NCBI RefSeq assembly: GCF_017356035.1
Contig: NZ_JAFIQX010000001.1
Location: 868,001 to 932,000, forward strand
Length of the DNA stretch: 64,000 nt
Direction: 5' to 3'
Origin: Longitalea luteola
Lineage (GTDB): Bacteria > Bacteroidota > Bacteroidia > Chitinophagales > Chitinophagaceae
The notes under the pieces are model-generated. The model was not told the DNA's origin, made no database searches, and saw only the letters and a list, made by a program, of their open reading frames with translations. A program made the translations under genes and the position numbers. Positions 1 through 64,000 of this stretch are shown one piece after another (the first letter of the stretch is position 1; every line of letters begins with the position of its first letter).

Positions 1-244
1 CGCGGCTGCTGCTTTTACCTGCAGGGATAAAAAATGCCGAGAACAGGCATAACAGGGCAATTGCAATTGCCATAACCCAGGTACCTTTTTCCAGTACATC
101 GGTTGTTTGTTTCACACCCATGAACTGGCTGTTGAAACCGGCAATGTTACCGGCCAATCCGCCGCCTTTGGGGTTTTGGATCAGGATAAACAACCCGATG
201 GCCACACTAGCTATAATAATAAGTACCAGGAACAAATACGTCAT
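1..244 (-). CDS. secG: Preprotein translocase subunit SecG (3' end outside window)
   Basis: The frame opens with ATG at 244 and runs off the left edge, so about 81 residues are visible. It has two hydrophobic segments: residues about 2-22, starting MTYLFLVLIIIASVAIGLF, and a second one around residues 58-72. Between them lies ILIQNPKGGGLAG, the loop expected of SecG (polar, Gly-rich, after the first helix). SecG is the small inner-membrane partner of SecYE. The start codon lies one base after the TGA of the upstream acidic TPR protein, so the two are almost certainly co-transcribed. Confidence in family is high; the C-terminus cannot be judged. Confidence 0.93.
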   Translation of the reverse strand, partial: MTYLFLVLIIIASVAIGLFILIQNPKGGGLAGNIAGFNSQFMGVKQTTDVLEKGTWVMAIAIALLCLFSAFFIPAGKSSSR

Positions 245-245
245 G

Positions 246-1850
246 TCACTGTGCTTTTAATTGTTCAATTCTGCCCGCAAAATAAGGGCTTTTGGCGGGA
301 TTAAGCAAACTTAATTTCTCGTATACCCGGATGGCTTTGGCGGCGTTTCCCTGCTTGGCCCAAACTTCGGCCATTGCTTCGGTCAATACCTCTTTTTCTT
401 CTACCGAATGTTCGGCAATGCGCTGAATGCTTTGGTTCGTCACTTCGTCGAGCGAAGTGTTTGTTTCTATGGGACCACCGATCCGCTTCATGCTGCGCAG
501 CCAGTCGGTAAAACTTTTCATTTTTTTACCCAGCCGGTCTTTGAGATCATCCTGCATCAATTTAACGCCCTGCGACGCAAAATAGTCTATGGTATGATAA
601 GATTCAAAGATCGGTTCACCAGGGTCAACGGCGGTCTGGCCTTCCAGTTTGCCGGGGGTTAAGCTATAAGGCTGGGGTTGAACCGGTGCTGCTGAGGCGG
701 CAACGGCCGGCTGTTCTGCTGCTGCAGTAATGGCGGCCGATTCTTCTTTACTATTTTCAGTAACGGCTGTAACCGGTTGTTCTTCAAGATCGATCCCGGT
801 TGCCGCTGCTTCCCCGATGGCGATCTCGGCCGGTGGCATTTCAGCGTTCACTGCAGTCTCTTCTGCCGGTGTTGCAACCGTTGTTGAATCGGTAACGGCA
901 GCTATTTCTTCCGGTGCTATTTCCACTGCAGGAACAACTTCATCCTGCTCCCTTGCTTTTTCAATGTCAAGCGGTGTTGCTTCCACTGCCGGAACGATCT
1001 CATCTTCGGTTCGGGCCTGTTCCACTTCCAGTGGGGTTGCTTCCACGGCTGGCACAATTTCATCCTGTTCCCTTGCTTTTTCTACCTCTAATGGCGTTGC
1101 TTCTATGGCGGGAACTATGTCATCGATCTCTGTATTCTCTTTGGTAGTGGCAGATGCGCTCAAAGCTTCTTCGGAGATGCTTACTGCATGCCCGGCCGGT
1201 CCCGCCGTATTTTCTTCTGCCAGCTGGCTGCTTTCTGCGATGGCTACCGCGGAAGCTGTTTCCAGCGTGGCCTCCTCGGTTTGCTCAAGCGATCCAATTT
1301 CAGCTGCCTGCTCTTCTTCGGGGGCCACCTGTTCAACCAGGGAGCCGTCTTCATTCACCTGCAGACTGATGCCTTCTGCTTCCGGCATTTCAGCAGCAGC
1401 TGCTGCTGGTTGTTCGGCAGCCGGTTGTTCTGTAACAGGTGTTTCTTCTGGTACGCCGGTCGCCGATGCCTGAATGGCCGATCCTTCCTGATTCTCTTCC
1501 TCTGCTGGCGGAGCAGTATAGTTTGCCTGCCCGGTTTTCGGCATTTGAACCACGATCCTGAATCCCGGCTGCTGCATAGGCTCTTCAGTCCTGGGCATGG
1601 CAGGGGCTTCTTCTTTCTGATCTAACTGCCAGCGCAGCCATAAGCTGTTATGAAAGTATAGGGAAGCCTGTTGGCACTGCTCATAATTATCATAAGAACC
1701 ACTGTCTTTCAGCTTCTTGGCGTACAGGAATTGTCCCACCGCTGCATAAGGATAATCATCCGTGAACTGCTTCAGTTCCTGCACGGTTACCTGTTCGAAT
1801 GAGTCCTTATCAAAAAGGTGCTTTACCAGCGTTTGGATATGATATTGCAT
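246..1850 (-). CDS. Acidic, low-complexity protein with C-terminal TPR-like segment
   Basis: 534 residues with ATG at 1850. Residues 1-75 form a folded-looking N-terminal region (HLFDKDSFEQVTVQELKQF...). Residues about 110-400 are rich in Ala, Glu, Pro and Val and include a run of 20-residue repeats at about 243-320. The last 110 residues look folded again: FESYHTIDYFASQGVKL, then a TPR-like helix pair (TEAMAEVWAKQGNAAKAIRV) at about 487-530. No signal peptide is seen, so it is probably cytoplasmic or peripheral. It lies between the LptE-like gene (9-bp gap) and secG (1-bp gap), consistent with an envelope-export operon. The function is unknown; only the TPR-like tail is recognisable. Confidence 0.85.
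   Translation of the reverse strand: MQYHIQTLVKHLFDKDSFEQVTVQELKQFTDDYPYAAVGQFLYAKKLKDSGSYDNYEQCQQASLYFHNSLWLRWQLDQKEEAPAMPRTEEPMQQPGFRIVVQMPKTGQANYTAPPAEEENQEGSAIQASATGVPEETPVTEQPAAEQPAAAAAEMPEAEGISLQVNEDGSLVEQVAPEEEQAAEIGSLEQTEEATLETASAVAIAESSQLAEENTAGPAGHAVSISEEALSASATTKENTEIDDIVPAIEATPLEVEKAREQDEIVPAVEATPLEVEQARTEDEIVPAVEATPLDIEKAREQDEVVPAVEIAPEEIAAVTDSTTVATPAEETAVNAEMPPAEIAIGEAAATGIDLEEQPVTAVTENSKEESAAITAAAEQPAVAASAAPVQPQPYSLTPGKLEGQTAVDPGEPIFESYHTIDYFASQGVKLMQDDLKDRLGKKMKSFTDWLRSMKRIGGPIETNTSLDEVTNQSIQRIAEHSVEEKEVLTEAMAEVWAKQGNAAKAIRVYEKLSLLNPAKSPYFAGRIEQLKAQ
891..1124 (-). repeat. In-gene 60-bp tandem repeat encoding four 20-residue units
   Basis: Inside the acidic TPR protein, residues 243-320 repeat the unit [DE]-[EDV]-IVPA[VI]EATPLE[VI]E[KQ]AR with a 20-residue (60-bp) period. 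The first three units are nearly identical and the fourth has diverged. The period is an exact multiple of three, so copy number can change without shifting the frame. Confidence 0.85.
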
Positions 1851-1859
1851 TATACCAGC

Positions 1860-2417
1860 TTACCAGTTTGAAAAAATACGGTTGAAAATTTCATCCACCA
1901 CGTTCTTGATGATGGTTTCATTTAACTGGGCCTCTGCCTGCGTAATAGTCAGGTTGGCCGAATAATCGAAGTTACGGGAAACATCGGCTTCAAAGTTCTT
2001 TGAAGGGTCTAAGTTGTTTTTAAAAACAACATGCACTGTTACGGTAAGCCGCTGGCCGGCAGCCTGCTGGTCCGAAATCGCTGATGTAGTAACATTGTAC
2101 CCGGTGATGGTACCGCCAATGTCGTAATGGGCATCATCCGTTTGCACCCCTGTTAACCGGGTTTGACCGGTGATCTTCTGGCGTAATTTATCGGTGATCT
2201 GTGGACTTAATATCGGATTCACATACCGGGCCCTGTTCTCAATCAATTGTACCCGGTAGGTTTTTACATCCTGGGGGATAGAACCGATGTCTTTGAATGA
2301 GTAACAACCGGCAAACAACAGGACAATTGGCAATAGACAATAGACCATAGACAATCTTATTCGTTGTCCATTGCCAGTTGTCAATTGTCCATTGATTTTA
2401 TCATTCTTTAATGTCAT
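1860..2417 (-). CDS. LptE-like outer-membrane lipoprotein
   Basis: 185 residues matching the Bacteroidota LptE family: lipobox LLFAGC with Cys at about residue 38, then YSFKDIGSIPQDVKTYRVQL and an alpha/beta domain ending in a C-terminal amphipathic helix (VVDEIFNRIFSNW). LptE plugs and assists LptD in delivering LPS to the outer membrane; lptD lies elsewhere in this window. ATG at 2417 overlaps the 3' end of the sigma-54 activator by 17 bp. An internal ATG at 2348 is possible but would leave no basic n-region before the hydrophobic core. The signal peptide is encoded by an intergenic-type heptad array (2324-2393), which is unusual. Confidence 0.85.
   Translation of the reverse strand: MTLKNDKINGQLTTGNGQRIRLSMVYCLLPIVLLFAGCYSFKDIGSIPQDVKTYRVQLIENRARYVNPILSPQITDKLRQKITGQTRLTGVQTDDAHYDIGGTITGYNVTTSAISDQQAAGQRLTVTVHVVFKNNLDPSKNFEADVSRNFDYSANLTITQAEAQLNETIIKNVVDEIFNRIFSNW
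2324..2393. repeat. Ten in-phase heptads inside the LptE-like signal peptide
   Basis: The plus strand can be cut into ten consecutive 7-mers: CAATTGG, CAATAGA, CAATAGA, CCATAGA, CAATCTT, ATTCGTT, GTCCATT, GCCAGTT, GTCAATT, GTCCATT. The first four and last four are reverse-complement families, so the array can fold back on itself. The same word families fill non-coding gaps elsewhere (5587-5635, 15805-15880, 3895-3922). Confidence 0.8.
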
Positions 2418-3645
2418 ATTCCTTTAATTTACGGTACAGTGTCCTTTCACTGATACCCAGATCGAGGGCGGCGTCCTTACGTTTGCCTTTATGTTTTTTA
2501 AGTGCTTTTTCGATCAGTTCTTTTTCCTTGTCCATGATGTTGAGCGACTCATCTACCTCTTCATGATGATGAATATCTTCATTGTCATGGTGGATCATTA
2601 CCGGCTGCTGTTGAACAGGCCCTACGGGCTGTACGTATGCGGCGGGCAACAGTTCTTTTGTTTTCAGCTCATTTATTAATGACTGGTTCTGCACGGCAGT
2701 ACCCGGATTCTGCAAGATATCGACAAACATCTTTTTCAGTTCGGTCACGTCCTTTTTCATATCAAAAAAGAGCTTGTACAGGATCTCGCGTTCGTTGGCG
2801 AATTCATGGCCATTGGAAACGGGGCTACCACTGGCGTGGGCCAGCACCGGTAAACGATTAAAATCGCGGTTAGGCAGGAACCGTTTCACCTCATTGGCCG
2901 AAACCAGTTTGTCTGATGCCAGTACCGAGATCTGCTCTGCAATATTCTTCAATTCGCGCACATTACCGGGCCAGGGGTAGTTAATTAACACATCTTTTGC
3001 CTCATCATCCAACTGCACCGGGGTGGTTTTATATCGCTCTGCAAAATCAACACAGAATCGTCTGAACAGGAGCGGTATGTCCTCGGGCCGGTCGCGCAAG
3101 GCAGGTACCCTGATAGGTACGGTGCTTAAGCGGTAATACAGGTCTTCCCTGAATTTGCCGTTTTGCGTGTAAGTAAGCAGGTCTTTGTTAGTGGCTGCTA
3201 CTACCCGTACATCTGTTTTCTGCACTTTGGAAGAACCTACTCTGATAAACTCGCCGGTTTCAAGCACACGCAGCAGCCGGGCCTGGGTGCCGAGCGGCAT
3301 TTCACCGATCTCATCCAGGAAGATGGTACCTCCGTTCACGGTTTCAAAATAGCCTTTGCGCGCATCTACAGCTCCCGTAAATGAACCCTTTTCATGGCCG
3401 AACAGTTCCGAATCGATAGTGCCTTCGGGTATCGCGCCGCAGTTAACAGCAATGAAAGGATTGTGTTTACGAGCCGATAAAGCATGAATGATCACTGAAA
3501 ATGCTTCTTTACCTACGCCACTTTCACCGGTGATCAGCACGGTAAGATCGGTATTGCTTACCTGTGCAGCTACCTGCAGGGCAAAGTTCAATGCCGGCGA
3601 ATTACCAATAATGCCGAACCTGTTTTTGATGCTTTGAATATCCAC
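2401..3645 (-). CDS. Sigma-54-dependent transcriptional activator without receiver domain
   Basis: 414 residues, probable GTG start at 3645. It begins directly with the AAA+ sigma-54 domain: Walker A GESGVGKE (40-47), the sigma-54 contact loop GSFTGA (87-92, canonical GAFTGA with A to S), Walker B TIFLDE (107-112) and a sensor-type motif WPGNVREL near 225. A variable His-rich linker (about 350-362) precedes a Fis-type helix-turn-helix at 380-412 (KGKRKDAALDLGISERTLYR). There is no N-terminal receiver or ligand domain, so activity must be set by expression or a partner. It lies between miaB and the LptE-like gene. From memory this order is conserved in Bacteroidota, which would suggest an envelope-related role. 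Confidence 0.92.
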   Translation of the reverse strand: MDIQSIKNRFGIIGNSPALNFALQVAAQVSNTDLTVLITGESGVGKEAFSVIIHALSARKHNPFIAVNCGAIPEGTIDSELFGHEKGSFTGAVDARKGYFETVNGGTIFLDEIGEMPLGTQARLLRVLETGEFIRVGSSKVQKTDVRVVAATNKDLLTYTQNGKFREDLYYRLSTVPIRVPALRDRPEDIPLLFRRFCVDFAERYKTTPVQLDDEAKDVLINYPWPGNVRELKNIAEQISVLASDKLVSANEVKRFLPNRDFNRLPVLAHASGSPVSNGHEFANEREILYKLFFDMKKDVTELKKMFVDILQNPGTAVQNQSLINELKTKELLPAAYVQPVGPVQQQPVMIHHDNEDIHHHEEVDESLNIMDKEKELIEKALKKHKGKRKDAALDLGISERTLYRKLKEYDIKE

Positions 3646-3925
3646 TTGACTACTAATTTTTCAGATACCCTCTGCGTTTATCATGTAATGATTCTGCATG
3701 AAGGTGATCCGGATTATTTTAATCAGGGCCATGCCCTGTATATGTCATTTTAATACATGCCCTCTGTAGTATAGGGCCGGTTTATGCTGTTGGCGTTTGG
3801 AGCTGGCAGTTTGCCTGCCGGCAGGCTGGTTTGCAATTATTGTCAAGGATGGCAACAAGTGTACGGATTGGCGGATTGTTGCAAACCGGTAATTGCAAAT
3901 GGCCAACTGCCAATGGTTAATTGGA
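3646..3925. other. Intergenic gap with palindrome and heptads
   Basis: No convincing gene lies here. The gap holds a perfect 14-bp palindrome GCCTGCCGGCAGGC at 3813-3826 and four clear heptads (GCAAATG, GCCAACT, GCCAATG, GTTAATT) at 3895-3922 that end four bases before the stop codon of miaB. Confidence 0.6.
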
Positions 3926-5398
3926 TTATGCTTCAATTTTTCCAATTAACGTAGCGCCTGTACAGTCATATACCTTAACCATTACATAGTTGCCTTTGTT
4001 CAACTTATAATGTTCTTTGGGAAAAACAACTACTTTGTTCTGGCTGTTACGTCCCATCCAATCCTGGTCGCTGCGTTTACTGTTTCCTTCTATTAAAACT
4101 TTAAAGGTTTTTCCGAGATCCTGCTGGTTGCTTTCGCGGCTGAGCGCATTCTGCAGTTTCACGATCTCGTCGAGCCGCTTTTTCTTCACTTCTTCAGGCA
4201 CATCGTCTTTATAGCGGCGGGCGGCCAGTGTTCCGGGACGCTCGCTGTAAAAGAACATATAGCTCATATCGTACCGGCTGTGCTTCATTATGCTCAGCGT
4301 ATCCTGGTGGTCTTCTTCCGTTTCAGTGCAAAAACCGGCAATGATATCGGAGCTGATGCCGCAATCGGGTATGATCTCCCTGATGCGATCTACTTTGGCC
4401 ATATACCATTCGCGGGTATAGGTTCTATTCATAAGCTGCAATACGCGGGTAGAACCGCTTTGCACCGGCAGATGGATGTATTTGCAAATATTTTCATACT
4501 TCGCCATGGTGAACAGTACATCATCGGTGATGTCTTTCGGATGCGAAGTTGAGAATCGAACGCGTAAGGTGGGGTCAATCAGGGCTACTTTTTCGAGCAG
4601 GTTGGCGAAGGTCACCGCCTCCCCCTGGCTGGCCTCCCCCCGGCCTCCTCCCGTGGAGGGGGAGGAAAGCTCCATAGACTGTTCCGGTACCCAGTAATAG
4701 CTATCTACATTCTGGCCCAGCAGGGTCACTTCTTTATAGCCAGCTTCAAACAGATCAGTACATTCTTTTATAATAGAATGCGGGTCGCGGCTTCGTTCGC
4801 GGCCCCGGGTGAAGGGTACTACGCAGAACGAGCACATATTATTGCACCCGCGCATGATGCTTACAAAACCCGATACGCCGTTGCTGTCGAGTCGAACAGG
4901 GGAGATGTCGGCATAGGTTTCTTCCCGGCTCAGGAGCACGTTAACCGCTTTCTGGCCGGTTTCTGCTTCAATGATAAGGCCGGGCAGGCTGCGATAGGCA
5001 TCGGGGCCTACCACGATATCGACCAGCTTTTCTTCTTCCAGGAATTTCGCTTTCAGCCGCTCAGCCATACAGCCCAGTACGCCAATGAGGGCGCCGGGAT
5101 TGTTCTTCTTGACGATACGCAGGTCGCTCAGGCGTTTGCGCACGGTTTGTTCGGCTTTTTCGCGAATGGAACAGGTATTGATCAGGATCAAATCGGCTTC
5201 CTCAAAGTTGCGGGTTGCGCCGAATCCGTTTTCATTTAAAATAGAAGCTACGATCTCGCTGTCGGAGAAATTCATCTGACAACCATAGCTTTCGATATAA
5301 AATTTTTTGTTATACGCCACGGGGTCATTAACAAAGGGGGCATAGGCTTCTCCCTGCCTGCTTTCTTCGTGCATCGTATGGTTCATCCGCTCTAACAT
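3926..5398 (-). CDS. miaB: tRNA-2-methylthio-N6-dimethylallyladenosine synthase MiaB
   Basis: Radical-SAM methylthiotransferase that adds the 2-methylthio group to i6A37 of tRNA. From ATG 5398 (490 residues) the N-terminal auxiliary-cluster cysteines are in YGCQMN (40), NTCSIR (76) and VLGCMAE (110). The radical-SAM CxxxCxxC is in [10 protein letters not shown] (185/189/192), and the C-terminus is a TRAM domain ([11 protein letters not shown]... to end). The frame is open upstream to a TTG at 5434, but the ATG is preferred. Oddity: residues about 243-262 ([14 protein letters not shown]) are not expected in MiaB and come from a GC-rich repeat element inserted in frame between the radical-SAM strands. 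Function is probably retained because the frame and all cysteines are intact. Confidence 0.95.
4617..4673. repeat. GC-rich palindromic mini-element inside miaB
   Basis: A C/G-rich block on the plus strand contains CCCCGGCCTCCTCCCG followed by TGGAGGGGGAGGAAAGC, forming an inverted pair (CCTCC...GGAGG). It contrasts with the flanking gene composition. A related element (CCCGGCCTCCCCG...GGGAGAGAAGCC) is inside the VCBS gene at 63413-63452. Both preserve the host reading frame. Confidence 0.7.
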
Positions 5399-5470
5399 CA
5401 ACAATTCAGTTTTTGGGATGGCAAAGATAGCCAAAAAAGGGTAAAAATGACAGGTTGACAGAGCAGCATA

Positions 5471-5635
5471 ATTAGCTGATTAGCTAATGTGATAATGTGA
5501 TAATCTGATAATTTGATAATGTGATAATGGGCGGAAGGCGGAAGGCGCAAGATAGCATATTGGTCTCAATTGTCGCGAGCCACTCACCATTCACCATTCA
5601 CCATTCACCATTGACCATTGACCATTGACCATTGC
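5471..5635. repeat. Composite array: octads, GC heptads and CCATTSA heptads
   Basis: Three word families follow one another between the DNRLRE gene and miaB. Octads of the GATAATGT/GCTAATGT type run at about 5475-5530, then short GGCGGAA-type heptads at about 5529-5550. Seven exact-phase heptads follow at 5587-5635: CCATTCA three times, CCATTGA three times, then CCATTGC. There is no open frame of note. The promoter of miaB must lie within or beside this array. Confidence 0.85.
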
Positions 5636-5645
5636 CTTTAACGAA

Positions 5646-5669
5646 AACGTCCCGACGAATCGGGACGTT
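5646..5669 (-). terminator. Intrinsic terminator of the DNRLRE gene
   Basis: A perfect 10-bp inverted repeat AACGTCCCGA / TCGGGACGTT has a 4-base loop. On the minus strand it is followed by TTTTCG. It lies 22 bp after the stop codon of the gene ending at 5691. Confidence 0.75.
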
Positions 5670-5690
5670 TGAACGGATTGGTGAAAGCGT

Positions 5691-6698
5691 TTATTGGGAT
5701 ATAACAAATGGATTGGCCGTTTTGCTGGCGCCTTGTTTTACTACCAGTACCGCCATTTTGTTTTTCAAGATCCTGGCGTCGTAAGGGATCGTTCTGGTGT
5801 GTTTTCCTACAGTGCCGGCTACTTCCAGTGTTTTCAGTACAGCACCGTCGATAGAAATGATTTCGATGTAGGTTTTTCCTTCATTGGCAAGCTCATAATC
5901 AACAATAACTGAGTTTGCGCCGAGGTTTGTTCTTACCAGGGCTGAAATGCCACTCTGCAATTTCCCGTTCTCGACCACATCAGGCGTAAATATTTTGCCC
6001 TCCTGGGTTGATTTTCTGGCAACCGAATCACTGCAGAAGTTAAGGCCTAAACGCAGTTTGGGACGTCTTGCAGCTACTGAGTAATCGCTGGATGCAAAAA
6101 TGATCGATCTATAGTAGCTTTCATTCTGCAGTCTTATCAGGAAGCCATAGCGATTGGCCGGAGGCTGGTTGATAATGTCCTGAACAAGCGCAGTTACGTT
6201 CAGATCAACTACATCATAGTTCCACTGGGATGTTGAAGCGGGTAATGCTACCTGGTTAGTGGCAGTTGCTGTAGGCTGGTTATTCCATGTAAGGGTATTT
6301 TCAGCCCAGCTACCAGTGACCCGTTGTACATAACAGCCATTCGCACCCTGGTTGCCTTGCGGAGCCGTAGGTGAAGATGGTTTGCCATACAGGGAAAGGT
6401 AAGCGTACGTTACCGTTGTTCCTTGTGGAATTGATTGCAGATCGGTGAAATCGATGAACGCCCTGAGATAACCGGGAGCACCGTTAAAAGTCCAGGCGGT
6501 TGGCACCAGCTCTTCCAATGTTGCATAATTACCATCTGCAGCACTTGGAATGTTTGAAATAGTTAACACGTGCGCATCTTTACCGCGGCAGGCATCGGGC
6601 TGAAAGATCATTTCAGTTTGCGTTGCCTGGCTGAATGCACCACTGCTAACGAGGACGGCTAAAGCGGATTGTAAAAGACGAAAGTTGATTTTTTTCAT
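5691..6698 (-). CDS. Secreted DNRLRE-domain protein
   Basis: 335 residues with an N-terminal signal peptide (MKKINFRLLQSALAVLVSSG, cleavage likely after AFSQA). The central region, about 45-215, has the DNRLRE pattern: an alternating beta domain with TYAYLSLYGK, GSWAENTLTWNNQP, LNVTALVQDI and GFLIRLQNES...RSIIFASSDY ending RRPKLRL. Such domains are carried on surface or extracellular polysaccharide-associated proteins. The last about 80 residues resemble a sorting-type beta domain ending VLVVKQGASKTANPFVISQ, but I cannot confirm a type IX signal. It is a single-gene unit with its own terminator. Confidence 0.85.
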   Translation of the reverse strand: MKKINFRLLQSALAVLVSSGAFSQATQTEMIFQPDACRGKDAHVLTISNIPSAADGNYATLEELVPTAWTFNGAPGYLRAFIDFTDLQSIPQGTTVTYAYLSLYGKPSSPTAPQGNQGANGCYVQRVTGSWAENTLTWNNQPTATATNQVALPASTSQWNYDVVDLNVTALVQDIINQPPANRYGFLIRLQNESYYRSIIFASSDYSVAARRPKLRLGLNFCSDSVARKSTQEGKIFTPDVVENGKLQSGISALVRTNLGANSVIVDYELANEGKTYIEIISIDGAVLKTLEVAGTVGKHTRTIPYDARILKNKMAVLVVKQGASKTANPFVISQ

Positions 6699-7153
6699 AA
6701 AATAAAGTTGATTGAAGTGAAACTTTTGGTTGGTAATGGATCGATGTGTTTGGTTTCAAAGATGGTCTTCGTCAATAGCTAACAGTTTAATGGTTGTTGG
6801 ATAAGGCATACAGATCCCTTTGCAGCACGAACAGGATGCCGTTACTGCCGGTGCTGTTTTTCCTGCAGGGAAAATCGTTTATATAAAATGTATAAGTCAT
6901 TCAGCTCCGGATGGAGCAGTAACCAATTAGTAAATGACCTTTTAACAGTGAGTGGATTGTTTGGTCATGCCTGCATATATGACCTGTATATGTGGAGAGG
7001 TGCGTTGTATAACGTTTATCTACAACTGATGAATAAAATTACATGCAAATAGCGAGATTATGCGAAAAAATTGGTAACCGTGCAGATTTGGCAATAAGTG
7101 TGTAGATTTTGGCAATAAGCGTGCAAATTCCGCCAATAAGTGTGACTGAAATG
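6699..7153. other. Intergenic region with a 21-bp triple repeat at 7089-7150
   Basis: No gene is supported. Just downstream of the methyltransferase stop lies a tandem of three units sharing SCAATAAG[TC]GTG at 7091, 7112 and 7133 (21-bp period). The rest, including the promoter region of the DNRLRE gene, shows nothing I recognise. Confidence 0.6.
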
Positions 7154-8005
7154 CTATTTTCCGAACAGAACATAGCCATAGGTCTTATTCCCGATTTCTC
7201 GCGCTTTTTTGGGGAATAATTTGATGAAAAGACTGAGGGGAAATTTAAAGGGTGGAATCTTGCGGCCAATGCGATCACCTTCATCGAGCAGATAAATATT
7301 TTCATGTACTTTCCAGCCATGGCTGGTAAAAAAGCCTATCGGGTCTTCCACATCAAATTGCAGCGGCGCGTTAGACAGGATTTTTTTCAGATCGGTTGCC
7401 CGCCGGTGACGGCGCAAACCTCCATGGTAATCCAGGATCCAGTAATGGAAGGTTGGTACGGCAAACAGGTCTTTTGATAAGCGCGCGCCCTGTTCATTGG
7501 TAAGATAACCTACCACGCCTTCCGTTATGACGAGGGCTCTTCTGGTTTCAGCACCGATTTGGGCAAAGAGGGTTTTGCGTTCCTGGTCGTTCGACAGGTC
7601 AACTGCTAAACGTTGCAGGTGACAGGCCGGGATATCATTTTCAAGCAGTTTGCTTTTATATTCGATCATGTTGGGAAAGTCCACTTCGAGCCAACGCAGG
7701 TTAACAGGCAAAGGCATTCGGTAAGGTCTTGTATCGAGGCCGGCGCCCAGGTTAATAACGGCGTCAATACCACGTTCAATGGCTATGTTGATCAGCTTGT
7801 CGATACCAGTTGTGCGGGTTACCATGGCAAAGGCCATATGGTCTTTAATGGGTGTGGCTTCCACCATTTGAAACCCGCGTTCGCCGGCGAGTTTTCGGGC
7901 GAGTGGATCTTTAAAGACGGCGTCGGGGCGTTCAGATTCCAGGGCCCTGAAGGCAGCGATCCATAGCGCTGTGTCGGAAACGTTATTAATGAGCTTGTCT
8001 TGCAT
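7154..8005 (-). CDS. Class I SAM-dependent methyltransferase, leucine carboxyl methyltransferase (LCM) family
   Basis: 283 residues from ATG 8005; upstream in-frame codons to 8053 give only a TTG start. The family is recognised by SDTALWIAAFRALESERPDAVFKDPLA at the N-terminus, the SAM-binding glycine motif VINLGAGLDTRPYRM (about 88-102), the acidic ribose-binding segment LRWLEVDFP, and ALVITEGVVGYL. In bacteria these act on small molecules, often in secondary metabolism; the substrate cannot be inferred here because no biosynthetic genes are adjacent. Upstream and downstream gaps are non-coding, so it is probably monocistronic. Confidence 0.88.
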   Translation of the reverse strand: MQDKLINNVSDTALWIAAFRALESERPDAVFKDPLARKLAGERGFQMVEATPIKDHMAFAMVTRTTGIDKLINIAIERGIDAVINLGAGLDTRPYRMPLPVNLRWLEVDFPNMIEYKSKLLENDIPACHLQRLAVDLSNDQERKTLFAQIGAETRRALVITEGVVGYLTNEQGARLSKDLFAVPTFHYWILDYHGGLRRHRRATDLKKILSNAPLQFDVEDPIGFFTSHGWKVHENIYLLDEGDRIGRKIPPFKFPLSLFIKLFPKKAREIGNKTYGYVLFGK

Positions 8006-8171
8006 AACCCACCCTCCTGGCTTGGTAATACGGTTGCACTTTGCAGTAATCAAAGCTTACCTAAATTTAATTAATTTCCGGGAGGTAAACCGGCGATGGG
8101 GGAGACTTTTTAGTGCAGCGATTTGAGCGGATTGCCTGCTTACGCGGTGCTCACAGTGTTATTTGAGCGGA

Positions 8172-8762
8172 TCATTCTGATGTTCCGCCTGATTGCTGAT
8201 TTTTTAGTGCGTCAAGATCAGCCTTCAATAAATTCAGGTTGATATCAATTCGATTCGCCATAACAACAAGCCTTTCGAGGGTTTCTTTAAGTAAATCGAG
8301 TGCAACTTTTTCGTGTTCGGCTTTTTCTGCTCTTAGTTCTGCGTCCTTTAGATATTTCTCCCTGTCAGCGATCAATGTATTCAGCAATAATCGCTGATCT
8401 TTGTTCTCTGGGTCAAGCAACAAAATCCCGTCAGGCGTATTCAGTTTAATTTTTGGCGTCTCTGTTCTATATGAAGAACTGGTTTCCCGTGGACCAGTCC
8501 TTTGAGCTGCCGGTATCAGCATTTCTCCTTTTCCGGTTAAAATCCACTCTGCGCTTATCGAATATTCGCGCTGCAGGCGCTTTAGAAAAAGCTTGGTGAT
8601 TTTTTTCGAACGGCTTAAAATATCAGATACATAATTGGTAGCCTCATACCATAATTTGGTTGCAATAGCTTCATTAGTAAGCTTTTCCTTGTCTGGGTTC
8701 GCAAGATTTTCTTCGTTTTTTATAGATTCTATCGCTATTTTTAATCGATCTACCGCGTCCAT
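8172..8762 (-). CDS. CI-like helix-turn-helix regulator with coiled-coil tail
   Basis: 196 residues, ATG at 8762. Residues 1-85 resemble the DNA-binding domain of phage CI-type repressors, ending with the family signature SAEWILTGKGEML. A polar linker follows, and residues 115-190 are a predicted coiled coil (ADREKYLKDAELRAEKAEHE... NLNLLKADLDALKN), likely used for oligomerisation instead of a LexA-type peptidase domain. No Ser-Lys autocleavage motifs are seen, so it should not be SOS-cleavable. It is divergent from two tiny plus-strand ORFs, with three ATCGATTT boxes in the shared promoter region, resembling a phage-type switch. Confidence 0.75.
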   Translation of the reverse strand: MDAVDRLKIAIESIKNEENLANPDKEKLTNEAIATKLWYEATNYVSDILSRSKKITKLFLKRLQREYSISAEWILTGKGEMLIPAAQRTGPRETSSSYRTETPKIKLNTPDGILLLDPENKDQRLLLNTLIADREKYLKDAELRAEKAEHEKVALDLLKETLERLVVMANRIDINLNLLKADLDALKNQQSGGTSE

Positions 8763-8770
8763 TTAATTAA

Positions 8771-8827
8771 GTATCGATTTATAAATTTTGTCGGGAAAAT
8801 CGATGTGCATGCACTTTGTATCGATTT
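8771..8827. promoter_or_regulatory. Three ATCGATTT boxes, candidate operators of the CI-like regulator
   Basis: GTATCGATTT occurs at 8771-8780 and 8818-8827, and the inverted form AAAATCGATG at 8796-8805. All lie in the 141-bp divergent promoter region between the regulator (start 8762) and the tiny ORF at 8904. The even spacing (22-25 bp) suggests cooperative binding and autorepression. A possible Bacteroidota -33/-7 pair (TTTG at 8815, TATATTTA near 8835) for the plus strand overlaps the third box. Confidence 0.5.
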
Positions 8828-8903
8828 TTCGACTTATATTTAATCCCGAAATGATCCGAGTATAAATACATAAGCAATATAGCAAATAACGACAGCAGAT
8901 TTG

Positions 8904-9011
8904 ATGGCCATACGACCTTCTTGTGAAGGCATGCCGTCAAAATGCTTTTATGATCTGGTCGGTTATGAGCAGGTCATACAGTCAACAGCTTCGGAACCTG
9001 GAACCGGTTAA
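8904..9011 (+). CDS. Tiny ORF divergent from the CI-like regulator (35 aa)
   Basis: ATG at 8904 and TAA ending at 9011 encode MAIRPSCEGMPSKCFYDLVG and 15 more residues. It is the first open frame downstream of the divergent promoter region. Codon use looks unremarkable and no family is recognised. Support is positional only: it lies in a unit that ends at a convincing terminator (9484-9505). It could also be untranslated leader. Confidence 0.35.
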   Translation: MAIRPSCEGMPSKCFYDLVGYEQVIQSTASEPGTG

Positions 9012-9071
9012 GTTTGTTGACAAGTGCTGCTTTATGTAAATCCAAGTCGGGAAGGAAGGAAGATAAATAAA

Positions 9072-9335
9072 ATGTCAGAAATAGCCCGGTTTTTAGCGGG
9101 TTACTTTGATATTTCATTTTTAGTGGCACAACTGGCTAGGATATCGCAAATGGGTGAACGAGATTGTGTGCATTCTACATATACTCAAATAGGTTACCTG
9201 GGTTCTGGCGTTTTAATAAGAGTGGTGCAAGGTATGCAGGATGAGATCGAAAAAGAAGCGTTAGGAATTGGAGATCATCATAGAGCGGGGTATTTTGAAA
9301 GCCTGTGTGACGGCTTCATTCGGGTGGGCCTATGA
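9072..9335 (+). CDS. Small hypothetical protein (87 aa)
   Basis: I chose ATG 9072 over an upstream in-frame start at 9024 because a purine-rich GGAAGGAAGG lies about 13 bases before it. The protein (MSEIARFLAGYFDISFLVAQ...) is a mixed hydrophobic/acidic sequence with no recognised domain. It follows the tiny ORF at 8904 in the same direction and ends about 150 bp before a rho-independent terminator. Together with the divergent CI-like gene this resembles a small phage-remnant or toxin-type switch, but that is inference. Confidence 0.45.
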   Translation: MSEIARFLAGYFDISFLVAQLARISQMGERDCVHSTYTQIGYLGSGVLIRVVQGMQDEIEKEALGIGDHHRAGYFESLCDGFIRVGL

Positions 9336-9483
9336 CGTGAGATGAACTTTAAATTTTCCGAACTAAGTGTTTACTTGTAAATACCTATAGGGGTTGTGTT
9401 GTATTCTTAAAACTTTTCCTTTTTTTTTGTTGTCACACTTTTATAGACCGGGTGTTTATAACCTATATTTGGCAAAATAGTGC

Positions 9484-9505
9484 AGCAAAAATGTTGCTTT
9501 TTTTT
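9484..9505 (+). terminator. Rho-independent terminator of the small plus-strand unit
   Basis: A 5-bp stem AGCAA / TTGCT with a 5-base loop is followed directly by an eight-T run. It lies downstream of the small ORFs at 8904-9335 and supports their being transcribed. Confidence 0.6.
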
Positions 9506-9647
9506 GCTCTTCCCCAACCAGACGATCTATTCCCCTCTAATTTGTTCGGCTTTGATATACATGCGATTAGGAGCAGTTTTGTTTCAGTGGGCGGTACTTA
9601 TTATTATGCTTACATAATAAAAGTTTGTCAATAAACGGCAAAAAAAA

Positions 9648-9674
9648 GCCAGCTGGGGATTACAATCAGCTGGC
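9648..9674 (-). terminator. Rho-independent terminator of the small membrane protein gene
   Basis: A perfect 8-bp stem GCCAGCTG / CAGCTGGC has an 11-base loop. On the minus strand it is followed by an eight-T run (A-run 9640-9647 on plus). It lies 20 bp after the stop of the gene ending at 9695. Confidence 0.8.
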
Positions 9675-9694
9675 TGGATGGGCGCTCCATCATG

Positions 9695-9970
9695 TTAGCG
9701 GGAGATAAAACTATTGAGTACACCGCCAAGTAAACCAATAGCATAGATCACCTTGATAACAATTTCGATGGCACCGCACATCTTATCATAAAAACTGGGT
9801 TTACAAAAACCCGGATAAGGCTCCTTTCGGGGGGCCTTTTTGTTGTCAGGAACCGGGGACGGCTCATTTTCGGGTCCGCCTACCTGAAAGGTAAAATGCG
9901 ATCTTTCATGTTGGTATTCGCGTTGCGCGCGAATAACAATAATAGTTACATACGTAACTGTCATAATCAT
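9695..9970 (-). CDS. Small hypothetical protein with C-terminal membrane segment (91 aa)
   Basis: ATG at 9970, with a second in-frame ATG at 9964. Residues 1-13 are hydrophobic, about 25-62 are polar and proline/charge rich (PENEPSPVPDNKKAPRKEP), and residues 68-88 form one hydrophobic helix (IEIVIKVIYAIGLLGGVLNS). No family is recognised. A strong terminator follows immediately, which supports a real gene. Base composition and the accessory surroundings fit a lineage-specific gene. Confidence 0.55.
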   Translation of the reverse strand: MIMTVTYVTIIVIRAQREYQHERSHFTFQVGGPENEPSPVPDNKKAPRKEPYPGFCKPSFYDKMCGAIEIVIKVIYAIGLLGGVLNSFISR

Positions 9971-11063
9971 TCATTTTTGTTGGTTAAAAATAATTCCACC
10001 TAACCTCTGGTTACAGGTTACCTGGCATTACTTAATAACCATTCAGGCTCGAACTGAATGAAAAGGATCCCCGGATTGCAGAACCGGAAAAAGTGTTGAA
10101 TAATAGTTGGATGGTGCTGACGATAAGGTATGATAGTGGAGAAGAAAATGTCCAAATAGATATTTAAGGTCTGCGTGATAATAATGGTGTAAAATTATGA
10201 CACATAATTCAAATGGTTGGTTGGTACGTCAATTCAGGACAGGATAAGATACTCATGCGCCAATTATGATTTAAAGATCCTAATTGGTAGATAAAGTTAT
10301 TATCAATTGCTTTGATAGCAGTTTTTCAGTGGCATGGCAGCAGATCGTTTCTTCTATAGGTCTATGTTCCATTGCTAAATATAACCTAAACAATAGTTCA
10401 TTTCCGTTATTTCAAAGAGCAAGTATTTCTCCCTTCAGAATCCATCAAATCACGTAGTTAAATGTAATATCCCTTTCAGTATCTTGAAACAGCGTCGGTG
10501 AGCATTCAAAATCATTGGCTTGACTCAATGCAAGCCTTATTGGTTACGCAGATGCGTGTACAGTGTTTAAAATCAGGAGAAGATATCGCAATTAGAAAAA
10601 AGAACTATCAAAGTTAAAAGGAAGTTCTGATCTTCAGACCGTTTGTGCGTTAAAAAATTTTTTATAATCTCCTAGTACTCAGGTTATATAAATATAGTTT
10701 TAGAATTAATTAAAATAGTTTCATTTTGAACTGTTATATGGCTCATTTCAGACTTGCTTATGCTCATTCCCGTTCCATTTATGTTATTTGTGTTCAATTA
10801 TGTTATGAAAACGCTTTGTGAATCAGAACGGTCAATGCAACTGAACTTAACCATACCTGATAGCGGTCATTGTACAGACCGCGCCAATAACCGTACTTTG
10901 TAAGATCATTGCTCTGCACTTTATTGATGCTTCCCATTCATTCCAATAGCCACATTATTCCAATGTTTTAATTTTTTCCGCTGAAAACTATCCTGCCCGC
11001 TGATACCAAATGCAACCGGTAGTCATTGTTTACCATTATTTGTAAATCTCAAATCTTTCAGTT
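9971..11063. other. 1.1-kb region without a supported gene; possible gene remnants
   Basis: Both strands are broken into short frames. Two stretches read like protein remnants without usable starts: 10039-10167 plus (ends NNSWMVLTIRYDSGEENVQI) and about 10463-10620 plus (contains IQNHWLDSMQALLVTQMRVQ). This is weak evidence for decayed genes. The 3' end holds the promoter and leader of the propeller gene at 11064. No RNA gene is recognised. Confidence 0.4.
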
Positions 11064-13961
11064 ATGAGGAACATGCTACTATTCAAAAAATCATTTCTAT
11101 TTGTCTTTCTTCTTTGTACGTCTGCCATTTCTTTTGGTCAGGTCGTTGAAAAATGGGTAAAAAGGCAAAACGGCGATGCCAATTCTTTTAACCAGGCCAA
11201 TGGGCTGGTGGTGGACCGTAATGGCAATGTGATTGTAACGGGTGTTAGCGCCGGTGTAGGTACCAATAACGACTATACCACCATTAAGTATGATGACGAT
11301 GGAGATAAAAAATGGCTAAAAAGATATAACGGACCGGGAAACAGTGTAGACAGAGCAGTTGCCATAGCCACAGACCGCAATTGCAATCTGTATGTAACAG
11401 GTTGGAGCACCGGCAGCGGAACAGGTTTGGATTTTGCAACCATTAAGTATGATGATGACGGAGACACAAAGTGGGTCAAAAGATATAACGGACCAGGTAA
11501 TGGAATAGACCAGGCGTTTGCCATAACTGTGGATAAAGATGGAAACGTGTATGTAACCGGTACAAGCACCGGCAGCGGAACGGCTGGCGATATTACCACT
11601 ATCAAATACGATGACGATGGCGATACCAAATGGGTAAAAAGGTATAACGGTCCTGGTAATGGCGCCGATCAGGCAACAGCCATTGCTGTAGATAAAAACG
11701 GTAATGTATATGTAACGGGGTTTAGCACCGGTCTTGGAACGGGCGGCGATTATACCACTATCAAATACGACGATGATGGTGATTTGCAATGGGTACAAAG
11801 GTTTAATGGTGCTTTTAATGACCTGGATATCGCAAAAGCACTGGCTCTGGACGACAATGGCAATGTATATGTAACGGGTTTTTCCACGACAGACGTGGGT
11901 GAAGATGGAAATCCAACCGCCATTGTGACGATCAAATACAATACTGCCGGGAACCAGCAATGGTTGGTAACTTACCAGGGCCAGGCCCATAACGAAGGAA
12001 ATGCCATAGCGGTGGATCGCTCCGGCAATGTGTACCTGACAGGGGTAAGCGGTCCGAGAGACCTGGATCCTGTCAATGATTATGTGACTATCAAATACAA
12101 TGCGGCCGGTGCACAGCAGTGGGCATCGCTCTTTGAAGGCGTTGGAGAACTGGGTGCCCAGGGTGGAGAAGGCGCCACTGACCTTGTGCTCGATTCAGCG
12201 GCTAACGTATATATTACCGGAGGCATCGCCGTACAGGATACGTTTCATTTTGCTACCGTTAAATACAATACCAATGGGGTGCAGCAATGGTTTGCGATTT
12301 TTGAAGGCCCCGCGGCGAACGCTATTGGTTTAGACAAAGAGGGTAACGTATATATTACTGGCAGGAGCGATCTGGACTTTAGTACTATTAAATACGATCC
12401 GGCCGGTATGCAGGAGTGGGTACAAAGGTATAACAACCGGGCCGGAGGTCCTGACCGTGCGAATGCCCTGGCCGTTGATAAACATGGCAATGTTCACGTA
12501 ACCGGTGCTATCAGCCGGCTTAAAACCGGTTTAGACTATACCACCTATAAATACGACAACAATGCAAACAGAATATGGAAAAAAACATACAATGGCACCG
12601 GAAATGGTTCCGACGAGGCTACAGCCATGGCGCTGGATGCGAATGGAAATGTGTATGTAACGGGACAGAGCGAGGGCATGGGAACAGGTAACGACTTTGC
12701 CACTGTTAAATATGACGAAGCGGGAAACACCCAATGGGTAAAAAGGTATAATGGTCCCGGTAATGGTTTCGATCAGGCAAGGGCTATTGCGGTGGACAAA
12801 AGCGGAAATGTGTATGTAACGGGACCGAGTGGCGGTATTGGAACCGGCAGCGATTATGCTACTATTAAATACGATAAAGATGGAAATACAAGATGGATAA
12901 GACGATTTAATGGTCCATTTAATTTTATCGACGAATCAAATGCCATTGCCGTGGACGAGAACGGGAATGTGTATGTAACAGGATCAAGTTATGCAAGTGG
13001 TATTTCGGGAGACTATGCTACTGTTAAGTATGATGCCAATGGAAATGAACAGTGGGTGGCCAGGTATAACGGCCCGGAAAATTTTTCCGATGTGGCCACT
13101 GCCCTGGTAACGGACGCATTTGGCAATGTGTATGTAACCGGGCGTAGCTATGGCATTGGCACCGGCAGCGATTATGCTACAATTAAGTATAATACAGCAG
13201 GCGTTCAGCAGTGGGTGGCAAGGTTTCATACCCCTTCTATTTTCTTCGACGATGAAGCCAGGGACATAGCCATAGACGCTTCAGGTAATGTGTATGTGAC
13301 CGGACGAAGTGGGGGTGACTACGGCACTGTTAAGTACAACAATGCCGGCGTACAGCAATGGGCAAGTTTGTATAATGGCCCCGCTAATTCTTTCGATATT
13401 GCAGCAGCGCTGGAACTGGATACTGCAGGTAACGTTTATGTTACGGGCAGCAGCATGAGCGGCAATACCGATAATTCTCAAGACTATGCGACCATTAAGT
13501 ACAATGCAGCCGGCGTACAGCAATGGGTGGCCAGGTATGACGGACCGGGCAATGGCGCCGATAACGCAACTGCCATCGACCTTGATAATGATGGCAATGT
13601 GTATGTAACAGGTAGGAGCTTCGGCAATGGAACCAACTTCGATTATGCCACCATCAAGTATGAGCAAACACCACTCATAACCACCCGGTTGGCCACCAAT
13701 CCTGAGCAACCAGGATTCGCTAAACTAAGTGTAAAAGCTTTCCCGAATGCATTTACAGAATACATCAACCTGCAGTGGAGCGGGAGTGATAAACCAGTAA
13801 CTATTACGATCACCGATCTGCTTGGCAGACTGGTGGAAAAAAGAACCAGCCTTGCCTCCAGTGGTACCCTACAGACCGGCTATCAGTTCAGACCGGGCGT
13901 TTACCTGGCAGAAATAGTGCAGGGGCCCGAGAAAGTGGTATTGAAGCTTGTTAAAAAGTAA
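11064..13961 (+). CDS. SBBP beta-propeller repeat protein with T9SS C-terminal sorting domain
   Basis: 965 residues. Signal peptide 1-25 (KKSFLFVFLLCTSAISFGQ) is followed by sixteen about 52-residue SBBP repeats up to about residue 865. Each has the pattern A-x-A-[IL]-x-[VL]-D-x-x-GNVYVTG, then DYATIKY[ND]-x-[DA]-G-x-x-QW. The last about 80 residues (AFPNAFTEYINLQWSGSDKP to VVLKLVKK) form a type A T9SS sorting domain, so the protein should cross the outer membrane through PorSS and be attached or released. Several repeats are almost identical, suggesting recent expansion or gene conversion. It is monocistronic with its own terminator. The ligand is unknown. Confidence 0.93.
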   Translation: MRNMLLFKKSFLFVFLLCTSAISFGQVVEKWVKRQNGDANSFNQANGLVVDRNGNVIVTGVSAGVGTNNDYTTIKYDDDGDKKWLKRYNGPGNSVDRAVAIATDRNCNLYVTGWSTGSGTGLDFATIKYDDDGDTKWVKRYNGPGNGIDQAFAITVDKDGNVYVTGTSTGSGTAGDITTIKYDDDGDTKWVKRYNGPGNGADQATAIAVDKNGNVYVTGFSTGLGTGGDYTTIKYDDDGDLQWVQRFNGAFNDLDIAKALALDDNGNVYVTGFSTTDVGEDGNPTAIVTIKYNTAGNQQWLVTYQGQAHNEGNAIAVDRSGNVYLTGVSGPRDLDPVNDYVTIKYNAAGAQQWASLFEGVGELGAQGGEGATDLVLDSAANVYITGGIAVQDTFHFATVKYNTNGVQQWFAIFEGPAANAIGLDKEGNVYITGRSDLDFSTIKYDPAGMQEWVQRYNNRAGGPDRANALAVDKHGNVHVTGAISRLKTGLDYTTYKYDNNANRIWKKTYNGTGNGSDEATAMALDANGNVYVTGQSEGMGTGNDFATVKYDEAGNTQWVKRYNGPGNGFDQARAIAVDKSGNVYVTGPSGGIGTGSDYATIKYDKDGNTRWIRRFNGPFNFIDESNAIAVDENGNVYVTGSSYASGISGDYATVKYDANGNEQWVARYNGPENFSDVATALVTDAFGNVYVTGRSYGIGTGSDYATIKYNTAGVQQWVARFHTPSIFFDDEARDIAIDASGNVYVTGRSGGDYGTVKYNNAGVQQWASLYNGPANSFDIAAALELDTAGNVYVTGSSMSGNTDNSQDYATIKYNAAGVQQWVARYDGPGNGADNATAIDLDNDGNVYVTGRSFGNGTNFDYATIKYEQTPLITTRLATNPEQPGFAKLSVKAFPNAFTEYINLQWSGSDKPVTITITDLLGRLVEKRTSLASSGTLQTGYQFRPGVYLAEIVQGPEKVVLKLVKK

Positions 13962-14044
13962 GTTACCGTAAAGGACAAAAGGGTTACTCGCCAATTGTTT
14001 CCAGGGCTATACAGTAATGGCTCATACATATCTTTAATAATGCG

Positions 14045-14066
14045 CCCCGGCGGTAAACCGTCGGGG
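14045..14066 (+). terminator. Terminator of the SBBP protein gene
   Basis: A 9-bp stem CCCCGGCGG / CCGTCGGGG (one G-T pair) with loop TAAA is followed by TTGTCTTT, 83 bp after the stop codon. Confidence 0.65.
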
Positions 14067-14252
14067 TTGTCTTTGCACGCTCTGCCGATGCGCTAAGTCA
14101 CAAACTGATTCGATATAAAATAATTGATCAATATCGATTGGCAATAGCGGAACTCAGTGATGCTTAGCAGTTAAAAATTACTAACGGCGTTCTATGGTGA
14201 CCGAGAGCGTGACCTTTAAATCTTCCTTAAAGCAAAAAAGATATTTATAAAA

Positions 14253-14288
14253 AAAGCTGAAACCCTTATCTCTAAAGATTTCAGCTTT
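14253..14288 (-). terminator. Terminator downstream of tRNA-Gly
   Basis: A 10-bp inverted repeat AAAGCTGAAA / TTTCAGCTTT is followed on the minus strand by a run of seven T. It lies two bases after the 3' end of the tRNA. Confidence 0.8.
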
Positions 14289-14289
14289 G

Positions 14290-14362
14290 AGCGGAAGACG
14301 CGGTTCGAACGCGCGACCTGAAGCTTGGGAAGCTTCCACTCTACCAACTGAGCTACTTCCGC
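14290..14362 (-). tRNA. tRNA-Gly (anticodon CCC)
   Basis: On the minus strand, acceptor GCGGAAG pairs with CTTCCGC. The D stem is GCTC/GAGT, the anticodon stem GAAGC/GCTTC has loop TTCCCAA, and the T stem GCGCG/CGCGT has loop TTCGAAC. Bases 34-36 are CCC, reading GGG glycine codons. The 3' CCA is not encoded. The discriminator is the T at 14290. A terminator follows at once. Confidence 0.95.
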
Positions 14363-14369
14363 TTATTTC

Positions 14370-14397
14370 ATCCGCCGAAGTCTTGGCGTAGGCGGAT
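14370..14397. repeat. Palindromic repeat ATCCGCC...GGCGGAT
   Basis: A 7-bp inverted repeat has a 14-base interior GAAGTCTTGGCGTA. It lies between TolC and the tRNA. A similar TCCGCCAAAGGCG...GCGGA block lies at about 54770-54786, suggesting a REP-like family. Confidence 0.45.
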
Positions 14398-14438
14398 TCT
14401 TTAAACTAAGTTAAGAAAAAAGTAAATTCAATGATCAA

Positions 14439-15782
14439 CTACCACAACGGTTTTCCCTGATAGTAATCAAGAATTTTAGTGCGAAGCACATAATCGTACC
14501 GGGCGATAATGAGATTCACATTAGCCCGGTCTAAATTGTTTTTGGCTATGAGGAAGTCCACCACGGTAGAAGCACCTGCATAATAACGGGCTTCTGCCGC
14601 ACGGGATGATTCTGCATATGCCGTCACCTGGTCAACCAGGGCCTGGTATTTGTTCTTCGCTGCCGTCATATTCACAAAATCCCTTTCTATGGCCTGCTTT
14701 AATTGGATCTGCCGGGTCTTCGCGGTATACGCTGCACTTTTAAGATCAATTTTCGCAAGCGCTATCTGGTTGCGGAACCGGAAATTATTGAAGATAGGAA
14801 TGCTAATACCCAGGCCAACATACGTGCGGTAGTTGTTGCTGAGTTGGTCATAATATTCAATTTTCTGCGCTGCTGAATCCCTGGCGGTACTGGAATACGG
14901 TGTATAAAAGCCAGCGCCCAGGTCAAGCGAAGGAAACAGGTTTCCGCGTGCAGCCTGCACGGCCTTTTCAGCGCTTTTCGTACGCAGGTCCGCCGCTTTA
15001 ATGATTGCCAGTTGCTGCTGCGCGATCTGGTAGATGCTATCGGGCGTAGTGGCGTAATTCAGTTCCAGCTGGTCGGCCCGTAAACTTTCTACCTGCAGGT
15101 CCTTATTGTACGGCACATTCATTAATTGTGACAACGACAGGCGGGCTGCTTCGAGGTTGTTCTGGTTATTGATCACGCTCAGTTTGTTATCGGCGAGCTG
15201 CCCCCGCATATCTGTAAGGTCTGAAGGTTTTATGGCGCCCTCTTCGTTCATCGTTTCCAGCCGTTCTACCTGTTTGCGGGTTACATCGGCCTGCGTTTGC
15301 GCCTGCTTCAGCAGGTCGGTACTGGTGAGAATTTGCAGATAGGCCAGTATCACATCCAGCATCAATTGGTCTTTTTGCTGCTGCAGTTCCATTTTACTGG
15401 CTTCATAAGCGTATTGACTGCTCTTTAACGTATTCAATAACCGCAATCCGTTGAAGAGCGTTACGCCGCTTGACAAGGAATAACTGCCGGAGGTTTGTTG
15501 CTGGTTCACATAGCTGTTCGTGCTGAGGTCAATGCTACGGCCCTGGTTAAGCGTGTGGTCAATTTGACCGTTGAGATTCGGTAACATATTGGCCTTCGAC
15601 TGACGCCATGAAACAGCGGCGCGCTGCATATCGAGGTCACTTTGCTTCACATCCAGGTTATTGGCAAAAGCCGTTTGCACACATTCCTGCAACGACAATG
15701 GGCGACCGGTAATGCTTTGCGCCCGGCCGTCCATGTACATCATCATGGCTATACTCCCTAATATGAATAATTTTCTTATCAT
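14439..15782 (-). CDS. TolC-family outer-membrane efflux protein
   Basis: 447 residues with signal peptide MIRKLFILGSIAMMMYMDGRAQ. Two OEP repeats are visible: LSLQECVQTAFANNLDVKQS at the start and, after the midpoint, the second half beginning TTPDSIYQIAQQQLAIIKAA. Long alpha-helical stretches (KLSVINNQNNLEAARLSLSQ; RQIQLKQAIERDF) and the terminal YYAGASTVVDFLIAKNNL fit the trimeric channel family. It is the last gene of the export cluster, after the ATPase at 15977 with a 194-bp repeat-filled gap. It should provide the outer-membrane duct for the adaptor and FtsX permeases. Confidence 0.92.
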   Translation of the reverse strand: MIRKLFILGSIAMMMYMDGRAQSITGRPLSLQECVQTAFANNLDVKQSDLDMQRAAVSWRQSKANMLPNLNGQIDHTLNQGRSIDLSTNSYVNQQQTSGSYSLSSGVTLFNGLRLLNTLKSSQYAYEASKMELQQQKDQLMLDVILAYLQILTSTDLLKQAQTQADVTRKQVERLETMNEEGAIKPSDLTDMRGQLADNKLSVINNQNNLEAARLSLSQLMNVPYNKDLQVESLRADQLELNYATTPDSIYQIAQQQLAIIKAADLRTKSAEKAVQAARGNLFPSLDLGAGFYTPYSSTARDSAAQKIEYYDQLSNNYRTYVGLGISIPIFNNFRFRNQIALAKIDLKSAAYTAKTRQIQLKQAIERDFVNMTAAKNKYQALVDQVTAYAESSRAAEARYYAGASTVVDFLIAKNNLDRANVNLIIARYDYVLRTKILDYYQGKPLW

Positions 15783-15804
15783 TATCGTTTGCGTTCTTTA
15801 AGGG

Positions 15805-15976
15805 TCAATGTTCAATAGCGAATGGTCAATGGTGAATGGTCAATGGTGAATGGTCAATGGTGAATGGTGAGTATTCCTACAGCCAAAGTTAATAACCGGT
15901 CTTGCGCCGCCTGAAATTCATTGCCGTTCCCCAATTGTATTTCATTATTGCATCATCACATTATCACATTATCAAA
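15805..15976. repeat. Composite repeat cassette (copy 1) between ATPase and TolC
   Basis: Heptads of the CAATGGT/GAATGGT family (about 15808-15870) are followed by a unique-looking core AATAACCGGTCTTGCGCCG...TCATTGCC (about 15890-15926). Octads (ATCACATT, plus-strand view) follow and run into the stop codon of the ATPase at 15977. The same order recurs at about 16850-17022. Confidence 0.8.
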
Positions 15977-16639
15977 TTAGTTTTCAATTCGTCCATCCAG
16001 CAAGTTTATAATATGCGATCCATAGCCGGCATTCTTTTCCGAATGGGTTACCTGTATAATGGTTACGCCTTCTTTATTCAGCTGTTTGAACAGATCCATG
16101 ATCTCTTCGCCTTGTTTTGAGTTCAGGTTACCGGTTGGTTCATCGGCCAGTAACAGTTTGGGTTTGGCGATCAGGGCGCGGGCAATACCTACCAGCTGCT
16201 GTTGTCCGCCCGAGAGCTGGTTAGGGAAGAGGTCTTTTTTACCAACGATATTGAAACGGTCGATCATATCGGCAACCATAGCCTTACGTTCGCCAGACTT
16301 AATATTCTGGTAAATGAGTGGCGTTTCAATATTTTCATACACGGTCAGTTCATCTATCAGGTGATATGCCTGAAACACGAAGCCTATATGCTGTTTGTAA
16401 ATTTGCGACCGTTGTTTTTCCTTCAGGTTGTGTACGGGCTGGTCCATAAAATGATATTCGCCTTCCGATGCATCATCGAGCATGCCCAGGATGTGCAGCA
16501 GGGTCGATTTACCTGAACCGGAGGGTCCCATGATGGAAACGAATTCTCCTTCTCTGATCGTCAGATTAATATCCTTTAAAATAAATGTGGGTTTACCGCC
16601 TACCTGGTACCATTTAGAGATGTGCTTCAGTTCGATCAT
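15977..16639 (-). CDS. ABC transporter ATP-binding protein, MacB/LolD type, with atypical signature
   Basis: 220 residues. Walker [10 protein letters not shown] (38-46), Q-loop VFQAYHL and Walker [10 protein letters not shown] are intact. The signature reads [14 protein letters not shown] instead of the usual LSGGQQQRVAIARA, and the D-loop is TGNLNS instead of TGNLDS. The catalytic Glu and switch His (VTHSEK) are kept, so it may be slow or asymmetric rather than dead. It sits between TolC and the permeases. Its promoter region carries two tandem 17-bp palindromes (16813-16851). The other ATPase of the cluster (24555-25232) is fully canonical. Confidence 0.93.
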
Positions 16640-17026
16640 ATTTCTTGGATCTGGGTTCTTAATTTATAGTTGCTTGTTTCGGTTCTGCATCTTACCGGTT
16701 TGGCTTTCTGCATTTCATTCACATCAGCTAATTATCACATCATCACATTAACCACATGCCAGTTTATAGTCAGGTGATTTGCAATATACTATAAGGGAAT
16801 TGGATCTGCATGCGTTTGTTTTCGATACAGGAACCGTCCGGTTTTGATACAGGTGAATGGTCAATGGTCAATGGTGAATGGTCAATGGTGAATAGCTCGC
16901 GAAATTTTGAAACTAATAACCAAGCTTGCGCCGTCGTAAACTCATTGCCTATTGCATTTCAACCTCTATTCCATTATCACTTATCACATTATCACATTAT
17001 CAAATTATCACATTAGCTAATTAGCT
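16640..17026. repeat. Regulatory and repeat-filled gap, cassette copy 2
   Basis: It contains octads at about 16722-16755, the two 17-bp palindromes at 16813-16851, CAATGGT/GAATGGT heptads at about 16853-16893, a core AATAACCAAGCTTGCGCCG...TCATTGCC matching the one at 15890, and octads (ATTATCAC) at about 16973-17022. The octads end four bases before the stop codon of the permease gene. No gene is supported. Confidence 0.75.
16813..16851. promoter_or_regulatory. Two tandem 17-bp imperfect palindromes upstream of the ATPase
   Basis: CGTTTG-TTTTC-GATACA at 16813-16829 and CGTCCG-GTTTT-GATACA at 16835-16851 have a 22-bp start-to-start spacing, about two helical turns. They match the sites at 24427-24443 and 26720-26736. 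They lie about 174-212 bp upstream of the ATPase start, as expected for enhancer sites of the sigma-54 regulator at 26848. Confidence 0.5.
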
Positions 17027-19453
17027 TTATTCGGTCCTTAAACTCTTCACCGGGTTCATAAACGCTGCTTTGATCGTTTGAAAACTAACGGTAATGATCG
17101 CTATTCCGCCAGCAAGCAGTCCGGCCAATATAAACACCCACCAACTGATATGTGTGCGATAGGCAAAGTCCTGCAGCCAGCTGTACATTACCCACCAGGC
17201 CAGCGGGAAGGCAATGAGGGCAGCAATGATCACCAGTTTCAGAAAGTCTTTCGACAGCATGGCGGTAATGTTACTTACGGTAGCGCCCAGCACTTTCCTG
17301 ATGCCGATCTCTTTGGTGCGTTGCTCTGCGGCATAAGCGGCCAATCCGAACAAGCCCAAACAGGCGATCAATATAGCCAGCACCGAGAAGGAAATGGCTA
17401 TGGCGCCCATACGCTGTTCTGTACGGTACTGGTTATTGAAGTCTTCATCCATGAAGGTGAGATCGAAGGGAGCGCCCGGAGCTATCGCTTTGTATTTTTT
17501 TTCTATCTGACTTACCAGGTGAGGAATATCTTTACTTTTAATACGGAGCGCTACATTTCCCTGGTTATCTCCCAGCATTAACGCCAGGGGTGAAACATGC
17601 TGCCGCAGGCTGCTGAAATTAAAGTCCTTTACAATGCCAACGATATGCAGGGTAGAAACGTTTTCCGGGTGGTTAATATCCCTGATGAAATAAAGGTTTT
17701 TCCCAATGGGATCATCAAAGCCATACATTTTTGCGGCAGATTCGTTTATGATGATTGCGCTTGAGTCGGTTGGGAACTGTTTTGAAAAATTCCTGCCCGC
17801 CACCATTTCCATTCCGAGGGTAGGGATGTACTGATGATCCACATCCCAGGTTTGCATGGATACGGCTCTTTTTCGATCGAGGGTTGGGTCGGCAAATACG
17901 GGATTGTCGTTCCGCCAGCTATCTGTAGGCAGATAGCCTGTTATGGTAGCATTTTCAACGCCCGCTAATTTCACTACTTCCTCTCTGAAAACCCTGGCTT
18001 TGTTACCCAGCGGACTGCTATTATGGATTATCGCCACCTGATCCCGGTTGAACCCGGGTTTGTGTGATTGAATAAAATGAAGCTGTTTATAAATGACGAT
18101 GGTGGCAATGATAAGCACAATGGAGATCACAAACTGGAAAACGACCAGGCTGCTGCGTAACCAGCTTCTTTTAAAACCCCCGGCCAGCTTGCCTTTAATG
18201 ACCTGTATGGGTTTGAAAGACGAGAGGTAAAAAGCCGGGTAACTGCCGGCCAGCATACCGGTGATCAATACCAGCAGTAATAAAATAGGGATCAGCCAGG
18301 GGGTTGCCCGGAAATCTAATGTAATATTTTTTGCTGCCAGATCATTGAAGTAGGGGAGCATGGCAAAGGTAAGCAGCAGGGCCAGCACCAGCGCAATGCA
18401 ACTGATGAGCATACTTTCAGTAAGGAATTGCTTTACCAGGTTTGTCTTTAATGAACCCAATACCTTTCGCACTCCTACTTCGCGCGCCCGGTTCGCAGAA
18501 CGGGCTGTTGACAGGTTCATGAAATTTACGCAGGCAATAAGCAGGATGAAAAAAGCGATCGCCGAAAAAATATATACATACTGAATGCTGCTGTTGGCGC
18601 CCAGTTCGGCAACTTTATCAGAATGCAGGTGAATGCTGGTAAGAGGCATTAAAGAATGCTTTACATGGCTGCCGCTTTTTTTGAGATCGTCGAGGCTGGC
18701 CGACAGGAATTGCCGCACCTGTGGCCCTATATACTTTACCACCAGGGCGTCGAATTGCGCTTCGAGCTGTTTGGGATTGGCGCCTTCTTTCAAAACTACA
18801 TAGGTGTTGAAGTTGTTGCTTAACCAGTTGTTTCGCCGGCTTTCTTCCAGGGTAGCAAGCGATACAAAAATGTCGAAGTTGAAATGCGACTGCGGAGGGA
18901 TGTCTTTTATAACACCGGTGACCTTATAGGTATGCTGATTGTCGATCAGGATGCTTTTACCCACTGCCTGCGTGGTATTGAAATATTTACGCGCTGTGGT
19001 GGCAGTTAGTACGAGGCTGTTCGGCTCCTGTAAGGCTGTTTTGGCATCACCATCAAGCATGGGAAAGGTGAATACATCGAACAGGGTAGAATCTGCATAG
19101 ATCACCCTGTTCTCCTGCACGTTTTCATTGTCTTTTTTAAGCAGCAGACCACCGGCGCTTCTGAAACGCACGAACTGCTCTATCTGCGGAAAGTCTTTTT
19201 TGAGGGTTGGGCCCATAGGATCGGGCGTTACGGCAGAAATAAAGCGATTACCGGCAAATTTTATATCGGTATCTACCCGGTAGATGCGATCTGCTTTTTT
19301 ATGATACCGGTCATAATCCAGCTCATCGAGCACAAACAGCATAATGAGCAAACAGGTGGCCAGTCCAATGGCCAGTCCGATTATATTGATCGCCGAAAAG
19401 CCCTTGCTTTTCCAAAGTTTGCGTAAGGCGATCTTTAAATAACTTTTAAGCAT
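17027..19453 (-). CDS. FtsX/MacB-type ABC transporter permease (1 of 3)
   Basis: 808 residues with the Bacteroidota double-FtsX architecture. There is an N-terminal membrane helix (about 20-42, NIIGLAIGLATCLLIML), then a MacB-type periplasmic domain to about 280. A first FtsX domain (about 290-435, with ARSANRAREVGVRKVLGS) is followed by a second helix and periplasmic domain (about 437-680). The last FtsX domain (about 690-808, RTKEIGIRKVLGATVSN) ends NPVKSLRTE. It is expected to transmit mechanical force from a cytoplasmic ATPase to periplasmic or outer-membrane partners rather than form a classical pore. It is separated from permease 2 by 27 bp. Confidence 0.93.
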   Translation of the reverse strand: MLKSYLKIALRKLWKSKGFSAINIIGLAIGLATCLLIMLFVLDELDYDRYHKKADRIYRVDTDIKFAGNRFISAVTPDPMGPTLKKDFPQIEQFVRFRSAGGLLLKKDNENVQENRVIYADSTLFDVFTFPMLDGDAKTALQEPNSLVLTATTARKYFNTTQAVGKSILIDNQHTYKVTGVIKDIPPQSHFNFDIFVSLATLEESRRNNWLSNNFNTYVVLKEGANPKQLEAQFDALVVKYIGPQVRQFLSASLDDLKKSGSHVKHSLMPLTSIHLHSDKVAELGANSSIQYVYIFSAIAFFILLIACVNFMNLSTARSANRAREVGVRKVLGSLKTNLVKQFLTESMLISCIALVLALLLTFAMLPYFNDLAAKNITLDFRATPWLIPILLLLVLITGMLAGSYPAFYLSSFKPIQVIKGKLAGGFKRSWLRSSLVVFQFVISIVLIIATIVIYKQLHFIQSHKPGFNRDQVAIIHNSSPLGNKARVFREEVVKLAGVENATITGYLPTDSWRNDNPVFADPTLDRKRAVSMQTWDVDHQYIPTLGMEMVAGRNFSKQFPTDSSAIIINESAAKMYGFDDPIGKNLYFIRDINHPENVSTLHIVGIVKDFNFSSLRQHVSPLALMLGDNQGNVALRIKSKDIPHLVSQIEKKYKAIAPGAPFDLTFMDEDFNNQYRTEQRMGAIAISFSVLAILIACLGLFGLAAYAAEQRTKEIGIRKVLGATVSNITAMLSKDFLKLVIIAALIAFPLAWWVMYSWLQDFAYRTHISWWVFILAGLLAGGIAIITVSFQTIKAAFMNPVKSLRTE

Positions 19454-19480
19454 AGCTTTATTCTTACATTTTGAATGATC

Positions 19481-21874
19481 TTATTCAGTGCGCAAAGCTT
19501 TCACAGGATTGGATACCGCGGCTTTAAAGGCCTGGAAGCTGATGGTCAATATGGCGATCAGCAACGCCAGGATGCCTGCGGCAGCAAAGATCCACCAGCT
19601 GATGCTGGTACGGTACGCAAAATCATGTAACCATTTATGCATGAAATACCAGGCAACCGGCGCTGCAATAAAGAAAGAGATCACAACCAGCTTTAAGAAC
19701 TCTTTTGATAACAGGTTAATGATGTTCGACACGGATGCGCCCATTACTTTGCGGATACCGATCTCCCGGGTTCTTTGCATGGTGCTGTAGGAAGCCAGTC
19801 CCAGTAAGCCTAAACAGGAAATAAAGATGGCCAGCATAGCAAAGTTCAGAAAGAGACGGCCGAACCGCTCTTCATCGTGATACTGCCGGTTGAAAAATTC
19901 ATCGAGGAAATAATAGCTGAATGGCCGGTTGGGGATCACTGTTTTAAATTCCTTTTCAATGGCCGATATGGTTCTTGTTACATTCTCAGGATTAATTTTC
20001 ACCGATAGTAAACTAAAACGTGGCCATTCCACGCGCATCGACAGGGGTTTTATAGGTTGTTGCAGTGATTTATAATGAAAGTCTTTAATGACGCCGATGA
20101 TCTTTCCCTCATGACCCCATTGTTTGAATCGTCTGCCAATAGCCTGATCAGGTGTATGGTACCCCAGTAACCGTACTGCCGCTTCATTCAGAATGATGGC
20201 CTGGCTGGAATCTGTTTTGTGTTCCGGCGAGAATGGCCGGCCTGCAGCCATTTGTATATTGTACAGCGGAATATAATTAAAGTCAACAAAATACAGATCG
20301 AGGTTGGTGATCTGCAGATCGCCTTTGATATTTTCCAATTCCGAATAGGCGCCTGAATAAGCGCCGCCCGGTACGCTGGCCGATAAGGTAGTGGATCTTA
20401 CATTGGGTAAACGGCTTATTGCCTGTTGCAACGCTTCCCGGTTTTTATCGCCATCGGTGTCTATCACCAATACCTGATCTTTGTTGAAACCCAGGTTACG
20501 GTTACGCATATAGCTCATTTGTGAGTAAACTATAATGGTGCCGATGATCAATGCGGTGGAAATGGCGAATTGTGCAATTACAAGGCTTTTCCGTAAAATG
20601 CTTCCTTTGCTTCCGGTAGCAAACCGGCCTTTCAATACCTCAATGGGTTTAAATGCCGAAAGTACTAACGCGGGGTAAATACCGGCGAGCAGCCCGATCA
20701 CCATGCCGGCACCCAACAGCAAGAGCAACAAACTGCTATTTGTGAAAATGCCCTCACTGATGGTTTTGCCGGCAAGATGATTGAAAGAGGGCAGTAATAA
20801 CGCAGAAAGCGCCAATGTAAACAGGAAAGCGATAAAGCAGATGATCACCGATTCGCCGATGAACTGCCGCGCAAGTTGTGTTTTCACCGCACCGGCTACT
20901 TTACGTATTCCCACTTCCTTAGCCCTTTCTGTTGCCCTGGCTGTAGTAAGATTTATGAAGTTAATACAGGCAATAAAAAGGATAAATGCAGCTATGATTG
21001 AAAAAGTATAAACATTCTTAATGTTCCCCACTTTTTTACTTCCTATAGCTTCGCCACGGGTAGATTTCAGGTAAATATCTTTCAACTGTTCCAGTTTCAG
21101 GGTAACGAACATCTGTAACTGCTTCATTTCTTTGCCCGACCATTTTTCGAGGAAGGCCGGTAATTTCTTTTCCAGTGCCCGGGCATTGATGCCTGGCTTT
21201 AGGAGAATGTATGCCCATGGCGAATAATTACCCCACTGGTTATCCAGGTCCTGCGCCCATTTGGCCGTAATAGTGCTCATAGATACCAGCACATCGCCTT
21301 TTACCTGGGTATTATTCGGCATATCCTGCATGATACCCGTGATAGTGGCCGGCGCTGCATCGCCGGTCATCAAAAGGGTTTTGCCCATCGGGTCTTCTTT
21401 TCCAAAATATTTTTTGGCGGCTGTTTCTGAGAGCACCACGCTGAATGGTTCTTTCAATGCGGTGCGTGCATCGCCTTTGATCAATATGTAAGAAAATATG
21501 CTGAAGTAAGCCGAGTCGGCCCAAATGGCATTTGGTTCCTGAAATTTTACATCGCCTTTTCTAAATAATATCTGATCAGGTAATACCCGGGTATACGCTT
21601 CTACTTCAGAGAAATCGAGCTTCAGGTGTGGTCCTACAGGCCAGGCCGGACCGCTCGCCGGAATCGTTTCTGTAGGCGTTTTTATATCTGCCACGATCCG
21701 GTATATACGATCGGCTTTTGCATGAAAACGGTCATAACTCAATTCAAAGCGTACATACAGAAAGATCAGGAAACAGGCCGTCATGCCAACGGTTAAACCC
21801 ATAATATTGATAAAGGAGAAAACCCGGTGGCGCCAGAGATTCCTGAATGCGATCTTTAAATGATTTTTTATCAT
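19481..21874 (-). CDS. FtsX/MacB-type ABC transporter permease (2 of 3)
   Basis: 797 residues with the same layout as its neighbours: N-terminal IKNHLKIAFRNLWRHRVFS and first helix (21-41), two periplasmic domains, two FtsX domains (signatures RATERAKEVGIRKVAGAVKT and MQRTREIGIRKVMGASVSN), and C-terminus NPVKALRTE. It lies 20 bp from permease 3 and 27 bp from permease 1, so the three form one transcript read from about 24.3 kb. The periplasmic domains differ clearly from those of the other two, so the copies are diverged paralogues, not recent duplicates. Confidence 0.93.
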   Translation of the reverse strand: MIKNHLKIAFRNLWRHRVFSFINIMGLTVGMTACFLIFLYVRFELSYDRFHAKADRIYRIVADIKTPTETIPASGPAWPVGPHLKLDFSEVEAYTRVLPDQILFRKGDVKFQEPNAIWADSAYFSIFSYILIKGDARTALKEPFSVVLSETAAKKYFGKEDPMGKTLLMTGDAAPATITGIMQDMPNNTQVKGDVLVSMSTITAKWAQDLDNQWGNYSPWAYILLKPGINARALEKKLPAFLEKWSGKEMKQLQMFVTLKLEQLKDIYLKSTRGEAIGSKKVGNIKNVYTFSIIAAFILFIACINFINLTTARATERAKEVGIRKVAGAVKTQLARQFIGESVIICFIAFLFTLALSALLLPSFNHLAGKTISEGIFTNSSLLLLLLGAGMVIGLLAGIYPALVLSAFKPIEVLKGRFATGSKGSILRKSLVIAQFAISTALIIGTIIVYSQMSYMRNRNLGFNKDQVLVIDTDGDKNREALQQAISRLPNVRSTTLSASVPGGAYSGAYSELENIKGDLQITNLDLYFVDFNYIPLYNIQMAAGRPFSPEHKTDSSQAIILNEAAVRLLGYHTPDQAIGRRFKQWGHEGKIIGVIKDFHYKSLQQPIKPLSMRVEWPRFSLLSVKINPENVTRTISAIEKEFKTVIPNRPFSYYFLDEFFNRQYHDEERFGRLFLNFAMLAIFISCLGLLGLASYSTMQRTREIGIRKVMGASVSNIINLLSKEFLKLVVISFFIAAPVAWYFMHKWLHDFAYRTSISWWIFAAAGILALLIAILTISFQAFKAAVSNPVKALRTE

Positions 21875-21894
21875 GGCTATGAATGATTAATGCG

Positions 21895-24327
21895 TTATTC
21901 GGTCCGTAATGCTTTTACGGGGTTCGACAGCGCTGCTTTCACTGCCTGCACACTTACTGTGGTAACGGCCACGAACAGGGCAAACAATCCGGTAACCGCA
22001 AAAACCCACCACGTAATATTAATGCGCCAGGCATAGGCTTGCAACCAGTCATGCATCACATACCAGGCAAGGGGAGAAGCGATCACCAACGCTATGGCAA
22101 TGAGCTTTATAAACTCTTTCGACAACAAGGCCACTACATTGGTTACCGTGGCGCCCATTACTTTTCTGATGCCTATTTCCTTGGTCCGGTTCACCGCCGC
22201 CAGCGCTGCCAGTCCAAACAACCCCAAACAGGCCAGGAAAATAGAAATGCCGCCGGCCCAGCCTGCGATAGCGCTCCAGCGTTTTTCGTTCTTATAAAAA
22301 TTGTCAAACTTTTCATCCAGGAAGTGATATTCAAATGGTGCATCTGGCACCAGTTTTTTCCAGCTTGCATCGAGCAGGGCCAATTGCCTGCGGGGATCAC
22401 CGGCCTGCAATCTTACAAAGATGCGTGACGGTTGCAGGATTGCCGGACGGTAGAACATCTGCGGTCTTACTGTATGGGTAAGGTCTTCAAAATTGAAGTT
22501 GCGCGAAACGCCAATGATCGTTTTGGGAGCAGCATCGCCTTTGGCATTTTTGATCTGTTTACCCAATGACTTTTCGTTGGTTGTGCCTAATATCTGCTGT
22601 ACCATAGCTTCGTTCACTATCACTGCTCCCATGCTGTCTGATGCTATGGCGGGATCGAAATTTCTTCCGGCCACCAGCTGCATGCTCATGGTGTTGAGAA
22701 AATTATAATCGCCGGGATATGCAATAACCCCCTTCACTTTGCCAAGATAATCTGTAAAGCCCCAGCCCATTTGTCCTTCGCCCGATCCCAATCCCATTTC
22801 TGATGCCGTTACACTTACAATGCCGGTATGGGATTGGATAGCCTCTTTGAACAAAGGATAGATCTTTTTTGAATCGATCCCCTCCGCATTGATCATGACA
22901 ACGTTCTCTTTATTAAATCCGATATTCTTCGAACGGATGTACGATAGCTGCTGCAGAATGATGATGGTGGAAATGATCAAGCCAATTGATAATACAAACT
23001 GCAATGTTACAAGCGATCTTGTGAACAGGTTGGCGCCACCCACCCTGATCTTTTGCTTCAACACTTCAATGGGTTTGAATGATGATAACACCAGCGCGGG
23101 GTAACTACCCGCGAGCAAGGCCACCAATATGATAAGACCCATCAGCAACCAGGGGAGTTCGGGAAAACGGCTCGGGGAAAAGCTCAGCTTGCGGTCGGCC
23201 AATTGGTTGAACAAGGGCAGGAGCGTATAGGCGAGTATTAGTCCGGTAATGGCAGAAGCCACACTGAGCAGCAGCGATTCTGCGAGGAACTGTCCAATAA
23301 GTTGTGCTCGCCGGCTGCCCATTACTTTTCTAACGCCGATCTCTTTCGCGCGGCCTGCGGAACGGCCAATGGCCAACGTCGTAAAATTGATACAGGCGAT
23401 CAGTAATACGGCGCCGGCAATCGTGATCAGCAGCCAGATATTTTTTGGATCAATGCCGCCTTCTATTTGAGGGTTCGTATGTATATCCCGTATAGGTTGC
23501 AAGCGGAAGCTTGTCTGGATCTCCGGTTCTTTTTTTATTGCCTTCCTGCCTTTCTTACGGGGTCGCTGATCCTCGGGGTAATATTTTTTTCTGAACAGGT
23601 CAAGCCGGTTTTGTTCATACGCCAGCCGGCTGCCGGGCTTTAATTGCACGAACGCTTCCATGCCGATGGTCATATACCAGTCCTTATTACTTTGCTGCAC
23701 CTCGGGATGGTTGATTATACGCTCAAAACTGCACAGCAGGTCGAACTTTACAGATGAGTTGGCGGGAATATTTTCTGCAACGCCACTGATGGTATACGGT
23801 TCAAAGGCGCTATCAGTTTTTATTTGCAGGATCCTGCCAACTGCATTGACGGTGCCATACAATTGCAACGCCTTCTCTTTGGTAACAACAACCTGGTTCG
23901 GGTGCTGTAAAGCAGTTCGGGTACTGCCATATACCAAGGGAAAAGTGAAAACATGAAAGAACGGGGTATCGGCGTATGTGATGGAGGTATGGAAAACCTT
24001 GTTATCGGCTTTCATCAAGCAGCCGGCGCCTTTTAAGCGTACAGCGTATTCCACATCGGGAAAATCGCGTTTCATGGCTTCTGCCACCGGCGTATATGCG
24101 CCGCCAGCGCCGCCGGGTTCCCGGCCTTCGCCCTGCCACCATTCTACAATGCGGTAAATACGATCGGCATTTGTATGGAACCGGTCATAGCTGAACTCAT
24201 GTACGGCGTATAACAGGAACAAACTGAAGCAGGCAATGCCTACCGACAAACCGAAGGTGTTGATACCCGTGAGCACTTTCTGTTGCGCCAGGTTACGAAA
24301 AGCGACCTTGATGTAATGTTTGATCAT
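21895..24327 (-). CDS. FtsX/MacB-type ABC transporter permease (3 of 3)
   Basis: 810 residues and the first gene of the permease run. It has an N-terminal helix (about 22-42), two periplasmic domains, and FtsX domains with RSAGRAKEIGVRKVMGSRRA and RTKEIGIRKVMGATVTN, ending NPVKALRTE. A Lys/Arg-rich insert (RPRKKGRKAIKKEPE, about 250-264) in the first periplasmic domain is absent from the sisters. Upstream, at 24427-24443, is one copy of the 17-bp palindrome shared with the other transcription units of the cluster. Confidence 0.93.
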   Translation of the reverse strand: MIKHYIKVAFRNLAQQKVLTGINTFGLSVGIACFSLFLLYAVHEFSYDRFHTNADRIYRIVEWWQGEGREPGGAGGAYTPVAEAMKRDFPDVEYAVRLKGAGCLMKADNKVFHTSITYADTPFFHVFTFPLVYGSTRTALQHPNQVVVTKEKALQLYGTVNAVGRILQIKTDSAFEPYTISGVAENIPANSSVKFDLLCSFERIINHPEVQQSNKDWYMTIGMEAFVQLKPGSRLAYEQNRLDLFRKKYYPEDQRPRKKGRKAIKKEPEIQTSFRLQPIRDIHTNPQIEGGIDPKNIWLLITIAGAVLLIACINFTTLAIGRSAGRAKEIGVRKVMGSRRAQLIGQFLAESLLLSVASAITGLILAYTLLPLFNQLADRKLSFSPSRFPELPWLLMGLIILVALLAGSYPALVLSSFKPIEVLKQKIRVGGANLFTRSLVTLQFVLSIGLIISTIIILQQLSYIRSKNIGFNKENVVMINAEGIDSKKIYPLFKEAIQSHTGIVSVTASEMGLGSGEGQMGWGFTDYLGKVKGVIAYPGDYNFLNTMSMQLVAGRNFDPAIASDSMGAVIVNEAMVQQILGTTNEKSLGKQIKNAKGDAAPKTIIGVSRNFNFEDLTHTVRPQMFYRPAILQPSRIFVRLQAGDPRRQLALLDASWKKLVPDAPFEYHFLDEKFDNFYKNEKRWSAIAGWAGGISIFLACLGLFGLAALAAVNRTKEIGIRKVMGATVTNVVALLSKEFIKLIAIALVIASPLAWYVMHDWLQAYAWRINITWWVFAVTGLFALFVAVTTVSVQAVKAALSNPVKALRTE

Positions 24328-24426
24328 GACGGCTGTTTTGCCAGAATTGTACCGGGTTCACAGTTATTGAATGTCAATAGCTTTTATATAGTGATCTACG
24401 AACTTGTTCGTTAACGTTACAGCCGG

Positions 24427-24443
24427 TGTTCGCTTTTGGTACA
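24427..24443. promoter_or_regulatory. 17-bp imperfect palindrome upstream of permease 3
   Basis: TGTTCG-CTTTT-GGTACA lies 100 bp before the start codon at 24327. It belongs to the same motif family as 16813, 16835 and 26720. Confidence 0.5.
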
Positions 24444-24514
24444 TGATAAATCAACAGGCATGGACAATAGGCTATTGGCAAAAGATCGACGTGCCGATGA
24501 AACGGGCTCATATT

Positions 24515-24554
24515 TAATAGCACATTGGCACATCAGCTGATTAGCTAATTGAGC
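24515..24554. repeat. Octad array at the 3' end of the second ATPase gene
   Basis: Reading in the direction of the ATPase gene, the stop codon is followed by GCTCAATTAGCTAATCAGCT and GATGTGCCAATGTGCT, in 8-base words of the GCTAATNN type. Confidence 0.65.
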
Positions 24555-25232
24555 TTATACCATGATGTTCTCGAGCACCGTTTGTCCGTCGAGCATACGA
24601 ATGATGCGATGGCTGTAGCGGGCATCGTGTTCACTGTGCGTAACCATGATGATGGTGGTGCCCTGTTCGTTGAGGTCGGTAAGCAGGGTCATTACTTCGT
24701 TACCATTGCTGGAGTCGAGGTTACCGGTAGGCTCATCCGCCAGAATCAGCTTGGGATTATTCACTACGGCGCGCGCTACGGCAACACGTTGCTGCTGACC
24801 ACCGCTCAGTTGTTGGGGATAGTGATTGCGGCGGTGCATGATCTGCATTTTATCCAGCACTTCTTCCACGCGCTTTTTGCGTTCTCCCGATTTTACCCCG
24901 GTATAGATGAGCGGCAACTCTACATTTTCGAAAACGGTGAGTTCATCGATGAGGTTAAAGCTTTGGAAAACGAAGCCGATGTTGTGTTTGCGCAGTTCGG
25001 CCCTTTTGCGCTCGTTAAAATGAGCTACTTCAATATTGTTGAAGAGGAAGCTGCCGTTATCGGGGTCGTCTAACAAACCCAAGATGTTCAACAGGGTCGA
25101 TTTGCCACAACCCGATGGGCCCATGATGGCTACAAATTCGCCTTCCTTAACATCTATGGAAATTTTATTCAATGCCACCGTTTCAACCTCTTCCGTGCGA
25201 TAGATTTTTTCGAGATCCCGGATCTTTATCAT
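24555..25232 (-). CDS. ABC transporter ATP-binding protein, MacB/LolD type (canonical)
   Basis: 225 residues. Walker A GPSGCGKSTLL (38-48), Q-loop VFQSFNL, signature LSGGQQQRVAVARA, Walker [14 protein letters not shown] and switch His VTHSEHD are all intact. It lies 57 bp after the HlyD adaptor gene, so the adaptor and ATPase are probably one transcript. It is expected to energise the FtsX permeases and is the more likely of the two ATPases to drive turnover. Confidence 0.95.
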   Translation of the reverse strand: MIKIRDLEKIYRTEEVETVALNKISIDVKEGEFVAIMGPSGCGKSTLLNILGLLDDPDNGSFLFNNIEVAHFNERKRAELRKHNIGFVFQSFNLIDELTVFENVELPLIYTGVKSGERKKRVEEVLDKMQIMHRRNHYPQQLSGGQQQRVAVARAVVNNPKLILADEPTGNLDSSNGNEVMTLLTDLNEQGTTIIMVTHSEHDARYSHRIIRMLDGQTVLENIMV

Positions 25233-25289
25233 GTGATGTATGATTTGATTTGTTGTTTAGAAATTTTTGGTGAAATAATGAATGCGGAA

Positions 25290-26546
25290 TCATTCCTTCT
25301 TCAACACCAGTTCCTGCATATTACCATAATTTTCATAACTGGAAGTAACTACTTTATCACCGGGTTTCAATCCTTCCAGCACTTCATAATAATCGGGGTT
25401 CTGACGGCCCAGCTGGATGTCGGCTTTATAAGCTGTTTTTCCATCTTCACTTACTTTAAAGATCCAGTTGCCACCGGTGGTTTGGTAGAAACCGCCTTTG
25501 GATACCAGCACTGCCTGTGTTTCATCGCTCAGCGCCAGTAATACCTGCAGGGTTTGCCCTCTGCGGATATTCTGCGGCACTTCGCCTACGAACTCCATGT
25601 CCACCTGGAAACGGCCGTTCACTACCTGGGTATATACTTTCTTTATCTTGAGTTTATAGTCTTTGTTCGACAGTGTAAACTTGGCGGTCAGGCCGGTAAA
25701 AACGTTGGTGATATAATGTTCGTCAATATCGGCCCTGATCTTGAAGCCACTGGTAGCATCAATTTGCCCCAGCCGTGTACCGGCGCTGATGTTCTGGCCT
25801 ATTTCTGCATCAAAAGAGGTTAGCTGACCGGCAATAGGCGATTTAACAATGAGGTCGCCTACTTTTTTCTTCATAAGGTCGAGCGCTTTTTTCATGTTCA
25901 GGTACGACTGTTCCTGTTGCTGCAGCTGGATCCTGTTGGTAGCTGAATCCTGCCGCATAATGTCCTCTGTTAGTTTCTTACGGCGCAGCTGGTATTGGTA
26001 GGTATTTTCCGCCTGCTGGTATTCCTGTGTGCCGATCACCTTCTGGGCAACCAGTTTCTTATTAAGGTTATAAACGCGTTCTGCTTCTTTCAGCGCATTG
26101 TCTACTTCCGCCATCTGGTTCAGGCGGGAAACAGTATTCTGCTGGGCATTGTTGCGGGCTATCTGCATTTGGGTTAATACGTTGAATACACTGGTTTCCT
26201 GGTTGGCCAGGCTTAGCTCCAGGTCGGGATTGCTTAACCGGAGGATGGGCTGGCCTTCCTTCATCATGGTGCCGTCCTCAACAAATTTCTCTTCCACCCG
26301 GCCACCTTCCTGAGCATCCAGATAAATAGAAGTTTGTGGTAATACGATGCCATTGATGGGTATGGTTACCTGGAATGGCCCTTTTCTTACTTCACTGATG
26401 GTGATGCGCTCGGTGTCTACATTCAGCCGGCTTTTGCCGGAAGTAAAATAAAAACTGCCCAGGATCAGTAACGCGATCGCTGAAATGCCTGCAATGGTTA
26501 TAATGCGTTTTGGGGTCCACGTTTTTTTAGCGATAACTCTATCCAC
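25290..26546 (-). CDS. HlyD/MacA-type periplasmic adaptor
   Basis: 418 residues from GTG 26546 (DRVIAKKTWTPKR...). The frame is open to 26627 but that extension is Pro/Thr-rich and unlikely. One N-terminal membrane helix (about 14-34, IITIAGISAIALLILGSFYF) is followed by a barrel-sandwich half-motif (GIVLPQTSIYLDAQEGGRV) and a long alpha-helical hairpin (about 100-215, Gln/Asn/Leu rich). The return lipoyl half is IVKSPIAGQLTSFDAEIGQN, followed by beta-barrel and membrane-proximal domains. It bridges the inner-membrane FtsX complex to TolC. It is divergent from the sigma-54 regulator, and a 17-bp palindrome lies in the shared region. Confidence 0.93.
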   Translation of the reverse strand: MDRVIAKKTWTPKRIITIAGISAIALLILGSFYFTSGKSRLNVDTERITISEVRKGPFQVTIPINGIVLPQTSIYLDAQEGGRVEEKFVEDGTMMKEGQPILRLSNPDLELSLANQETSVFNVLTQMQIARNNAQQNTVSRLNQMAEVDNALKEAERVYNLNKKLVAQKVIGTQEYQQAENTYQYQLRRKKLTEDIMRQDSATNRIQLQQQEQSYLNMKKALDLMKKKVGDLIVKSPIAGQLTSFDAEIGQNISAGTRLGQIDATSGFKIRADIDEHYITNVFTGLTAKFTLSNKDYKLKIKKVYTQVVNGRFQVDMEFVGEVPQNIRRGQTLQVLLALSDETQAVLVSKGGFYQTTGGNWIFKVSEDGKTAYKADIQLGRQNPDYYEVLEGLKPGDKVVTSSYENYGNMQELVLKKE

Positions 26547-26847
26547 TGTATAAATTTTTAATGTAATCCAAGCCGGTGTTGTTGAGCTGCCAGTCGGCCC
26601 GGCAGGCTTTCGGCTTCCTGTTACCACTACCGCAACAATATGCCAGAATATAAGTTAAGTGATTTACAGGAAATTAGACTGTAAATTCAGGCCCGGCTGT
26701 TCGCAACCAGTACACCGGGTGTTCGTTTTTGATACAATGGTGTAAAGCCGTGGTTCTTTCGTAAAAAATTGTTTGCCACGCCTTTGTAATTATGGTATAA
26801 TTGTAGTGACGAATGTTACATCTACACTGAAATTTCAATTTAAAAAT
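26547..26847. promoter_or_regulatory. Divergent promoter region between adaptor and response regulator, with palindrome
   Basis: The motif TGTTCG-TTTTT-GATACA sits at 26720-26736, 174 bp upstream of the adaptor and 112 bp upstream of the regulator. A near sigma-54 element on the minus strand (TTCTGGCATATTGTTGCG, 26636-26653 region) has 9 instead of the required 10 bases between GG and GC, so it is only suggestive. No gene is supported. Confidence 0.5.
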
Positions 26848-28206
26848 ATGTTATTAAAGAATGCTACCATACTGGTGATCGATGATGATGTGGATGTACT
26901 AACTGCTGTGCGGCTGCTGTTGAAGACAGAAGCAAAAGAAGTGGTAACAGAAAAAAATCCGGAGAATCTTCGCTGGTTATTATCGAAACAATCCTTTGAT
27001 GTCATCTTGCTCGATATGAACTTCAACAGTTCCATCAATACCGGTAACGAAGGGTTGTTCTGGTTGAAGAAGGTTAAAGAATTTAAGTCAGAAGCAGCGG
27101 TGATCATGATCACGGCATACGGCGATATTGACCTGGCGGTGCGTTCGCTGAAAGAAGGGGCTGCCGATTTTGTCGTAAAGCCCTGGCATAACGAAAAGCT
27201 GATCATAACGATAAAGGATGCCTTAAAAAGAAAAGAAGGTAAAACCAATGCACCGCCTGTACGCAGCAGTGATTCGATCATCGGCACCGAGCTGCTGGGT
27301 GAATCTGATATAATGGCGGATATCTTTTATAAGATCGAAAAAATTGCTCCTACCGATGCCAACATTCTCATATTAGGTGAAAATGGAACGGGAAAAGACC
27401 TGATTGCAAAAGCCATTCACCAGCATTCGCTTCGCGCCAAAAAGGCGTATGTGAAGGTGGATGTAGGCGCACTTACAGAAACCCTGTTCGAAAGTGAGCT
27501 GTTCGGTCATAAGAAAGGCGCTTTTACCGATGCCCGGGAAGACCGTGTGGGCCGGTTTGAAGCGGCCAATGGCGGCACTCTTTTCCTGGATGAGATTGGC
27601 AATATCTCGCTGCATCAACAGGCCAAGTTATTAAGCGTATTGCAAAACCGGCAGGTAATAAGGCTGGGCACCAACGATCCGGTTCCGGTAGACATCCGGC
27701 TGATCTGCGCAACCAACGTACCGCTGGCTGAACTCGCCAATGAGAACCGGTTCCGTAAAGATCTTATTTACCGCATCAATACCGTAGAGATCATGGTGCC
27801 GCCCTTACGGAAACGGGGCAACGATATTATTTTGCTGGCAAAACATTTCAGTCAGTTGTACAGCAATAAGTACCTGAAGCCGGTGATGGAACTGGATGAT
27901 AAGGCGATCGATAAATTGCTCAGCTATCATTTTCCAGGGAACATCCGCGAGCTGCAGTATACTATTGAACGGGCGGTGATCATGTCAGACGGGCATGTGT
28001 TGCAGGCTACCGACCTTATCTTTTCACCCATTGAATCTTCGACTGCGCGCGAGAAAGAACCCGATGAACTGAACCTGAGCGCCGTTGAAAAGAACACCAT
28101 TTTACATGTCATTGAAAAGCACAATGGCAATATTACCCGGGCGGCGAAGGAGCTGGGACTTACCCGCACTGCTTTGTACAGGAGGTTAAGTAAATACGAT
28201 ATTTAA
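26848..28206 (+). CDS. NtrC-family sigma-54-dependent response regulator
   Basis: 452 residues from ATG 26848; the frame opens 25 codons earlier without a good start. The receiver domain 1-125 has acidic pocket DDDVD and phospho-acceptor Asp in VILLDMNFN. It carries an extra loop NSSINTGNEG after the Asp, which is typical of this Bacteroidota subgroup. The AAA+ domain has Walker A GENGTGKD, contact loop GAFTDA (canonical GAFTGA) and Walker B TLFLDEIGN. The C-terminal Fis-type HTH ends EKHNGNITRAAKELGLTRTA. It is followed 55 bp later by the histidine kinase. It faces the export cluster and is the natural candidate to bind the four 17-bp palindromes. Confidence 0.95.
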   Translation: MLLKNATILVIDDDVDVLTAVRLLLKTEAKEVVTEKNPENLRWLLSKQSFDVILLDMNFNSSINTGNEGLFWLKKVKEFKSEAAVIMITAYGDIDLAVRSLKEGAADFVVKPWHNEKLIITIKDALKRKEGKTNAPPVRSSDSIIGTELLGESDIMADIFYKIEKIAPTDANILILGENGTGKDLIAKAIHQHSLRAKKAYVKVDVGALTETLFESELFGHKKGAFTDAREDRVGRFEAANGGTLFLDEIGNISLHQQAKLLSVLQNRQVIRLGTNDPVPVDIRLICATNVPLAELANENRFRKDLIYRINTVEIMVPPLRKRGNDIILLAKHFSQLYSNKYLKPVMELDDKAIDKLLSYHFPGNIRELQYTIERAVIMSDGHVLQATDLIFSPIESSTAREKEPDELNLSAVEKNTILHVIEKHNGNITRAAKELGLTRTALYRRLSKYDI

Positions 28207-28306
28207 TGTGATGATGTGATAATGTGATAATCCCGAAGCCGGGACAAATTGTGATAATGAAATGCAGGGGAAGGCAACCACAAACCACAAACCACAAACT
28301 ACAAAC
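28207..28306. repeat. Octads after the regulator stop, then heptads inside the kinase start
   Basis: The stop codon of the regulator is followed directly by ATGTGATAATGTGATAA and a CCCGAAGCCGGG mini-palindrome (28232-28243). From 28276 to 28306 there are four in-phase AACCACA/AACTACA heptads, which fall inside the predicted N-terminus of the histidine kinase. Confidence 0.7.
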
Positions 28307-29650
28307 TTGTTTTATAAGCGTTTTGAATGGCGGATCATTTTCCAGGTGCTGTTCCTTTTTGTAATCCTGGCCATATCATCATTTCTGCTGGTAAAAGGAT
28401 ATTATGTGTATATGGTGGTAATGGCGCCCCTGCTCATTTACGCCATCGTTGAGTTATACCGCTTCCAGCGAAAGGCGCATGCCGAGCTGGATCAGTTTGT
28501 TGAATCGGTGCACTACCGTGATTTCTCACGCTATTTTGATGTAAAACATGCTCCCCTAGAACTTCAACCCTTGCGGAAAGGGTTCAATGAGATCAATTCC
28601 ACGTTTAAGGTGATCAGTAAGGAAAAGGAAACGCAGTTCCAGTACCTGCAAAAAATACTGGAACTGGTTGATACGGGCATTTTGTCGTACAGGGAGCACA
28701 ATGGCGAAGTGGTGTGGATGAATGAATCGCTGAAGCGGATGCTGCAACTGCCTTACCTGAAAACCATTCATTCGCTGGCCCGCCGGGACAATGACCTGTA
28801 CCGGCAGGTGACATTACTGAAACCCGGGGAAACCAAGATCGCTACCGCCCATTCAGAAAAAACATCGTTTAAATTATTGATGTCGGCTACTGCCTTTCAA
28901 ACGGATGGCAGCAAGTTCAAGCTGATCGCTTTTCAGAATGTAAGCGAGGCCCTGGATGAAACCGAATCCAAAGCATGGCAAAAGCTGTTGAGCGTAATGA
29001 CGCATGAGATCATGAACTCCATAGCGCCCATTTCATCGCTTGCTGAAACTTTGAAATACCGGCTGCAGCAGCTGGCAGAGCGGCCCGACATGGAGTCTGG
29101 TTCCATGGACGACCTGGAACTTGGCATCGACACTATTAAGAGAAGGAGTGAGGGGTTGCTGAAGTTTGCAGAAACCTATCGCAACCTGAACAAGATCACC
29201 ACGCTGAACCTGAAGAAGATCTATGTTCGTGATCTGTTCGAAAACCTGCATCACCTGATGCAGCCCACCCTGGAGCAAAAAAATATTGAGCTGGAAATTG
29301 TATTGAAAGATCCCGACCTGGAACTGGATGCTGATACCAACCTGCTGGAACAGGTGCTGATTAATTTGGTGGTGAATGCCATGGAGGCCGTGAAAGAGCG
29401 TCCGGCGCCCCGTATTGTATTATCTGCTTATTATGCCAACAACCATAGAACGGTGATCAAAGTAGCCGATAACGGTATTGGCATGCCCGAAGAGATCCTC
29501 GATAAAATATTCATTCCTTTCTTCAGTACCAAGAAGAGCGGCAGCGGCATTGGCCTCAGCCTGTGCAAGCAGATCATGATGCTGCATAAGGGCAATATCC
29601 AGGTGCAATCGGTAGAAGGGCAGGGGACTGCTTTTATGATGCAGTTTTAG
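28262..29650 (+). CDS. Sensor histidine kinase (two membrane helices, PAS-like domain)
   Basis: 462 residues. Two adjacent helices (about 25-70, FQVLFLFVILAISSFLLV and YVYMVVMAPLLIYAIV) leave almost no periplasmic loop, so the signal is probably sensed in the membrane or cytoplasm. A PAS-like domain is at about 125-235. The H-box is SVMTHEIMNSIAP, N-box LINLVVNAMEA, G1 VADNGIGMP, F-box IFIPFFSTK and G2 GSGIGLSLCK. It should phosphorylate the regulator just upstream. The first 15 residues (MQGKATTNHKPQTTN) are encoded by heptad repeat. The only ATG is 28262, but an in-frame TTG at 28307 would remove the repeat. Confidence 0.94.
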   Translation: MQGKATTNHKPQTTNLFYKRFEWRIIFQVLFLFVILAISSFLLVKGYYVYMVVMAPLLIYAIVELYRFQRKAHAELDQFVESVHYRDFSRYFDVKHAPLELQPLRKGFNEINSTFKVISKEKETQFQYLQKILELVDTGILSYREHNGEVVWMNESLKRMLQLPYLKTIHSLARRDNDLYRQVTLLKPGETKIATAHSEKTSFKLLMSATAFQTDGSKFKLIAFQNVSEALDETESKAWQKLLSVMTHEIMNSIAPISSLAETLKYRLQQLAERPDMESGSMDDLELGIDTIKRRSEGLLKFAETYRNLNKITTLNLKKIYVRDLFENLHHLMQPTLEQKNIELEIVLKDPDLELDADTNLLEQVLINLVVNAMEAVKERPAPRIVLSAYYANNHRTVIKVADNGIGMPEEILDKIFIPFFSTKKSGSGIGLSLCKQIMMLHKGNIQVQSVEGQGTAFMMQF

Positions 29651-29652
29651 TC

Positions 29653-29715
29653 AATGTGCTTATGTGCTAATTAGCTAATATGCTAATTGGCTAATATGCT
29701 AATTGGCTAACATGG
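29653..29715. repeat. Octad array after the kinase stop codon
   Basis: Starting two bases after the TAG, words GCTAATTA, GCTAATAT and GCTAATTG (twice over) and GCTAACAT follow in 8-base phase, in the sense direction of the kinase. Confidence 0.8.
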
Positions 29716-29757
29716 TGAAGAAACAAGCACTACCTGCAACTTACAACTACTATTTTT

Positions 29758-30267
29758 TTATAAACTCAGGCTCACCCGTTTCGCCAGCCAGCTGTCTTTC
29801 ACCGGAACAAGCCATTTGTTTTCCAACTCTTCTTTTGTTTGCACAAGGTTATTGAAGTAAAGCGTGTCGGAGGAAATAAAGTTATTGTCGACGGCATATT
29901 GCAACTGGGCAAGCGGAAGCATTTGCACTTTATCTTTTACCATAAAGGCCAGCATTTGCCGGTCGAACATATTTACGTTGAATAACTGTTCTATTTGTTT
30001 AATAAGGCGTACTGAGCTGTCGGTACTGCAGCCACTTACGCCGGTGGCACGCTCATCGGCCATCAGCACTATGAACTGGCCAAAGAAAAGGTTGGCATAC
30101 CCTTTTACCGGCGCGCCATGCGATTGCCAGTTAGCGGTAAAACTATTCAGCAATTCCTCAATGTGTAGTGCTTCGCTCATCATAAACAGCCGGCTGCTCT
30201 GGTAAACCCAAACCCTCGAATCCGGTGCAAAATCGGCCGGTAATAATTCCCTGTAATTATCTATCAT
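29758..30267 (-). CDS. Conserved Bacteroidota protein, often labelled ABC transporter ATPase
   Basis: 169 residues, ATG at 30267. No Walker motifs are present, so the database label ABC transporter ATPase that I recall for this family is not supported by sequence. The recognisable feature is MADERATGVSGCSTDSSVR in the middle, with a Cys in a Gly-Cys-Ser turn. The protein looks soluble and alpha/beta. It is convergent with the histidine kinase. Function is unknown. Confidence 0.75.
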   Translation of the reverse strand: MIDNYRELLPADFAPDSRVWVYQSSRLFMMSEALHIEELLNSFTANWQSHGAPVKGYANLFFGQFIVLMADERATGVSGCSTDSSVRLIKQIEQLFNVNMFDRQMLAFMVKDKVQMLPLAQLQYAVDNNFISSDTLYFNNLVQTKEELENKWLVPVKDSWLAKRVSLSL

Positions 30268-30386
30268 GATGCAAAATTAATACAAAACGGTTATTTCGTT
30301 GTATTACAATGCGGAATGAAGAAAGTTCAATGAGGAAACCAGATAATATAGCAGTAAGTAAAACGTGATCGAATGATCAGGGAAGC

Positions 30387-30659
30387 TTAGGGTTTTAATA
30401 AAATTGCGGCATATAAACCGAGGATCATTACTACAAGAGTTATAAAGGTTCCCAGCATCCATTTTTGCATGGAAATGATATTATCCTTCATTTCATTGCG
30501 TAAAGCATGGATATCTTCTTTAGTGGCTAATATTTCAAGTTTATTGCACAATTCTGTTTTAACTTTTACATCAACATAATGTGTCAGACATTCAGCTTCA
30601 CTTCTACCTATCTTTTGCGCCAACACTTCATACAGCTTCGTCAGGGTTACAGTTTCCAT
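30387..30659 (-). CDS. Small coiled-coil protein with C-terminal membrane helix (DUF1640-like)
   Basis: 90 residues from ATG 30659; an upstream GTG at 30689 adds ten residues. Residues 1-55 are amphipathic and contain LATKEDIHALRNEMKDNI, a segment shared by small DUF1640-like proteins. One hydrophobic helix closes the protein (about 66-87, GTFITLVVMILGLYAAIL). It is likely a tail-anchored inner-membrane protein. No partner is evident; the ychF terminator separates it from the next gene. Confidence 0.65.
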   Translation of the reverse strand: METVTLTKLYEVLAQKIGRSEAECLTHYVDVKVKTELCNKLEILATKEDIHALRNEMKDNIISMQKWMLGTFITLVVMILGLYAAILLKP

Positions 30660-30726
30660 CAGATGAGTATTTCTATGATTGGTGTACACGAATATAAGAA
30701 TTTTATTTTTAATATTAAAGCAAAAA

Positions 30727-30751
30727 ACGGTCCTGGCGCAGCCGGGACCGT
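30727..30751 (-). terminator. Terminator of ychF
   Basis: An 11-bp stem ACGGTCCTGGC / GCCGGGACCGT (one G-T pair) with loop GCA is followed on the minus strand by a T-run (A-run 30722-30727 on plus). Confidence 0.85.
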
Positions 30752-30775
30752 TATATAAATTCCTGCCATTCAGGC

Positions 30776-31873
30776 TTATACATTAAACCTGAAGTGCATC
30801 ACATCCCCATCTTTCACAACGTATTCCTTACCCTCGATGCGCAGTTTACCGGCTTCGCGGCAGGCTGCTTCTGAACCATAAGTAACGTAGTCGTTGTAAG
30901 CAATCACTTCGGCTTTGATAAAGCCTTTTTCAAAATCAGTGTGAATAACGCTGGCGGCCTGTGGGGCTTTCCAGCCTTCGTGGATCGTCCAGGCGCGCAC
31001 TTCCTGCACACCGGCGGTAAAATAGGTTTGCAGGTTCAATAATTTATAAGCCGAATGGATCAGCCGGTCGAGGGCAGGTTCGGTCATTTTATATTCTTCC
31101 ATGAACATTTGCTTGTCGGCCGGGTCTTCCATTTCACTGATCTGGGCTTCAATGCTGTTGTTCATGATGATCACCTGCGCATTTTCACCTTTAACGGCTT
31201 CCTGCAGGGCGGCAGAGAATTTGTTGCCGGTATGCATACTTGCTTCGTCTACATTGGCTACGTACAATACCGGTTTTTCGGTCAGCAGGAACAGGTCGGC
31301 AATGGCCGGGCGCTCTTCTTTGCTCAAACCCAGTTCCCGGATGCTTTTGCCTTTTTCCAGGTGCTCTTTGCAACGTACCAGGACGTCGTACTCCGCTTTC
31401 AGCTTGGGATCGAGGCGGGCCTGTTTTTCGATCCGGCTCAGCTTCTTGTCAACGCTTTCCAGGTCTTTCAGCTGTAATTCTATATCGATGATCTCTTTAT
31501 CGCCTACAGGGTTAATGGCACCTTCATCACGCAGGATGTTCTCGTCCTCAAAACAGCGGATCACGTGAATGATGGCGTCCACTTCGCGGATATTACCCAG
31601 GAATTTATTGCCCAGTCCTTCCCCTTTGCTGGCGCCACGCACCAGTCCGGCAATATCCACAATTTCAATCTGGGTAGGAACAATACGATCGGGATGCACC
31701 AGTTCTGCCAGTTTTTGCAAGCGGGCGTCAGGTACGTCAACCAGGCCAACGTTCGGATCGATAGTACAGAAACGATAGTTGCTGGCTTGTGCTTTGGCAC
31801 TGTTGCTCACTGCGTTAAATAAGGTTGATTTCCCTACATTCGGTAATCCTACAATTCCTGCTTGTAAAGCCAT
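30776..31873 (-). CDS. ychF: Redox-regulated P-loop ATPase YchF
   Basis: 365 residues, the usual length for YchF/OLA1. G1 GLPNVGKST is at residues 8-16, and the G3 region DIAGLVRGASKGEGLGN matches the family closely. The adenine-specifying segment is YVANVDE, and the C-terminal TGS domain begins near residue 280 (TYFTAGVQEVRAWT). YchF binds ATP rather than GTP and associates with ribosomes. It is divergent from the SpmAB gene; the gap holds heptads. Confidence 0.97.
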   Translation of the reverse strand: MALQAGIVGLPNVGKSTLFNAVSNSAKAQASNYRFCTIDPNVGLVDVPDARLQKLAELVHPDRIVPTQIEIVDIAGLVRGASKGEGLGNKFLGNIREVDAIIHVIRCFEDENILRDEGAINPVGDKEIIDIELQLKDLESVDKKLSRIEKQARLDPKLKAEYDVLVRCKEHLEKGKSIRELGLSKEERPAIADLFLLTEKPVLYVANVDEASMHTGNKFSAALQEAVKGENAQVIIMNNSIEAQISEMEDPADKQMFMEEYKMTEPALDRLIHSAYKLLNLQTYFTAGVQEVRAWTIHEGWKAPQAASVIHTDFEKGFIKAEVIAYNDYVTYGSEAACREAGKLRIEGKEYVVKDGDVMHFRFNV

Positions 31874-31878
31874 TTTAC

Positions 31879-31987
31879 TTGTTTATTGTTTATGGTTTGT
31901 GGTTTGTTGTTATGGCCGTTCTTTTGATCTTACAATCGGCCTAATACGCAACCAGCTCAAAACTTAGAACTTAGAACTTAGAACTAA
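31879..31987. repeat. Two heptad arrays in the ychF/spmAB divergent gap
   Basis: TTGTTTA (twice), TGGTTTG (twice) and TTGTTAT run at 31879-31913. AAACTTA, GAACTTA (twice) and GAACTAA run at 31960-31987. Both are exact 7-base phase. Confidence 0.7.
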
Positions 31988-32070
31988 TTTCGGCGGCGCA
32001 AAGATAGGTATTACCGGGTGATAAAATATGGCTGGATTCCTTTATCTTCAGCGCTTAATCTAATTCCCTT

Positions 32071-33474
32071 ATGGCATTAAGTCGCATCTGGAGTGCCTTT
32101 ATTATAGTTTCCATAATAGTAGCTGTTATTCAATTCGTCGCGGGTGGTCAAAAGCAGGTTTTCAGTTCCATGGTTATCGGAAAACGGGGCGATTCGGTTC
32201 GGGTGAAGGAAATGGCTGTAACTGCAGCCGATCCTGCCCTGGTGGCGGCATTGGATACGGCGGGCCGGGTAAAACAGGGCGACCTGGTTTACCGGCGGGA
32301 AGCAGATAAGGTAGTGGGGGTAACCGTGCAGGCTGCCAATGGAATTGTGGATACCTGCTGGGATGCGGTAGACCTTTGCCTTAAGCTGATCGGCATCCTG
32401 GCCCTGTTTATGGGCTTTATGAGTATTGCGGAAAAGGCAGGGGGCATTCACCTGTTGTCGCGGATCATTGGCCCTTTCTTCTCTAAACTGTTCCCCGAAG
32501 TGCCGAAGGGGCACCCGGCCATGGGCCATATGATCATGAACTTTTCCGCCAATCTGCTGGGACTCGACAATGCTGCCACGCCCTTTGGCTTAAAGGCCAT
32601 GCAAAGCCTTCAGGAGCTCAATCCTAAAAAAGAGGTGGCCTCCAACGCGCAGATCATGTTCCTGTGTTTGCATGCTGCGGGATTCAACCTGATCCCTGTA
32701 AGTGTTATTGCTATAAGAGCTGCGCAACATGCCAGTGATCCTACCGACGTATTCCTGCCCTGTATGATCGTGACCTTTGTTGGCACCATGACCGCCATGT
32801 TCATTGTATCGCTCCGCCAAAAGATCAATCTGCTGCAGCCTGTCATCATAATGTGGATCGCAGGCATATCGGCTGTAGTTGCCCTGCTGGTTTGGTACCT
32901 GACTACCCTGGATGCCAATGGTGTGCAATTCTTTTCCAGCGTTTTGAGCAATGGGTTGATCCTGCTGGTCTTCCTGTTGACCGTGCTGGGAGCTGTATAT
33001 AAAAAGATTGACGTATTTGACGCTTTTATAGACGGGGCCAAAAATGGTTTTGAAACAGCTATCCGCATCATTCCTTACCTGGTAGGTATCCTGGTAGCGG
33101 TAAGCATGCTGCGCACCAGCGGTACTTTCGATGTGATCATGGATGGCATCAGGAACTTCTTTGCTTTCCTGGGCGCTGATACCCGGTTTGTGGATGGACT
33201 GCCCACTGCGTTGATACGCCCGTTAAGCGGGGGAGCCGCCCGGGGTATGATGGTAAGCACCATGATGGCAAACGGGCCTGATTCATTCGCCAGCCGCCTT
33301 TCCGGTATTTTCCAGGGCGCTGCGGATACCACTTTCTATGTGGTTGCGGTTTACTTCGGTTCTGTTTCCATAAAAAATACCCGTTATGCCATTGGTACTA
33401 TGTTGCTGGCCGACCTGGTATGCGTCATTACAGCCATTATTTTGGCTTATCTTTTCTTTGGGGGAAGCGCTTGA
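32071..33474 (+). CDS. Fused spore maturation protein A/B (nucleoside recognition Gate domains)
   Basis: 467 residues, polytopic membrane protein. The first half is SpmA-like (Gate domain with GLDNAATPFGLKAMQSLQEL and FLCLHAAGFNLIPVSVIAIR). The second half is SpmB-like (FIDGAKNGFETAIRIIPYLV, ALIRPLSGGAARGMM). In sporulating Firmicutes these are two proteins, whereas Bacteroidota often carry the fusion. The organism has no evident sporulation genes here, so the role is probably small-molecule transport. The 3' end is followed immediately by a long repeat array. Confidence 0.92.
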   Translation: MALSRIWSAFIIVSIIVAVIQFVAGGQKQVFSSMVIGKRGDSVRVKEMAVTAADPALVAALDTAGRVKQGDLVYRREADKVVGVTVQAANGIVDTCWDAVDLCLKLIGILALFMGFMSIAEKAGGIHLLSRIIGPFFSKLFPEVPKGHPAMGHMIMNFSANLLGLDNAATPFGLKAMQSLQELNPKKEVASNAQIMFLCLHAAGFNLIPVSVIAIRAAQHASDPTDVFLPCMIVTFVGTMTAMFIVSLRQKINLLQPVIIMWIAGISAVVALLVWYLTTLDANGVQFFSSVLSNGLILLVFLLTVLGAVYKKIDVFDAFIDGAKNGFETAIRIIPYLVGILVAVSMLRTSGTFDVIMDGIRNFFAFLGADTRFVDGLPTALIRPLSGGAARGMMVSTMMANGPDSFASRLSGIFQGAADTTFYVVAVYFGSVSIKNTRYAIGTMLLADLVCVITAIILAYLFFGGSA

Positions 33475-33918
33475 GCAATGTGATAATGTGATAATTTGAT
33501 GATGTGATAATGGAATACAGCCTTAAGCCAATGTGCTGATCAGCTAATGTGCTGATTTGCGAACGAAATACAACCTTGAGCCAATGTGCTGATTAGTTAA
33601 TGTGCTGATTTGCTAATGAAATACATCCTTAGGCAATGTGATAATGTGATAATTTGATGATGTGATAATGGAATACAGCCTTAAGCCAATGTGCTGATTA
33701 GCTAATGTGCTGATTTGCTAATGAAATACATCCTTAAGCAATGTGCTGATTAGCTAATGTGCTGATTTGCTAATTTGCTAATTTGCTAATGAAATACAGC
33801 CTTAGGCAATGTGATAATGTGATAATTTGATGATGTGATAATGGAATACAACCTTAAGCCAATGTGCTGATCAGCTAATGTGCTGATTTGCTGATTTGCT
33901 AATGAAATACAGCCTTAG
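33475..33918. repeat. Three copies of a 158-173-bp repeat built from octads
   Basis: The same start, GCAATGTGATAATGTG, occurs at 33475, 33633 and 33806. Each copy continues with GATGATGTGATAATGGAATAC and then GCTGATYAGCTAATGTGCTG blocks ending GAAATACANCCTTAG. The array begins directly after the stop codon of spmAB. It contains palindromic words (GCTGATCAGC). There are no open frames of note and no unique spacers, so it is not CRISPR. Confidence 0.85.
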
Positions 33919-33933
33919 GCAAGGTGCTTTTAT

Positions 33934-34031
33934 AAACTGTAAACTTTGAACTTTGAACTGTGAACTTTGAACTGTGAACTTTGAACTGTGAACTGTGAAC
34001 TTTGAACTGTGAACTTTGAACTTTGAACTGT
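33934..34031. repeat. Fourteen exact-phase GAACTTT/GAACTGT heptads
   Basis: AAACTGT and AAACTTT are followed by twelve GAACTTT or GAACTGT words without a phase break. The last word overlaps the first base of the stop codon (34031-34033) of the DeoR gene. Confidence 0.88.
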
Positions 34032-34780
34032 TAAAGTACCTGTATGCCTGCGTCTATGTATGGTTTTAACTTGGGATCATCGGGTGGTAACTCGGTGATC
34101 AAAACATCTATGTGCTGAATGTCGCAAATATGAATAGGCTGTAAGGTGTTGATCTTTTCAGAAATGGTGAGACATACGATTTTCTGCGCCGACTGTATCA
34201 TGGCTTTTTTCAACTGAACCACTTCCCAATCGTTATCGGTAGTACCGTGTTTGAGATCGATGGCATTGATGCCCAGCAAGCAGAGATCGGCATTGATCTG
34301 TTTTATTTTTGAAATCGCTTCCGCCCCAATAGTGATCTTGGAGCTTTTTGAAATGCGGTCGCCGATCATGATCACGTCAATGGTCGGGTGCTGCATGTAT
34401 TCCAGTACGGCCGGTATGCTGCCCGACATGAAAGTGGCCTTCAACTGACGGGGCAGCGCGCGCGCCAGCTCAATGATGGTGGTGCCTCCACTGGTAAGTA
34501 CAAACATGCCGTTCTGAATAAGCGCAGCAGCCTTATTGGCTATGATCTTTTTGTGATCCTGCGAATACACATTGTCGGTTGGATAATAAACTTCGTTGAA
34601 GGAATGGCTGAGTGCTCCTCCATGAACTTTGATGATCTTGCCTTCATCTGCAAGCTCCTGCAGATCACGGCGGATCGTGTCCTCTGAAACGCGGATCTCC
34701 TGGCTGAGTAAAGAAGAAAGTACCTTGTTATGCAGGTTTACCTGATGCAGAATATAGGCCTGACGCTCTTTTTTTAACAT
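34031..34780 (-). CDS. DeoR/GlpR-family transcriptional regulator (copy A)
   Basis: 249 residues. An N-terminal DeoR winged helix-turn-helix (ERQAYILHQVNLHNKVLSSL, recognition helix SEDTIRRDLQEL, wing KVHGGAL) is followed by a DeoR sensor domain (about 75-235, LTSGGTTIIELARALP and FLGINAID-like LGINAIDLKHGTT). Such domains bind phosphosugars. It is highly similar to copy B at 40870-41619, with an almost identical HTH. The two copies bracket a SusCD pair, so both probably bind the same operators. Upstream it shares CAAATATAAC and GCATAAA boxes with copy B. Confidence 0.93.
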   Translation of the reverse strand: MLKKERQAYILHQVNLHNKVLSSLLSQEIRVSEDTIRRDLQELADEGKIIKVHGGALSHSFNEVYYPTDNVYSQDHKKIIANKAAALIQNGMFVLTSGGTTIIELARALPRQLKATFMSGSIPAVLEYMQHPTIDVIMIGDRISKSSKITIGAEAISKIKQINADLCLLGINAIDLKHGTTDNDWEVVQLKKAMIQSAQKIVCLTISEKINTLQPIHICDIQHIDVLITELPPDDPKLKPYIDAGIQVL

Positions 34781-34822
34781 ATGCAGTCTATGAGGTTACT
34801 TATCAAATATAACCATTTAGCT

Positions 34823-34875
34823 GCATAAAGGTGCATAAAAACGGGATAAAAACGCAATTTAATGGCATTTTATGC
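34823..34875. promoter_or_regulatory. GCATAAA boxes upstream of DeoR copy A
   Basis: GCATAAA occurs at 34823 and 34833 (10 bp apart, one helical turn), GGATAAA at 34844 and the inverted TTTATGC at 34869. The same boxes occur in front of copy B. Confidence 0.45.
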
Positions 34876-34962
34876 TAGATTTTCCGCTACTTTGCTGCTT
34901 TTTGCGGAAAGGATGTTACTTTAATGCCAATTTTTCGGCCCAGGCCGGCGAAAATCGGAGCA

Positions 34963-35670
34963 TTAATTCGATTCTCCATTAATGGCTGCAAAGAGGGCGA
35001 CAATATCCTTGTCGAGCTCCACTATCTTATTATGTAACTGTATATGTTTATCCAGGAATGTAGCGCGGGTATTATATAATTTATCAGCCTGCTGGGTCAG
35101 ATCGCTGAAGGCGCCCCTGAAATCGTCGAAATTCTCATCGAGGCTGCAAATGTCAATTTCCATATTCTTATAATCCCTGATGATAGGGGAGAAATAGTTC
35201 TCGTCAAAATCATCAAACTGCTGCTCCAGTTTTTCCTGCTGTTGTTCAGTGGTCGCATATTCATGCTCGGCAGTCTTCAATCCGTCGACGTATGCATCGA
35301 AGATATGGTTGAAATTATGTAACTCGGTAAGCAGGGGCTGGGTATCGTAACAAACGCGTTCACTTTCATCAATGGATTCTATTTCTGTTTGTGTTAACGG
35401 ACCGCCTTCTTCCAGGTAATGCAACATGGGTGTAAGCAGCAGGTACTCATTCTGCAGGTTTTCAAATATCACCTGGCATTGTTGCAATGGTTTTATTGCT
35501 GAAGTATAATAGGTTTCCAACCGCGATAATACCTGTTTATAGGCTTCTGCGCTGTTATGCAGTTCTACATATTTTTCAATGGCTGTTTGTTCCAATGCAC
35601 TTAGTGGCGCTTCGCTTATATATTCCAGGCGTATAACGTGGAAAGGATGGTTAATGATCGTAGGTTTCAT
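34963..35670 (-). CDS. Hypothetical coiled-coil protein (235 aa)
   Basis: No signal peptide, membrane segment or known domain is recognised. The protein is acidic and mostly helical with repeated Leu/Gln/Glu heptads (about 90-235; for example YATTEQQQEKLEQQFDDFDE). It lies between SusD and DeoR copy A on the same strand but is isolated from SusD by a terminator. Function is unknown. Confidence 0.75.
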   Translation of the reverse strand: MKPTIINHPFHVIRLEYISEAPLSALEQTAIEKYVELHNSAEAYKQVLSRLETYYTSAIKPLQQCQVIFENLQNEYLLLTPMLHYLEEGGPLTQTEIESIDESERVCYDTQPLLTELHNFNHIFDAYVDGLKTAEHEYATTEQQQEKLEQQFDDFDENYFSPIIRDYKNMEIDICSLDENFDDFRGAFSDLTQQADKLYNTRATFLDKHIQLHNKIVELDKDIVALFAAINGESN

Positions 35671-35767
35671 AGCACCATTTTATATAAAGCTACCGATTAT
35701 TAACGCAAGATGTAATGGATGACGGCTTTTTAATTGAATGCAAGGTGTGCTGTATACACCGAAAGCA

Positions 35768-35795
35768 GAAGCCTCCCGTTTTACCAGGAGGCTTC
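35768..35795 (-). terminator. Terminator of the SusCD unit
   Basis: A 9-bp stem GAAGCCTCC / GGAGGCTTC has a 10-base loop and lies 66 bp after the SusD stop. On the minus strand the T-run is weak (TCTGCTTTC). Confidence 0.65.
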
Positions 35796-35860
35796 CATAT
35801 TTGTTTTCGGTCTGAAATCGATTATAATAGGAAAGGGTATTCGTTACTGAGACCCGTTGG

Positions 35861-37519
35861 TTATTTCCAACCGGGGTTCTGCATGCTGCTCTGCATATCT
35901 GCCGGATACAGCAGGATCTGGTTGTTAGGCACTGCGTATAAATAGTTCTTGGGATCAACAAATACACGTTGACTGGTTGCGGCATAGGGTGTAATATATC
36001 CCTGCGCATTTCTTTTTACTTCGGGGTTGGCCGGTACTTTGGCGCCCAGGAATATATCTGGGTTCAGTTTGCTATCCATATACGGTCCTTTTTTCCATCG
36101 CATCAGGTCCTGGTACCGGAAACCATCCATCATCAGCTCTACGCGTCGTTCGCGACGGATCTCCCAAATGAGGGACGACAGCTCGGAATCTTTTTTAGGA
36201 TCAGTGAAACCGGGATTAACCGTCAATGGCGCTACCCCAGCTCTTGCCCGCAGCTTATTGATGGTGATATCGAGGTCGCCCTGTGTGATGGTATATAATC
36301 CCAGATTGTCAAGTTCTGCAGCCGCTTCTGCATAATTGAGGTAGATCTCCGACAAATAGAACAAAGGCGCATCCGTGATGTTGGTGTTGATGCCGGTCTG
36401 GATCTGTTTTAATGTAGTGGTATCTGGTAAGAACTTGGTTACGCGGTAGCCGGTTGTTGCCGTAAAACCATTTTTAGTATGCCCCAGGTAATAGAGATAG
36501 GTCGTATCTATCGTCAGCAGCAAACGTCTGTCGCGGTTAGCGAGTACTTTACTGAGGTCATCATCCTTTTGATACAAAGGTGAAACGGTAATTGGTTTTC
36601 CATCAGTGCACAGGTACGATTCTACGGCCGATTTGCTCAAGCCGCTGATAACAGTACTGCTGTACAAATAGGCGATGAGCGAGTGCATCAGGTAGGTAGG
36701 TTCATACCTTTTGTACAGGATCACTTCCCTGTTGGGAGCTAAATTATCTGCATTGTAAATAGACAGGTAATTGTTGCCAAGTGTATAACTGGCTTTTGCC
36801 ATCAAAGCCTCCGAAGCTGCTTTCGATTCCTGCAGGTATTTACCGGCATCGGGCAGGCCGAGCTGTGTATGGTATTTCCGATAGGTTCCTTCGAACAGGC
36901 ATACCCGTGATTTAAGGGCCAGGGCCACATCTTTATTTACGGTGTTGGGCAGATCTGTTTGACGAAGGTTCGCTATCGCGAAATTAAGATCGGCCAGCAC
37001 ACTATCCATAATCAGTTTACGCGGGGTGCGGGGTTTATACAGCTCCTCCGTATCAGTAACTTCATACGACCGGCCATACCAGGGCACATCACCAAAGATC
37101 TGCACCAGTTTGTAGTATTGCAGGGCCCGGAAGAAGCGGGCTATTCCACGCCAATGGTTCTTTGCATCATCGCTCATGGCTACCATGTCGATCCGCTCGA
37201 GCAATATATTGGCTTTCCTTACGTATGCGAACGTCCAGTCGGCATTGGTTGCCGGCGTGGTAGGTTGATATTGCGTAAAACCAGACGGTAACTGATCATC
37301 GGTAAATGTGGTAAAATAAAAATCGCCATTGGTGCTGGAGCCATTGCCAAAACCCGGGAACAAATTATAGAATTCCCAGTTATAGGCCCGTACGCTGTTC
37401 TCGTCTTTCCAATAGGCAGGATCGGTTAACGTATCCGGATTGTCTTTATCAATGTATTTGCTACAGGATGCACCTGCCAGCAATAGCAACAGGAACAAAT
37501 AAGCTTTATTAAATTTCAT
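35861..37519 (-). CDS. RagB/SusD-family glycan-binding lipoprotein (copy 1)
   Basis: 552 residues. Lipobox LLAGASC puts the lipidated Cys at about residue 19. The usual SusD helical TPR-like core follows (WRGIARFFRALQYYKLVQIF; ALALKSRVCLFEGTYR), with the C-terminal segment IRRERRVELMMDGFRYQDLM found in most family members. It forms the lid on the SusC transporter encoded 30 bp upstream. The substrate cannot be read from sequence, and no glycoside hydrolase is adjacent, which is atypical for a complete utilisation locus. Confidence 0.95.
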   Translation of the reverse strand: MKFNKAYLFLLLLLAGASCSKYIDKDNPDTLTDPAYWKDENSVRAYNWEFYNLFPGFGNGSSTNGDFYFTTFTDDQLPSGFTQYQPTTPATNADWTFAYVRKANILLERIDMVAMSDDAKNHWRGIARFFRALQYYKLVQIFGDVPWYGRSYEVTDTEELYKPRTPRKLIMDSVLADLNFAIANLRQTDLPNTVNKDVALALKSRVCLFEGTYRKYHTQLGLPDAGKYLQESKAASEALMAKASYTLGNNYLSIYNADNLAPNREVILYKRYEPTYLMHSLIAYLYSSTVISGLSKSAVESYLCTDGKPITVSPLYQKDDDLSKVLANRDRRLLLTIDTTYLYYLGHTKNGFTATTGYRVTKFLPDTTTLKQIQTGINTNITDAPLFYLSEIYLNYAEAAAELDNLGLYTITQGDLDITINKLRARAGVAPLTVNPGFTDPKKDSELSSLIWEIRRERRVELMMDGFRYQDLMRWKKGPYMDSKLNPDIFLGAKVPANPEVKRNAQGYITPYAATSQRVFVDPKNYLYAVPNNQILLYPADMQSSMQNPGWK

Positions 37520-37549
37520 ATTATTGAAATTGTAAGTGATAGTTGTGGT

Positions 37550-40500
37550 TTAGTAAGTGATCTGGATACCAAATGAAAATTGACGGTTGAAGGGGTAGGT
37601 CCTACCCGTATAATTCAATCCACCATCTGTTATCTCCGGATCGATCGGTGCACCTACATTTGAAATTTCAGCCAGGTTTTGTCCGCTCACATAAAACCGC
37701 AGCTTCTGTACCTTGTAGCGGCTTAACAGGCTGGCCGGCATGGTATAGCCTATAGACACGTTCTTCAACCGGCAATAAGCCAGGTTTAACAAATAGCTCG
37801 ATTGCGGGTAGAAGTTATTGCTACCGTTCAACAAACCGCCAATGGTGCCGGTTTGGTTATTGGGGTAGGGGGAAGGATAACGGGCATCTGTATTATCGGG
37901 CGTCCAGAAATCCATCTGGTTGGCATATAAGATGTCAAGGCTTTGGTACATGGGCAGAATGGTATTACCGATACCCCACCAGCTGCGTTTGCCTACGCCC
38001 TGAATAAAGATATCTATATCGAAGTTTTTCCAGCTGCCACCGATACGGGCGTTATAAATATAACGGGGCTGGGTGTTACCAATTACTTTCAGGTCACCAT
38101 GATCCTCGAGGGTCATTCTGCCGCCGCTGATCGTGTCGTTACCATCGAGGTCCTTGTATTTGATATCGCCCGGGCCGAAATCGAAGTTTCCGGTTTCCAG
38201 GTTCTTTTGATAAGGTGATTTGGTTACGTCTTCTGCAGATTCAAAGAACCTGTCGGTTTCAAAGCCCCAGATTTCCCCATAGGTTTTGCCTACATAGTTG
38301 AGGCTGCTGTTGATAGACATGCTGGGGTTTTCCCATTTCGTAAACACAGTTTTATAATCGCTGAAGCCAAACGTACCGTACAATGAAATGTCTTTACCAA
38401 TGTCATAATTAACGTCGATGTTAACTTCATAACCACGGGCGCGGAAATTACCTGCATTAATGTATGGGCCAGCCACGCCGAAAGAAGCGGGTACTGCTAC
38501 CTGTTGGATCATACCTTTGGTATTGCGTTCGAACCAGTCGAAGGTGATACCGATGTGATTATTGAGAATGCGGGCATCGAGACCGAAATCGAGGGTGTTC
38601 ACGCGTTCCCATTGTAAAGATTTGGCAATAGCGGAAGGCTGGCTAATACTTTGTGCATAGATACCTGAATTATTTAACCAGTTGGCCTGGGTGCCTGTCA
38701 TTATGGTTTGGTACAAACTTCTTCCGGTGGAACTTATATCCTGGTTGCCCAACTCGCCATAAGAAGCGCGTAATTTAAGGTCATTCAAATACGGCGTGGC
38801 AAAATCCATGAACTCTTCCTGGCTGATGCGGTAGCCGGCAGATACGGAAGGGAAAAAGGCCCAGCGGTCCTGTGGCGGAAACAGGGAAGAACCGTCGTAA
38901 CGGCCATTCAGTTCCAGCAGGTATTTTTCTTTATAATCATAGTTGATACGGCCAAAGTAACCGGCAAAGGCTTTCAGGCCATGTCCGTTCTGGCTCCAAC
39001 CGCGGGGAACGTTTGAAGACGACGGGCCTCCGCTCCAGTCACCAGCCGCCGTATTGAATTCAGGTTGTGATGGATCTAACAATCCTTTCCGCGATACATA
39101 GTAGTTGATATTCTCATTGTCTTCGGCGTTGATACCGGCAATCACTTTCAAATTGTGGTCACCGAATTTGTCCTGGTAGGTAGCAAAGGAGTTCAGTGTA
39201 TTTACTTTTAAGCGGCCGTTGGTATAGGTCAGTGCATTCTGTGAAGCGGCGATATCTGACAATGTCAGGGCGCCGGCTGTCCAGTAATCCCAGGCTATTA
39301 CCGGGCCACTGGCTTCTTTGCGCAGGATGTTATCGCGACCGATCGTGTAATCGGTGCGGATATTTAATTTTTTGCTGATCTTGATGGTAGCGCCCAGGTC
39401 TATGCGCTGGTAGTTGCTAACCACCTTGCTTTTGTTGGCTGCCGCCATATACGCCGAGTTGGTCCTGAAATATTTTCCCTGGTAAGTGCCATAGGGGAAA
39501 TAGGATCCCCAGCGCCAGAAATAATACCAGTAATTCTGGTATTCATAAGGGTATTCGTATTCAAAGTTCCGGTACAGGGTTTTGGCGCTTACATCGAGCC
39601 AGTCGGTTACAGTGGCGTTAACGCCTGCTGTTACGTTGTATTTTTTCAGGGCGTCAGGATTCATTTTCATGATACCGCCGTCATAGCTGTAACCTGCCGA
39701 TAAGTAATAGGTGATCTTTTCACTGCCACCGGCTATGTTCAGGTTATGCAATTGGGAAAAGGTGTATTTGTTCAGCATTTCTTTTTTAGGGTCCCATACT
39801 TTATAAAAATAAGTACGGCCATCTGGCAGAATGTCCCAGTCTTCGCCTTTTACCATTTCAAGTCCGTTCTTGCCGGCATAATTGTTCTTCCAGTTAACGA
39901 TACCGTCTCTTAATTTCAGCAGGCTCATGCCAAACGTTTCCGGTTGCAGCTTGGCGCGTACGGCTGCATCGTGTATTGCCTGCAGCTCATATTCAGGGTC
40001 GGCAAAGTCGGGCATTATGGTAGGCTTATTCCAGGAGAAGTTATTGGTATATGAAATAGATGCTTTCTGGTTTTTACGACCCGATTTTGTTTTGATCAAT
40101 ACCACGCCAAAAGCCGCACGTGCGCCATAAATAGAAGCAGAAGCCGCATCTTTCAGTACCGAGATGCTTTCGATATCCTGGGGGTTGATGATAGACAGAT
40201 CGTCTGTTTGTACGTTATCGACCAGGATGAGCGGCCTGGCAGCGCCGTTGATGGAGCCGACACCGCGGATGGATACACTGGCGTCGGAAGTCAGGCCACC
40301 GTTACCATATTGAATGGTTAAACCAGGCACAATACCCTGCAAAGCCCTGGTAGGGTCGTTGAGGGGTTTACTGCCAAAGGTTTTGTTTACATCAACGGTG
40401 GCAATGGCGCCGGTAAGGTTTACCTTCTTCTGGGTGCCATAGGCTACAACCACTACCTGATCGAGCGATGACGCGGTTTCCAGTTCGATTTGATAAGAGG

Positions 40501-40768
40501 TGGTGCCGGGCGTTATGGCAATTCGTTGTGCTTTATAACCGGTATGGGATACTTCAATAGACTCATCCCCATCGGTTAGTTCAATAGTGAATTTTCCATT
40601 CAGATCGGAAAAAGTGGCTTTTTTGCTTTTACCAGTGATGACAGTAGCGCCGGGAATAGGGTTGTGCGTTGCTTTGTCGTGAACCTCCCCGCTGATCGAT
40701 TGCCCAAGTGCAGCGCTGATCAAACAGCTGCATAGTGCCATCAGTGCAAGGAAACGGGCTTTTCTCAT
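37550..40768 (-). CDS. SusC/RagA TonB-linked outer-membrane transporter (copy 1)
   Basis: 1072 residues. Signal peptide 1-22 is followed by a carboxypeptidase-regulatory-like domain (24-100, ISGEVHDKATHNPIPGATV). The TonB box region VVVVAYGTQKKVNLTGA leads into the plug with the SusC signature ALQGIVPGLTI and VSIRGVGSINGAARPLILVD, then a 22-strand barrel ending with aromatic terminus FSFGIQITY. It lacks the N-terminal STN domain found in copy 2, so it is not wired to an anti-sigma factor. DeoR copy B lies 101 bp upstream on the same strand and is the likely regulator. Confidence 0.96.
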   Translation of the reverse strand: MRKARFLALMALCSCLISAALGQSISGEVHDKATHNPIPGATVITGKSKKATFSDLNGKFTIELTDGDESIEVSHTGYKAQRIAITPGTTSYQIELETASSLDQVVVVAYGTQKKVNLTGAIATVDVNKTFGSKPLNDPTRALQGIVPGLTIQYGNGGLTSDASVSIRGVGSINGAARPLILVDNVQTDDLSIINPQDIESISVLKDAASASIYGARAAFGVVLIKTKSGRKNQKASISYTNNFSWNKPTIMPDFADPEYELQAIHDAAVRAKLQPETFGMSLLKLRDGIVNWKNNYAGKNGLEMVKGEDWDILPDGRTYFYKVWDPKKEMLNKYTFSQLHNLNIAGGSEKITYYLSAGYSYDGGIMKMNPDALKKYNVTAGVNATVTDWLDVSAKTLYRNFEYEYPYEYQNYWYYFWRWGSYFPYGTYQGKYFRTNSAYMAAANKSKVVSNYQRIDLGATIKISKKLNIRTDYTIGRDNILRKEASGPVIAWDYWTAGALTLSDIAASQNALTYTNGRLKVNTLNSFATYQDKFGDHNLKVIAGINAEDNENINYYVSRKGLLDPSQPEFNTAAGDWSGGPSSSNVPRGWSQNGHGLKAFAGYFGRINYDYKEKYLLELNGRYDGSSLFPPQDRWAFFPSVSAGYRISQEEFMDFATPYLNDLKLRASYGELGNQDISSTGRSLYQTIMTGTQANWLNNSGIYAQSISQPSAIAKSLQWERVNTLDFGLDARILNNHIGITFDWFERNTKGMIQQVAVPASFGVAGPYINAGNFRARGYEVNIDVNYDIGKDISLYGTFGFSDYKTVFTKWENPSMSINSSLNYVGKTYGEIWGFETDRFFESAEDVTKSPYQKNLETGNFDFGPGDIKYKDLDGNDTISGGRMTLEDHGDLKVIGNTQPRYIYNARIGGSWKNFDIDIFIQGVGKRSWWGIGNTILPMYQSLDILYANQMDFWTPDNTDARYPSPYPNNQTGTIGGLLNGSNNFYPQSSYLLNLAYCRLKNVSIGYTMPASLLSRYKVQKLRFYVSGQNLAEISNVGAPIDPEITDGGLNYTGRTYPFNRQFSFGIQITY

Positions 40769-40869
40769 AATTTGTTTTTTTTAGTTAGTAGGAAAGTGCT
40801 TTCAATCCTGTTGGTTACAGGCTGGTTTTTACAGTTAACTGGAAGTCGTGATATATAGGGGTGCCGGGG

Positions 40870-41619
40870 TTACAGCACCTGGATACCGGCATCGATGTAT
40901 GGCTTCAATACAGGTGCATCGGGTGGCAGTTCGGTGATCAGCACGTCGATGTCGGAGATATTGCAAATGTGAATGGGCTGCAGGGTATTGATCTTTTCGG
41001 AAATGGTGCAGCATACCACTTTACGCGATGAGTCGATCATGATCTTTTTCAGCTGCGCTATTTCCCAGTCGTTTTCAGTAGTACCGCGTTTGATGTCGAT
41101 GGCATTGATGCCCAGGAAACACAGGTCGGCATTGATGTTCTTGATCTTGGCAATCGCTTCTGCGCCGATGGTGATCTTGGCATTTTTGGATACCCGGTCG
41201 CCGATCATGATGACTTCAATATTGGGATGCTGCATATACTCGAGAATGGCGGGAATGCTGCCTGAAATAAAAGTGGCTCTTAAAGAGGGTGGCAGTGCCC
41301 GGGCCATTTCAATGATGGTAGTGCCGCCGCTGGTAAGTACAAACATGCCGTTCTCAATTAAAGCGGCTGCTTTTTCGGCTATGATCCGTTTCTGGTCCTG
41401 CGAATACACGCTTGGACCGGCGTATATAACGTCATTGAAAGAATGAGACAGGGCGCCGCCATGAACTTTTATCAGTTTGCCTTCTTCTGAGAGTTCCTGC
41501 AGATCGCGGCGGATGGTGTCTTCCGAAACGCGGATCTCATGACTGAGCAGGGAAGAAAGTACTTTGTTATGCAGGTTGACCTGGTGCAGGATATATGCCT
41601 GACGTTCTTTTTTCAGCAT
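40870..41619 (-). CDS. DeoR/GlpR-family transcriptional regulator (copy B)
   Basis: 249 residues with the same architecture as copy A. The first 43 residues differ only at one position (SHEIR versus SQEIR), and the sensor domain is more diverged (for example AGPSVYSQDQ versus PTDNVYSQDH). This fits shared DNA targets with different effectors. It is upstream of, and codirectional with, the SusC gene. Its own promoter carries GCATAAA and TTTATGC boxes. Confidence 0.93.
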   Translation of the reverse strand: MLKKERQAYILHQVNLHNKVLSSLLSHEIRVSEDTIRRDLQELSEEGKLIKVHGGALSHSFNDVIYAGPSVYSQDQKRIIAEKAAALIENGMFVLTSGGTTIIEMARALPPSLRATFISGSIPAILEYMQHPNIEVIMIGDRVSKNAKITIGAEAIAKIKNINADLCFLGINAIDIKRGTTENDWEIAQLKKIMIDSSRKVVCCTISEKINTLQPIHICNISDIDVLITELPPDAPVLKPYIDAGIQVL

Positions 41620-41670
41620 ACGCGTTAGTTGGTTTCAATTCAAATATAACAGGAAATGTAGCACGAAGAC

Positions 41671-41744
41671 GCATAAATTGGATTAAATCTGTATAAATAA
41701 CGCACGAAATTGTGCATGTTTTTGGCTTAATACTCAATTTATGC
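41671..41744. promoter_or_regulatory. GCATAAA / TTTATGC boxes upstream of DeoR copy B
   Basis: GCATAAA at 41671-41677 and the inverted TTTATGC at 41738-41744, with a CAAATATAAC element at 41641 that is also present upstream of copy A. Confidence 0.45.
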
Positions 41745-41812
41745 GGTTATTTGCGGTATTATAATATGTAGAATGTAAAAAGTGAAGCTTGATAAGAAGG
41801 AAGAAGCATGAA

Positions 41813-42262
41813 ATAATTAGCTAATGTGATAATTAGCTGATGTGATAATTGAATACAGTTCCGATATTGAAGGGGATTGTGGGTGCCGGGGCAAGCGATA
41901 AACGTTAATTAGCTAATGTGCTAATTAGCTGATGTGCTAATGAATTAGATGATGTGATAATTAGCAAATGTGATAATGGAATACAGTTCCGATAATCAAG
42001 GCGACCGTGGGTGCCGGGGCAAGAGATAAACGTTAATTAGCTAATGTGCTAATTTGCTGATGTGCTAATGAATTAGCTGATGTGATAATTAGCTGATGTG
42101 ATAATTGAATACAGTTCCGATAATCAAGGGGATTGTGGGTGCCGGGGCAAAAGATAAACGTTAATTAGCTAATGTGCTAATTAGCTGATGTGCTAATGAA
42201 TTAGATGATGTGATGATTAGCTAATGTGATAATGGAATACAGTTCCGATAATCTACGGAATT
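41813..42262. repeat. 128-bp exact-period tandem repeat, about 3.5 copies
   Basis: The landmark GAATACAGTTCCGAT begins at 41851, 41979, 42107 and 42235, exactly 128 bp apart each time. Units also share GTGGGTGCCGGGGCAAG and GATAAACGTTAATTAGCTAA. The rest of each unit is made of octads (GCTAATGT, GATAATTA). AATTAGCTAATT is a self-complementary word. No coding potential is seen. Confidence 0.9.
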
Positions 42263-42290
42263 GTCAATGAAAATCAAACCCGACTAAAGC

Positions 42291-42388
42291 GCGTTCCGCG
42301 TTCAGCGTTCAGCGTTCAGCGTTCCGCGTTAAGCGTTCAGCGTTCAGCGTTAAGCGTTCAGCGTTTTGCGTTCAGCGTTCCGCGTTAT
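42291..42388. repeat. Fourteen exact-phase GCGTTCA-type heptads
   Basis: Words GCGTTCC, GCGTTCA, GCGTTAA and GCGTTTT run without a phase break. The last word, GCGTTAT, contains the stop codon of the barrel protein ending at 42385. The sense-strand word is TGAACGC, as in the array after the FecR stop at 56821. Confidence 0.9.
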
Positions 42389-42843
42389 TTAATAACAAAC
42401 CTGATCGTGAAGGCAAAGGCGTCGGGTACAAAGTTGATATCGGGCAGGAAGTCCAGCTCGGGTTTCCAGTCTAACGAAAGATTAACAGGCGCATTGGTGA
42501 ATTTATAATCGAGTCCCACAATACCGGTAGGTCCAAGGTAAGTATCCCCATCCTGGAAGCCTACATATGCACCACCCCCATAAAACCAGCTAAGGCCCGG
42601 AGTGTTGAATTTATTATGGATCTCCAGCAATGCACCAATCCCAAACCGGTTGCCCCAGGCTACGATCCCTTCTATAGCGGTCTTATCGGTTGCAAAAAAT
42701 TTACCTGAAATAGCGCTGCTTAAAGTAGGCGAGGAGTTGCTGAGGCGTATACCGGCTGCAAACCGGTAGTCCTGGGCGGCTGCACGCTGGCAAATAAACA
42801 TACAACATAGTATAACGGGCAGGGTTATGGAGACTCTCTTCAT
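42385..42843 (-). CDS. Small outer-membrane beta-barrel-like protein
   Basis: 152 residues. A signal peptide (VSITLPVILCCMFICQRAAAQ) is followed by alternating beta strands with aromatic girdles (YRFAAGIRLSNSS; WFYGGGAYVGFQDG; VGLDYKFTNAPVNLSLDWKP) and a terminal AFAFTIRFVIK. It is probably an 8-stranded barrel of the OmpA/OmpW size class. Function is unknown. Its stop codon lies inside a heptad array. Confidence 0.75.
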   Translation of the reverse strand: MKRVSITLPVILCCMFICQRAAAQDYRFAAGIRLSNSSPTLSSAISGKFFATDKTAIEGIVAWGNRFGIGALLEIHNKFNTPGLSWFYGGGAYVGFQDGDTYLGPTGIVGLDYKFTNAPVNLSLDWKPELDFLPDINFVPDAFAFTIRFVIK

Positions 42844-43188
42844 GAAAAACAGTTTTTGAATTTCAATGATAAATTACCATCTCTACAAACAGCTATGGAG
42901 CCACCTCGATATCATGCTGCACATTGTAACCGTTACCAGCCGTGTATTGATTTATGCCGGTGTCACCGGGGTTGTATACTAAAAACGAAAATAGTGCCAA
43001 AGGTATTGATTAACTGTCTGTTAAAGTAGTTGGAGCGTTTTTTAACGTATCATTAGTCTGTTGCGGGAGGCAAACCGCCGGCCGTATAAAATGATGATAG
43101 CAGGCGCTGCCTTATAAAAATAGCTTAACTTCACTGTAATCGCCACGCAAAGGTGGTGCGCCATTATGAACCTTCAAATCCTGTTACA
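42844..43188. other. Divergent promoter region, no gene seen
   Basis: This is the gap between the minus-strand barrel gene and the plus-strand oxidoreductase. No repeat array and no convincing open frame are present; the promoters must lie here but I cannot place them confidently. Confidence 0.5.
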
Positions 43189-44289
43189 ATGAATACTGTT
43201 TCACGCAGACGTGTAATTAAAACGATTGCTGCCGGCAGCGGCATCCTCTTACTTTCTCCCAATACATTATTAGCCGGTAACCGCCGCAATAAAGATAAAC
43301 TGGGTGTGGCGTTGGTTGGACTGGGATATTACAGTACCGATCTGCTGGCGCCTGCATTGCAGCAAACAAAACATTGTTACCTGGCTGGTATTGTTACCGG
43401 CACGCCGTCAAAAGCGGAGGCCTGGAAGCAGAAATACAATATTCCCGATAAGAATATTTATAACTACCAGAACTTCGATACCATTGCCAACAACCCCGAT
43501 ATCGATGTGGTATATGTTGTGCTGCCTCCTTCCATGCACAAGGAATATGTGATCAGGGCTGCCAATGCGGGTAAGGATGTATGGTGCGAAAAGCCGATGG
43601 CTTTAACCGAAGCGGAATGTAATGCCATGATCAATGCCTGCCGCTCCAACAAAAAATCGCTGGCTATCGGCTACCGGTTGCATCATGAACCCAATACCCA
43701 GGCCTGGCGCCGGATCGTTAAGGAAAAACAATTGGGCAAAATAACAAAGGTGAACTGTGCAGCGGGTTATCGTGATAACCGCACCGACCACTGGAAGCAG
43801 AAGAAAGAAATGGGTGGGGGCGTTCTATATGATATGGGCGTTTATTCAATACAGGGAGCAAGGCTGGGCACGGGAATGGAACCGATCGCTATCGTATCGG
43901 CCCAAACTTCTACCACCAGGCCCGAGATCTATAAGAACGGACTGGATGAAACCACCATCGCCACCCTGGAATTTCCCGGGGGTGTAATGGCCGATATCAA
44001 AACAAGCTTCGGCGAGAATATCAATTTCCTCAATATTACCTGTGAGAAGGGCGAAGTGAAAGTGCAGCCCTATTCTTCATACAATGGACAAAATGCAACC
44101 AGTCCGCTCGGCACCATCAATCATCCTTACAGTATTCCCTTTCAACAGGCCAAACAAATGGATGATGATGCGCTGAGCATTATGCAAAAGAAGCCCATGC
44201 TGGTGCCGGGAGAAGAAGGCCTGCGCGATATCAGGATCGTGGAAGCTATTTATAAGTCAGCCAATACCAAACATCGGGTAAAATTGTAA
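43189..44289 (+). CDS. Tat-exported Gfo/Idh/MocA-family oxidoreductase
   Basis: 366 residues from ATG 43189; the frame is open twelve codons further upstream. The N-terminus carries a twin-arginine signal (VSRRRVIKTIAAGSGILLLS). The Rossmann fold follows (LGVALVGLGYYSTDLLAPAL), with the catalytic-region motif CEKPMALT and the C-terminal beta-sheet domain (GGGVLYDMGVYSIQGARL). Periplasmic members oxidise sugars using a prebound NADP. It is monocistronic with a strong terminator. Confidence 0.93.
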   Translation: MNTVSRRRVIKTIAAGSGILLLSPNTLLAGNRRNKDKLGVALVGLGYYSTDLLAPALQQTKHCYLAGIVTGTPSKAEAWKQKYNIPDKNIYNYQNFDTIANNPDIDVVYVVLPPSMHKEYVIRAANAGKDVWCEKPMALTEAECNAMINACRSNKKSLAIGYRLHHEPNTQAWRRIVKEKQLGKITKVNCAAGYRDNRTDHWKQKKEMGGGVLYDMGVYSIQGARLGTGMEPIAIVSAQTSTTRPEIYKNGLDETTIATLEFPGGVMADIKTSFGENINFLNITCEKGEVKVQPYSSYNGQNATSPLGTINHPYSIPFQQAKQMDDDALSIMQKKPMLVPGEEGLRDIRIVEAIYKSANTKHRVKL

Positions 44290-44308
44290 GCACATTACTT
44301 AATAAATA

Positions 44309-44346
44309 AACAAGGTTGTCCCTTTTCTGAATTGGACAACCTTGTT
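44309..44346. terminator. Bidirectional terminator between convergent genes
   Basis: A perfect 13-bp stem AACAAGGTTGTCC / GGACAACCTTGTT has a 12-base loop and AT-rich flanks on both sides. It serves the plus-strand oxidoreductase and probably also the minus-strand OstA-like gene. Confidence 0.85.
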
Positions 44347-44412
44347 ATTATCTGTTATTACGCATCTCCGCTTCTGCGAAATGCGATGAAAATTTGTTGT
44401 TATTGGCGTTCT

Positions 44413-46584
44413 CTATGGCCGGTTTTTTAACTGCGGTGTTTTCGGCTGTTGTTTAGTGCTATCCTTCGAAGCATGTCTGAACAGGGGCCTCTCTTTCAAC
44501 GGTTCTTTTTGTGGTGTTTTCTGCGGTGCGCCGGGCGTTACTTTGGGTGCCTGTTTAGGCGTTTCTAACGGCGGTGCAACCAGCTGTTGACTGCTCAACG
44601 AATCTGCCATTTCCAAAGAATCCACCAGATCCAGCGAATCCTTTATAACCACGGGTTTGATATCTTCATACAATTCAAATTTCGACTTTGGCCGGCGGTC
44701 TTCCAGCCATTTGAAATTGCGGAGCTTTTTATTCTCTTCCGTTGCCTGTCTTACCGGGTACATGGTACCGGATACTTCGCTGATGAATACCACTTTGTTC
44801 AGTTCTTTGTTCTTGAACCGCATGTCGATGATGTCGCTGGTGGCGTTGTTGATACCGACCAGGTAGTTCTTTTCATCTTTTACATAGTATATACTTTCCG
44901 CGTTGCCCGTTGCCCGCATGTATTCTATTTCCCCGTTCTTGAAATAACCATTCAGGCGGTTGCCTTTGATCTGGTTATACATCAGGGTATCGCTCAGGTT
45001 TACGGCAAAGCCGTTCTCAAACACAAACAGCCGGTCGGGGTTCTTGTTTTTAGTATACAGGAAAATGGTATCGCCGGTGATCTGGCTATTGCTGGCCCAC
45101 ATGACCGGGTCGGTGTATAACTGAAAAACAGAATCCTTGCCTGAATAAAACAGACTGTCTGAAACCGCCTGCATGGAATCAGAGTAAATACGTACATGAT
45201 GCCATGCCTGGAAATAGCGGTCGGTACTATCGTTCTTGTTTTCTCTGGTTGCTTTGGCGGGTTTGGCTGCTTTCACCGGTTTACTGGCTACTGCCGGCGA
45301 GCCCGCTTTACCCGGCTTTTTGGTAGCCGGTCCTTTTACAAGCGCCGTATCTGTCTTGCGTTTAACAGGCGTGGCGGCCAGGGTAGCTGTGTCTGTTATT
45401 TTTATGGCGGAATCTTTCGCAAGGAGCGTGGTATCAGTTACTTTGATAACTGGATCTTTGGCCAGGGCAGTGGTATCTGCAATACGTTTCACCGTATCAT
45501 CCGCCAGAGCGGCCGGATCTATCCGTTTAACAGGCGCTTTAGCCAGCTGCGCAGCGGTATCTGAGATACGTTTGGCTGTATCCGTTTGATGGCTGCTGCT
45601 GTCTTTGTAGCCGGGCAATTTACTTAGTCGGCCCGAGTACAGGGTATCGGCCGTGATAAAGATGGAGTCCTTGTCCTGCTTAATGATCATCAACGGATGC
45701 TGGGTGGCGCGGAAAGTGCCATCGTCGCGGTTGGCTTCAATGAAATTGGCCAGCACCGATACGCCCTGGGCAGTATCTATATACACGGCATTGCCCCGCA
45801 GTAAACTGAGGCCGAGGCTGTCGTTGCTGTCAATAGAATTGGCAATGATGGTTACTGCCCCGTCTTTTAGTATCGGCCGTTTGGCGAAATAAGCTTTCCG
45901 GTTGCGGGTATCATAAAATCCATCACTGGTATTGATGGTCCTTTTTGAGCTGTCGATGATAGTGGTGGGGGCTATGAAGGTTGCGATCTGGGTTTCGGTG
46001 TTGTACAACAACGAATCGGTCTTCAGACTGTATTGCGGATCTTTCAGGTCGACATCTTTTTTGAAATACACATCTTTCAGCTCTTCGTAATAGGTGCCTT
46101 CCTTACTGGTTAAGACAGATTGTTTGTTAATAAGTTTACCACCATTGTGGTATTCCCCGATCTTGGTATTCAGATCGTATTGAAGTTCGTTTGTGAGCAG
46201 GGTGCTTTTACTGTCGGTTAATGACACGTTGTTTTTGAGGTAGGCCATTTTTGTGTCGACATAGTACTGCAGGTACTGCGACCTGATATTGACAGTGTCG
46301 TTATCGATGATATGTACATTGCCAAACGCCTCAACGTACCGGGTCTTTTTATTGAACACGGCGCTATCGCAGTTGATCAATGTATTTTCCTGCCGTAACT
46401 GAACGTTGCCGGCCAGCATCTGCAGGTCGGTCAATGAGTCGGGCCGTTTATAGCTGAGCCGGTCGGCGTTAATGAGCGTCACTACTTTCATAGTGTCTGC
46501 GCCGGGCCGGGTGGTTATTACCTGAGCATCTATTTTACCAAAAGATAACAACGCTATCAGCGGCCAAAACACATATCGTATCAT
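44413..46584 (-). CDS. OstA/LptA-like periplasmic LPS-transport protein with internal low-complexity insert
   Basis: 723 residues, signal peptide about 1-20. Repeating OstA_N jellyroll units (LINADRLSYKRPDSL; FGNVHIIDNDTVNIRSQYLQ; LKDGAVTIIANSIDSN) occupy residues 30-320 and resume at 455-610. They are interrupted by a 125-residue Lys/Thr/Ala/Asp-rich insert (328-452) made of about five imperfect units like VKRIADTTALAKDP. The C-terminal about 75 residues are Pro/Lys/Gln rich. LptA-like proteins form the periplasmic LPS bridge; this one is encoded beside MCE, amidases and LptD. It is 17 bp downstream of the MCE gene. Confidence 0.88.
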   Translation of the reverse strand: MIRYVFWPLIALLSFGKIDAQVITTRPGADTMKVVTLINADRLSYKRPDSLTDLQMLAGNVQLRQENTLINCDSAVFNKKTRYVEAFGNVHIIDNDTVNIRSQYLQYYVDTKMAYLKNNVSLTDSKSTLLTNELQYDLNTKIGEYHNGGKLINKQSVLTSKEGTYYEELKDVYFKKDVDLKDPQYSLKTDSLLYNTETQIATFIAPTTIIDSSKRTINTSDGFYDTRNRKAYFAKRPILKDGAVTIIANSIDSNDSLGLSLLRGNAVYIDTAQGVSVLANFIEANRDDGTFRATQHPLMIIKQDKDSIFITADTLYSGRLSKLPGYKDSSSHQTDTAKRISDTAAQLAKAPVKRIDPAALADDTVKRIADTTALAKDPVIKVTDTTLLAKDSAIKITDTATLAATPVKRKTDTALVKGPATKKPGKAGSPAVASKPVKAAKPAKATRENKNDSTDRYFQAWHHVRIYSDSMQAVSDSLFYSGKDSVFQLYTDPVMWASNSQITGDTIFLYTKNKNPDRLFVFENGFAVNLSDTLMYNQIKGNRLNGYFKNGEIEYMRATGNAESIYYVKDEKNYLVGINNATSDIIDMRFKNKELNKVVFISEVSGTMYPVRQATEENKKLRNFKWLEDRRPKSKFELYEDIKPVVIKDSLDLVDSLEMADSLSSQQLVAPPLETPKQAPKVTPGAPQKTPQKEPLKERPLFRHASKDSTKQQPKTPQLKNRP
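45229..45603 (-). repeat. Imperfect about 16-residue repeats inside the OstA-like protein
   Basis: About five units of the pattern [VI]K[RVI][IVK]xDT[TA]xLAK[DA]P lie between two OstA-like segments. They are rich in Lys, Ala, Thr and Asp and probably disordered. Confidence 0.75.
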
Positions 46585-46601
46585 TTATAAAGCTTTCCTT
46601 G

Positions 46602-47570
46602 TTATTTCAGTGTATCAAGCGGTGCTTTTAACGGCCCCTTTTTATCTTTTGGTCCGAAAAGGGATATATTAATATAGCGTTTGGGATTTATCCGCAGATC
46701 GTCGAGCAAGATAGTCAAACTGCGATTGGTGCGTCGAACCTCTTCGTACAATTGGCGATCATTTAACAGCATACCAACAGTGCCTTCCTTGCTGTCGATC
46801 TTGGCGATCCCCGCTTCCAGTCTTGCCATTGTTCTTTGCAGGCTTTCAACAGCTTCCTGAATTTTTGCTTTCGACAATTGATCGGTTGCCGCCTGCAGGT
46901 TTGAGAATGTACTGTCAATTTTCGGACCATTACGCGCAAAGCCGGTGGTAATAGTATTCAGGTTACCGATCGTTTTGGCCAGCATGCCAGTTTCGGTATT
47001 CAGCATTTGCTGTAATGAATGACTGCTTGCGGCGAGGTTGGCTACAATACCCTGTAAATTGTTGCGGGTATTGGGATCGAGTATGGTATTCAGATTTTGC
47101 AACACCAGGTCGAGCGAAGCCAGGGTCTTATTGATATTGTTGATAGCCGGATCGAGGGATTTTTGCAGTTTGTCGGTCAATGCCAGGGAGCGCTCGGTAC
47201 GGATGGTATCACCTTCTTTCAGGAAATCGCCGCCGCTGCCTAAAAAAATATTCACGCCGGTAGAACCTAACAACTCACTGTTAAGGGTGGCCACCGAGTT
47301 GCGGGGAATATTTATGTCCTTTGTTAAGGTAATGGTAACCACAATGCCACTCAGGTTCTTATCAGTCTCCTGCATACTGGTGACTTTACCCACCTGCAGG
47401 CCCTTGATAAATACCGGGTTGGATACCACCAGTTTTTCAATATTAGGAAACACAGCATATACTTCTTTACCACGCGCACTTTTTCCTTTCAAAAAATTAA
47501 AGCCAAGTATAAGCACAGTGATCGCAATTGCGGTTAATGCGCCTACTTTAGTTTCATTAGAAATTTTCAT
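46602..47570 (-). CDS. MCE-family (MlaD-like) lipid-transfer protein
   Basis: 322 residues with one N-terminal helix (about 10-25, VGALTAIAITVLILGF). One MCE domain follows at about 38-115 (VYAVFPNIEKLVVSNPVFIKG; LLGSTGVNIFLGSG), then a long helical region (about 130-290) as in proteins that form periplasmic tunnels. MCE proteins carry phospholipids between membranes. It is part of the envelope cluster, with the OstA-like gene 17 bp downstream and an amidase upstream beyond a heptad-bearing gap. No MlaE/MlaF partners are in the window. Confidence 0.93.
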   Translation of the reverse strand: MKISNETKVGALTAIAITVLILGFNFLKGKSARGKEVYAVFPNIEKLVVSNPVFIKGLQVGKVTSMQETDKNLSGIVVTITLTKDINIPRNSVATLNSELLGSTGVNIFLGSGGDFLKEGDTIRTERSLALTDKLQKSLDPAINNINKTLASLDLVLQNLNTILDPNTRNNLQGIVANLAASSHSLQQMLNTETGMLAKTIGNLNTITTGFARNGPKIDSTFSNLQAATDQLSKAKIQEAVESLQRTMARLEAGIAKIDSKEGTVGMLLNDRQLYEEVRRTNRSLTILLDDLRINPKRYINISLFGPKDKKGPLKAPLDTLK

Positions 47571-47778
47571 CTGAATTTGCTATGATGTTTTCAATGGCCA
47601 GACAAATCCCCGCGTACAATTGTTCACCGCCAGGTGAAAATCCTGTATTCCCGGGTTCATCTGAACGGGTTAAGTTTTAAAGGTTGCCCTTATAAAAACG
47701 GCCAATTGGAAGCAAAAGTATAAAAAATTGAAATACAGGCGAGTTGATAAGTTATCTTAGTTACCGGTTGCCTACTGG

Positions 47779-47827
47779 GAACTGCCCATGGCCATCTGCC
47801 AACTGCCCATTACCCAGTGCCAATCAC
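47779..47827. repeat. Seven heptads running into the amidase stop codon
   Basis: GAACTGC, CCATGGC, CATCTGC, CAACTGC, CCATTAC, CCAGTGC, CAATCAC in exact phase. The last contains the TGA (minus) of the amidase ending at 47824. Confidence 0.75.
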
Positions 47828-48798
47828 CTGGAGGCGTGCAGTGATTTGGCGCTGCTGCTGTGGGCGGCGTTCTTTGAAATAGGCTGTGGCGCACTGGTGC
47901 CCTGGTAGCGTTTCACAGCATTGACGATGGCAGAGGCCATTTCATCCTGCCCTTTTTTGCTGTTCAGGTAGGCTTCATCAGCGCTGTGGGTGATATACCC
48001 GGTCTCCACGAGGATACTGGGCATGGCCGTAGCCTGTAACACCCAGATGCCTTTTTCATTACGCTGCTTCACCCCCCGGTTGATGCGGCCTTTTTTGGCC
48101 ACTTCTTCCTGAACGAGGGTGGCCAGCAGGAGACTTTTGTTGAAGAAGCGTTTGGTCCATAAAAGCGACTTGGCCTTGAATTCAGGGTCATTGATATCAG
48201 GCACGTATTCCTTATCACTTACATCTTCGACCATACGTTCCCCAACATAACCACCCTTGATCGTTGACCTGTCGGCTGCCCAGATGTAGGTTTCAGTACC
48301 GCGGCTGGGATTATCGGTATACCAGGTCTTGTAGTTTTTAACCCGGCGCGTATGTTTTATGCGCTTTTTACCCTTGCGGGTATAGTAAACCTGCGTTTTA
48401 TAACCGAGGAATTTCGTGTGTTTGATCTTGGGTGCTGCATTGGCGTGGATGGAAATGAAGAGGTCGCCTTTGTTGCGATTCGCATAATCGGCCCGGGCTT
48501 TTATTTCCGGGTAGGTATCACCCATGCGGGTATAATAGATCTTGAGTTCAGGAAATGTTGATTTAAGTTTCGCGCCCAGCTTGAGGGCAATGGCGAGACA
48601 AACCTTTTTTTCGGTAGAATAATCCCCACGGGCCCCGGGATCGCGGCCACCATGCCCGGCATCGATGATGATGGTCTTAATGCCCGGTCTGGCGATTGCT
48701 GGCACAGCGGGGGCTTTGCTGGCAGGGGCTGTGTTATACGAAGACACAACCAGGCAAAGTCCGGTGCCCAACAGGCAATAAATTAAATTTCGCAGCAT
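47824..48798 (-). CDS. N-acetylmuramoyl-L-alanine amidase (Amidase_3), copy 1
   Basis: 324 residues, N-terminal signal (MLRNLIYCLLGTGLCLVVSS). The zinc-amidase motifs are IIIDAGHGGRDPGARG (His ligand), the Glu ligand region TYPEIKARADYANR, FISIHANAA (second His) and the catalytic Glu in PSILVETGYITH. It cleaves the amide between MurNAc and the stem peptide. It contains a Lys/Arg-rich insert (YTRKGKKRIKHTRRVKNYK) that is also present in copy 2. It is probably a tandem duplicate of the gene at 49022. Confidence 0.94.
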   Translation of the reverse strand: MLRNLIYCLLGTGLCLVVSSYNTAPASKAPAVPAIARPGIKTIIIDAGHGGRDPGARGDYSTEKKVCLAIALKLGAKLKSTFPELKIYYTRMGDTYPEIKARADYANRNKGDLFISIHANAAPKIKHTKFLGYKTQVYYTRKGKKRIKHTRRVKNYKTWYTDNPSRGTETYIWAADRSTIKGGYVGERMVEDVSDKEYVPDINDPEFKAKSLLWTKRFFNKSLLLATLVQEEVAKKGRINRGVKQRNEKGIWVLQATAMPSILVETGYITHSADEAYLNSKKGQDEMASAIVNAVKRYQGTSAPQPISKNAAHSSSAKSLHASR

Positions 48799-48899
48799 CT
48801 ATTCCGGGATTACGGGATTAATGTAAACAAGCTATTTTCTTCCGGTATAACGCAAAGATAGTGCTGCTATTGGCTTATCAATTCGTTAATATTCAAAAA

Positions 48900-49018
48900 G
48901 TACTAAAAACCAATTCGATAATTGGATAATGTGATGATATGATAATTAAATGTGATGCTAACAGACGTTTTGCAGTGGCCAAACTATGAACTTTGAACTA
49001 TGAACTTTGAACTTTAAG
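48900..49018. repeat. Octads and GAACTTT heptads between the two amidases
   Basis: GATAATGT-type octads run at about 48910-48950. Heptads AAACTAT, GAACTTT, GAACTAT, GAACTTT, GAACTTT run at 48981-49015, ending seven bases before the stop codon of copy 2. Confidence 0.75.
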
Positions 49019-49021
49019 AGC

Positions 49022-50047
49022 TTAATGAGTACCGGTGCTGTCGGCCGGGATCAATGGGGGCGGAGCTGGTTCTGATGTGGCAGATGAAGCCTGTTGAACC
49101 GGGGTAATGCCGCCCTCGAGGCTGGCTTTGTAACGTTTAATGGCATTTACAATGGCGGCCACTATTTCTTCCTGTCCTTTTTCGCTGTTAATGTATTCTT
49201 CTTCTTCTGTCTGGGTAATAAAACCGGTTTCCACCAGGATGCTGGGCATGCCGGTAGCCTGCAACACCCAGATGCCTTTTTCATTCCGTTGTTTTACACC
49301 CCGGCTGACCCTGCCGCCTTTAACAAATTCTTCTTCAACCAATGTGGCCAGCAGCAGGCTCTTACCGAAATATTTCTTTTCATAGAGCTGTGCCCTGATC
49401 ATGGCTTCGGGCGAATTCAGGTCAAGCATATTGGTGCTGTCCTCTACCATTTCCCCGGTTTCACCGGTTGATTGAATAGCCTCGCCTTTATAACCGGTAC
49501 GGTCGGCTGCCCAGATATAGGTTTCCGTGCCGTGCATCTGATTCTTGACCCAATAATTTTCATAAATGGGCACGCGCACGGTTTTTTTACGTCTTTTTGA
49601 CCCTTTTCCCACATAAACAGTGCGGTTTTTATAGCCTACCACCCGTTTGGCATACCACCCGCCGGCTTTTGCACCGGAAGCATTGCAGTGAATGGCAATG
49701 AACAGATCGCCCTTGGCCTGGTTGGCCAAATCAGCACGATACCGCAAGGCATCATGAATATTGTTCAGTCCACCAGGGAGCTCATCGGTAGTGCGGGTAA
49801 ATATCAGCTTACTTTCGGGTAATTCAGCGGCTAAGGCCTTACCCAGTTTGAGTGAAATGGACAAAGCAACGGCGGCTTCGGTAGAGAATTGTCCATGCGC
49901 GCCGGGGTCAATGCCCCCGTGGCCGGGATCGATAATGATAGTGCCGAGTACAGGTTTCTGTTGCGCCCATGCGCGGGTACCTGCAAAAAATAAAATTCCT
50001 GCAACAATAAAACTTAAAAAACCGCGATATAAATTTTTTTTATTCAT
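49022..50047 (-). CDS. N-acetylmuramoyl-L-alanine amidase (Amidase_3), copy 2
   Basis: 341 residues with signal peptide ending near ARAWAQQ. Motifs are IIIDPGHGGIDPGAHG, FIAIHCNAS and PSILVETGFITQ. Close paralogue of copy 1: the stretch GVKQRNEKGIWVLQAT is shared unchanged. It is divergent from lptD with an 80-bp gap. Position beside lptD and mce suggests coordinated peptidoglycan opening for envelope machines. Confidence 0.94.
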   Translation of the reverse strand: MNKKNLYRGFLSFIVAGILFFAGTRAWAQQKPVLGTIIIDPGHGGIDPGAHGQFSTEAAVALSISLKLGKALAAELPESKLIFTRTTDELPGGLNNIHDALRYRADLANQAKGDLFIAIHCNASGAKAGGWYAKRVVGYKNRTVYVGKGSKRRKKTVRVPIYENYWVKNQMHGTETYIWAADRTGYKGEAIQSTGETGEMVEDSTNMLDLNSPEAMIRAQLYEKKYFGKSLLLATLVEEEFVKGGRVSRGVKQRNEKGIWVLQATGMPSILVETGFITQTEEEEYINSEKGQEEIVAAIVNAIKRYKASLEGGITPVQQASSATSEPAPPPLIPADSTGTH

Positions 50048-50127
50048 TTATCCTTCAAGAATTTAGGAGACATTAATCTTCACATATTCTTAATGCATTA
50101 ATACCTATTTTTGCCCACCACCTGCAT

Positions 50128-52890
50128 ATGATGAACGGACGCAAAAATAATTTAAAAGATGGTTCGGCCCTGATTTTATCTGTATGGCTTTTGCTATTAA
50201 CGTCTGATATCTGGGCGAATTATTTTTTCAAACCCGATTTTACCAAATCCTTAACCAGAAATGTTCAGGATACTACAAAGCCCGTACGTTTACTGGATAC
50301 TGTTCCGGGTAAAACAGATTCTTTACTTAGGATAAAAGATACCATTCCCTCAGATACTATTCCCTCGAAAGATACATTAATAAACAAATCAGACACGTTT
50401 AATGTTGCTGTTTCCCAGGATTCACTGGATGCACCGGTTGCGTATAAGGCATCCGACAGTATGGTGCTGGTGGTGCCTGATAAGAAGATCATCCTCTACA
50501 GCAAAGCAAATGTTAAATATAAGGATATGGATCTGTCGGCCGACAGTATTGAAATGGATCAGGGGTCGCAGATGGTAACGGCCACGTTCCGCAGAGATAC
50601 AGCAGGCGCTATGGTGGGTAAACCGGTCATGGTGCAGTCGGATAGTAAAATGTCGTCGGACGTCATCAAGTATAACTTTAAAAGCCAGAAGGGGATCACG
50701 GAAAATACCATTACCCAGCAGGGTGAGATGTATGTGCAGGGGGAAAAAGTAAAGAAGATCAATGAGCGCGACTTTTATGCTTACCGGTCACAGTTCACTA
50801 CCTGTAATCTGGATACGCCGCATTTTGCTTTTCGCGCCAATAAGATGAAAATGGTAAGCCAGAAGCTGGCGATCTCAGGACCCATTCACCCCGAGTTTGA
50901 AGGAGTGCCGGTTCCCATATACATTCCGTTTGGTTTCTTCCCATTATCACAGGGCCGCCACTCCGGTATTCTGCCTCCGCAGTTCTCGCAAAGCGAACAG
51001 TTTGGGTTGGGACTGGAAGGGCTGGGCTATTACAAAGTGATCAATGAATATTTTGATGTGACCCTGCGTTCGAATTTATATTCATACGGCGGTTATTCGT
51101 TGTTTTTAACACCTACCTACCGCAAACGCTACCGGTATAACGGAACCATGAACCTGTCGTATCAATCCTCGAGGATCTTATCAACCGGTTCGAAGAATGA
51201 GTTCGACAATACAAAGACCTACAGTGTGAACTGGAGCCATTCGGTTGACAGCAGGGCAAGGCCTGGACAAACTTTTTCAGCGAACGTGAATGTGGCATCC
51301 ACCCGATACAACCGGCTTATACCAAACAATCCTACACTCAACTTTTCAAATACACTCACTTCATCAATAGCCTACTCCAAAACCTGGGGTACGAAGTATA
51401 ACCTCACGGCTACTGCGAACCACAGCCAGAATAACCAGACGCGTGATATCAATCTCAGCCTGCCCAATATGTCTTTTACGGTAAATACATTTTACCCGTT
51501 ACAACCCAAAGATTTTGCCGGCGAGTCGAAGTGGTATCATAAACTCGGTATCGGGTTGAACAGTACGCTGGCCAACCAGGCAAATTTCAAAGAAGAAAAT
51601 TTCAGTTTCAGGACCCTGATCGATTCTGCCCAATGGGGCGCGCAGCACTCGGTGCCTATTCAGTTATCGCTGCCACAATTGGGGCCCTTACAAATAGCGC
51701 CGGGTATCAGTTACCAGGAGAAATGGTACCAGAGGAGAATGAAAAGGGCATGGAACCCTAATACCTACAAAGTAGATACAGTTGAGATGACAAAAGGATT
51801 GTACCGGGCCAGCGATGTGTCGTTCAGTTTAGGTATTAATACGGCCATCTTTGGGATGTTCGACAAATTTGGTAAAAAGAGCCCGATAACCGCCATTCGC
51901 CACGTGATCAGGCCAACAGTTTCGGCCAGTTACCGGCCAGACCTCGGGGGAAAGCACTATTATGATGTGCAGGTGGATACCGCATATGGGAAAAATCCGG
52001 GAGAGGGACACTTTCAGCGCTTCTCTTATTTTGAAGGAAGCATTTACGGGCCACCGTCAGAAGGGACCTTTGGTGGTATCAGCTTTGGTATCGATAATAA
52101 TATAGAGGCGAAAATGCGTTCCAAAAAAGATACTTCGAATGGCGGCATCAAAAAGATCCGGTTGATAGATGGTTTCGGTTTTACCAGCAGCTACAACTTT
52201 ATGGCCGACTCCTTCAAGCTGGCGCCATTTAACCTGTATGTACGCAGCACTCTGTTCGACAAGATCAATATTACTGCCGGTGCTAACCTCGATCCTTACC
52301 AGGTTGATTCGTTTGGTTACCGCATGAATAAGTATACCTGGGAAGGGGAGAAATTCTCTTTCAGCAAACTGGGCCGTATCACGAGTGGGAATATCGCCAT
52401 TTCAACGTCGTTCCAAAGCCAGGCAAAAGATAAAAAAGCAGCAGAGCAGAAAGAGGAGGCTTTGCGACAGCAGGGTATCTTAACGCCCGAAGAACAACAG
52501 GCGCAATTGGCGTTTGCGCGGGCCAACCCGGCTGAGTTTGCTGATTTCAATGTGCCGTGGTCGCTGAGCTTATCGTATTCCATGACCTTTACGCGTGCAT
52601 TGAGGCCCGATTATTCGGGATGGGAAACAAATACCTACGCCAACCTGAGCTGGAACGGAGATTTCAATCTGACGCCGAAATGGAAGTTTGGCATGAACGG
52701 CTATTACGATATCAAGACCTCACAGATACAAACCTTTACCATGTATATTTCGCGGGAGATGCACTGCTGGCAGCTGAGCATCAATGTAACCCCGGTGGGC
52801 TTGTACCGTACGTTCAATTTTACGATCAGTCCGAAGTCGGGTATCCTGCGTGACCTGAGGCTGAACCGTACACGTTATTTCTATCAATAA
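50128..52890 (+). CDS. lptD: LPS-assembly outer-membrane protein LptD
   Basis: 920 residues. Signal peptide at about 15-35 is followed by a Thr/Asp-rich linker. An OstA-like jellyroll (about 100-230, VPDKKIILYSKANVKYKDMD) precedes the LptD barrel, whose conserved opening TCNLDTPHFAFRANKMKMVS, PIYIPFGFFPLSQGRHSGIL and GLGYYKVINEYFDVTLRSNL are clear. It ends with aromatic strand residues LRLNRTRYFYQ. It receives LPS from the periplasmic bridge; the LptE-like gene (1860) should encode its plug. It is larger than the enterobacterial protein, as usual in Bacteroidota. Confidence 0.93.
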   Translation: MMNGRKNNLKDGSALILSVWLLLLTSDIWANYFFKPDFTKSLTRNVQDTTKPVRLLDTVPGKTDSLLRIKDTIPSDTIPSKDTLINKSDTFNVAVSQDSLDAPVAYKASDSMVLVVPDKKIILYSKANVKYKDMDLSADSIEMDQGSQMVTATFRRDTAGAMVGKPVMVQSDSKMSSDVIKYNFKSQKGITENTITQQGEMYVQGEKVKKINERDFYAYRSQFTTCNLDTPHFAFRANKMKMVSQKLAISGPIHPEFEGVPVPIYIPFGFFPLSQGRHSGILPPQFSQSEQFGLGLEGLGYYKVINEYFDVTLRSNLYSYGGYSLFLTPTYRKRYRYNGTMNLSYQSSRILSTGSKNEFDNTKTYSVNWSHSVDSRARPGQTFSANVNVASTRYNRLIPNNPTLNFSNTLTSSIAYSKTWGTKYNLTATANHSQNNQTRDINLSLPNMSFTVNTFYPLQPKDFAGESKWYHKLGIGLNSTLANQANFKEENFSFRTLIDSAQWGAQHSVPIQLSLPQLGPLQIAPGISYQEKWYQRRMKRAWNPNTYKVDTVEMTKGLYRASDVSFSLGINTAIFGMFDKFGKKSPITAIRHVIRPTVSASYRPDLGGKHYYDVQVDTAYGKNPGEGHFQRFSYFEGSIYGPPSEGTFGGISFGIDNNIEAKMRSKKDTSNGGIKKIRLIDGFGFTSSYNFMADSFKLAPFNLYVRSTLFDKINITAGANLDPYQVDSFGYRMNKYTWEGEKFSFSKLGRITSGNIAISTSFQSQAKDKKAAEQKEEALRQQGILTPEEQQAQLAFARANPAEFADFNVPWSLSLSYSMTFTRALRPDYSGWETNTYANLSWNGDFNLTPKWKFGMNGYYDIKTSQIQTFTMYISREMHCWQLSINVTPVGLYRTFNFTISPKSGILRDLRLNRTRYFYQ

Positions 52891-52916
52891 CCCCCGGTGA
52901 GCAATTTCTGATTTCT

Positions 52917-52980
52917 GATTTCGGGATTTTGAGATCTCTTTACGTTCAGCTTAATAATTAAATCTCAAAATCCCGAAATC
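52917..52980. repeat. 19-bp perfect inverted repeat of AAATCTC octads between convergent genes
   Basis: GATTTCGGGATTTTGAGAT at 52917-52935 is exactly reverse-complementary to 52962-52980, with a 26-base loop. More AAATCTCG/AAATCTCA octads follow to about 53015. It lies between convergent lptD and plsC and could terminate both. Confidence 0.8.
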
Positions 52981-53017
52981 TCAAAATCTCGAAATCTCAA
53001 AATCAGACATCCCGAAA

Positions 53018-53761
53018 TCACTTTGCGTTCCTGGTGTAGTAATCATACATGACCTGAAAAACTCTCTCTTTTAACGTCTGCGTGGTGTCACCCGGTTGAA
53101 CCGGAACAGGCGGCAGAAAATGCATTTCCATTTTATGCGGTAACAGGAAGAAGGGTTTGCTGGCCGGTAATACTTTCCGGGTATTGAATATCAAACTGGG
53201 AATAATGGCTTTGCCACTGTCGATGGCGAGGCGGAACGCTCCATCGTGAAAAGATTTCAGCGGCTGACCGGTAAGGTTACGGGTGCCCTCGGGGTACAGG
53301 CACATATGTAAACCCATTTCCAGCACCTTGCGCATTTTCAAATAACTTTCCTTACGGCTGGCTTCGCTTTTGCGATCAACGAGTACCGAACCTGCTTTAT
53401 AGATCATTCCGAAGATGGGGATCTTAGCCATTTCAACCTTGGCGATTGTTTTATTGCCGCCGGGAATGGCCGGGTAGGAGATGGGTACATCCATAAAAGA
53501 ATTATGGTTGCTAACGACGATATACGTTTCGCCGGGTGCAAAATGTTTTCTTCCCCGTACTTTCAGCGGACAGCCAATGAGAGGAAGGTAAATGCCCATC
53601 CAGATGCGGGAAATAGCAGCAAAGCGCCTGGTCTTTTTAGGCTCGGCCAATGGATAGCTGAAGATCAGGAAGGGGACCAGCACTATGAGCAAAGTGATAA
53701 CAAATACCAATGCCGCCCAGGCTGCACAAATTCTGCCTACTATTTCTTTGATGATTTTCAT
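53018..53761 (-). CDS. 1-acyl-sn-glycerol-3-phosphate acyltransferase (PlsC family)
   Basis: 247 residues from ATG 53761; an upstream TTG adds eight residues. There is an N-terminal membrane segment (about 14-36, ALVFVITLLIVLVPFLIF). Acyltransferase block I is VVSNHNSFMD (NHx4D), block III LYPEGTRN, and block IV AIIPSLI. It makes phosphatidic acid in the inner membrane. It is convergent with lptD. Confidence 0.93.
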   Translation of the reverse strand: MKIIKEIVGRICAAWAALVFVITLLIVLVPFLIFSYPLAEPKKTRRFAAISRIWMGIYLPLIGCPLKVRGRKHFAPGETYIVVSNHNSFMDVPISYPAIPGGNKTIAKVEMAKIPIFGMIYKAGSVLVDRKSEASRKESYLKMRKVLEMGLHMCLYPEGTRNLTGQPLKSFHDGAFRLAIDSGKAIIPSLIFNTRKVLPASKPFFLLPHKMEMHFLPPVPVQPGDTTQTLKERVFQVMYDYYTRNAK

Positions 53762-53888
53762 TCTAAATAAAGCTTCGGTGTTCAAAGCGCAAGTTACAAG
53801 TTTCAGGTTACAGGTTACGGTAAATGACAGACATGAGGCTCAACTGAAAGCCCTGCAACTTGTTACCTGAAACGGTATTCACATGGTT
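53762..53888. repeat. AGTTACA/GGTTACA heptads between plsC and ung
   Basis: AGTTACA, AGTTTCA, GGTTACA and GGTTACG follow in 7-base phase at about 53790-53820. The remainder up to the ung stop is non-coding. Confidence 0.5.
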
Positions 53889-54560
53889 TTACAATGCCCA
53901 GTTAATTGGATCAATACCGTTTCTAACCAGGTATTCATTGGCTTTTGAAAAATGGCGGCAGCCGAAAAAACCGGCATGCGCCGACAGCGGGGAGGGGTGT
54001 GCCGATTTCAATACCAGGTGTTTGGTTTCATCGATGAGCACTTGTTTTTCCTGCGCAAATTTTCCCCACAGCATGAAAACCACATGGGCCTTTAATTCGG
54101 AGATCTTTTTTATGACATTATTGGTGAACTCTGCCCAGCCGATTTGAGAATGGCTCATGGGTTCGGCAGCGCGTACAGTTAAAGAAGCATTGAGCAGCAT
54201 GACACCCTGTTCGGCCCATTTGGTGAGATTGCCGTGATTGGGAATGGGAACACCAATATCACTATGCAGTTCTTTAAAAATATTTACCAGCGAAGGCGGC
54301 GGTGCTACGCCATCGGCAACGGAAAAACAAAGGCCGTGCGCCTGACCGGGACCGTGATAGGGGTCTTGTCCAAGGATGACCACTTTTACCTGGTCGAGTG
54401 GAGTTGTGTTGAACGCATTAAATATCTGGGAACCGGGCGGATAAATGGTTTTCCCGGCCATTTTTTCAGTCTTCAAAAACGTAACAATATTTTGAAAATA
54501 GGATTTGGCAAATTCGGGTTTCAAGGCTGTTTTCCAGCTTTCCTCAATTTGTACGTCCAT
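53889..54560 (-). CDS. ung: Uracil-DNA glycosylase (family 1)
   Basis: 223 residues, the usual length. The water-activating loop is [18 protein letters not shown] with catalytic Asp, the Gly-Ser-type segment is [16 protein letters not shown], and the Leu intercalation loop is [17 protein letters not shown]. It removes uracil from DNA. It is divergent from the ECF sigma gene. Confidence 0.97.
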
Positions 54561-54864
54561 GATACATTACATATTTGCGATAAAAATAAGGAAAGGGAAT
54601 TTATTTGATATAGATAATTTACCTGCTATGTAACTGATACAGTTACTACGTGCTAATATTTTTTTTGCAAAGAGTATTCAGGATGCGTTAAATTAGAACG
54701 CCGAACGCAAACGCCGAACGCGAAACGCCGAACGCGAAACGCTCAACGCAAAATCCGCCAAAGGCGAACCCGCGGAGGCAACATGAAAGCGCGGAATAAC
54801 CGGACTCAGGCGTTAAGCGTTACGCGTTGAGCGTTAAGCGTACATTAACTTATCCTTACTGCTG
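54561..54864. repeat. Inverted heptad arrays in the ung/sigma divergent gap
   Basis: ACGCCGA/ACGCGAA/ACGCTCA heptads run at about 54700-54760. The reverse-complement family (GCGTTAA, GCGTTAC, GCGTTGA) follows at about 54812-54838, just before the sigma-factor gene. The two blocks can pair across a core that contains TCCGCCAAAGGCG. No gene is supported. Confidence 0.7.
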
Positions 54865-55443
54865 ATGTTGAATAATAATGACACACAGTTGGAAGCCACA
54901 TGGCTGCAACGATTGCAACACAATGACGAGCAGGCCCTGGCTGCCATCATGAGAAAATATTATACTGCCTTATACAATTATGCGGCACGTTTTACCAATG
55001 ACGAAGCCCTCATTAAAGATTGTATCCAGGAGGTGTTTATCAGTTTATGGCAAAGAAGAGAAAATGCCACTTCCATTTTATCGCCCCGTTATTATTTATT
55101 GCGTGCTGTAAAGAACAAGGTGCTGAAATCATTGCACCAGCATAACATCCGCACCGGTTCCATGGAAAGCGAAGACGCCTATGATTTTTTACAGGAGTTC
55201 TCCGTAGAAAAACTGATCATCGACAGACAGATGTCGGAAGAACAGGCTACCATCTTACGCAAGACCATGGCGCAATTGTCGAAACGCCAGCATGAGCTCA
55301 TTTATCTAAAATTCTACCAGCACCTCGATCATGCCCAGATAGCCGGATTGATGAATCTCAGCCGGCAATCGGTATACAATCTCCTGCACGAAGCCATTCA
55401 AAAATTACGTAATCTGTACCAGGCTGAGATCTTTAATCAATGA
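54865..55443 (+). CDS. ECF RNA polymerase sigma factor (FecI-like)
   Basis: 192 residues. Region 2 (about 25-90) contains YYTALYNYAARFTNDEALIKD and CIQEVFISLW. Region 4 (about 130-185) contains LSKRQHELIYLKFYQHLDH and a helix-turn-helix SRQSVYNLLHEAIQKLR. It is followed by FecR and an STN-bearing SusC, so it should be released by a signal relayed from the outer membrane and activate that operon. Confidence 0.94.
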   Translation: MLNNNDTQLEATWLQRLQHNDEQALAAIMRKYYTALYNYAARFTNDEALIKDCIQEVFISLWQRRENATSILSPRYYLLRAVKNKVLKSLHQHNIRTGSMESEDAYDFLQEFSVEKLIIDRQMSEEQATILRKTMAQLSKRQHELIYLKFYQHLDHAQIAGLMNLSRQSVYNLLHEAIQKLRNLYQAEIFNQ

Positions 55444-55717
55444 TGCTCCCCAGCCCCGAATTACCAGTTTGCAGTTTGCACCGGTTGTCACTGCCCACTG
55501 CCTTCAGCATTTAGCGTCTGCCTGCCCGCAGGCAGGTTCTGCTTTCAGCGTTCAGCGTTCAGCGTTTAGCGTTTTACGTTTTGCCTTCAGCCTTGCGCCT
55601 TCAGCCTTGCGCCCTTTTTGATACTTTTATGCTCTATGTTGGTATTTTTTTAACAATATGCCATTTTACCCAGTAGGAAATCGAGGTAACGGGAACTTAT
55701 ACGTATAACCGAGCTAT
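55444..55717. repeat. Mixed heptads and palindrome between sigma and FecR genes
   Basis: Heptad families change along the gap: AGTTTGC near 55466, then the palindrome CTGCCTGCCCGCAGGCAG near 55517. GCGTTCA/GCGTTTA (about 55548-55577) and GCCTTCA/GCCTTGC (about 55582-55612) follow. A promoter for fecR presumably lies downstream of these. Confidence 0.7.
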
Positions 55718-56821
55718 ATGAAGGACTTCCGGCTTTATGATATAGCAGATTTTGTAATAGATGAAGACTTTATCCGCTGGGTACATGAACAGCGTGAAGA
55801 AGACAATCTGTTCTGGAATACCTGGCTGCAACAACATCCCGACAAACACCTGGTGATCGCTACCGCCAGGCGGATCGTTAGTTCCATACAGTTCCAGCAA
55901 ACCACCATAGCTGCGCCGGAAGTGGAGCAGGAGATCAGCAGGTTGTTGCATACGATCAGTACCCAGCAAACACCAGCAGCGCCCCGAACAGCAAGGGTCA
56001 TTGCTTTTAAATGGTGGTATGCAGCGGCAGTATTATTGTTGAGTTTAACCGGCGGCTGGTATTTTTATTTTCGCAATACATCCAGCCGGCCTTTCGCCTA
56101 TGCTTCCATGGTAGCCTCCAAACAACTGATAGAACATACGAATACATCCGATCAGCCGCTGGTGTTAGCCCTGCCCGACGGCAGCCGGCTTACCCTGGCC
56201 TCCAAAAGCCGCGTAAGTTATGCGCATACATTTGGTTCCGATGATACTACCCGCTACGGCGCGAGCCGCGATGTGTATTTGCTGGGCGAGGCTTTTTTCG
56301 AAGTGACCAAAAATCCAAACCGGCCATTCCGGGTGTTTGCCAACGAAATTGTGACCAAAGTGCTGGGCACCAGTTTTACCGTGCGCTCATTTGAAAAAGA
56401 CACTACCATACAGGTAACGGTTCGAACCGGGAAAGTGAGCGTATATGCACAGGCAGCCACGCCGGCTTCCGCCAAAATGAGTGAGATCATTTTGACGCCG
56501 AACCAGCAGCTGTTGTATGAAAGAGCAGCGCAAAAATTTCAGAAGATATTGCTCAACAACCCTGCCCCGATTGTACCGGCCAGTATAACGCGAACCATGA
56601 TCTATGACGATGCACCGCTCGATAAAGTATTCAGTGATCTCAGTAAAGCCTACGGCATCAGCATTGTTTTCGACAGCGAAGTATTGAAAAAATGCACGGT
56701 GACCGCCGATCTTACCAATGAGTCGTTCTACCAGCAGCTGAACCTGATCTGCAGCGCCATAGATGCGCAGTATGAACTGATCGACGGACAGGTAGTGATT
56801 GAAGCGAATGGATGTAGATGA
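55718..56821 (+). CDS. FecR-family anti-sigma factor
   Basis: 367 residues. The cytoplasmic N-terminal sigma-binding region is 1-100, with one membrane helix at about 107-126 (WWYAAAVLLLSLTGGWYFYF). The FecR domain is at about 150-250 (LPDGSRLTLASKSRVSYAHT; VYLLGEAFFEVTKNPNRPF), and the C-terminal DUF4974-like domain is at 295-360 (YDDAPLDKVFSDLSKAYGIS). It is expected to hold the ECF sigma factor until contacted by the STN domain of SusC copy 2. Confidence 0.94.
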   Translation: MKDFRLYDIADFVIDEDFIRWVHEQREEDNLFWNTWLQQHPDKHLVIATARRIVSSIQFQQTTIAAPEVEQEISRLLHTISTQQTPAAPRTARVIAFKWWYAAAVLLLSLTGGWYFYFRNTSSRPFAYASMVASKQLIEHTNTSDQPLVLALPDGSRLTLASKSRVSYAHTFGSDDTTRYGASRDVYLLGEAFFEVTKNPNRPFRVFANEIVTKVLGTSFTVRSFEKDTTIQVTVRTGKVSVYAQAATPASAKMSEIILTPNQQLLYERAAQKFQKILLNNPAPIVPASITRTMIYDDAPLDKVFSDLSKAYGISIVFDSEVLKKCTVTADLTNESFYQQLNLICSAIDAQYELIDGQVVIEANGCR

Positions 56822-57199
56822 CGCTGAACGCTGAACGCTGAACGCCAAACGCGGAACGCTAAATGCGCAACGGCCAAACGCAGGAACGCTATAGGAACTG
56901 TATTTGAGATAAACGTTATGCATTAGGCGTTGAGCATGATTGGGGGAACTGTATTCGCGTTACGCGTTATGCGTTAAGCATATAAAGCGAGGATGAAATT
57001 AGTAAGAGAACCTATATAATGATTATGTAATAAACCCAGTAATATGATCAAGTTACCTCCATAAAGAACAGGCAAAAAAAGAGCCCCGACATTGTTCGCA
57101 CCAATATCAGGGCTTTAGATGATTTGTCCTGCAGGAATTATGCAGCGGGACAAATATTGATTAAAACTGATTGCTTTAACCAACTAATAGTACAAACTT
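56820..57199. repeat. TGAACGC heptads after fecR and leader of susC copy 2
   Basis: ACGCTGA (three times), ACGCCAA, ACGCGGA and ACGCTAA begin in the fecR stop codon. A second block GCGTTAC, GCGTTAT, GCGTTAA lies at about 56958-56978 in inverted orientation. The hairpin at 57082-57114 and the SusC leader follow. No gene is supported. Confidence 0.7.
57082..57114 (-). terminator. Hairpin with minus-strand T-run upstream of susC copy 2
   Basis: AGCCCCGACATTG / CAATATCAGGGCT pair with two internal mismatches around a 7-base loop. An A-run at 57074-57080 becomes a T-run on the minus strand. As no minus-strand gene ends here, it would terminate an antisense RNA, or alternatively act as a leader structure. 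Confidence 0.45.
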
Positions 57200-60100
57200 A
57201 TGAAAAAAGTACTCGTTAACCAGTTAATCTACCGGTTTATGAGAATAGGATTGCTGCCATTACTATTGATAACCGGCTTTGCCGGCATGATGTATGCCCG
57301 TCCGGTACACGGGCAGGAAGTTCTGAATCAGCGTATTAACCTGGTTGCAGACAATAAGGAAATGAAATCGGTGCTCAGTGAGATCAGCCGGTTGGCCGAC
57401 ATAAAATTTGTATACAGCTCCCAGCGTATACCAGCCAAACAGAAAATATCCTGTATAGCCCGCAACCAGCGCCTTGGTGATGTGCTGAACATCTTATTAT
57501 CGCCTCTGAACATCCTGTATTTTGTTTCAGGCAACCAGATCGTGCTGATGCGGAAAGGTGAAACCTACAATGTAGCCATGTTCTTCACCGACGATCCCCG
57601 TCAACTATTGATGGAAGAGGAAACACCGCCCCGGCCCATCACCGGTAAAGTGACTAACGAAAACGGAGAACCGTTGAACGGTGTCTCGGTATTGGTGCGG
57701 GGAACCAACAGGGGTACCAGCACCAATGAAAAAGGCGTTTTCGTCATCACGGCCGATGTGGGTGAAACACTCATCTTTTCCATGGTAGGCTATCGCGAAT
57801 ACGCGGTTAAAGTTGGCAACGAAGACAATGTCACCATCCAGCTGCAGGCCGAACAAACCAATATGAACGAAGTGATCATTGTGGGTTATGGTACCCAGCG
57901 GCGGAGCACATTAACCGGCGCCATTGCTTCGGTGAACAACAAGACAATTACCGAACTGCCGGTGGCCAGTGTAGAGCAGGCGCTGCAAGGCAGGGTAGCC
58001 GGCCTTTCTGTAACCAACAACGGAACGCCAGGCACTTCACCACTCGTGCGCATCCGCGGTGTGAGTTCCATTAGTTTTGCTTCTGACCCATTGTATGTGA
58101 TTGATGGATTTCCTACCGGCAACCTGGTGCATTTCGACAGTCGCGATATTGAAACGGTTGAAGTGTTGAAGGATGCGAGTGCAGCCGCTATCTACGGTTC
58201 ACGAGCCACTAACGGCGTAATCATCATTACTACTAAAAAAGGAAAGAAGGATAACAAACTGAAAGTTCAGCTCGATTCCTATGTAGGCACCCAGAAAGCA
58301 TGGAACACCCTCGACCTGCTGAATACAGAACAATACCTGCGTTATGAACGGGCTTTGAATGGTGCGGCCGGAATTGATCTGCCACCCCGTTTGGAACCCG
58401 CCAACTTCAACCAGCCTATTTATAATGGTACTACGCAAACTTATGCGCAAACCAATACCGACTGGCAGGACGCTTATTTCAAGAGCGGCATCATCACACA
58501 ACATAACCTGGCAGTGAGCGGCGGCAACGACCTGTCGCGCTTTTATTCATCGGCCGGTTATTTCAAACAGGATGGTATTGCACAGGGCGTGTATTACGAA
58601 AGAGGAAATTTCCGCATCAATTCAGAACATAAGATCAGCAAGGTCTTCAGCTTTGGCGAAAATCTGTACACCGCTTATTCAAAGCAACGTTATGATGCTA
58701 CGCCCGATAACAGAACGCGACTGATGAATGTCATTCGCCAGTTACCTTACATGCCCGTTTATGATCCTACCACACAAGGCGGTTTCAGAGACGCCGAGAA
58801 CAGTGTAGATGGCGCCGACCCAGTCAACCCGGTGATGGAAGCTATACTCTTAGGCAATTCCTATCGTAAGAACCTGAAGATCCTGGGTACTGCCTATGCA
58901 GAAGTGAATTTTACGCCCTGGCTTAAATTCAAATCCACTTTCGGCGTAGATCATGTGGCCCTTAACCAACATAATTACGATCCCATTTATACCAGTAAAG
59001 GCAGATCTGCTTCTCTGGCCAATATCCAGGATGTTCGCACCAATTTCACTACGTTGCTTTTCACCGAACAGCTTACGTTCGACAAAACCTTTGGCGATCA
59101 TCACCTGGCTCTTACTGCCGTATACGAACAACAAACCACCAAAGCTGCGGGGTCGCAGCAGGGCGGTAATCAAACTTCCAATGGCATAGAAACGCTTGTA
59201 GGAGCTATCAACGCATCGAGCTTTTCTACCCAAAGCGAAAACGAGCTGATCTCTTATGTAGGCAGGGTGAATTATGAGTTTGCCGGAAAATACCTGCTTA
59301 GTGCTGCCATCCGCCGCGACGGTTTAAGTGTATGGGCGCCCGGAAATAAATTCGCCAACTTTCCCTCTGCATCCATAGGCTGGCGGGTGAACCAGGAATC
59401 CTTTATGAAAAATGCAAAGAATATCTCGGAACTGAAGATCAGGGCCGGATATGGTGAGACCGGCCTGAATGGAATAGGCATATTTGCAGCATTACCCAAT
59501 TCGCAACTGCCCAACGATTATCCGTGGCAGGCTGTGGTATTGCAGAACGGTGCCTTGTATCCATTCAATAATACGATACCTACAGGCGGTAACGCTTCCT
59601 TCTATAATGCATTGGCTAACCCCGACCTGGAATGGGAAAAAACAAAACAATTGAACATCGGCCTTGATCTGGGATTGCTCGGCAACCGCATCAGCGTATC
59701 GGCCGACTATTATCGCCGTAAAACAGATAACCTGATGCTGAGTGTGCCAACACCCACTTCGTTCGGTTTTGGCGGTGGCGGCGTATTGGCCAATGTAGGC
59801 TCCATGGAAAATAATGGTTTGGACCTGCAACTCACCTATAGCCAAAAGCAGGGTGATTTCAAATGGGATATTGCCGGCAATATCAGTTTCATCAGCAATA
59901 AAGTGATCCATCTGAATACGCCCAATGCAACGATCGACCAGGGCGGCGACCAGGATTTTGGCGGTGGTGCACCCATTACCAGAACCATGGCCGGACAACC
60001 TATTCAATCTTACCTGGGTTATATCGTTGACGGCATTTTCCAAACGCAGGCAGAAGTGGACGCCAGTCCCTTTCAAACTACGGGTACACGGCCAGGTGAC

Positions 60101-60694
60101 CTGAAGTTCAAAGACATCAGCGGTCCGGACGGCAAACCGGATGGAGTGATCACTGCAGATGACAGAACATTCATTGGCAGTTATCTGCCTGATTTTACTT
60201 ACTCCCTGAACTTTTCAGGTACCTATAAGAACTTCGATGCCTCGTTGTTTTTCCAGGGCGTACAGGGAAACAAGATCTTTAATGCAACCCGCATTATTAC
60301 CGAGGGAATGGCGCGTTTATTTGGTGCAGGTACCGAAGTATTGAATGCCTGGACACCGACCAACACCAATACCAGTATACCCAGGGCCATCAGTGGCGAT
60401 CCTAACCAGAATGTGCGTCCGTCTACACGCTGGATTGAAGATGGTTCTTATCTGCGGTTAAAGAATATAGTTATAGGGTATACGATTCCCGGCAACCTGC
60501 TGCAATCTGTGACCAAAGGGGCCGTAAGCAATATAAGAGTATACATTTCATCACAGAACCTGTTAACCTTTACCAAATACAAGGGATGGGATCCTGAGAT
60601 CGGGACCAAGAACACCACCCTTACCAACGGGATAGACTATGGACAGTATCCTGCTGCACGTTCTTTCCAGTTTGGGATACAGGCAGGTTTTTAG
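57200..60694 (+). CDS. SusC/RagA TonB-linked transporter with STN signalling domain (copy 2)
   Basis: 1164 residues. Signal peptide to about residue 38 (ending ARPVHGQE), then STN domain at about 45-110 (DNKEMKSVLSEISRLADIKF; LGDVLNILLSPLNILYFVSG). A carboxypeptidase-regulatory-like domain follows at about 147-215 (ITGKVTNENGEPLNGVSVLV), then the TonB box region VIIVGYGTQRRSTLTGAIAS. The plug has QALQGRVAGLSV and IRGVSSISFASDPLYVIDGF, and the barrel ends RSFQFGIQAGF. The STN domain should contact FecR and relay substrate binding. SusD follows after 46 bp. Confidence 0.96.
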   Translation: MKKVLVNQLIYRFMRIGLLPLLLITGFAGMMYARPVHGQEVLNQRINLVADNKEMKSVLSEISRLADIKFVYSSQRIPAKQKISCIARNQRLGDVLNILLSPLNILYFVSGNQIVLMRKGETYNVAMFFTDDPRQLLMEEETPPRPITGKVTNENGEPLNGVSVLVRGTNRGTSTNEKGVFVITADVGETLIFSMVGYREYAVKVGNEDNVTIQLQAEQTNMNEVIIVGYGTQRRSTLTGAIASVNNKTITELPVASVEQALQGRVAGLSVTNNGTPGTSPLVRIRGVSSISFASDPLYVIDGFPTGNLVHFDSRDIETVEVLKDASAAAIYGSRATNGVIIITTKKGKKDNKLKVQLDSYVGTQKAWNTLDLLNTEQYLRYERALNGAAGIDLPPRLEPANFNQPIYNGTTQTYAQTNTDWQDAYFKSGIITQHNLAVSGGNDLSRFYSSAGYFKQDGIAQGVYYERGNFRINSEHKISKVFSFGENLYTAYSKQRYDATPDNRTRLMNVIRQLPYMPVYDPTTQGGFRDAENSVDGADPVNPVMEAILLGNSYRKNLKILGTAYAEVNFTPWLKFKSTFGVDHVALNQHNYDPIYTSKGRSASLANIQDVRTNFTTLLFTEQLTFDKTFGDHHLALTAVYEQQTTKAAGSQQGGNQTSNGIETLVGAINASSFSTQSENELISYVGRVNYEFAGKYLLSAAIRRDGLSVWAPGNKFANFPSASIGWRVNQESFMKNAKNISELKIRAGYGETGLNGIGIFAALPNSQLPNDYPWQAVVLQNGALYPFNNTIPTGGNASFYNALANPDLEWEKTKQLNIGLDLGLLGNRISVSADYYRRKTDNLMLSVPTPTSFGFGGGGVLANVGSMENNGLDLQLTYSQKQGDFKWDIAGNISFISNKVIHLNTPNATIDQGGDQDFGGGAPITRTMAGQPIQSYLGYIVDGIFQTQAEVDASPFQTTGTRPGDLKFKDISGPDGKPDGVITADDRTFIGSYLPDFTYSLNFSGTYKNFDASLFFQGVQGNKIFNATRIITEGMARLFGAGTEVLNAWTPTNTNTSIPRAISGDPNQNVRPSTRWIEDGSYLRLKNIVIGYTIPGNLLQSVTKGAVSNIRVYISSQNLLTFTKYKGWDPEIGTKNTTLTNGIDYGQYPAARSFQFGIQAGF

Positions 60695-60740
60695 GTGAAT
60701 CCCATTTGACTTATTTGACTCATTTTAACAATTGCTTATT

Positions 60741-62306
60741 ATGAAACGAACTACTTTATATAAATTCAGCGTTGCCATTGTACTGGTTTTACTGGGCGTC
60801 ATAGTAGCGTGTGAAAAAAGGCTGGACAAAACCAATCCCAGCTACCCCGACCTGGGCGGCTATTTCAAGAACAGCGAAGAGTTGTTGCGGGGAACCAATT
60901 CCGTATATTCTATGTATCATGGGGGATGGCTGGTAGGCCGCGAATGGTTCTTTGTAGAAGATCTGCGCAGTGATGAATTTGCTGCCGGTGGCGGTCAGCT
61001 GGAAGTACCGCGGGCGCAGATCCTGAATGGAAATACCACACCCGATAATGCGGTGATGAGTGATGTATGGCGCGGCTGGTATACCGTTATTCACCGGGCG
61101 AATACCGTTATAGCCAACGGTCCGAATGTAACTGATAATACATCGTTGCGCGACCGGTGTGTGGCCGAAGCCAAATTCTTCCGGGGCGTAGCCTATTTTG
61201 AATTGTTGTATAAATGGGGGCCTGTACCCATGTACCTGCAGCCGGTAACTGCTGCCAACCAGTTTCAACCAAGAGTACCCGAAGCAGAAGTATATAACCA
61301 GGTAATAAAAGATCTGAAAGAAGCAGCTGCTGTGTTGCCGGTCTCTTATGGTACCGAAGACCGGGGCAGGGCCACGAGGGGCGCTGCCAATGCCATGTTG
61401 GGACGGGTATACATGCAAAAAGGAGATTATGACAGCGCAAAAACCGTGTTGCTGGCAGTGGTGAATAGCAATCAATACTCGATGAATATTCCTTATGGCG
61501 ACAATTACCTGGAAGAAACGGAGTTCAACCCCGAATCAATTTTTGAAGCCGTATACTTTCAGAATATTCCCAATCAGTTTAACTGGGGCGGCACCGGCGA
61601 TGATCCCAGCCAGTCGCAGGGAACTACGCGCAACCAGGAGTATTCGCCGATCGCCTGGCGTAATTTAATTCCCAGTAACAAATACCTCGAAGAATTTGAA
61701 AAGACCAGCCAGGGCGCGGCCAAAACCGATCCACGTTTCAAGATGTCGGTGTATGAAAGCGGCGACTTCTTTAATAATAATGAATCACAGATCACCGACG
61801 ATAACCAGAACGGAAATTCATCTGTTGTCCATGGCGTCACCCGCAAGATCAGCTGGCGGAAATTTACCATCATTTACAAACATCCTATAGCCGACCGGGC
61901 AGGTGGTGGTAATAATCAACGCATCATCCGGCTGGCGGAAGTGTTGTTGATGCTGGCCGAATGTGAAAATGAGCTGGGCAATTTCAGTGCAGCTGTAGGT
62001 TATCTGAACCAGGTACGCGACCGGCCGGGCGTGCAAATGCCGCATTACCCAACAGCCCAGTTCCCAACCGGTAATAAGCAACAGATCACAAGAGCTATTA
62101 TGCACGAAAAAATGGTAGAGCTGGGTGGTGAAGAGATTCGAAACCGCGATATCATTCGTTGGAGAAAGAAGGGATATTTTACAACTGATCCTGTTTCTTA
62201 TTTCAGGCCCAATCGCGATGAATTACTCCCCATTCCCCAGGCTGAAATCGATAATAACCCCGAACTCGGCTCAAGGGGTATAGCCAGGCAAAACAGAGGG
62301 TACTAA
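60741..62306 (+). CDS. RagB/SusD-family lipoprotein (copy 2)
   Basis: 521 residues from ATG 60741; an upstream TTG adds three residues. The lipobox is LLGVIVAC, with lipid-anchored Cys near residue 24. Typical SusD segments include RDRCVAEAKFFRGVAYFELL, RGAANAMLGRVYMQKGDY, IIRLAEVLLMLAECENELG and the C-terminal LLPIPQAEIDNNPEL. It is the partner of SusC copy 2. The stop codon is followed at once by the 82-bp hairpin array. Confidence 0.95.
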   Translation: MKRTTLYKFSVAIVLVLLGVIVACEKRLDKTNPSYPDLGGYFKNSEELLRGTNSVYSMYHGGWLVGREWFFVEDLRSDEFAAGGGQLEVPRAQILNGNTTPDNAVMSDVWRGWYTVIHRANTVIANGPNVTDNTSLRDRCVAEAKFFRGVAYFELLYKWGPVPMYLQPVTAANQFQPRVPEAEVYNQVIKDLKEAAAVLPVSYGTEDRGRATRGAANAMLGRVYMQKGDYDSAKTVLLAVVNSNQYSMNIPYGDNYLEETEFNPESIFEAVYFQNIPNQFNWGGTGDDPSQSQGTTRNQEYSPIAWRNLIPSNKYLEEFEKTSQGAAKTDPRFKMSVYESGDFFNNNESQITDDNQNGNSSVVHGVTRKISWRKFTIIYKHPIADRAGGGNNQRIIRLAEVLLMLAECENELGNFSAAVGYLNQVRDRPGVQMPHYPTAQFPTGNKQQITRAIMHEKMVELGGEEIRNRDIIRWRKKGYFTTDPVSYFRPNRDELLPIPQAEIDNNPELGSRGIARQNRGY

Positions 62307-62310
62307 AACA

Positions 62311-62735
62311 TTTCTGATTTTGAGATTTAGGGATTTCGAGATTTTATCAGTTTTTGGCTGGCAAACAAATCCCGAGATCTCTAAATCCTGAAATTCTGAT
62401 TTCGAGATTTAGGGATTTCGAGATTTTATCAGTTTTTGGCTGGCAAACAAATCCCGAGATCTCTAAATCCTGAAATTCTGATTTTTGAGATCCAAAGATT
62501 CTGATTTGATCTGGTTTTTCGTGTTTAGGCAAATCTCGAAATCTCAAAATCCCGAAATTCTGATTTTTGAGATCCAGGGATTCTGATTTGATCTGGTTTT
62601 TCGCGTTTAGGCAAATCCCCAGATCTCAAAATCCCGAAATTCTGATTTTTGAGATCCAGGGATTCTGATTTGATCTGGTTTTTCGTGTTTAGGCAAATCC
62701 CGAGATCTCTAAATCCCGAAATCGAAAAATTTCTT
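62311..62735. repeat. Five about 82-bp tandem hairpin units between susD and the VCBS gene
   Basis: Units begin GAGATTTAGGGATTTCGAG at 62322 and 62404, and GAGATCCARRGATTCTGATTT at 62487, 62570 and 62651 (82, 83, 83 and 81 bp apart). In the first two the left arm pairs with AAATCCCGAGATCTCTAAAT across a loop containing CAGTTTTTGGCTGG. In the last three the loop is CTGGTTTTTCGYGTTTAGGC. Arms are AAATCTC/AAATCCC octads, as at 52917-53015. The array ends four bases before the ATG of the VCBS gene. Confidence 0.85.
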
Positions 62736-62738
62736 ATT

Positions 62739-64000
62739 ATGGGTTTATCACAAAAGCGCATCGCTTTTTGGTTACCGCTATTAATGACATTTCTTTTTTC
62801 AATAAGCTGTAAAACAAAAAAACAGGACACCTTATTTACGGCACTGCCCTCATCAGCAACCAACATACATTTTATTAACCAGGTGAATGAAACCGATTCT
62901 ACCCATTCCTTTATCAATGAATTCGGTTATATGGGCGGTGGCGTTGGCATTGGTGATTTTAACAATGACGGACTAAAAGACATTTATTTTACCGGCAATC
63001 AGCAAAGCTCAAAGCTGTATCTCAATAAAGGCGATAACCGGTTTGAAGATATTACCACTACTGCAGGTTGCGGCACCAGTACCTGGGCCACAGGGGTAAG
63101 CATAGTAGACATCAATAACGATGGCTATGATGATATTTATGTTTGTGTATTTGGGAAGAACCTGCTCGAGCGCGCGCCCAATCTTTTGTTCATCAATCAG
63201 CGCAATGGAACGTTCAAAGAACTGGCGGCTGAATACGGGCTCGCAGATACCAGTTACAGCACGCAGGCGGTTTTTGTTGATTACGACAAAGACGGCGACC
63301 TGGATATGTACCTCACCAATTATCTGCTCAGCGCAGCCAATGCGAATACGATTTACCCACGCGACAAAAGCGGCCGCTCACTGGCCAATGATAAATTGTA
63401 CCGCAATGACGGCAGCCCCCTCCCGGCCTCCCCGAGTGGGAGAGAAGCCAGGCATCCTGTATTTACGGATGTAACGCTGGCCGCCAATATCAAGGAAGAC
63501 GGTTACGGCCTGGGCGTAGTAGTAAGCGATTTTAATAACGATAGCTGGCCCGATATCTACGTGGCCAATGATTTTTTAACGAACGATGTATTGTGGCTGA
63601 ACAATCAAAATGGCACATTTACCAATTGTATTGCCAGTAGCATGCAGCATCAGAGCTATAGCAGCATGGGCGCGGATGCGGCTGATATAAACAATGACGG
63701 CTGGCCGGATGTAATGACACTGGATATGATGCCGGAGCACAACGAACGCCGCAAGTTAACCTGGTCGGTCATGAATTATGAACGTTACCAGGCAGAAAGA
63801 GCTTATGGTTACGAGCCGGAGTATATGCGAAATATGCTTCAGTTGAATAATGGCGTGATGAAAGCGGGCGATACCGCCATTCCCTTCTTCAGCGAGATCG
63901 GGCAAATGGCGGGCATTTCAAATACCGACTGGAGCTGGAGCGTGCTGATGGCCGATTTCGACAACGATGGCTGGAAAGATCTTCATGTGACCAATGGTAT
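62739..64000 (+). CDS. VCBS/FG-GAP repeat lipoprotein (3' end outside window)
   Basis: 420 residues are visible from ATG 62739 and the frame is open at the window end. The lipoprotein signal MTFLFSISC has the lipid Cys near residue 24. FG-GAP/VCBS calcium-binding units of the form GDFNNDGLKDIYFTGN, VDINNDGYDDIYV, VDYDKDGDLDMYLTN, SDFNNDSWPDIYVAND, ADINNDGWPDVMTLDMMPE and ADFDNDGWKDLHVTN suggest a beta-propeller on the cell surface. In Bacteroidota such proteins often follow SusCD pairs. Residues about 225-237 (SPLPASPSGREAR) derive from the GC-rich mini-element. Confidence 0.92.
   Translation, partial: MGLSQKRIAFWLPLLMTFLFSISCKTKKQDTLFTALPSSATNIHFINQVNETDSTHSFINEFGYMGGGVGIGDFNNDGLKDIYFTGNQQSSKLYLNKGDNRFEDITTTAGCGTSTWATGVSIVDINNDGYDDIYVCVFGKNLLERAPNLLFINQRNGTFKELAAEYGLADTSYSTQAVFVDYDKDGDLDMYLTNYLLSAANANTIYPRDKSGRSLANDKLYRNDGSPLPASPSGREARHPVFTDVTLAANIKEDGYGLGVVVSDFNNDSWPDIYVANDFLTNDVLWLNNQNGTFTNCIASSMQHQSYSSMGADAADINNDGWPDVMTLDMMPEHNERRKLTWSVMNYERYQAERAYGYEPEYMRNMLQLNNGVMKAGDTAIPFFSEIGQMAGISNTDWSWSVLMADFDNDGWKDLHVTNG
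63413..63452. repeat. GC-rich mini-element inside the VCBS gene
   Basis: AGCCCCCTCCCGGCCTCCCC is followed by GAGTGGGAGAGAAGCCAGG, related to the element in miaB (4617-4673). It adds about 13 in-frame residues between two propeller units. Confidence 0.65.

What the first reader, a model, noticed from the sequence alone, without database searches (positions are those of the whole stretch)
28203..62320. Stop-codon-anchored, oriented heptad/octad arrays at gene 3' ends
Arrays of 7- or 8-bp words start in, or within a few bases of, stop codons. Octads after six genes (ATPase 15977, permease 17027, ATPase 24555, regulator 28206, kinase 29650, spmAB 33474) all read GATAATGT or GCTAATNN on the sense strand of the gene that ends there, three on each DNA strand. 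TGAACGC heptads do the same after the barrel gene (42385) and fecR (56821). Genes with a clear hairpin terminator (ychF, susD copy 1, oxidoreductase, SBBP, tRNA) have no such array at their stop. The DNRLRE gene has both, with the hairpin nearer. A 3'-end function (termination, mRNA 3' stability, or a target for a dedicated factor) is inferred. Arrays far from stops (5471, 41813) do not follow the rule.
Basis: partly seen in the sequence, partly recalled or inferred. Interest (0 to 1): 0.72.

Follow-up and report, generated by a model that had tools for sequence, protein, structure and literature searches.

The report
Outward-facing short repeats at gene ends
In this soil bacterium and its relatives, strings of 7- or 8-letter DNA words fill gaps between genes, often start right at stop codons and nearly always point away from the gene with their G-rich strand; the words change from species to species while place and direction stay, which looks like a fast-evolving intergenic repeat system rather than a fixed gene-end signal.

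Summary
Tandem arrays in this genome occur almost only at periods 7 and 8 (0.8 Mb) and are nearly all intergenic (1.6 Mb). In tandem-gene gaps 57 of 189 arrays start within 10 nt of the stop; 16 lie that near the next start. All 43 stop-adjacent GATAATGT-type octads are sense.

The rule is wider than "3' end": words point outward from either gene edge (117 of 124 stop-edge, 28 of 31 start-edge arrays), and the outward strand is usually G-rich whatever the word. At one orthologous stop congeners carry different words or none, while the protein ends at or near the same residue. Arrays often form inverted pairs, some round a conserved 58-bp core.

Arrays avoid ends with hairpin terminators, but orthologues lacking the array show no more terminators (small numbers), so terminator replacement is not supported. 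Best reading: inverted-arm intergenic repeat units with fast word turnover, bounded by the coding end. PMC4692102 reported the same placement for one heptad type in Xanthomonas and Nostoc: a new variant of a known kind.

The parts
5485..5529 (+). GATAATGT octads, 51 nt from and outward of the 5' edge of gene 3926-5434(-)
5580..5633 (-). AATGGTG heptads, after the hairpin that follows stop 5691(-)
5535..5584 (-). 58-bp CTCGCGA core between the two arrays (seed of the profile)
   Evidence: hit at 741584 of the joined stretch; window = minus 736000
15803..15868 (+). AATGGTG heptads on the 5' side of gene 14439-15782(-)
15873..15925 (+). CTCGCGA-type core, diverged copy (seed of the profile)
15943..15979 (-). 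GATAATGT octads at stop of ABC ATPase 15977-16639(-)
16852..16893 (+). AATGGTG heptads upstream of a CTCGCGA core
16891..16949 (+). CTCGCGA core (seed of the profile)
   Evidence: hit at 752891
16972..17023 (-). octads at stop of permease 17027-19453(-)
24514..24551 (-). degenerate GCTAATNN octads at stop of ABC ATPase 24555-25232(-); limits by eye
   Evidence: below my detection threshold
28204..28231 (+). GATAATGT octads that take in the TAA stop of the response regulator
28276..28306 (-). GTTTGTG heptads (AACCACA on +), ending at the likely start of the kinase
29653..29714 (+). GCTAATNN octads at stop of kinase 28262-29650
33477..33900 (+). compound octad array at stop of 32071-33474
33935..34031 (-). 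GTTCAAA heptads at stop of DeoR-type gene 34031-34780(-)
41815..42264 (+). 3.5 copies of a 128-bp octad unit with GGAATACAGTTCCGATAATC; left (+) member of a pair with the next array
42291..42386 (-). AACGCNN heptads at stop of 42385-42843(-)
48982..49015 (-). GTTCAAA heptads at stop of 49022-50047(-), absent in G007
52904..53019 (.). GATTTC arrays, + arm then - arm, in the gap of a convergent pair
54696..54841 (.). AACGC unit with + arm 54696-54753 and - arm 54810-54841 in a divergent gap, absent in G007
56821..56976 (.). AACGC unit at the FecR stop, + arm 56821-56891 and - arm from 56956; G007 and G002 have no array there
62312..62722 (.). five 82-bp units with GATTTC and inverted AAATC words after SusD 60732-62306

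Best explanation
Many of the arrays are arms of small intergenic repeat units built as inverted pairs: tandem words reading 5'->3' into the gap from its left edge, a centre of some 20-120 nt, and tandem words on the opposite strand from its right edge. The G-rich strand of an arm usually points away from the neighbouring gene. Arms appear and vanish between sister species; words drift and are swapped while period (7 or 8), position and strand stay. The arms spread until they meet sequence under selection. The coding end is the sharpest such edge, so an arm runs up to the last codon and often takes the stop codon into its first word. Start-side edges (promoter, leader) are less often free, so fewer arrays lie there. 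Shown: period, place, strand, G-skew, turnover, paired order, one conserved core. Inferred: that units disperse by copying and grow by slippage, that selection sets the edge, and that no RNA 3'-end function is needed. Not explained: why the G-rich strand points outward and why only 7 and 8.
For: Outward rule at both edges without using families: 117 of 124 stop-edge, 28 of 31 start-edge arrays that have a near word elsewhere (162 edge arrays in all). Ordered pairs in one gap: same family +- 33, -+ 4, ++ 11, -- 7; different family +- 35, -+ 10, ++ 8, -- 6. Beyond 53 of 99 stop-edge arrays there are two or more words of the same family on the opposite strand within 400 nt; beyond 23 there are two or more on the same strand. 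In G000, arrays more than 60 nt from a stop, yet nearer to it than to the other edge, tend to the opposite skew (G>C outward 18, C>G 35), as second arms would. A 58-bp core has 18 hits in four species, in all gap layouts, 7 sense and 6 antisense in tandem gaps, with words on its upstream side in 15 and its downstream side in 14 of 18; among the 10 hits that were not seeds, 7 and 7. Orthologous stops: of 832 species pairs 50 have arrays in both (32 with different words), 190 in one, 592 in none (margins multiplied by hand give about 25 in both). G000 against G007, 119 gaps: arrays in both 15, G000 only 12, G007 only 4, neither 88. C-termini end at the same residue in 54 of 81 array-discordant pairs, within 2 residues in 72. 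G-rich outward: stop edges 99 against 21 in G000, 52 against 7 in congeners; array-free gaps at stops -0.03.
Against: Most centres are not shared: 36 of 139 spacers have a relative elsewhere in the sample, so one mobile family does not cover all. I saw no clean junction or target-site duplication in the G000/G007 alignments, by eye. Arms of one pair are not more complementary to each other than to arms of other loci, so they are not fresh inverted copies. The turn of skew beyond 60 nt is not seen in congeners (10 against 12). The core has no consensus RNA fold. 8 of the 18 core hits are the seeds, chosen mostly from array flanks, so arms there are by construction; the low array threshold used lets in some chance arrays. 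A Y1 transposase occurs at 1-3 per congener and in other genera; its link to the repeats was not examined. PMC4692102 found its repeats at unusually stable gaps (section 14), unlike the turnover here.
Confidence: 0.52

Rival explanations
1. 3'-end function: the sense, G-rich, C-poor array acts on transcripts leaving the gene, as a pause or terminator or as an end that exonucleases clear slowly.
For: Stop edges carry more arrays than start edges: convergent 57 of 298, tandem 71 of 643, against tandem start 24 of 643 and divergent start 8 of 388. Arrays avoid ends that have hairpin terminators (15 of 122 against 216 of 697). Species put arrays, often of different words, at the same stops more than chance. 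In Xanthomonas, transcripts were reported to start or stop more often at G4-forming heptads than at control repeats (PMC4692102, section 15).
Against: Same strand rule at gene starts. No within-orthologue trade between array and terminator (MH OR 1.4 in 38 groups). An array lies between the regulator and kinase genes, which look like one operon (28206/28307). 16 of 31 array-bearing gaps differ between G000 and G007.
Confidence: 0.2
2. Stop-codon supply: the array must hold stop codons in all frames where it touches a gene, so only the stop-rich orientation survives at 3' ends.
For: TAATGTGA, TGAACGC, TGAATGG and TGAAGGC carry stops on the outward strand and a period of 7 or 8 puts them in every frame; MacGregor 2015 argued this for TAACTGA (PMC4679880, section 9).
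Against: GTTCAAA, GTTTGTG, GTTACAG and CGGTTAC, by inspection, have their stops mainly on the other strand, yet are outward in 24 of 24 stop-edge cases. Does not touch the start edges.
Confidence: 0.08
3. Border insulators: a transcript running into a gene from outside reads the C-rich, G-poor strand of the array, and Rho loads there and stops it.
For: The skew is largely word-independent, so inward-running RNA would be C>G at both edges; that Rho prefers C-rich, G-poor RNA is recalled. Convergent stop edges, where such transcripts are expected, have most arrays (57 of 298).
Against: Tandem stop edges, which no neighbour transcribes into, have three times the arrays of tandem start edges, which are (71 against 24 of 643).
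Confidence: 0.1
4. Plain slippage microsatellites in free DNA: 7-8 bp is the unit the polymerase slips on, and position is only lack of selection.
For: Period restriction and intergenic location; a hypothesis of Mrazek 2007 as told in PMC4679880 and PMC4692102.
Against: Gives no strand rule: 43 of 43 stop-adjacent octads sense and words shared between loci in one outward orientation are not expected from local slippage.
Confidence: 0.1

Closest known systems
GGGAATC / GGGGA(C/T)T heptad repeats of Xanthomonas and Nostoc (PLoS One 2015, PMC4692102; sections 13-16 and passages read; first author Rehm is recalled)
   Same: Period 7, mostly intergenic, downstream of ORFs mainly within 0-50 bp on the coding strand including all that overlap stops, upstream mainly on the non-coding strand, few in divergent gaps, single or inverted pairs, G-rich strand outward, no function found.
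   Different: [quoted passage not shown] here some 70 consensus words, 8-mers too, most without GGG, word replacement at the same stop, gain and loss between sister species, and an avoidance of terminators measured.
TAACTGA heptamer repeats of Beggiatoaceae, cyanobacteria and a few Bacteroidetes (MacGregor 2015, PMC4679880; abstract, sections 3, 9, 10, 24 read)
   Same: Short heptad arrays, mostly intergenic, stops in all frames, sporadic among Bacteroidetes.
   Different: One word, in the main species mostly just upstream of start codons in forward orientation, read as a possible translational site.
REPINs (PLoS Genet 2011, PMC3116915; passages read)
   Same: Paired inverted intergenic short repeats, dispersed, single arms as remnants.
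   Different: REPIN arms are palindromic REPs thought to be moved by a RAYT; here arms are tandem word arrays and no transposase has been linked.
BrickBuilt MITE with a 23-bp minisatellite in Porphyromonas (PMC4596501; abstract and outline read)
   Same: Tandem repeats inside an intergenic element with inverted ends in Bacteroidota.
   Different: One element family, 19 copies, 23-bp unit; here the period is 7 or 8, words are many, and the arms themselves are the repeats.

Membership tests
Outward-oriented intergenic heptad repeats (PMC4692102 type) | Period 7, intergenic | tested here: met
   182 of 188 period-7 arrays intergenic; also 127 of 128 at period 8
Outward-oriented intergenic heptad repeats (PMC4692102 type) | Coding strand downstream, non-coding strand upstream of ORFs | tested here: met
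   117 of 124 and 28 of 31
Outward-oriented intergenic heptad repeats (PMC4692102 type) | One G4-forming word type (GGG runs) | tested here: not met
   70 words printed, most without GGG by inspection
Outward-oriented intergenic heptad repeats (PMC4692102 type) | Repeats kept in the same gene context between related species | tested here: inconclusive
   15 gaps shared, 16 in one only between G000 and G007; 32 of 50 array-array orthologue pairs have different words
REPIN | Two inverted arms with a short centre | tested here: met
   Same-family order +- 33 against -+ 4; spacing 17-118 nt in 30 pairs
REPIN | Arms are palindromic REPs | tested here: not met
   Arms are direct word arrays
REPIN | RAYT / Y1 transposase linked to the repeats | not tested
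   PF01797 present once here (C39:257267) and 1-3 times in each of 9 congeners, also in other genera; flanks not inspected
MITE | Dispersed copies of one sequence with inverted ends | tested here: inconclusive
   18 core hits, but 103 of 139 spacers have no relative in the sample
MITE | Target-site duplication | tested here: inconclusive
   None seen by eye in the G000/G007 alignments; junctions too diverged to fix
Intrinsic terminator | Hairpin followed by a T-run at the array-bearing end | tested here: not met
   Within 150 nt of the stop 17 of 122, after the array 15 of 122, reversed control 6
Known Rfam RNA element | Match above gathering score in the window | tested here: not met
   Only the tRNA

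The most novel reading that the evidence does not exclude
A general rule in unrelated bacteria: 7- and 8-bp word arrays are laid down with the G-rich strand leading away from genes, by a dedicated or polymerase-borne process that extends DNA ends outward with short G-rich words, in the manner of telomere addition, at both sides of intergenic breaks, which are then joined; the words are the variable product of that process and the stop codon is simply where the tolerated break lay.
Probability: 0.1. Interest if true: 0.9.

Novelty: new variant of a known kind. Interest (0 to 1): 0.62.

Why it matters
Heptad repeats have been noted in print, mostly one word at a time. Here one genus shows many words, two periods, one strand rule and quick word replacement at fixed sites. 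That makes an old question, what makes and keeps 7-8 bp repeats, open to comparative test: the strand rule and the G-skew must be explained by any model, and sister species offer natural presence/absence pairs. It also warns against reading such arrays as conserved 3'-end signals.

Tried and rejected
Rejected or weakened. Hairpin co-evolution of the two arms: within-gap complementarity is not above between-gap (30 pairs). Stop-codon supply as the cause of strand: four families speak against it. Terminator replacement: no within-orthologue trade. One mobile family: blastn of array-masked gaps gave 1938 hits among 208 of 1051 gaps, not analysed further, and 36 of 139 spacers recur. RNA fold of the core: none. 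Rfam: only the tRNA. GGAATACAGTTCCGATAATC: 15 matches in the whole genome; a GAAATACA-like tail follows 22 of 74 GATAATGT arrays and none of four other families counted.

Results against my reading. AAGTCTG-labelled arrays are 4 outward and 6 inward at stops and AGTTAACC 4 and 3; AATGGTG has 1 and AAGGCTG 1 inward. I put the first down to CTGATTT arrays caught by my word list and the second to near-palindromic words, without a further test. 69 of 354 arrays had no family and were left out there. In G005, 5 of 10 array ends have a terminator, unlike G000. The mid-gap control is 111 of 183, not even. Non-edge arrays are less clear: 16-60 nt from a stop 27 against 14 G>C outward, over 60 nt 18 against 35; from a start 26 against 5 and 36 against 20 (G000). 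Family sense was set from the stop-edge listing, so only within-family agreement and the start edges are independent; avoids this. Gene calls are from my own dicodon caller with no start-site model: stops are firm, starts are not. Cluster-level G>C is 7 of 8 unequal clusters (p 0.07), since single linkage lumps words. Edge arrays in other genera are too few to test (5 stop, 2 start), and one of the 'other Chitinophagaceae' loci (L176) is low-complexity at all periods. Stop-codon type by word family was tabulated and showed no clear dependence.

Papers: PMC4679880 abstract and sections 3, 9, 10, 24; PMC4692102 passages and sections 13-16; PMC3116915 and PMC4060949 passages; PMC4596501 abstract and outline; the rest in listings only. 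Searches for prior art. In these I saw no report of many-word, two-period arrays with word replacement; most subscription papers are not in the library.
Full report
WHAT WAS CHECKED. The window is C11:868001-932000 of a 7.3-Mb genome. I read 1.6 Mb of the same genome for the main statistics, later 1.74 Mb, and syntenic stretches of seven congeners.

THE ARRAYS ARE REAL AND NEARLY CONFINED TO 7 AND 8. In 800 kb, tandem segments appear at period 7 (66) and 8 (55) and their multiples, 4 at period 11, 0 at periods 2-6 and 9, and none in a Markov sequence. In 1.6 Mb, 182 of 188 period-7 and 127 of 128 period-8 arrays are intergenic. One search printed 70 consensus words from 800 kb. Seven sampled congeners have 42-133 period-7 and 0-125 period-8 arrays per Mb (some samples are only 40-60 kb); Pedobacter loci have 12 and 2, other Chitinophagaceae-type loci 60 and 13. 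Single words are far more uneven: a GATAATGT pattern has 514 matches here and 1-408 in nine congeners.

STOP ANCHORING. In tandem-gene gaps, 28 of 112 heptad and 29 of 77 octad arrays start within 10 nt of the stop or overlap it; uniform placement inside the gap gives 7.8 and 5.1, which understates the expectation for overlaps. 9 and 7 lie equally near the next start. Only 7 of 127 intergenic octad arrays are in divergent gaps, which make up 27% of intergenic bases. By edge: convergent stop 57 of 298, tandem stop 71 of 643, tandem start 24 of 643, divergent start 8 of 388.

STRAND. All 43 GATAATGT-type octads within 15 nt of a stop are sense; all 5 within 15 nt of a start are antisense. With no families defined, each edge array was compared with its nearest word elsewhere: 117 of 124 stop-edge and 28 of 31 start-edge arrays share the outward orientation; mid-gap arrays on the chromosome strand give 111 of 183. 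So words read outward from genes at both edges. The outward strand is mostly G-rich whatever the word: 99 against 21 arrays at stops, 25 against 3 at starts, 52 against 7 at congener stops, 7 against 2 at congener starts; array-free gaps have skew -0.03 (stop) and 0.10 (start). Beyond 60 nt from a stop the sign turns in G000 (18 against 35), as expected of a second, inverted arm, but not in congeners (10 against 12); beyond 60 nt from a start it stays outward (36 against 20; congeners 19 against 3).

INVERTED PAIRS AND A CORE. Within a gap, same-family arrays come in order +- 33 times and -+ 4; different families 35 and 10. Beyond 53 of 99 stop-edge arrays lie two or more opposite-strand words of the same family, beyond 23 two or more same-strand words. 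The 30 same-family pairs are 17-118 nt apart in gaps of 114 to over 600 bp, yet their word order is not mirrored. Around AATGGTG heptads lies a 58-bp core (GGCTCGCGAA...AATAAC...CTTGCGCCGCC...ATTGCC) with 18 hits in four species, 8 of them the seeds, in all gap layouts and both directions, flanked by words that differ from copy to copy: AATGGTG, GTGAGTG, AATCGTC, GCAAACG or CGCTGAA on one side, GATAATGT, GGCAATT, TGAAGGC, CAATAGA or CGTGAAA on the other (arrays here taken at a low threshold). It has no consensus RNA fold. Most other centres are not repeated in the sample (36 of 139 are).

EVOLUTION. At the response-regulator stop (28206) the protein ends in the same residues, SKYDI, in all 8 genomes compared, and the next bases are GATAATGT words in two (G000, G007), AGTTGACG in G006, AGTTGATC in G004, GAATATC-type heptads in G002, and no stop-edge array was detected in G003, G005 and G009. 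At the FecR stop (56821) G007 and G002 have no array, the window genome has an AACGC unit placed before the bases that begin at the stop in G007, G003 and G009 have GTGAGTG and AGTAGTG words and G005 an AGAAGGC array. Over 832 orthologue pairs without G000-G007, both ends have an array in 50 (32 different words), one in 190, none in 592; the margins multiplied by hand would give about 25 in both. Between G000 and G007, of 119 gaps 15 have arrays in both, 12 in G000 only, 4 in G007 only. C-termini of array-discordant pairs end at the same residue in 54 of 81 against 213 of 265 array-free pairs (p 0.015) and within 2 residues in 72 of 81 against 250 of 265, so arms abut and may slightly erode the coding end. 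The stop codon differs in 57 of 108 pairs with an array and 102 of 267 without (p 0.011).

TERMINATORS. Of ends with a stop-edge array 15 of 122 have a predicted intrinsic terminator in the 150 nt after the array (reversed control 6); of array-free ends 216 of 697 (control 70); OR 0.31, p 1e-5, in convergent and tandem gaps alike. Within the 38 orthologue groups discordant for the array there is no such difference (array members with a terminator 8.2, others 6.9 in weighted groups; MH OR 1.4). Arrays thus seem to sit at ends that lack terminators in the genus; they do not visibly replace them. The numbers are small, and G005 alone goes the other way (5 of 10).

MECHANISM. I take many of the arrays for arms of inverted intergenic repeat units that grow, shrink and change word quickly and fill unconstrained gap sequence up to the coding end. 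The strand rule then follows from the inverted build, not from the gene's direction, and holds at starts as well. Dispersal by copying, growth by slippage and lack of function are inferred. The cause of the G-rich-outward rule and of the 7/8 limit is open.

KNOWN OR NEW. PMC4692102 (PLoS One 2015; sections 13-16) describes for GGGAATC-type heptads in Xanthomonas and Nostoc the same placement and strand rule, stop overlap, few divergent gaps and inverted pairs, without a function. MacGregor 2015 (PMC4679880) describes TAACTGA arrays in Beggiatoaceae, cyanobacteria and some Bacteroidetes. The present case adds many words, octads, word replacement at fixed stops, a largely word-independent G-skew, a core with exchangeable arms and the terminator relation. 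I file it as a new variant of a known kind.

Noticed in passing
28232-28252; G006 orthologues of stops 24555 and 29650: A small hairpin-like insert, CCCG...CGGGACA..., sits inside octad arrays (GATAAT|insert|GATAATG) at several loci and in a second species: a nested dispersed element.
   Followed up: no
1.6 Mb sample; a near-copy at about 55518-55536: A 20-bp perfect palindrome CCTGCCTGCCGGCAGGCAGG: 10 intergenic and 0 coding exact matches in 1.6 Mb, several beside AACGC and GATTTC arrays.
   Followed up: no
41815-42264: 128-bp unit in 3.5 copies with GGAATACAGTTCCGATAATC; 15 matches of that 20-mer (up to 3 mismatches) in the whole genome.
   Followed up: partly
62312-62722: Five 82-bp GATTTC units after SusD; the pieces of the aligned G007 gap look like a hairpin terminator instead, an impression from the alignment only.
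   Followed up: no
28262-28307: The kinase ORF opens at 28262 but congeners keep the sequence only from about 28307, so the AACCACA heptads probably end right at its start codon.
   Followed up: partly
11389-11882: 159-bp tandem repeats inside the coding sequence 11064-13961.
   Followed up: no
31992-32013 (reverse strand): TAATACCTATCTTTGCGCCGCC, nearly kept in G005 and G009, fits the Bacteroidota -7 box TAnnTTTG (motif recalled) and resembles the 3' half of the CTCGCGA core.
   Followed up: no
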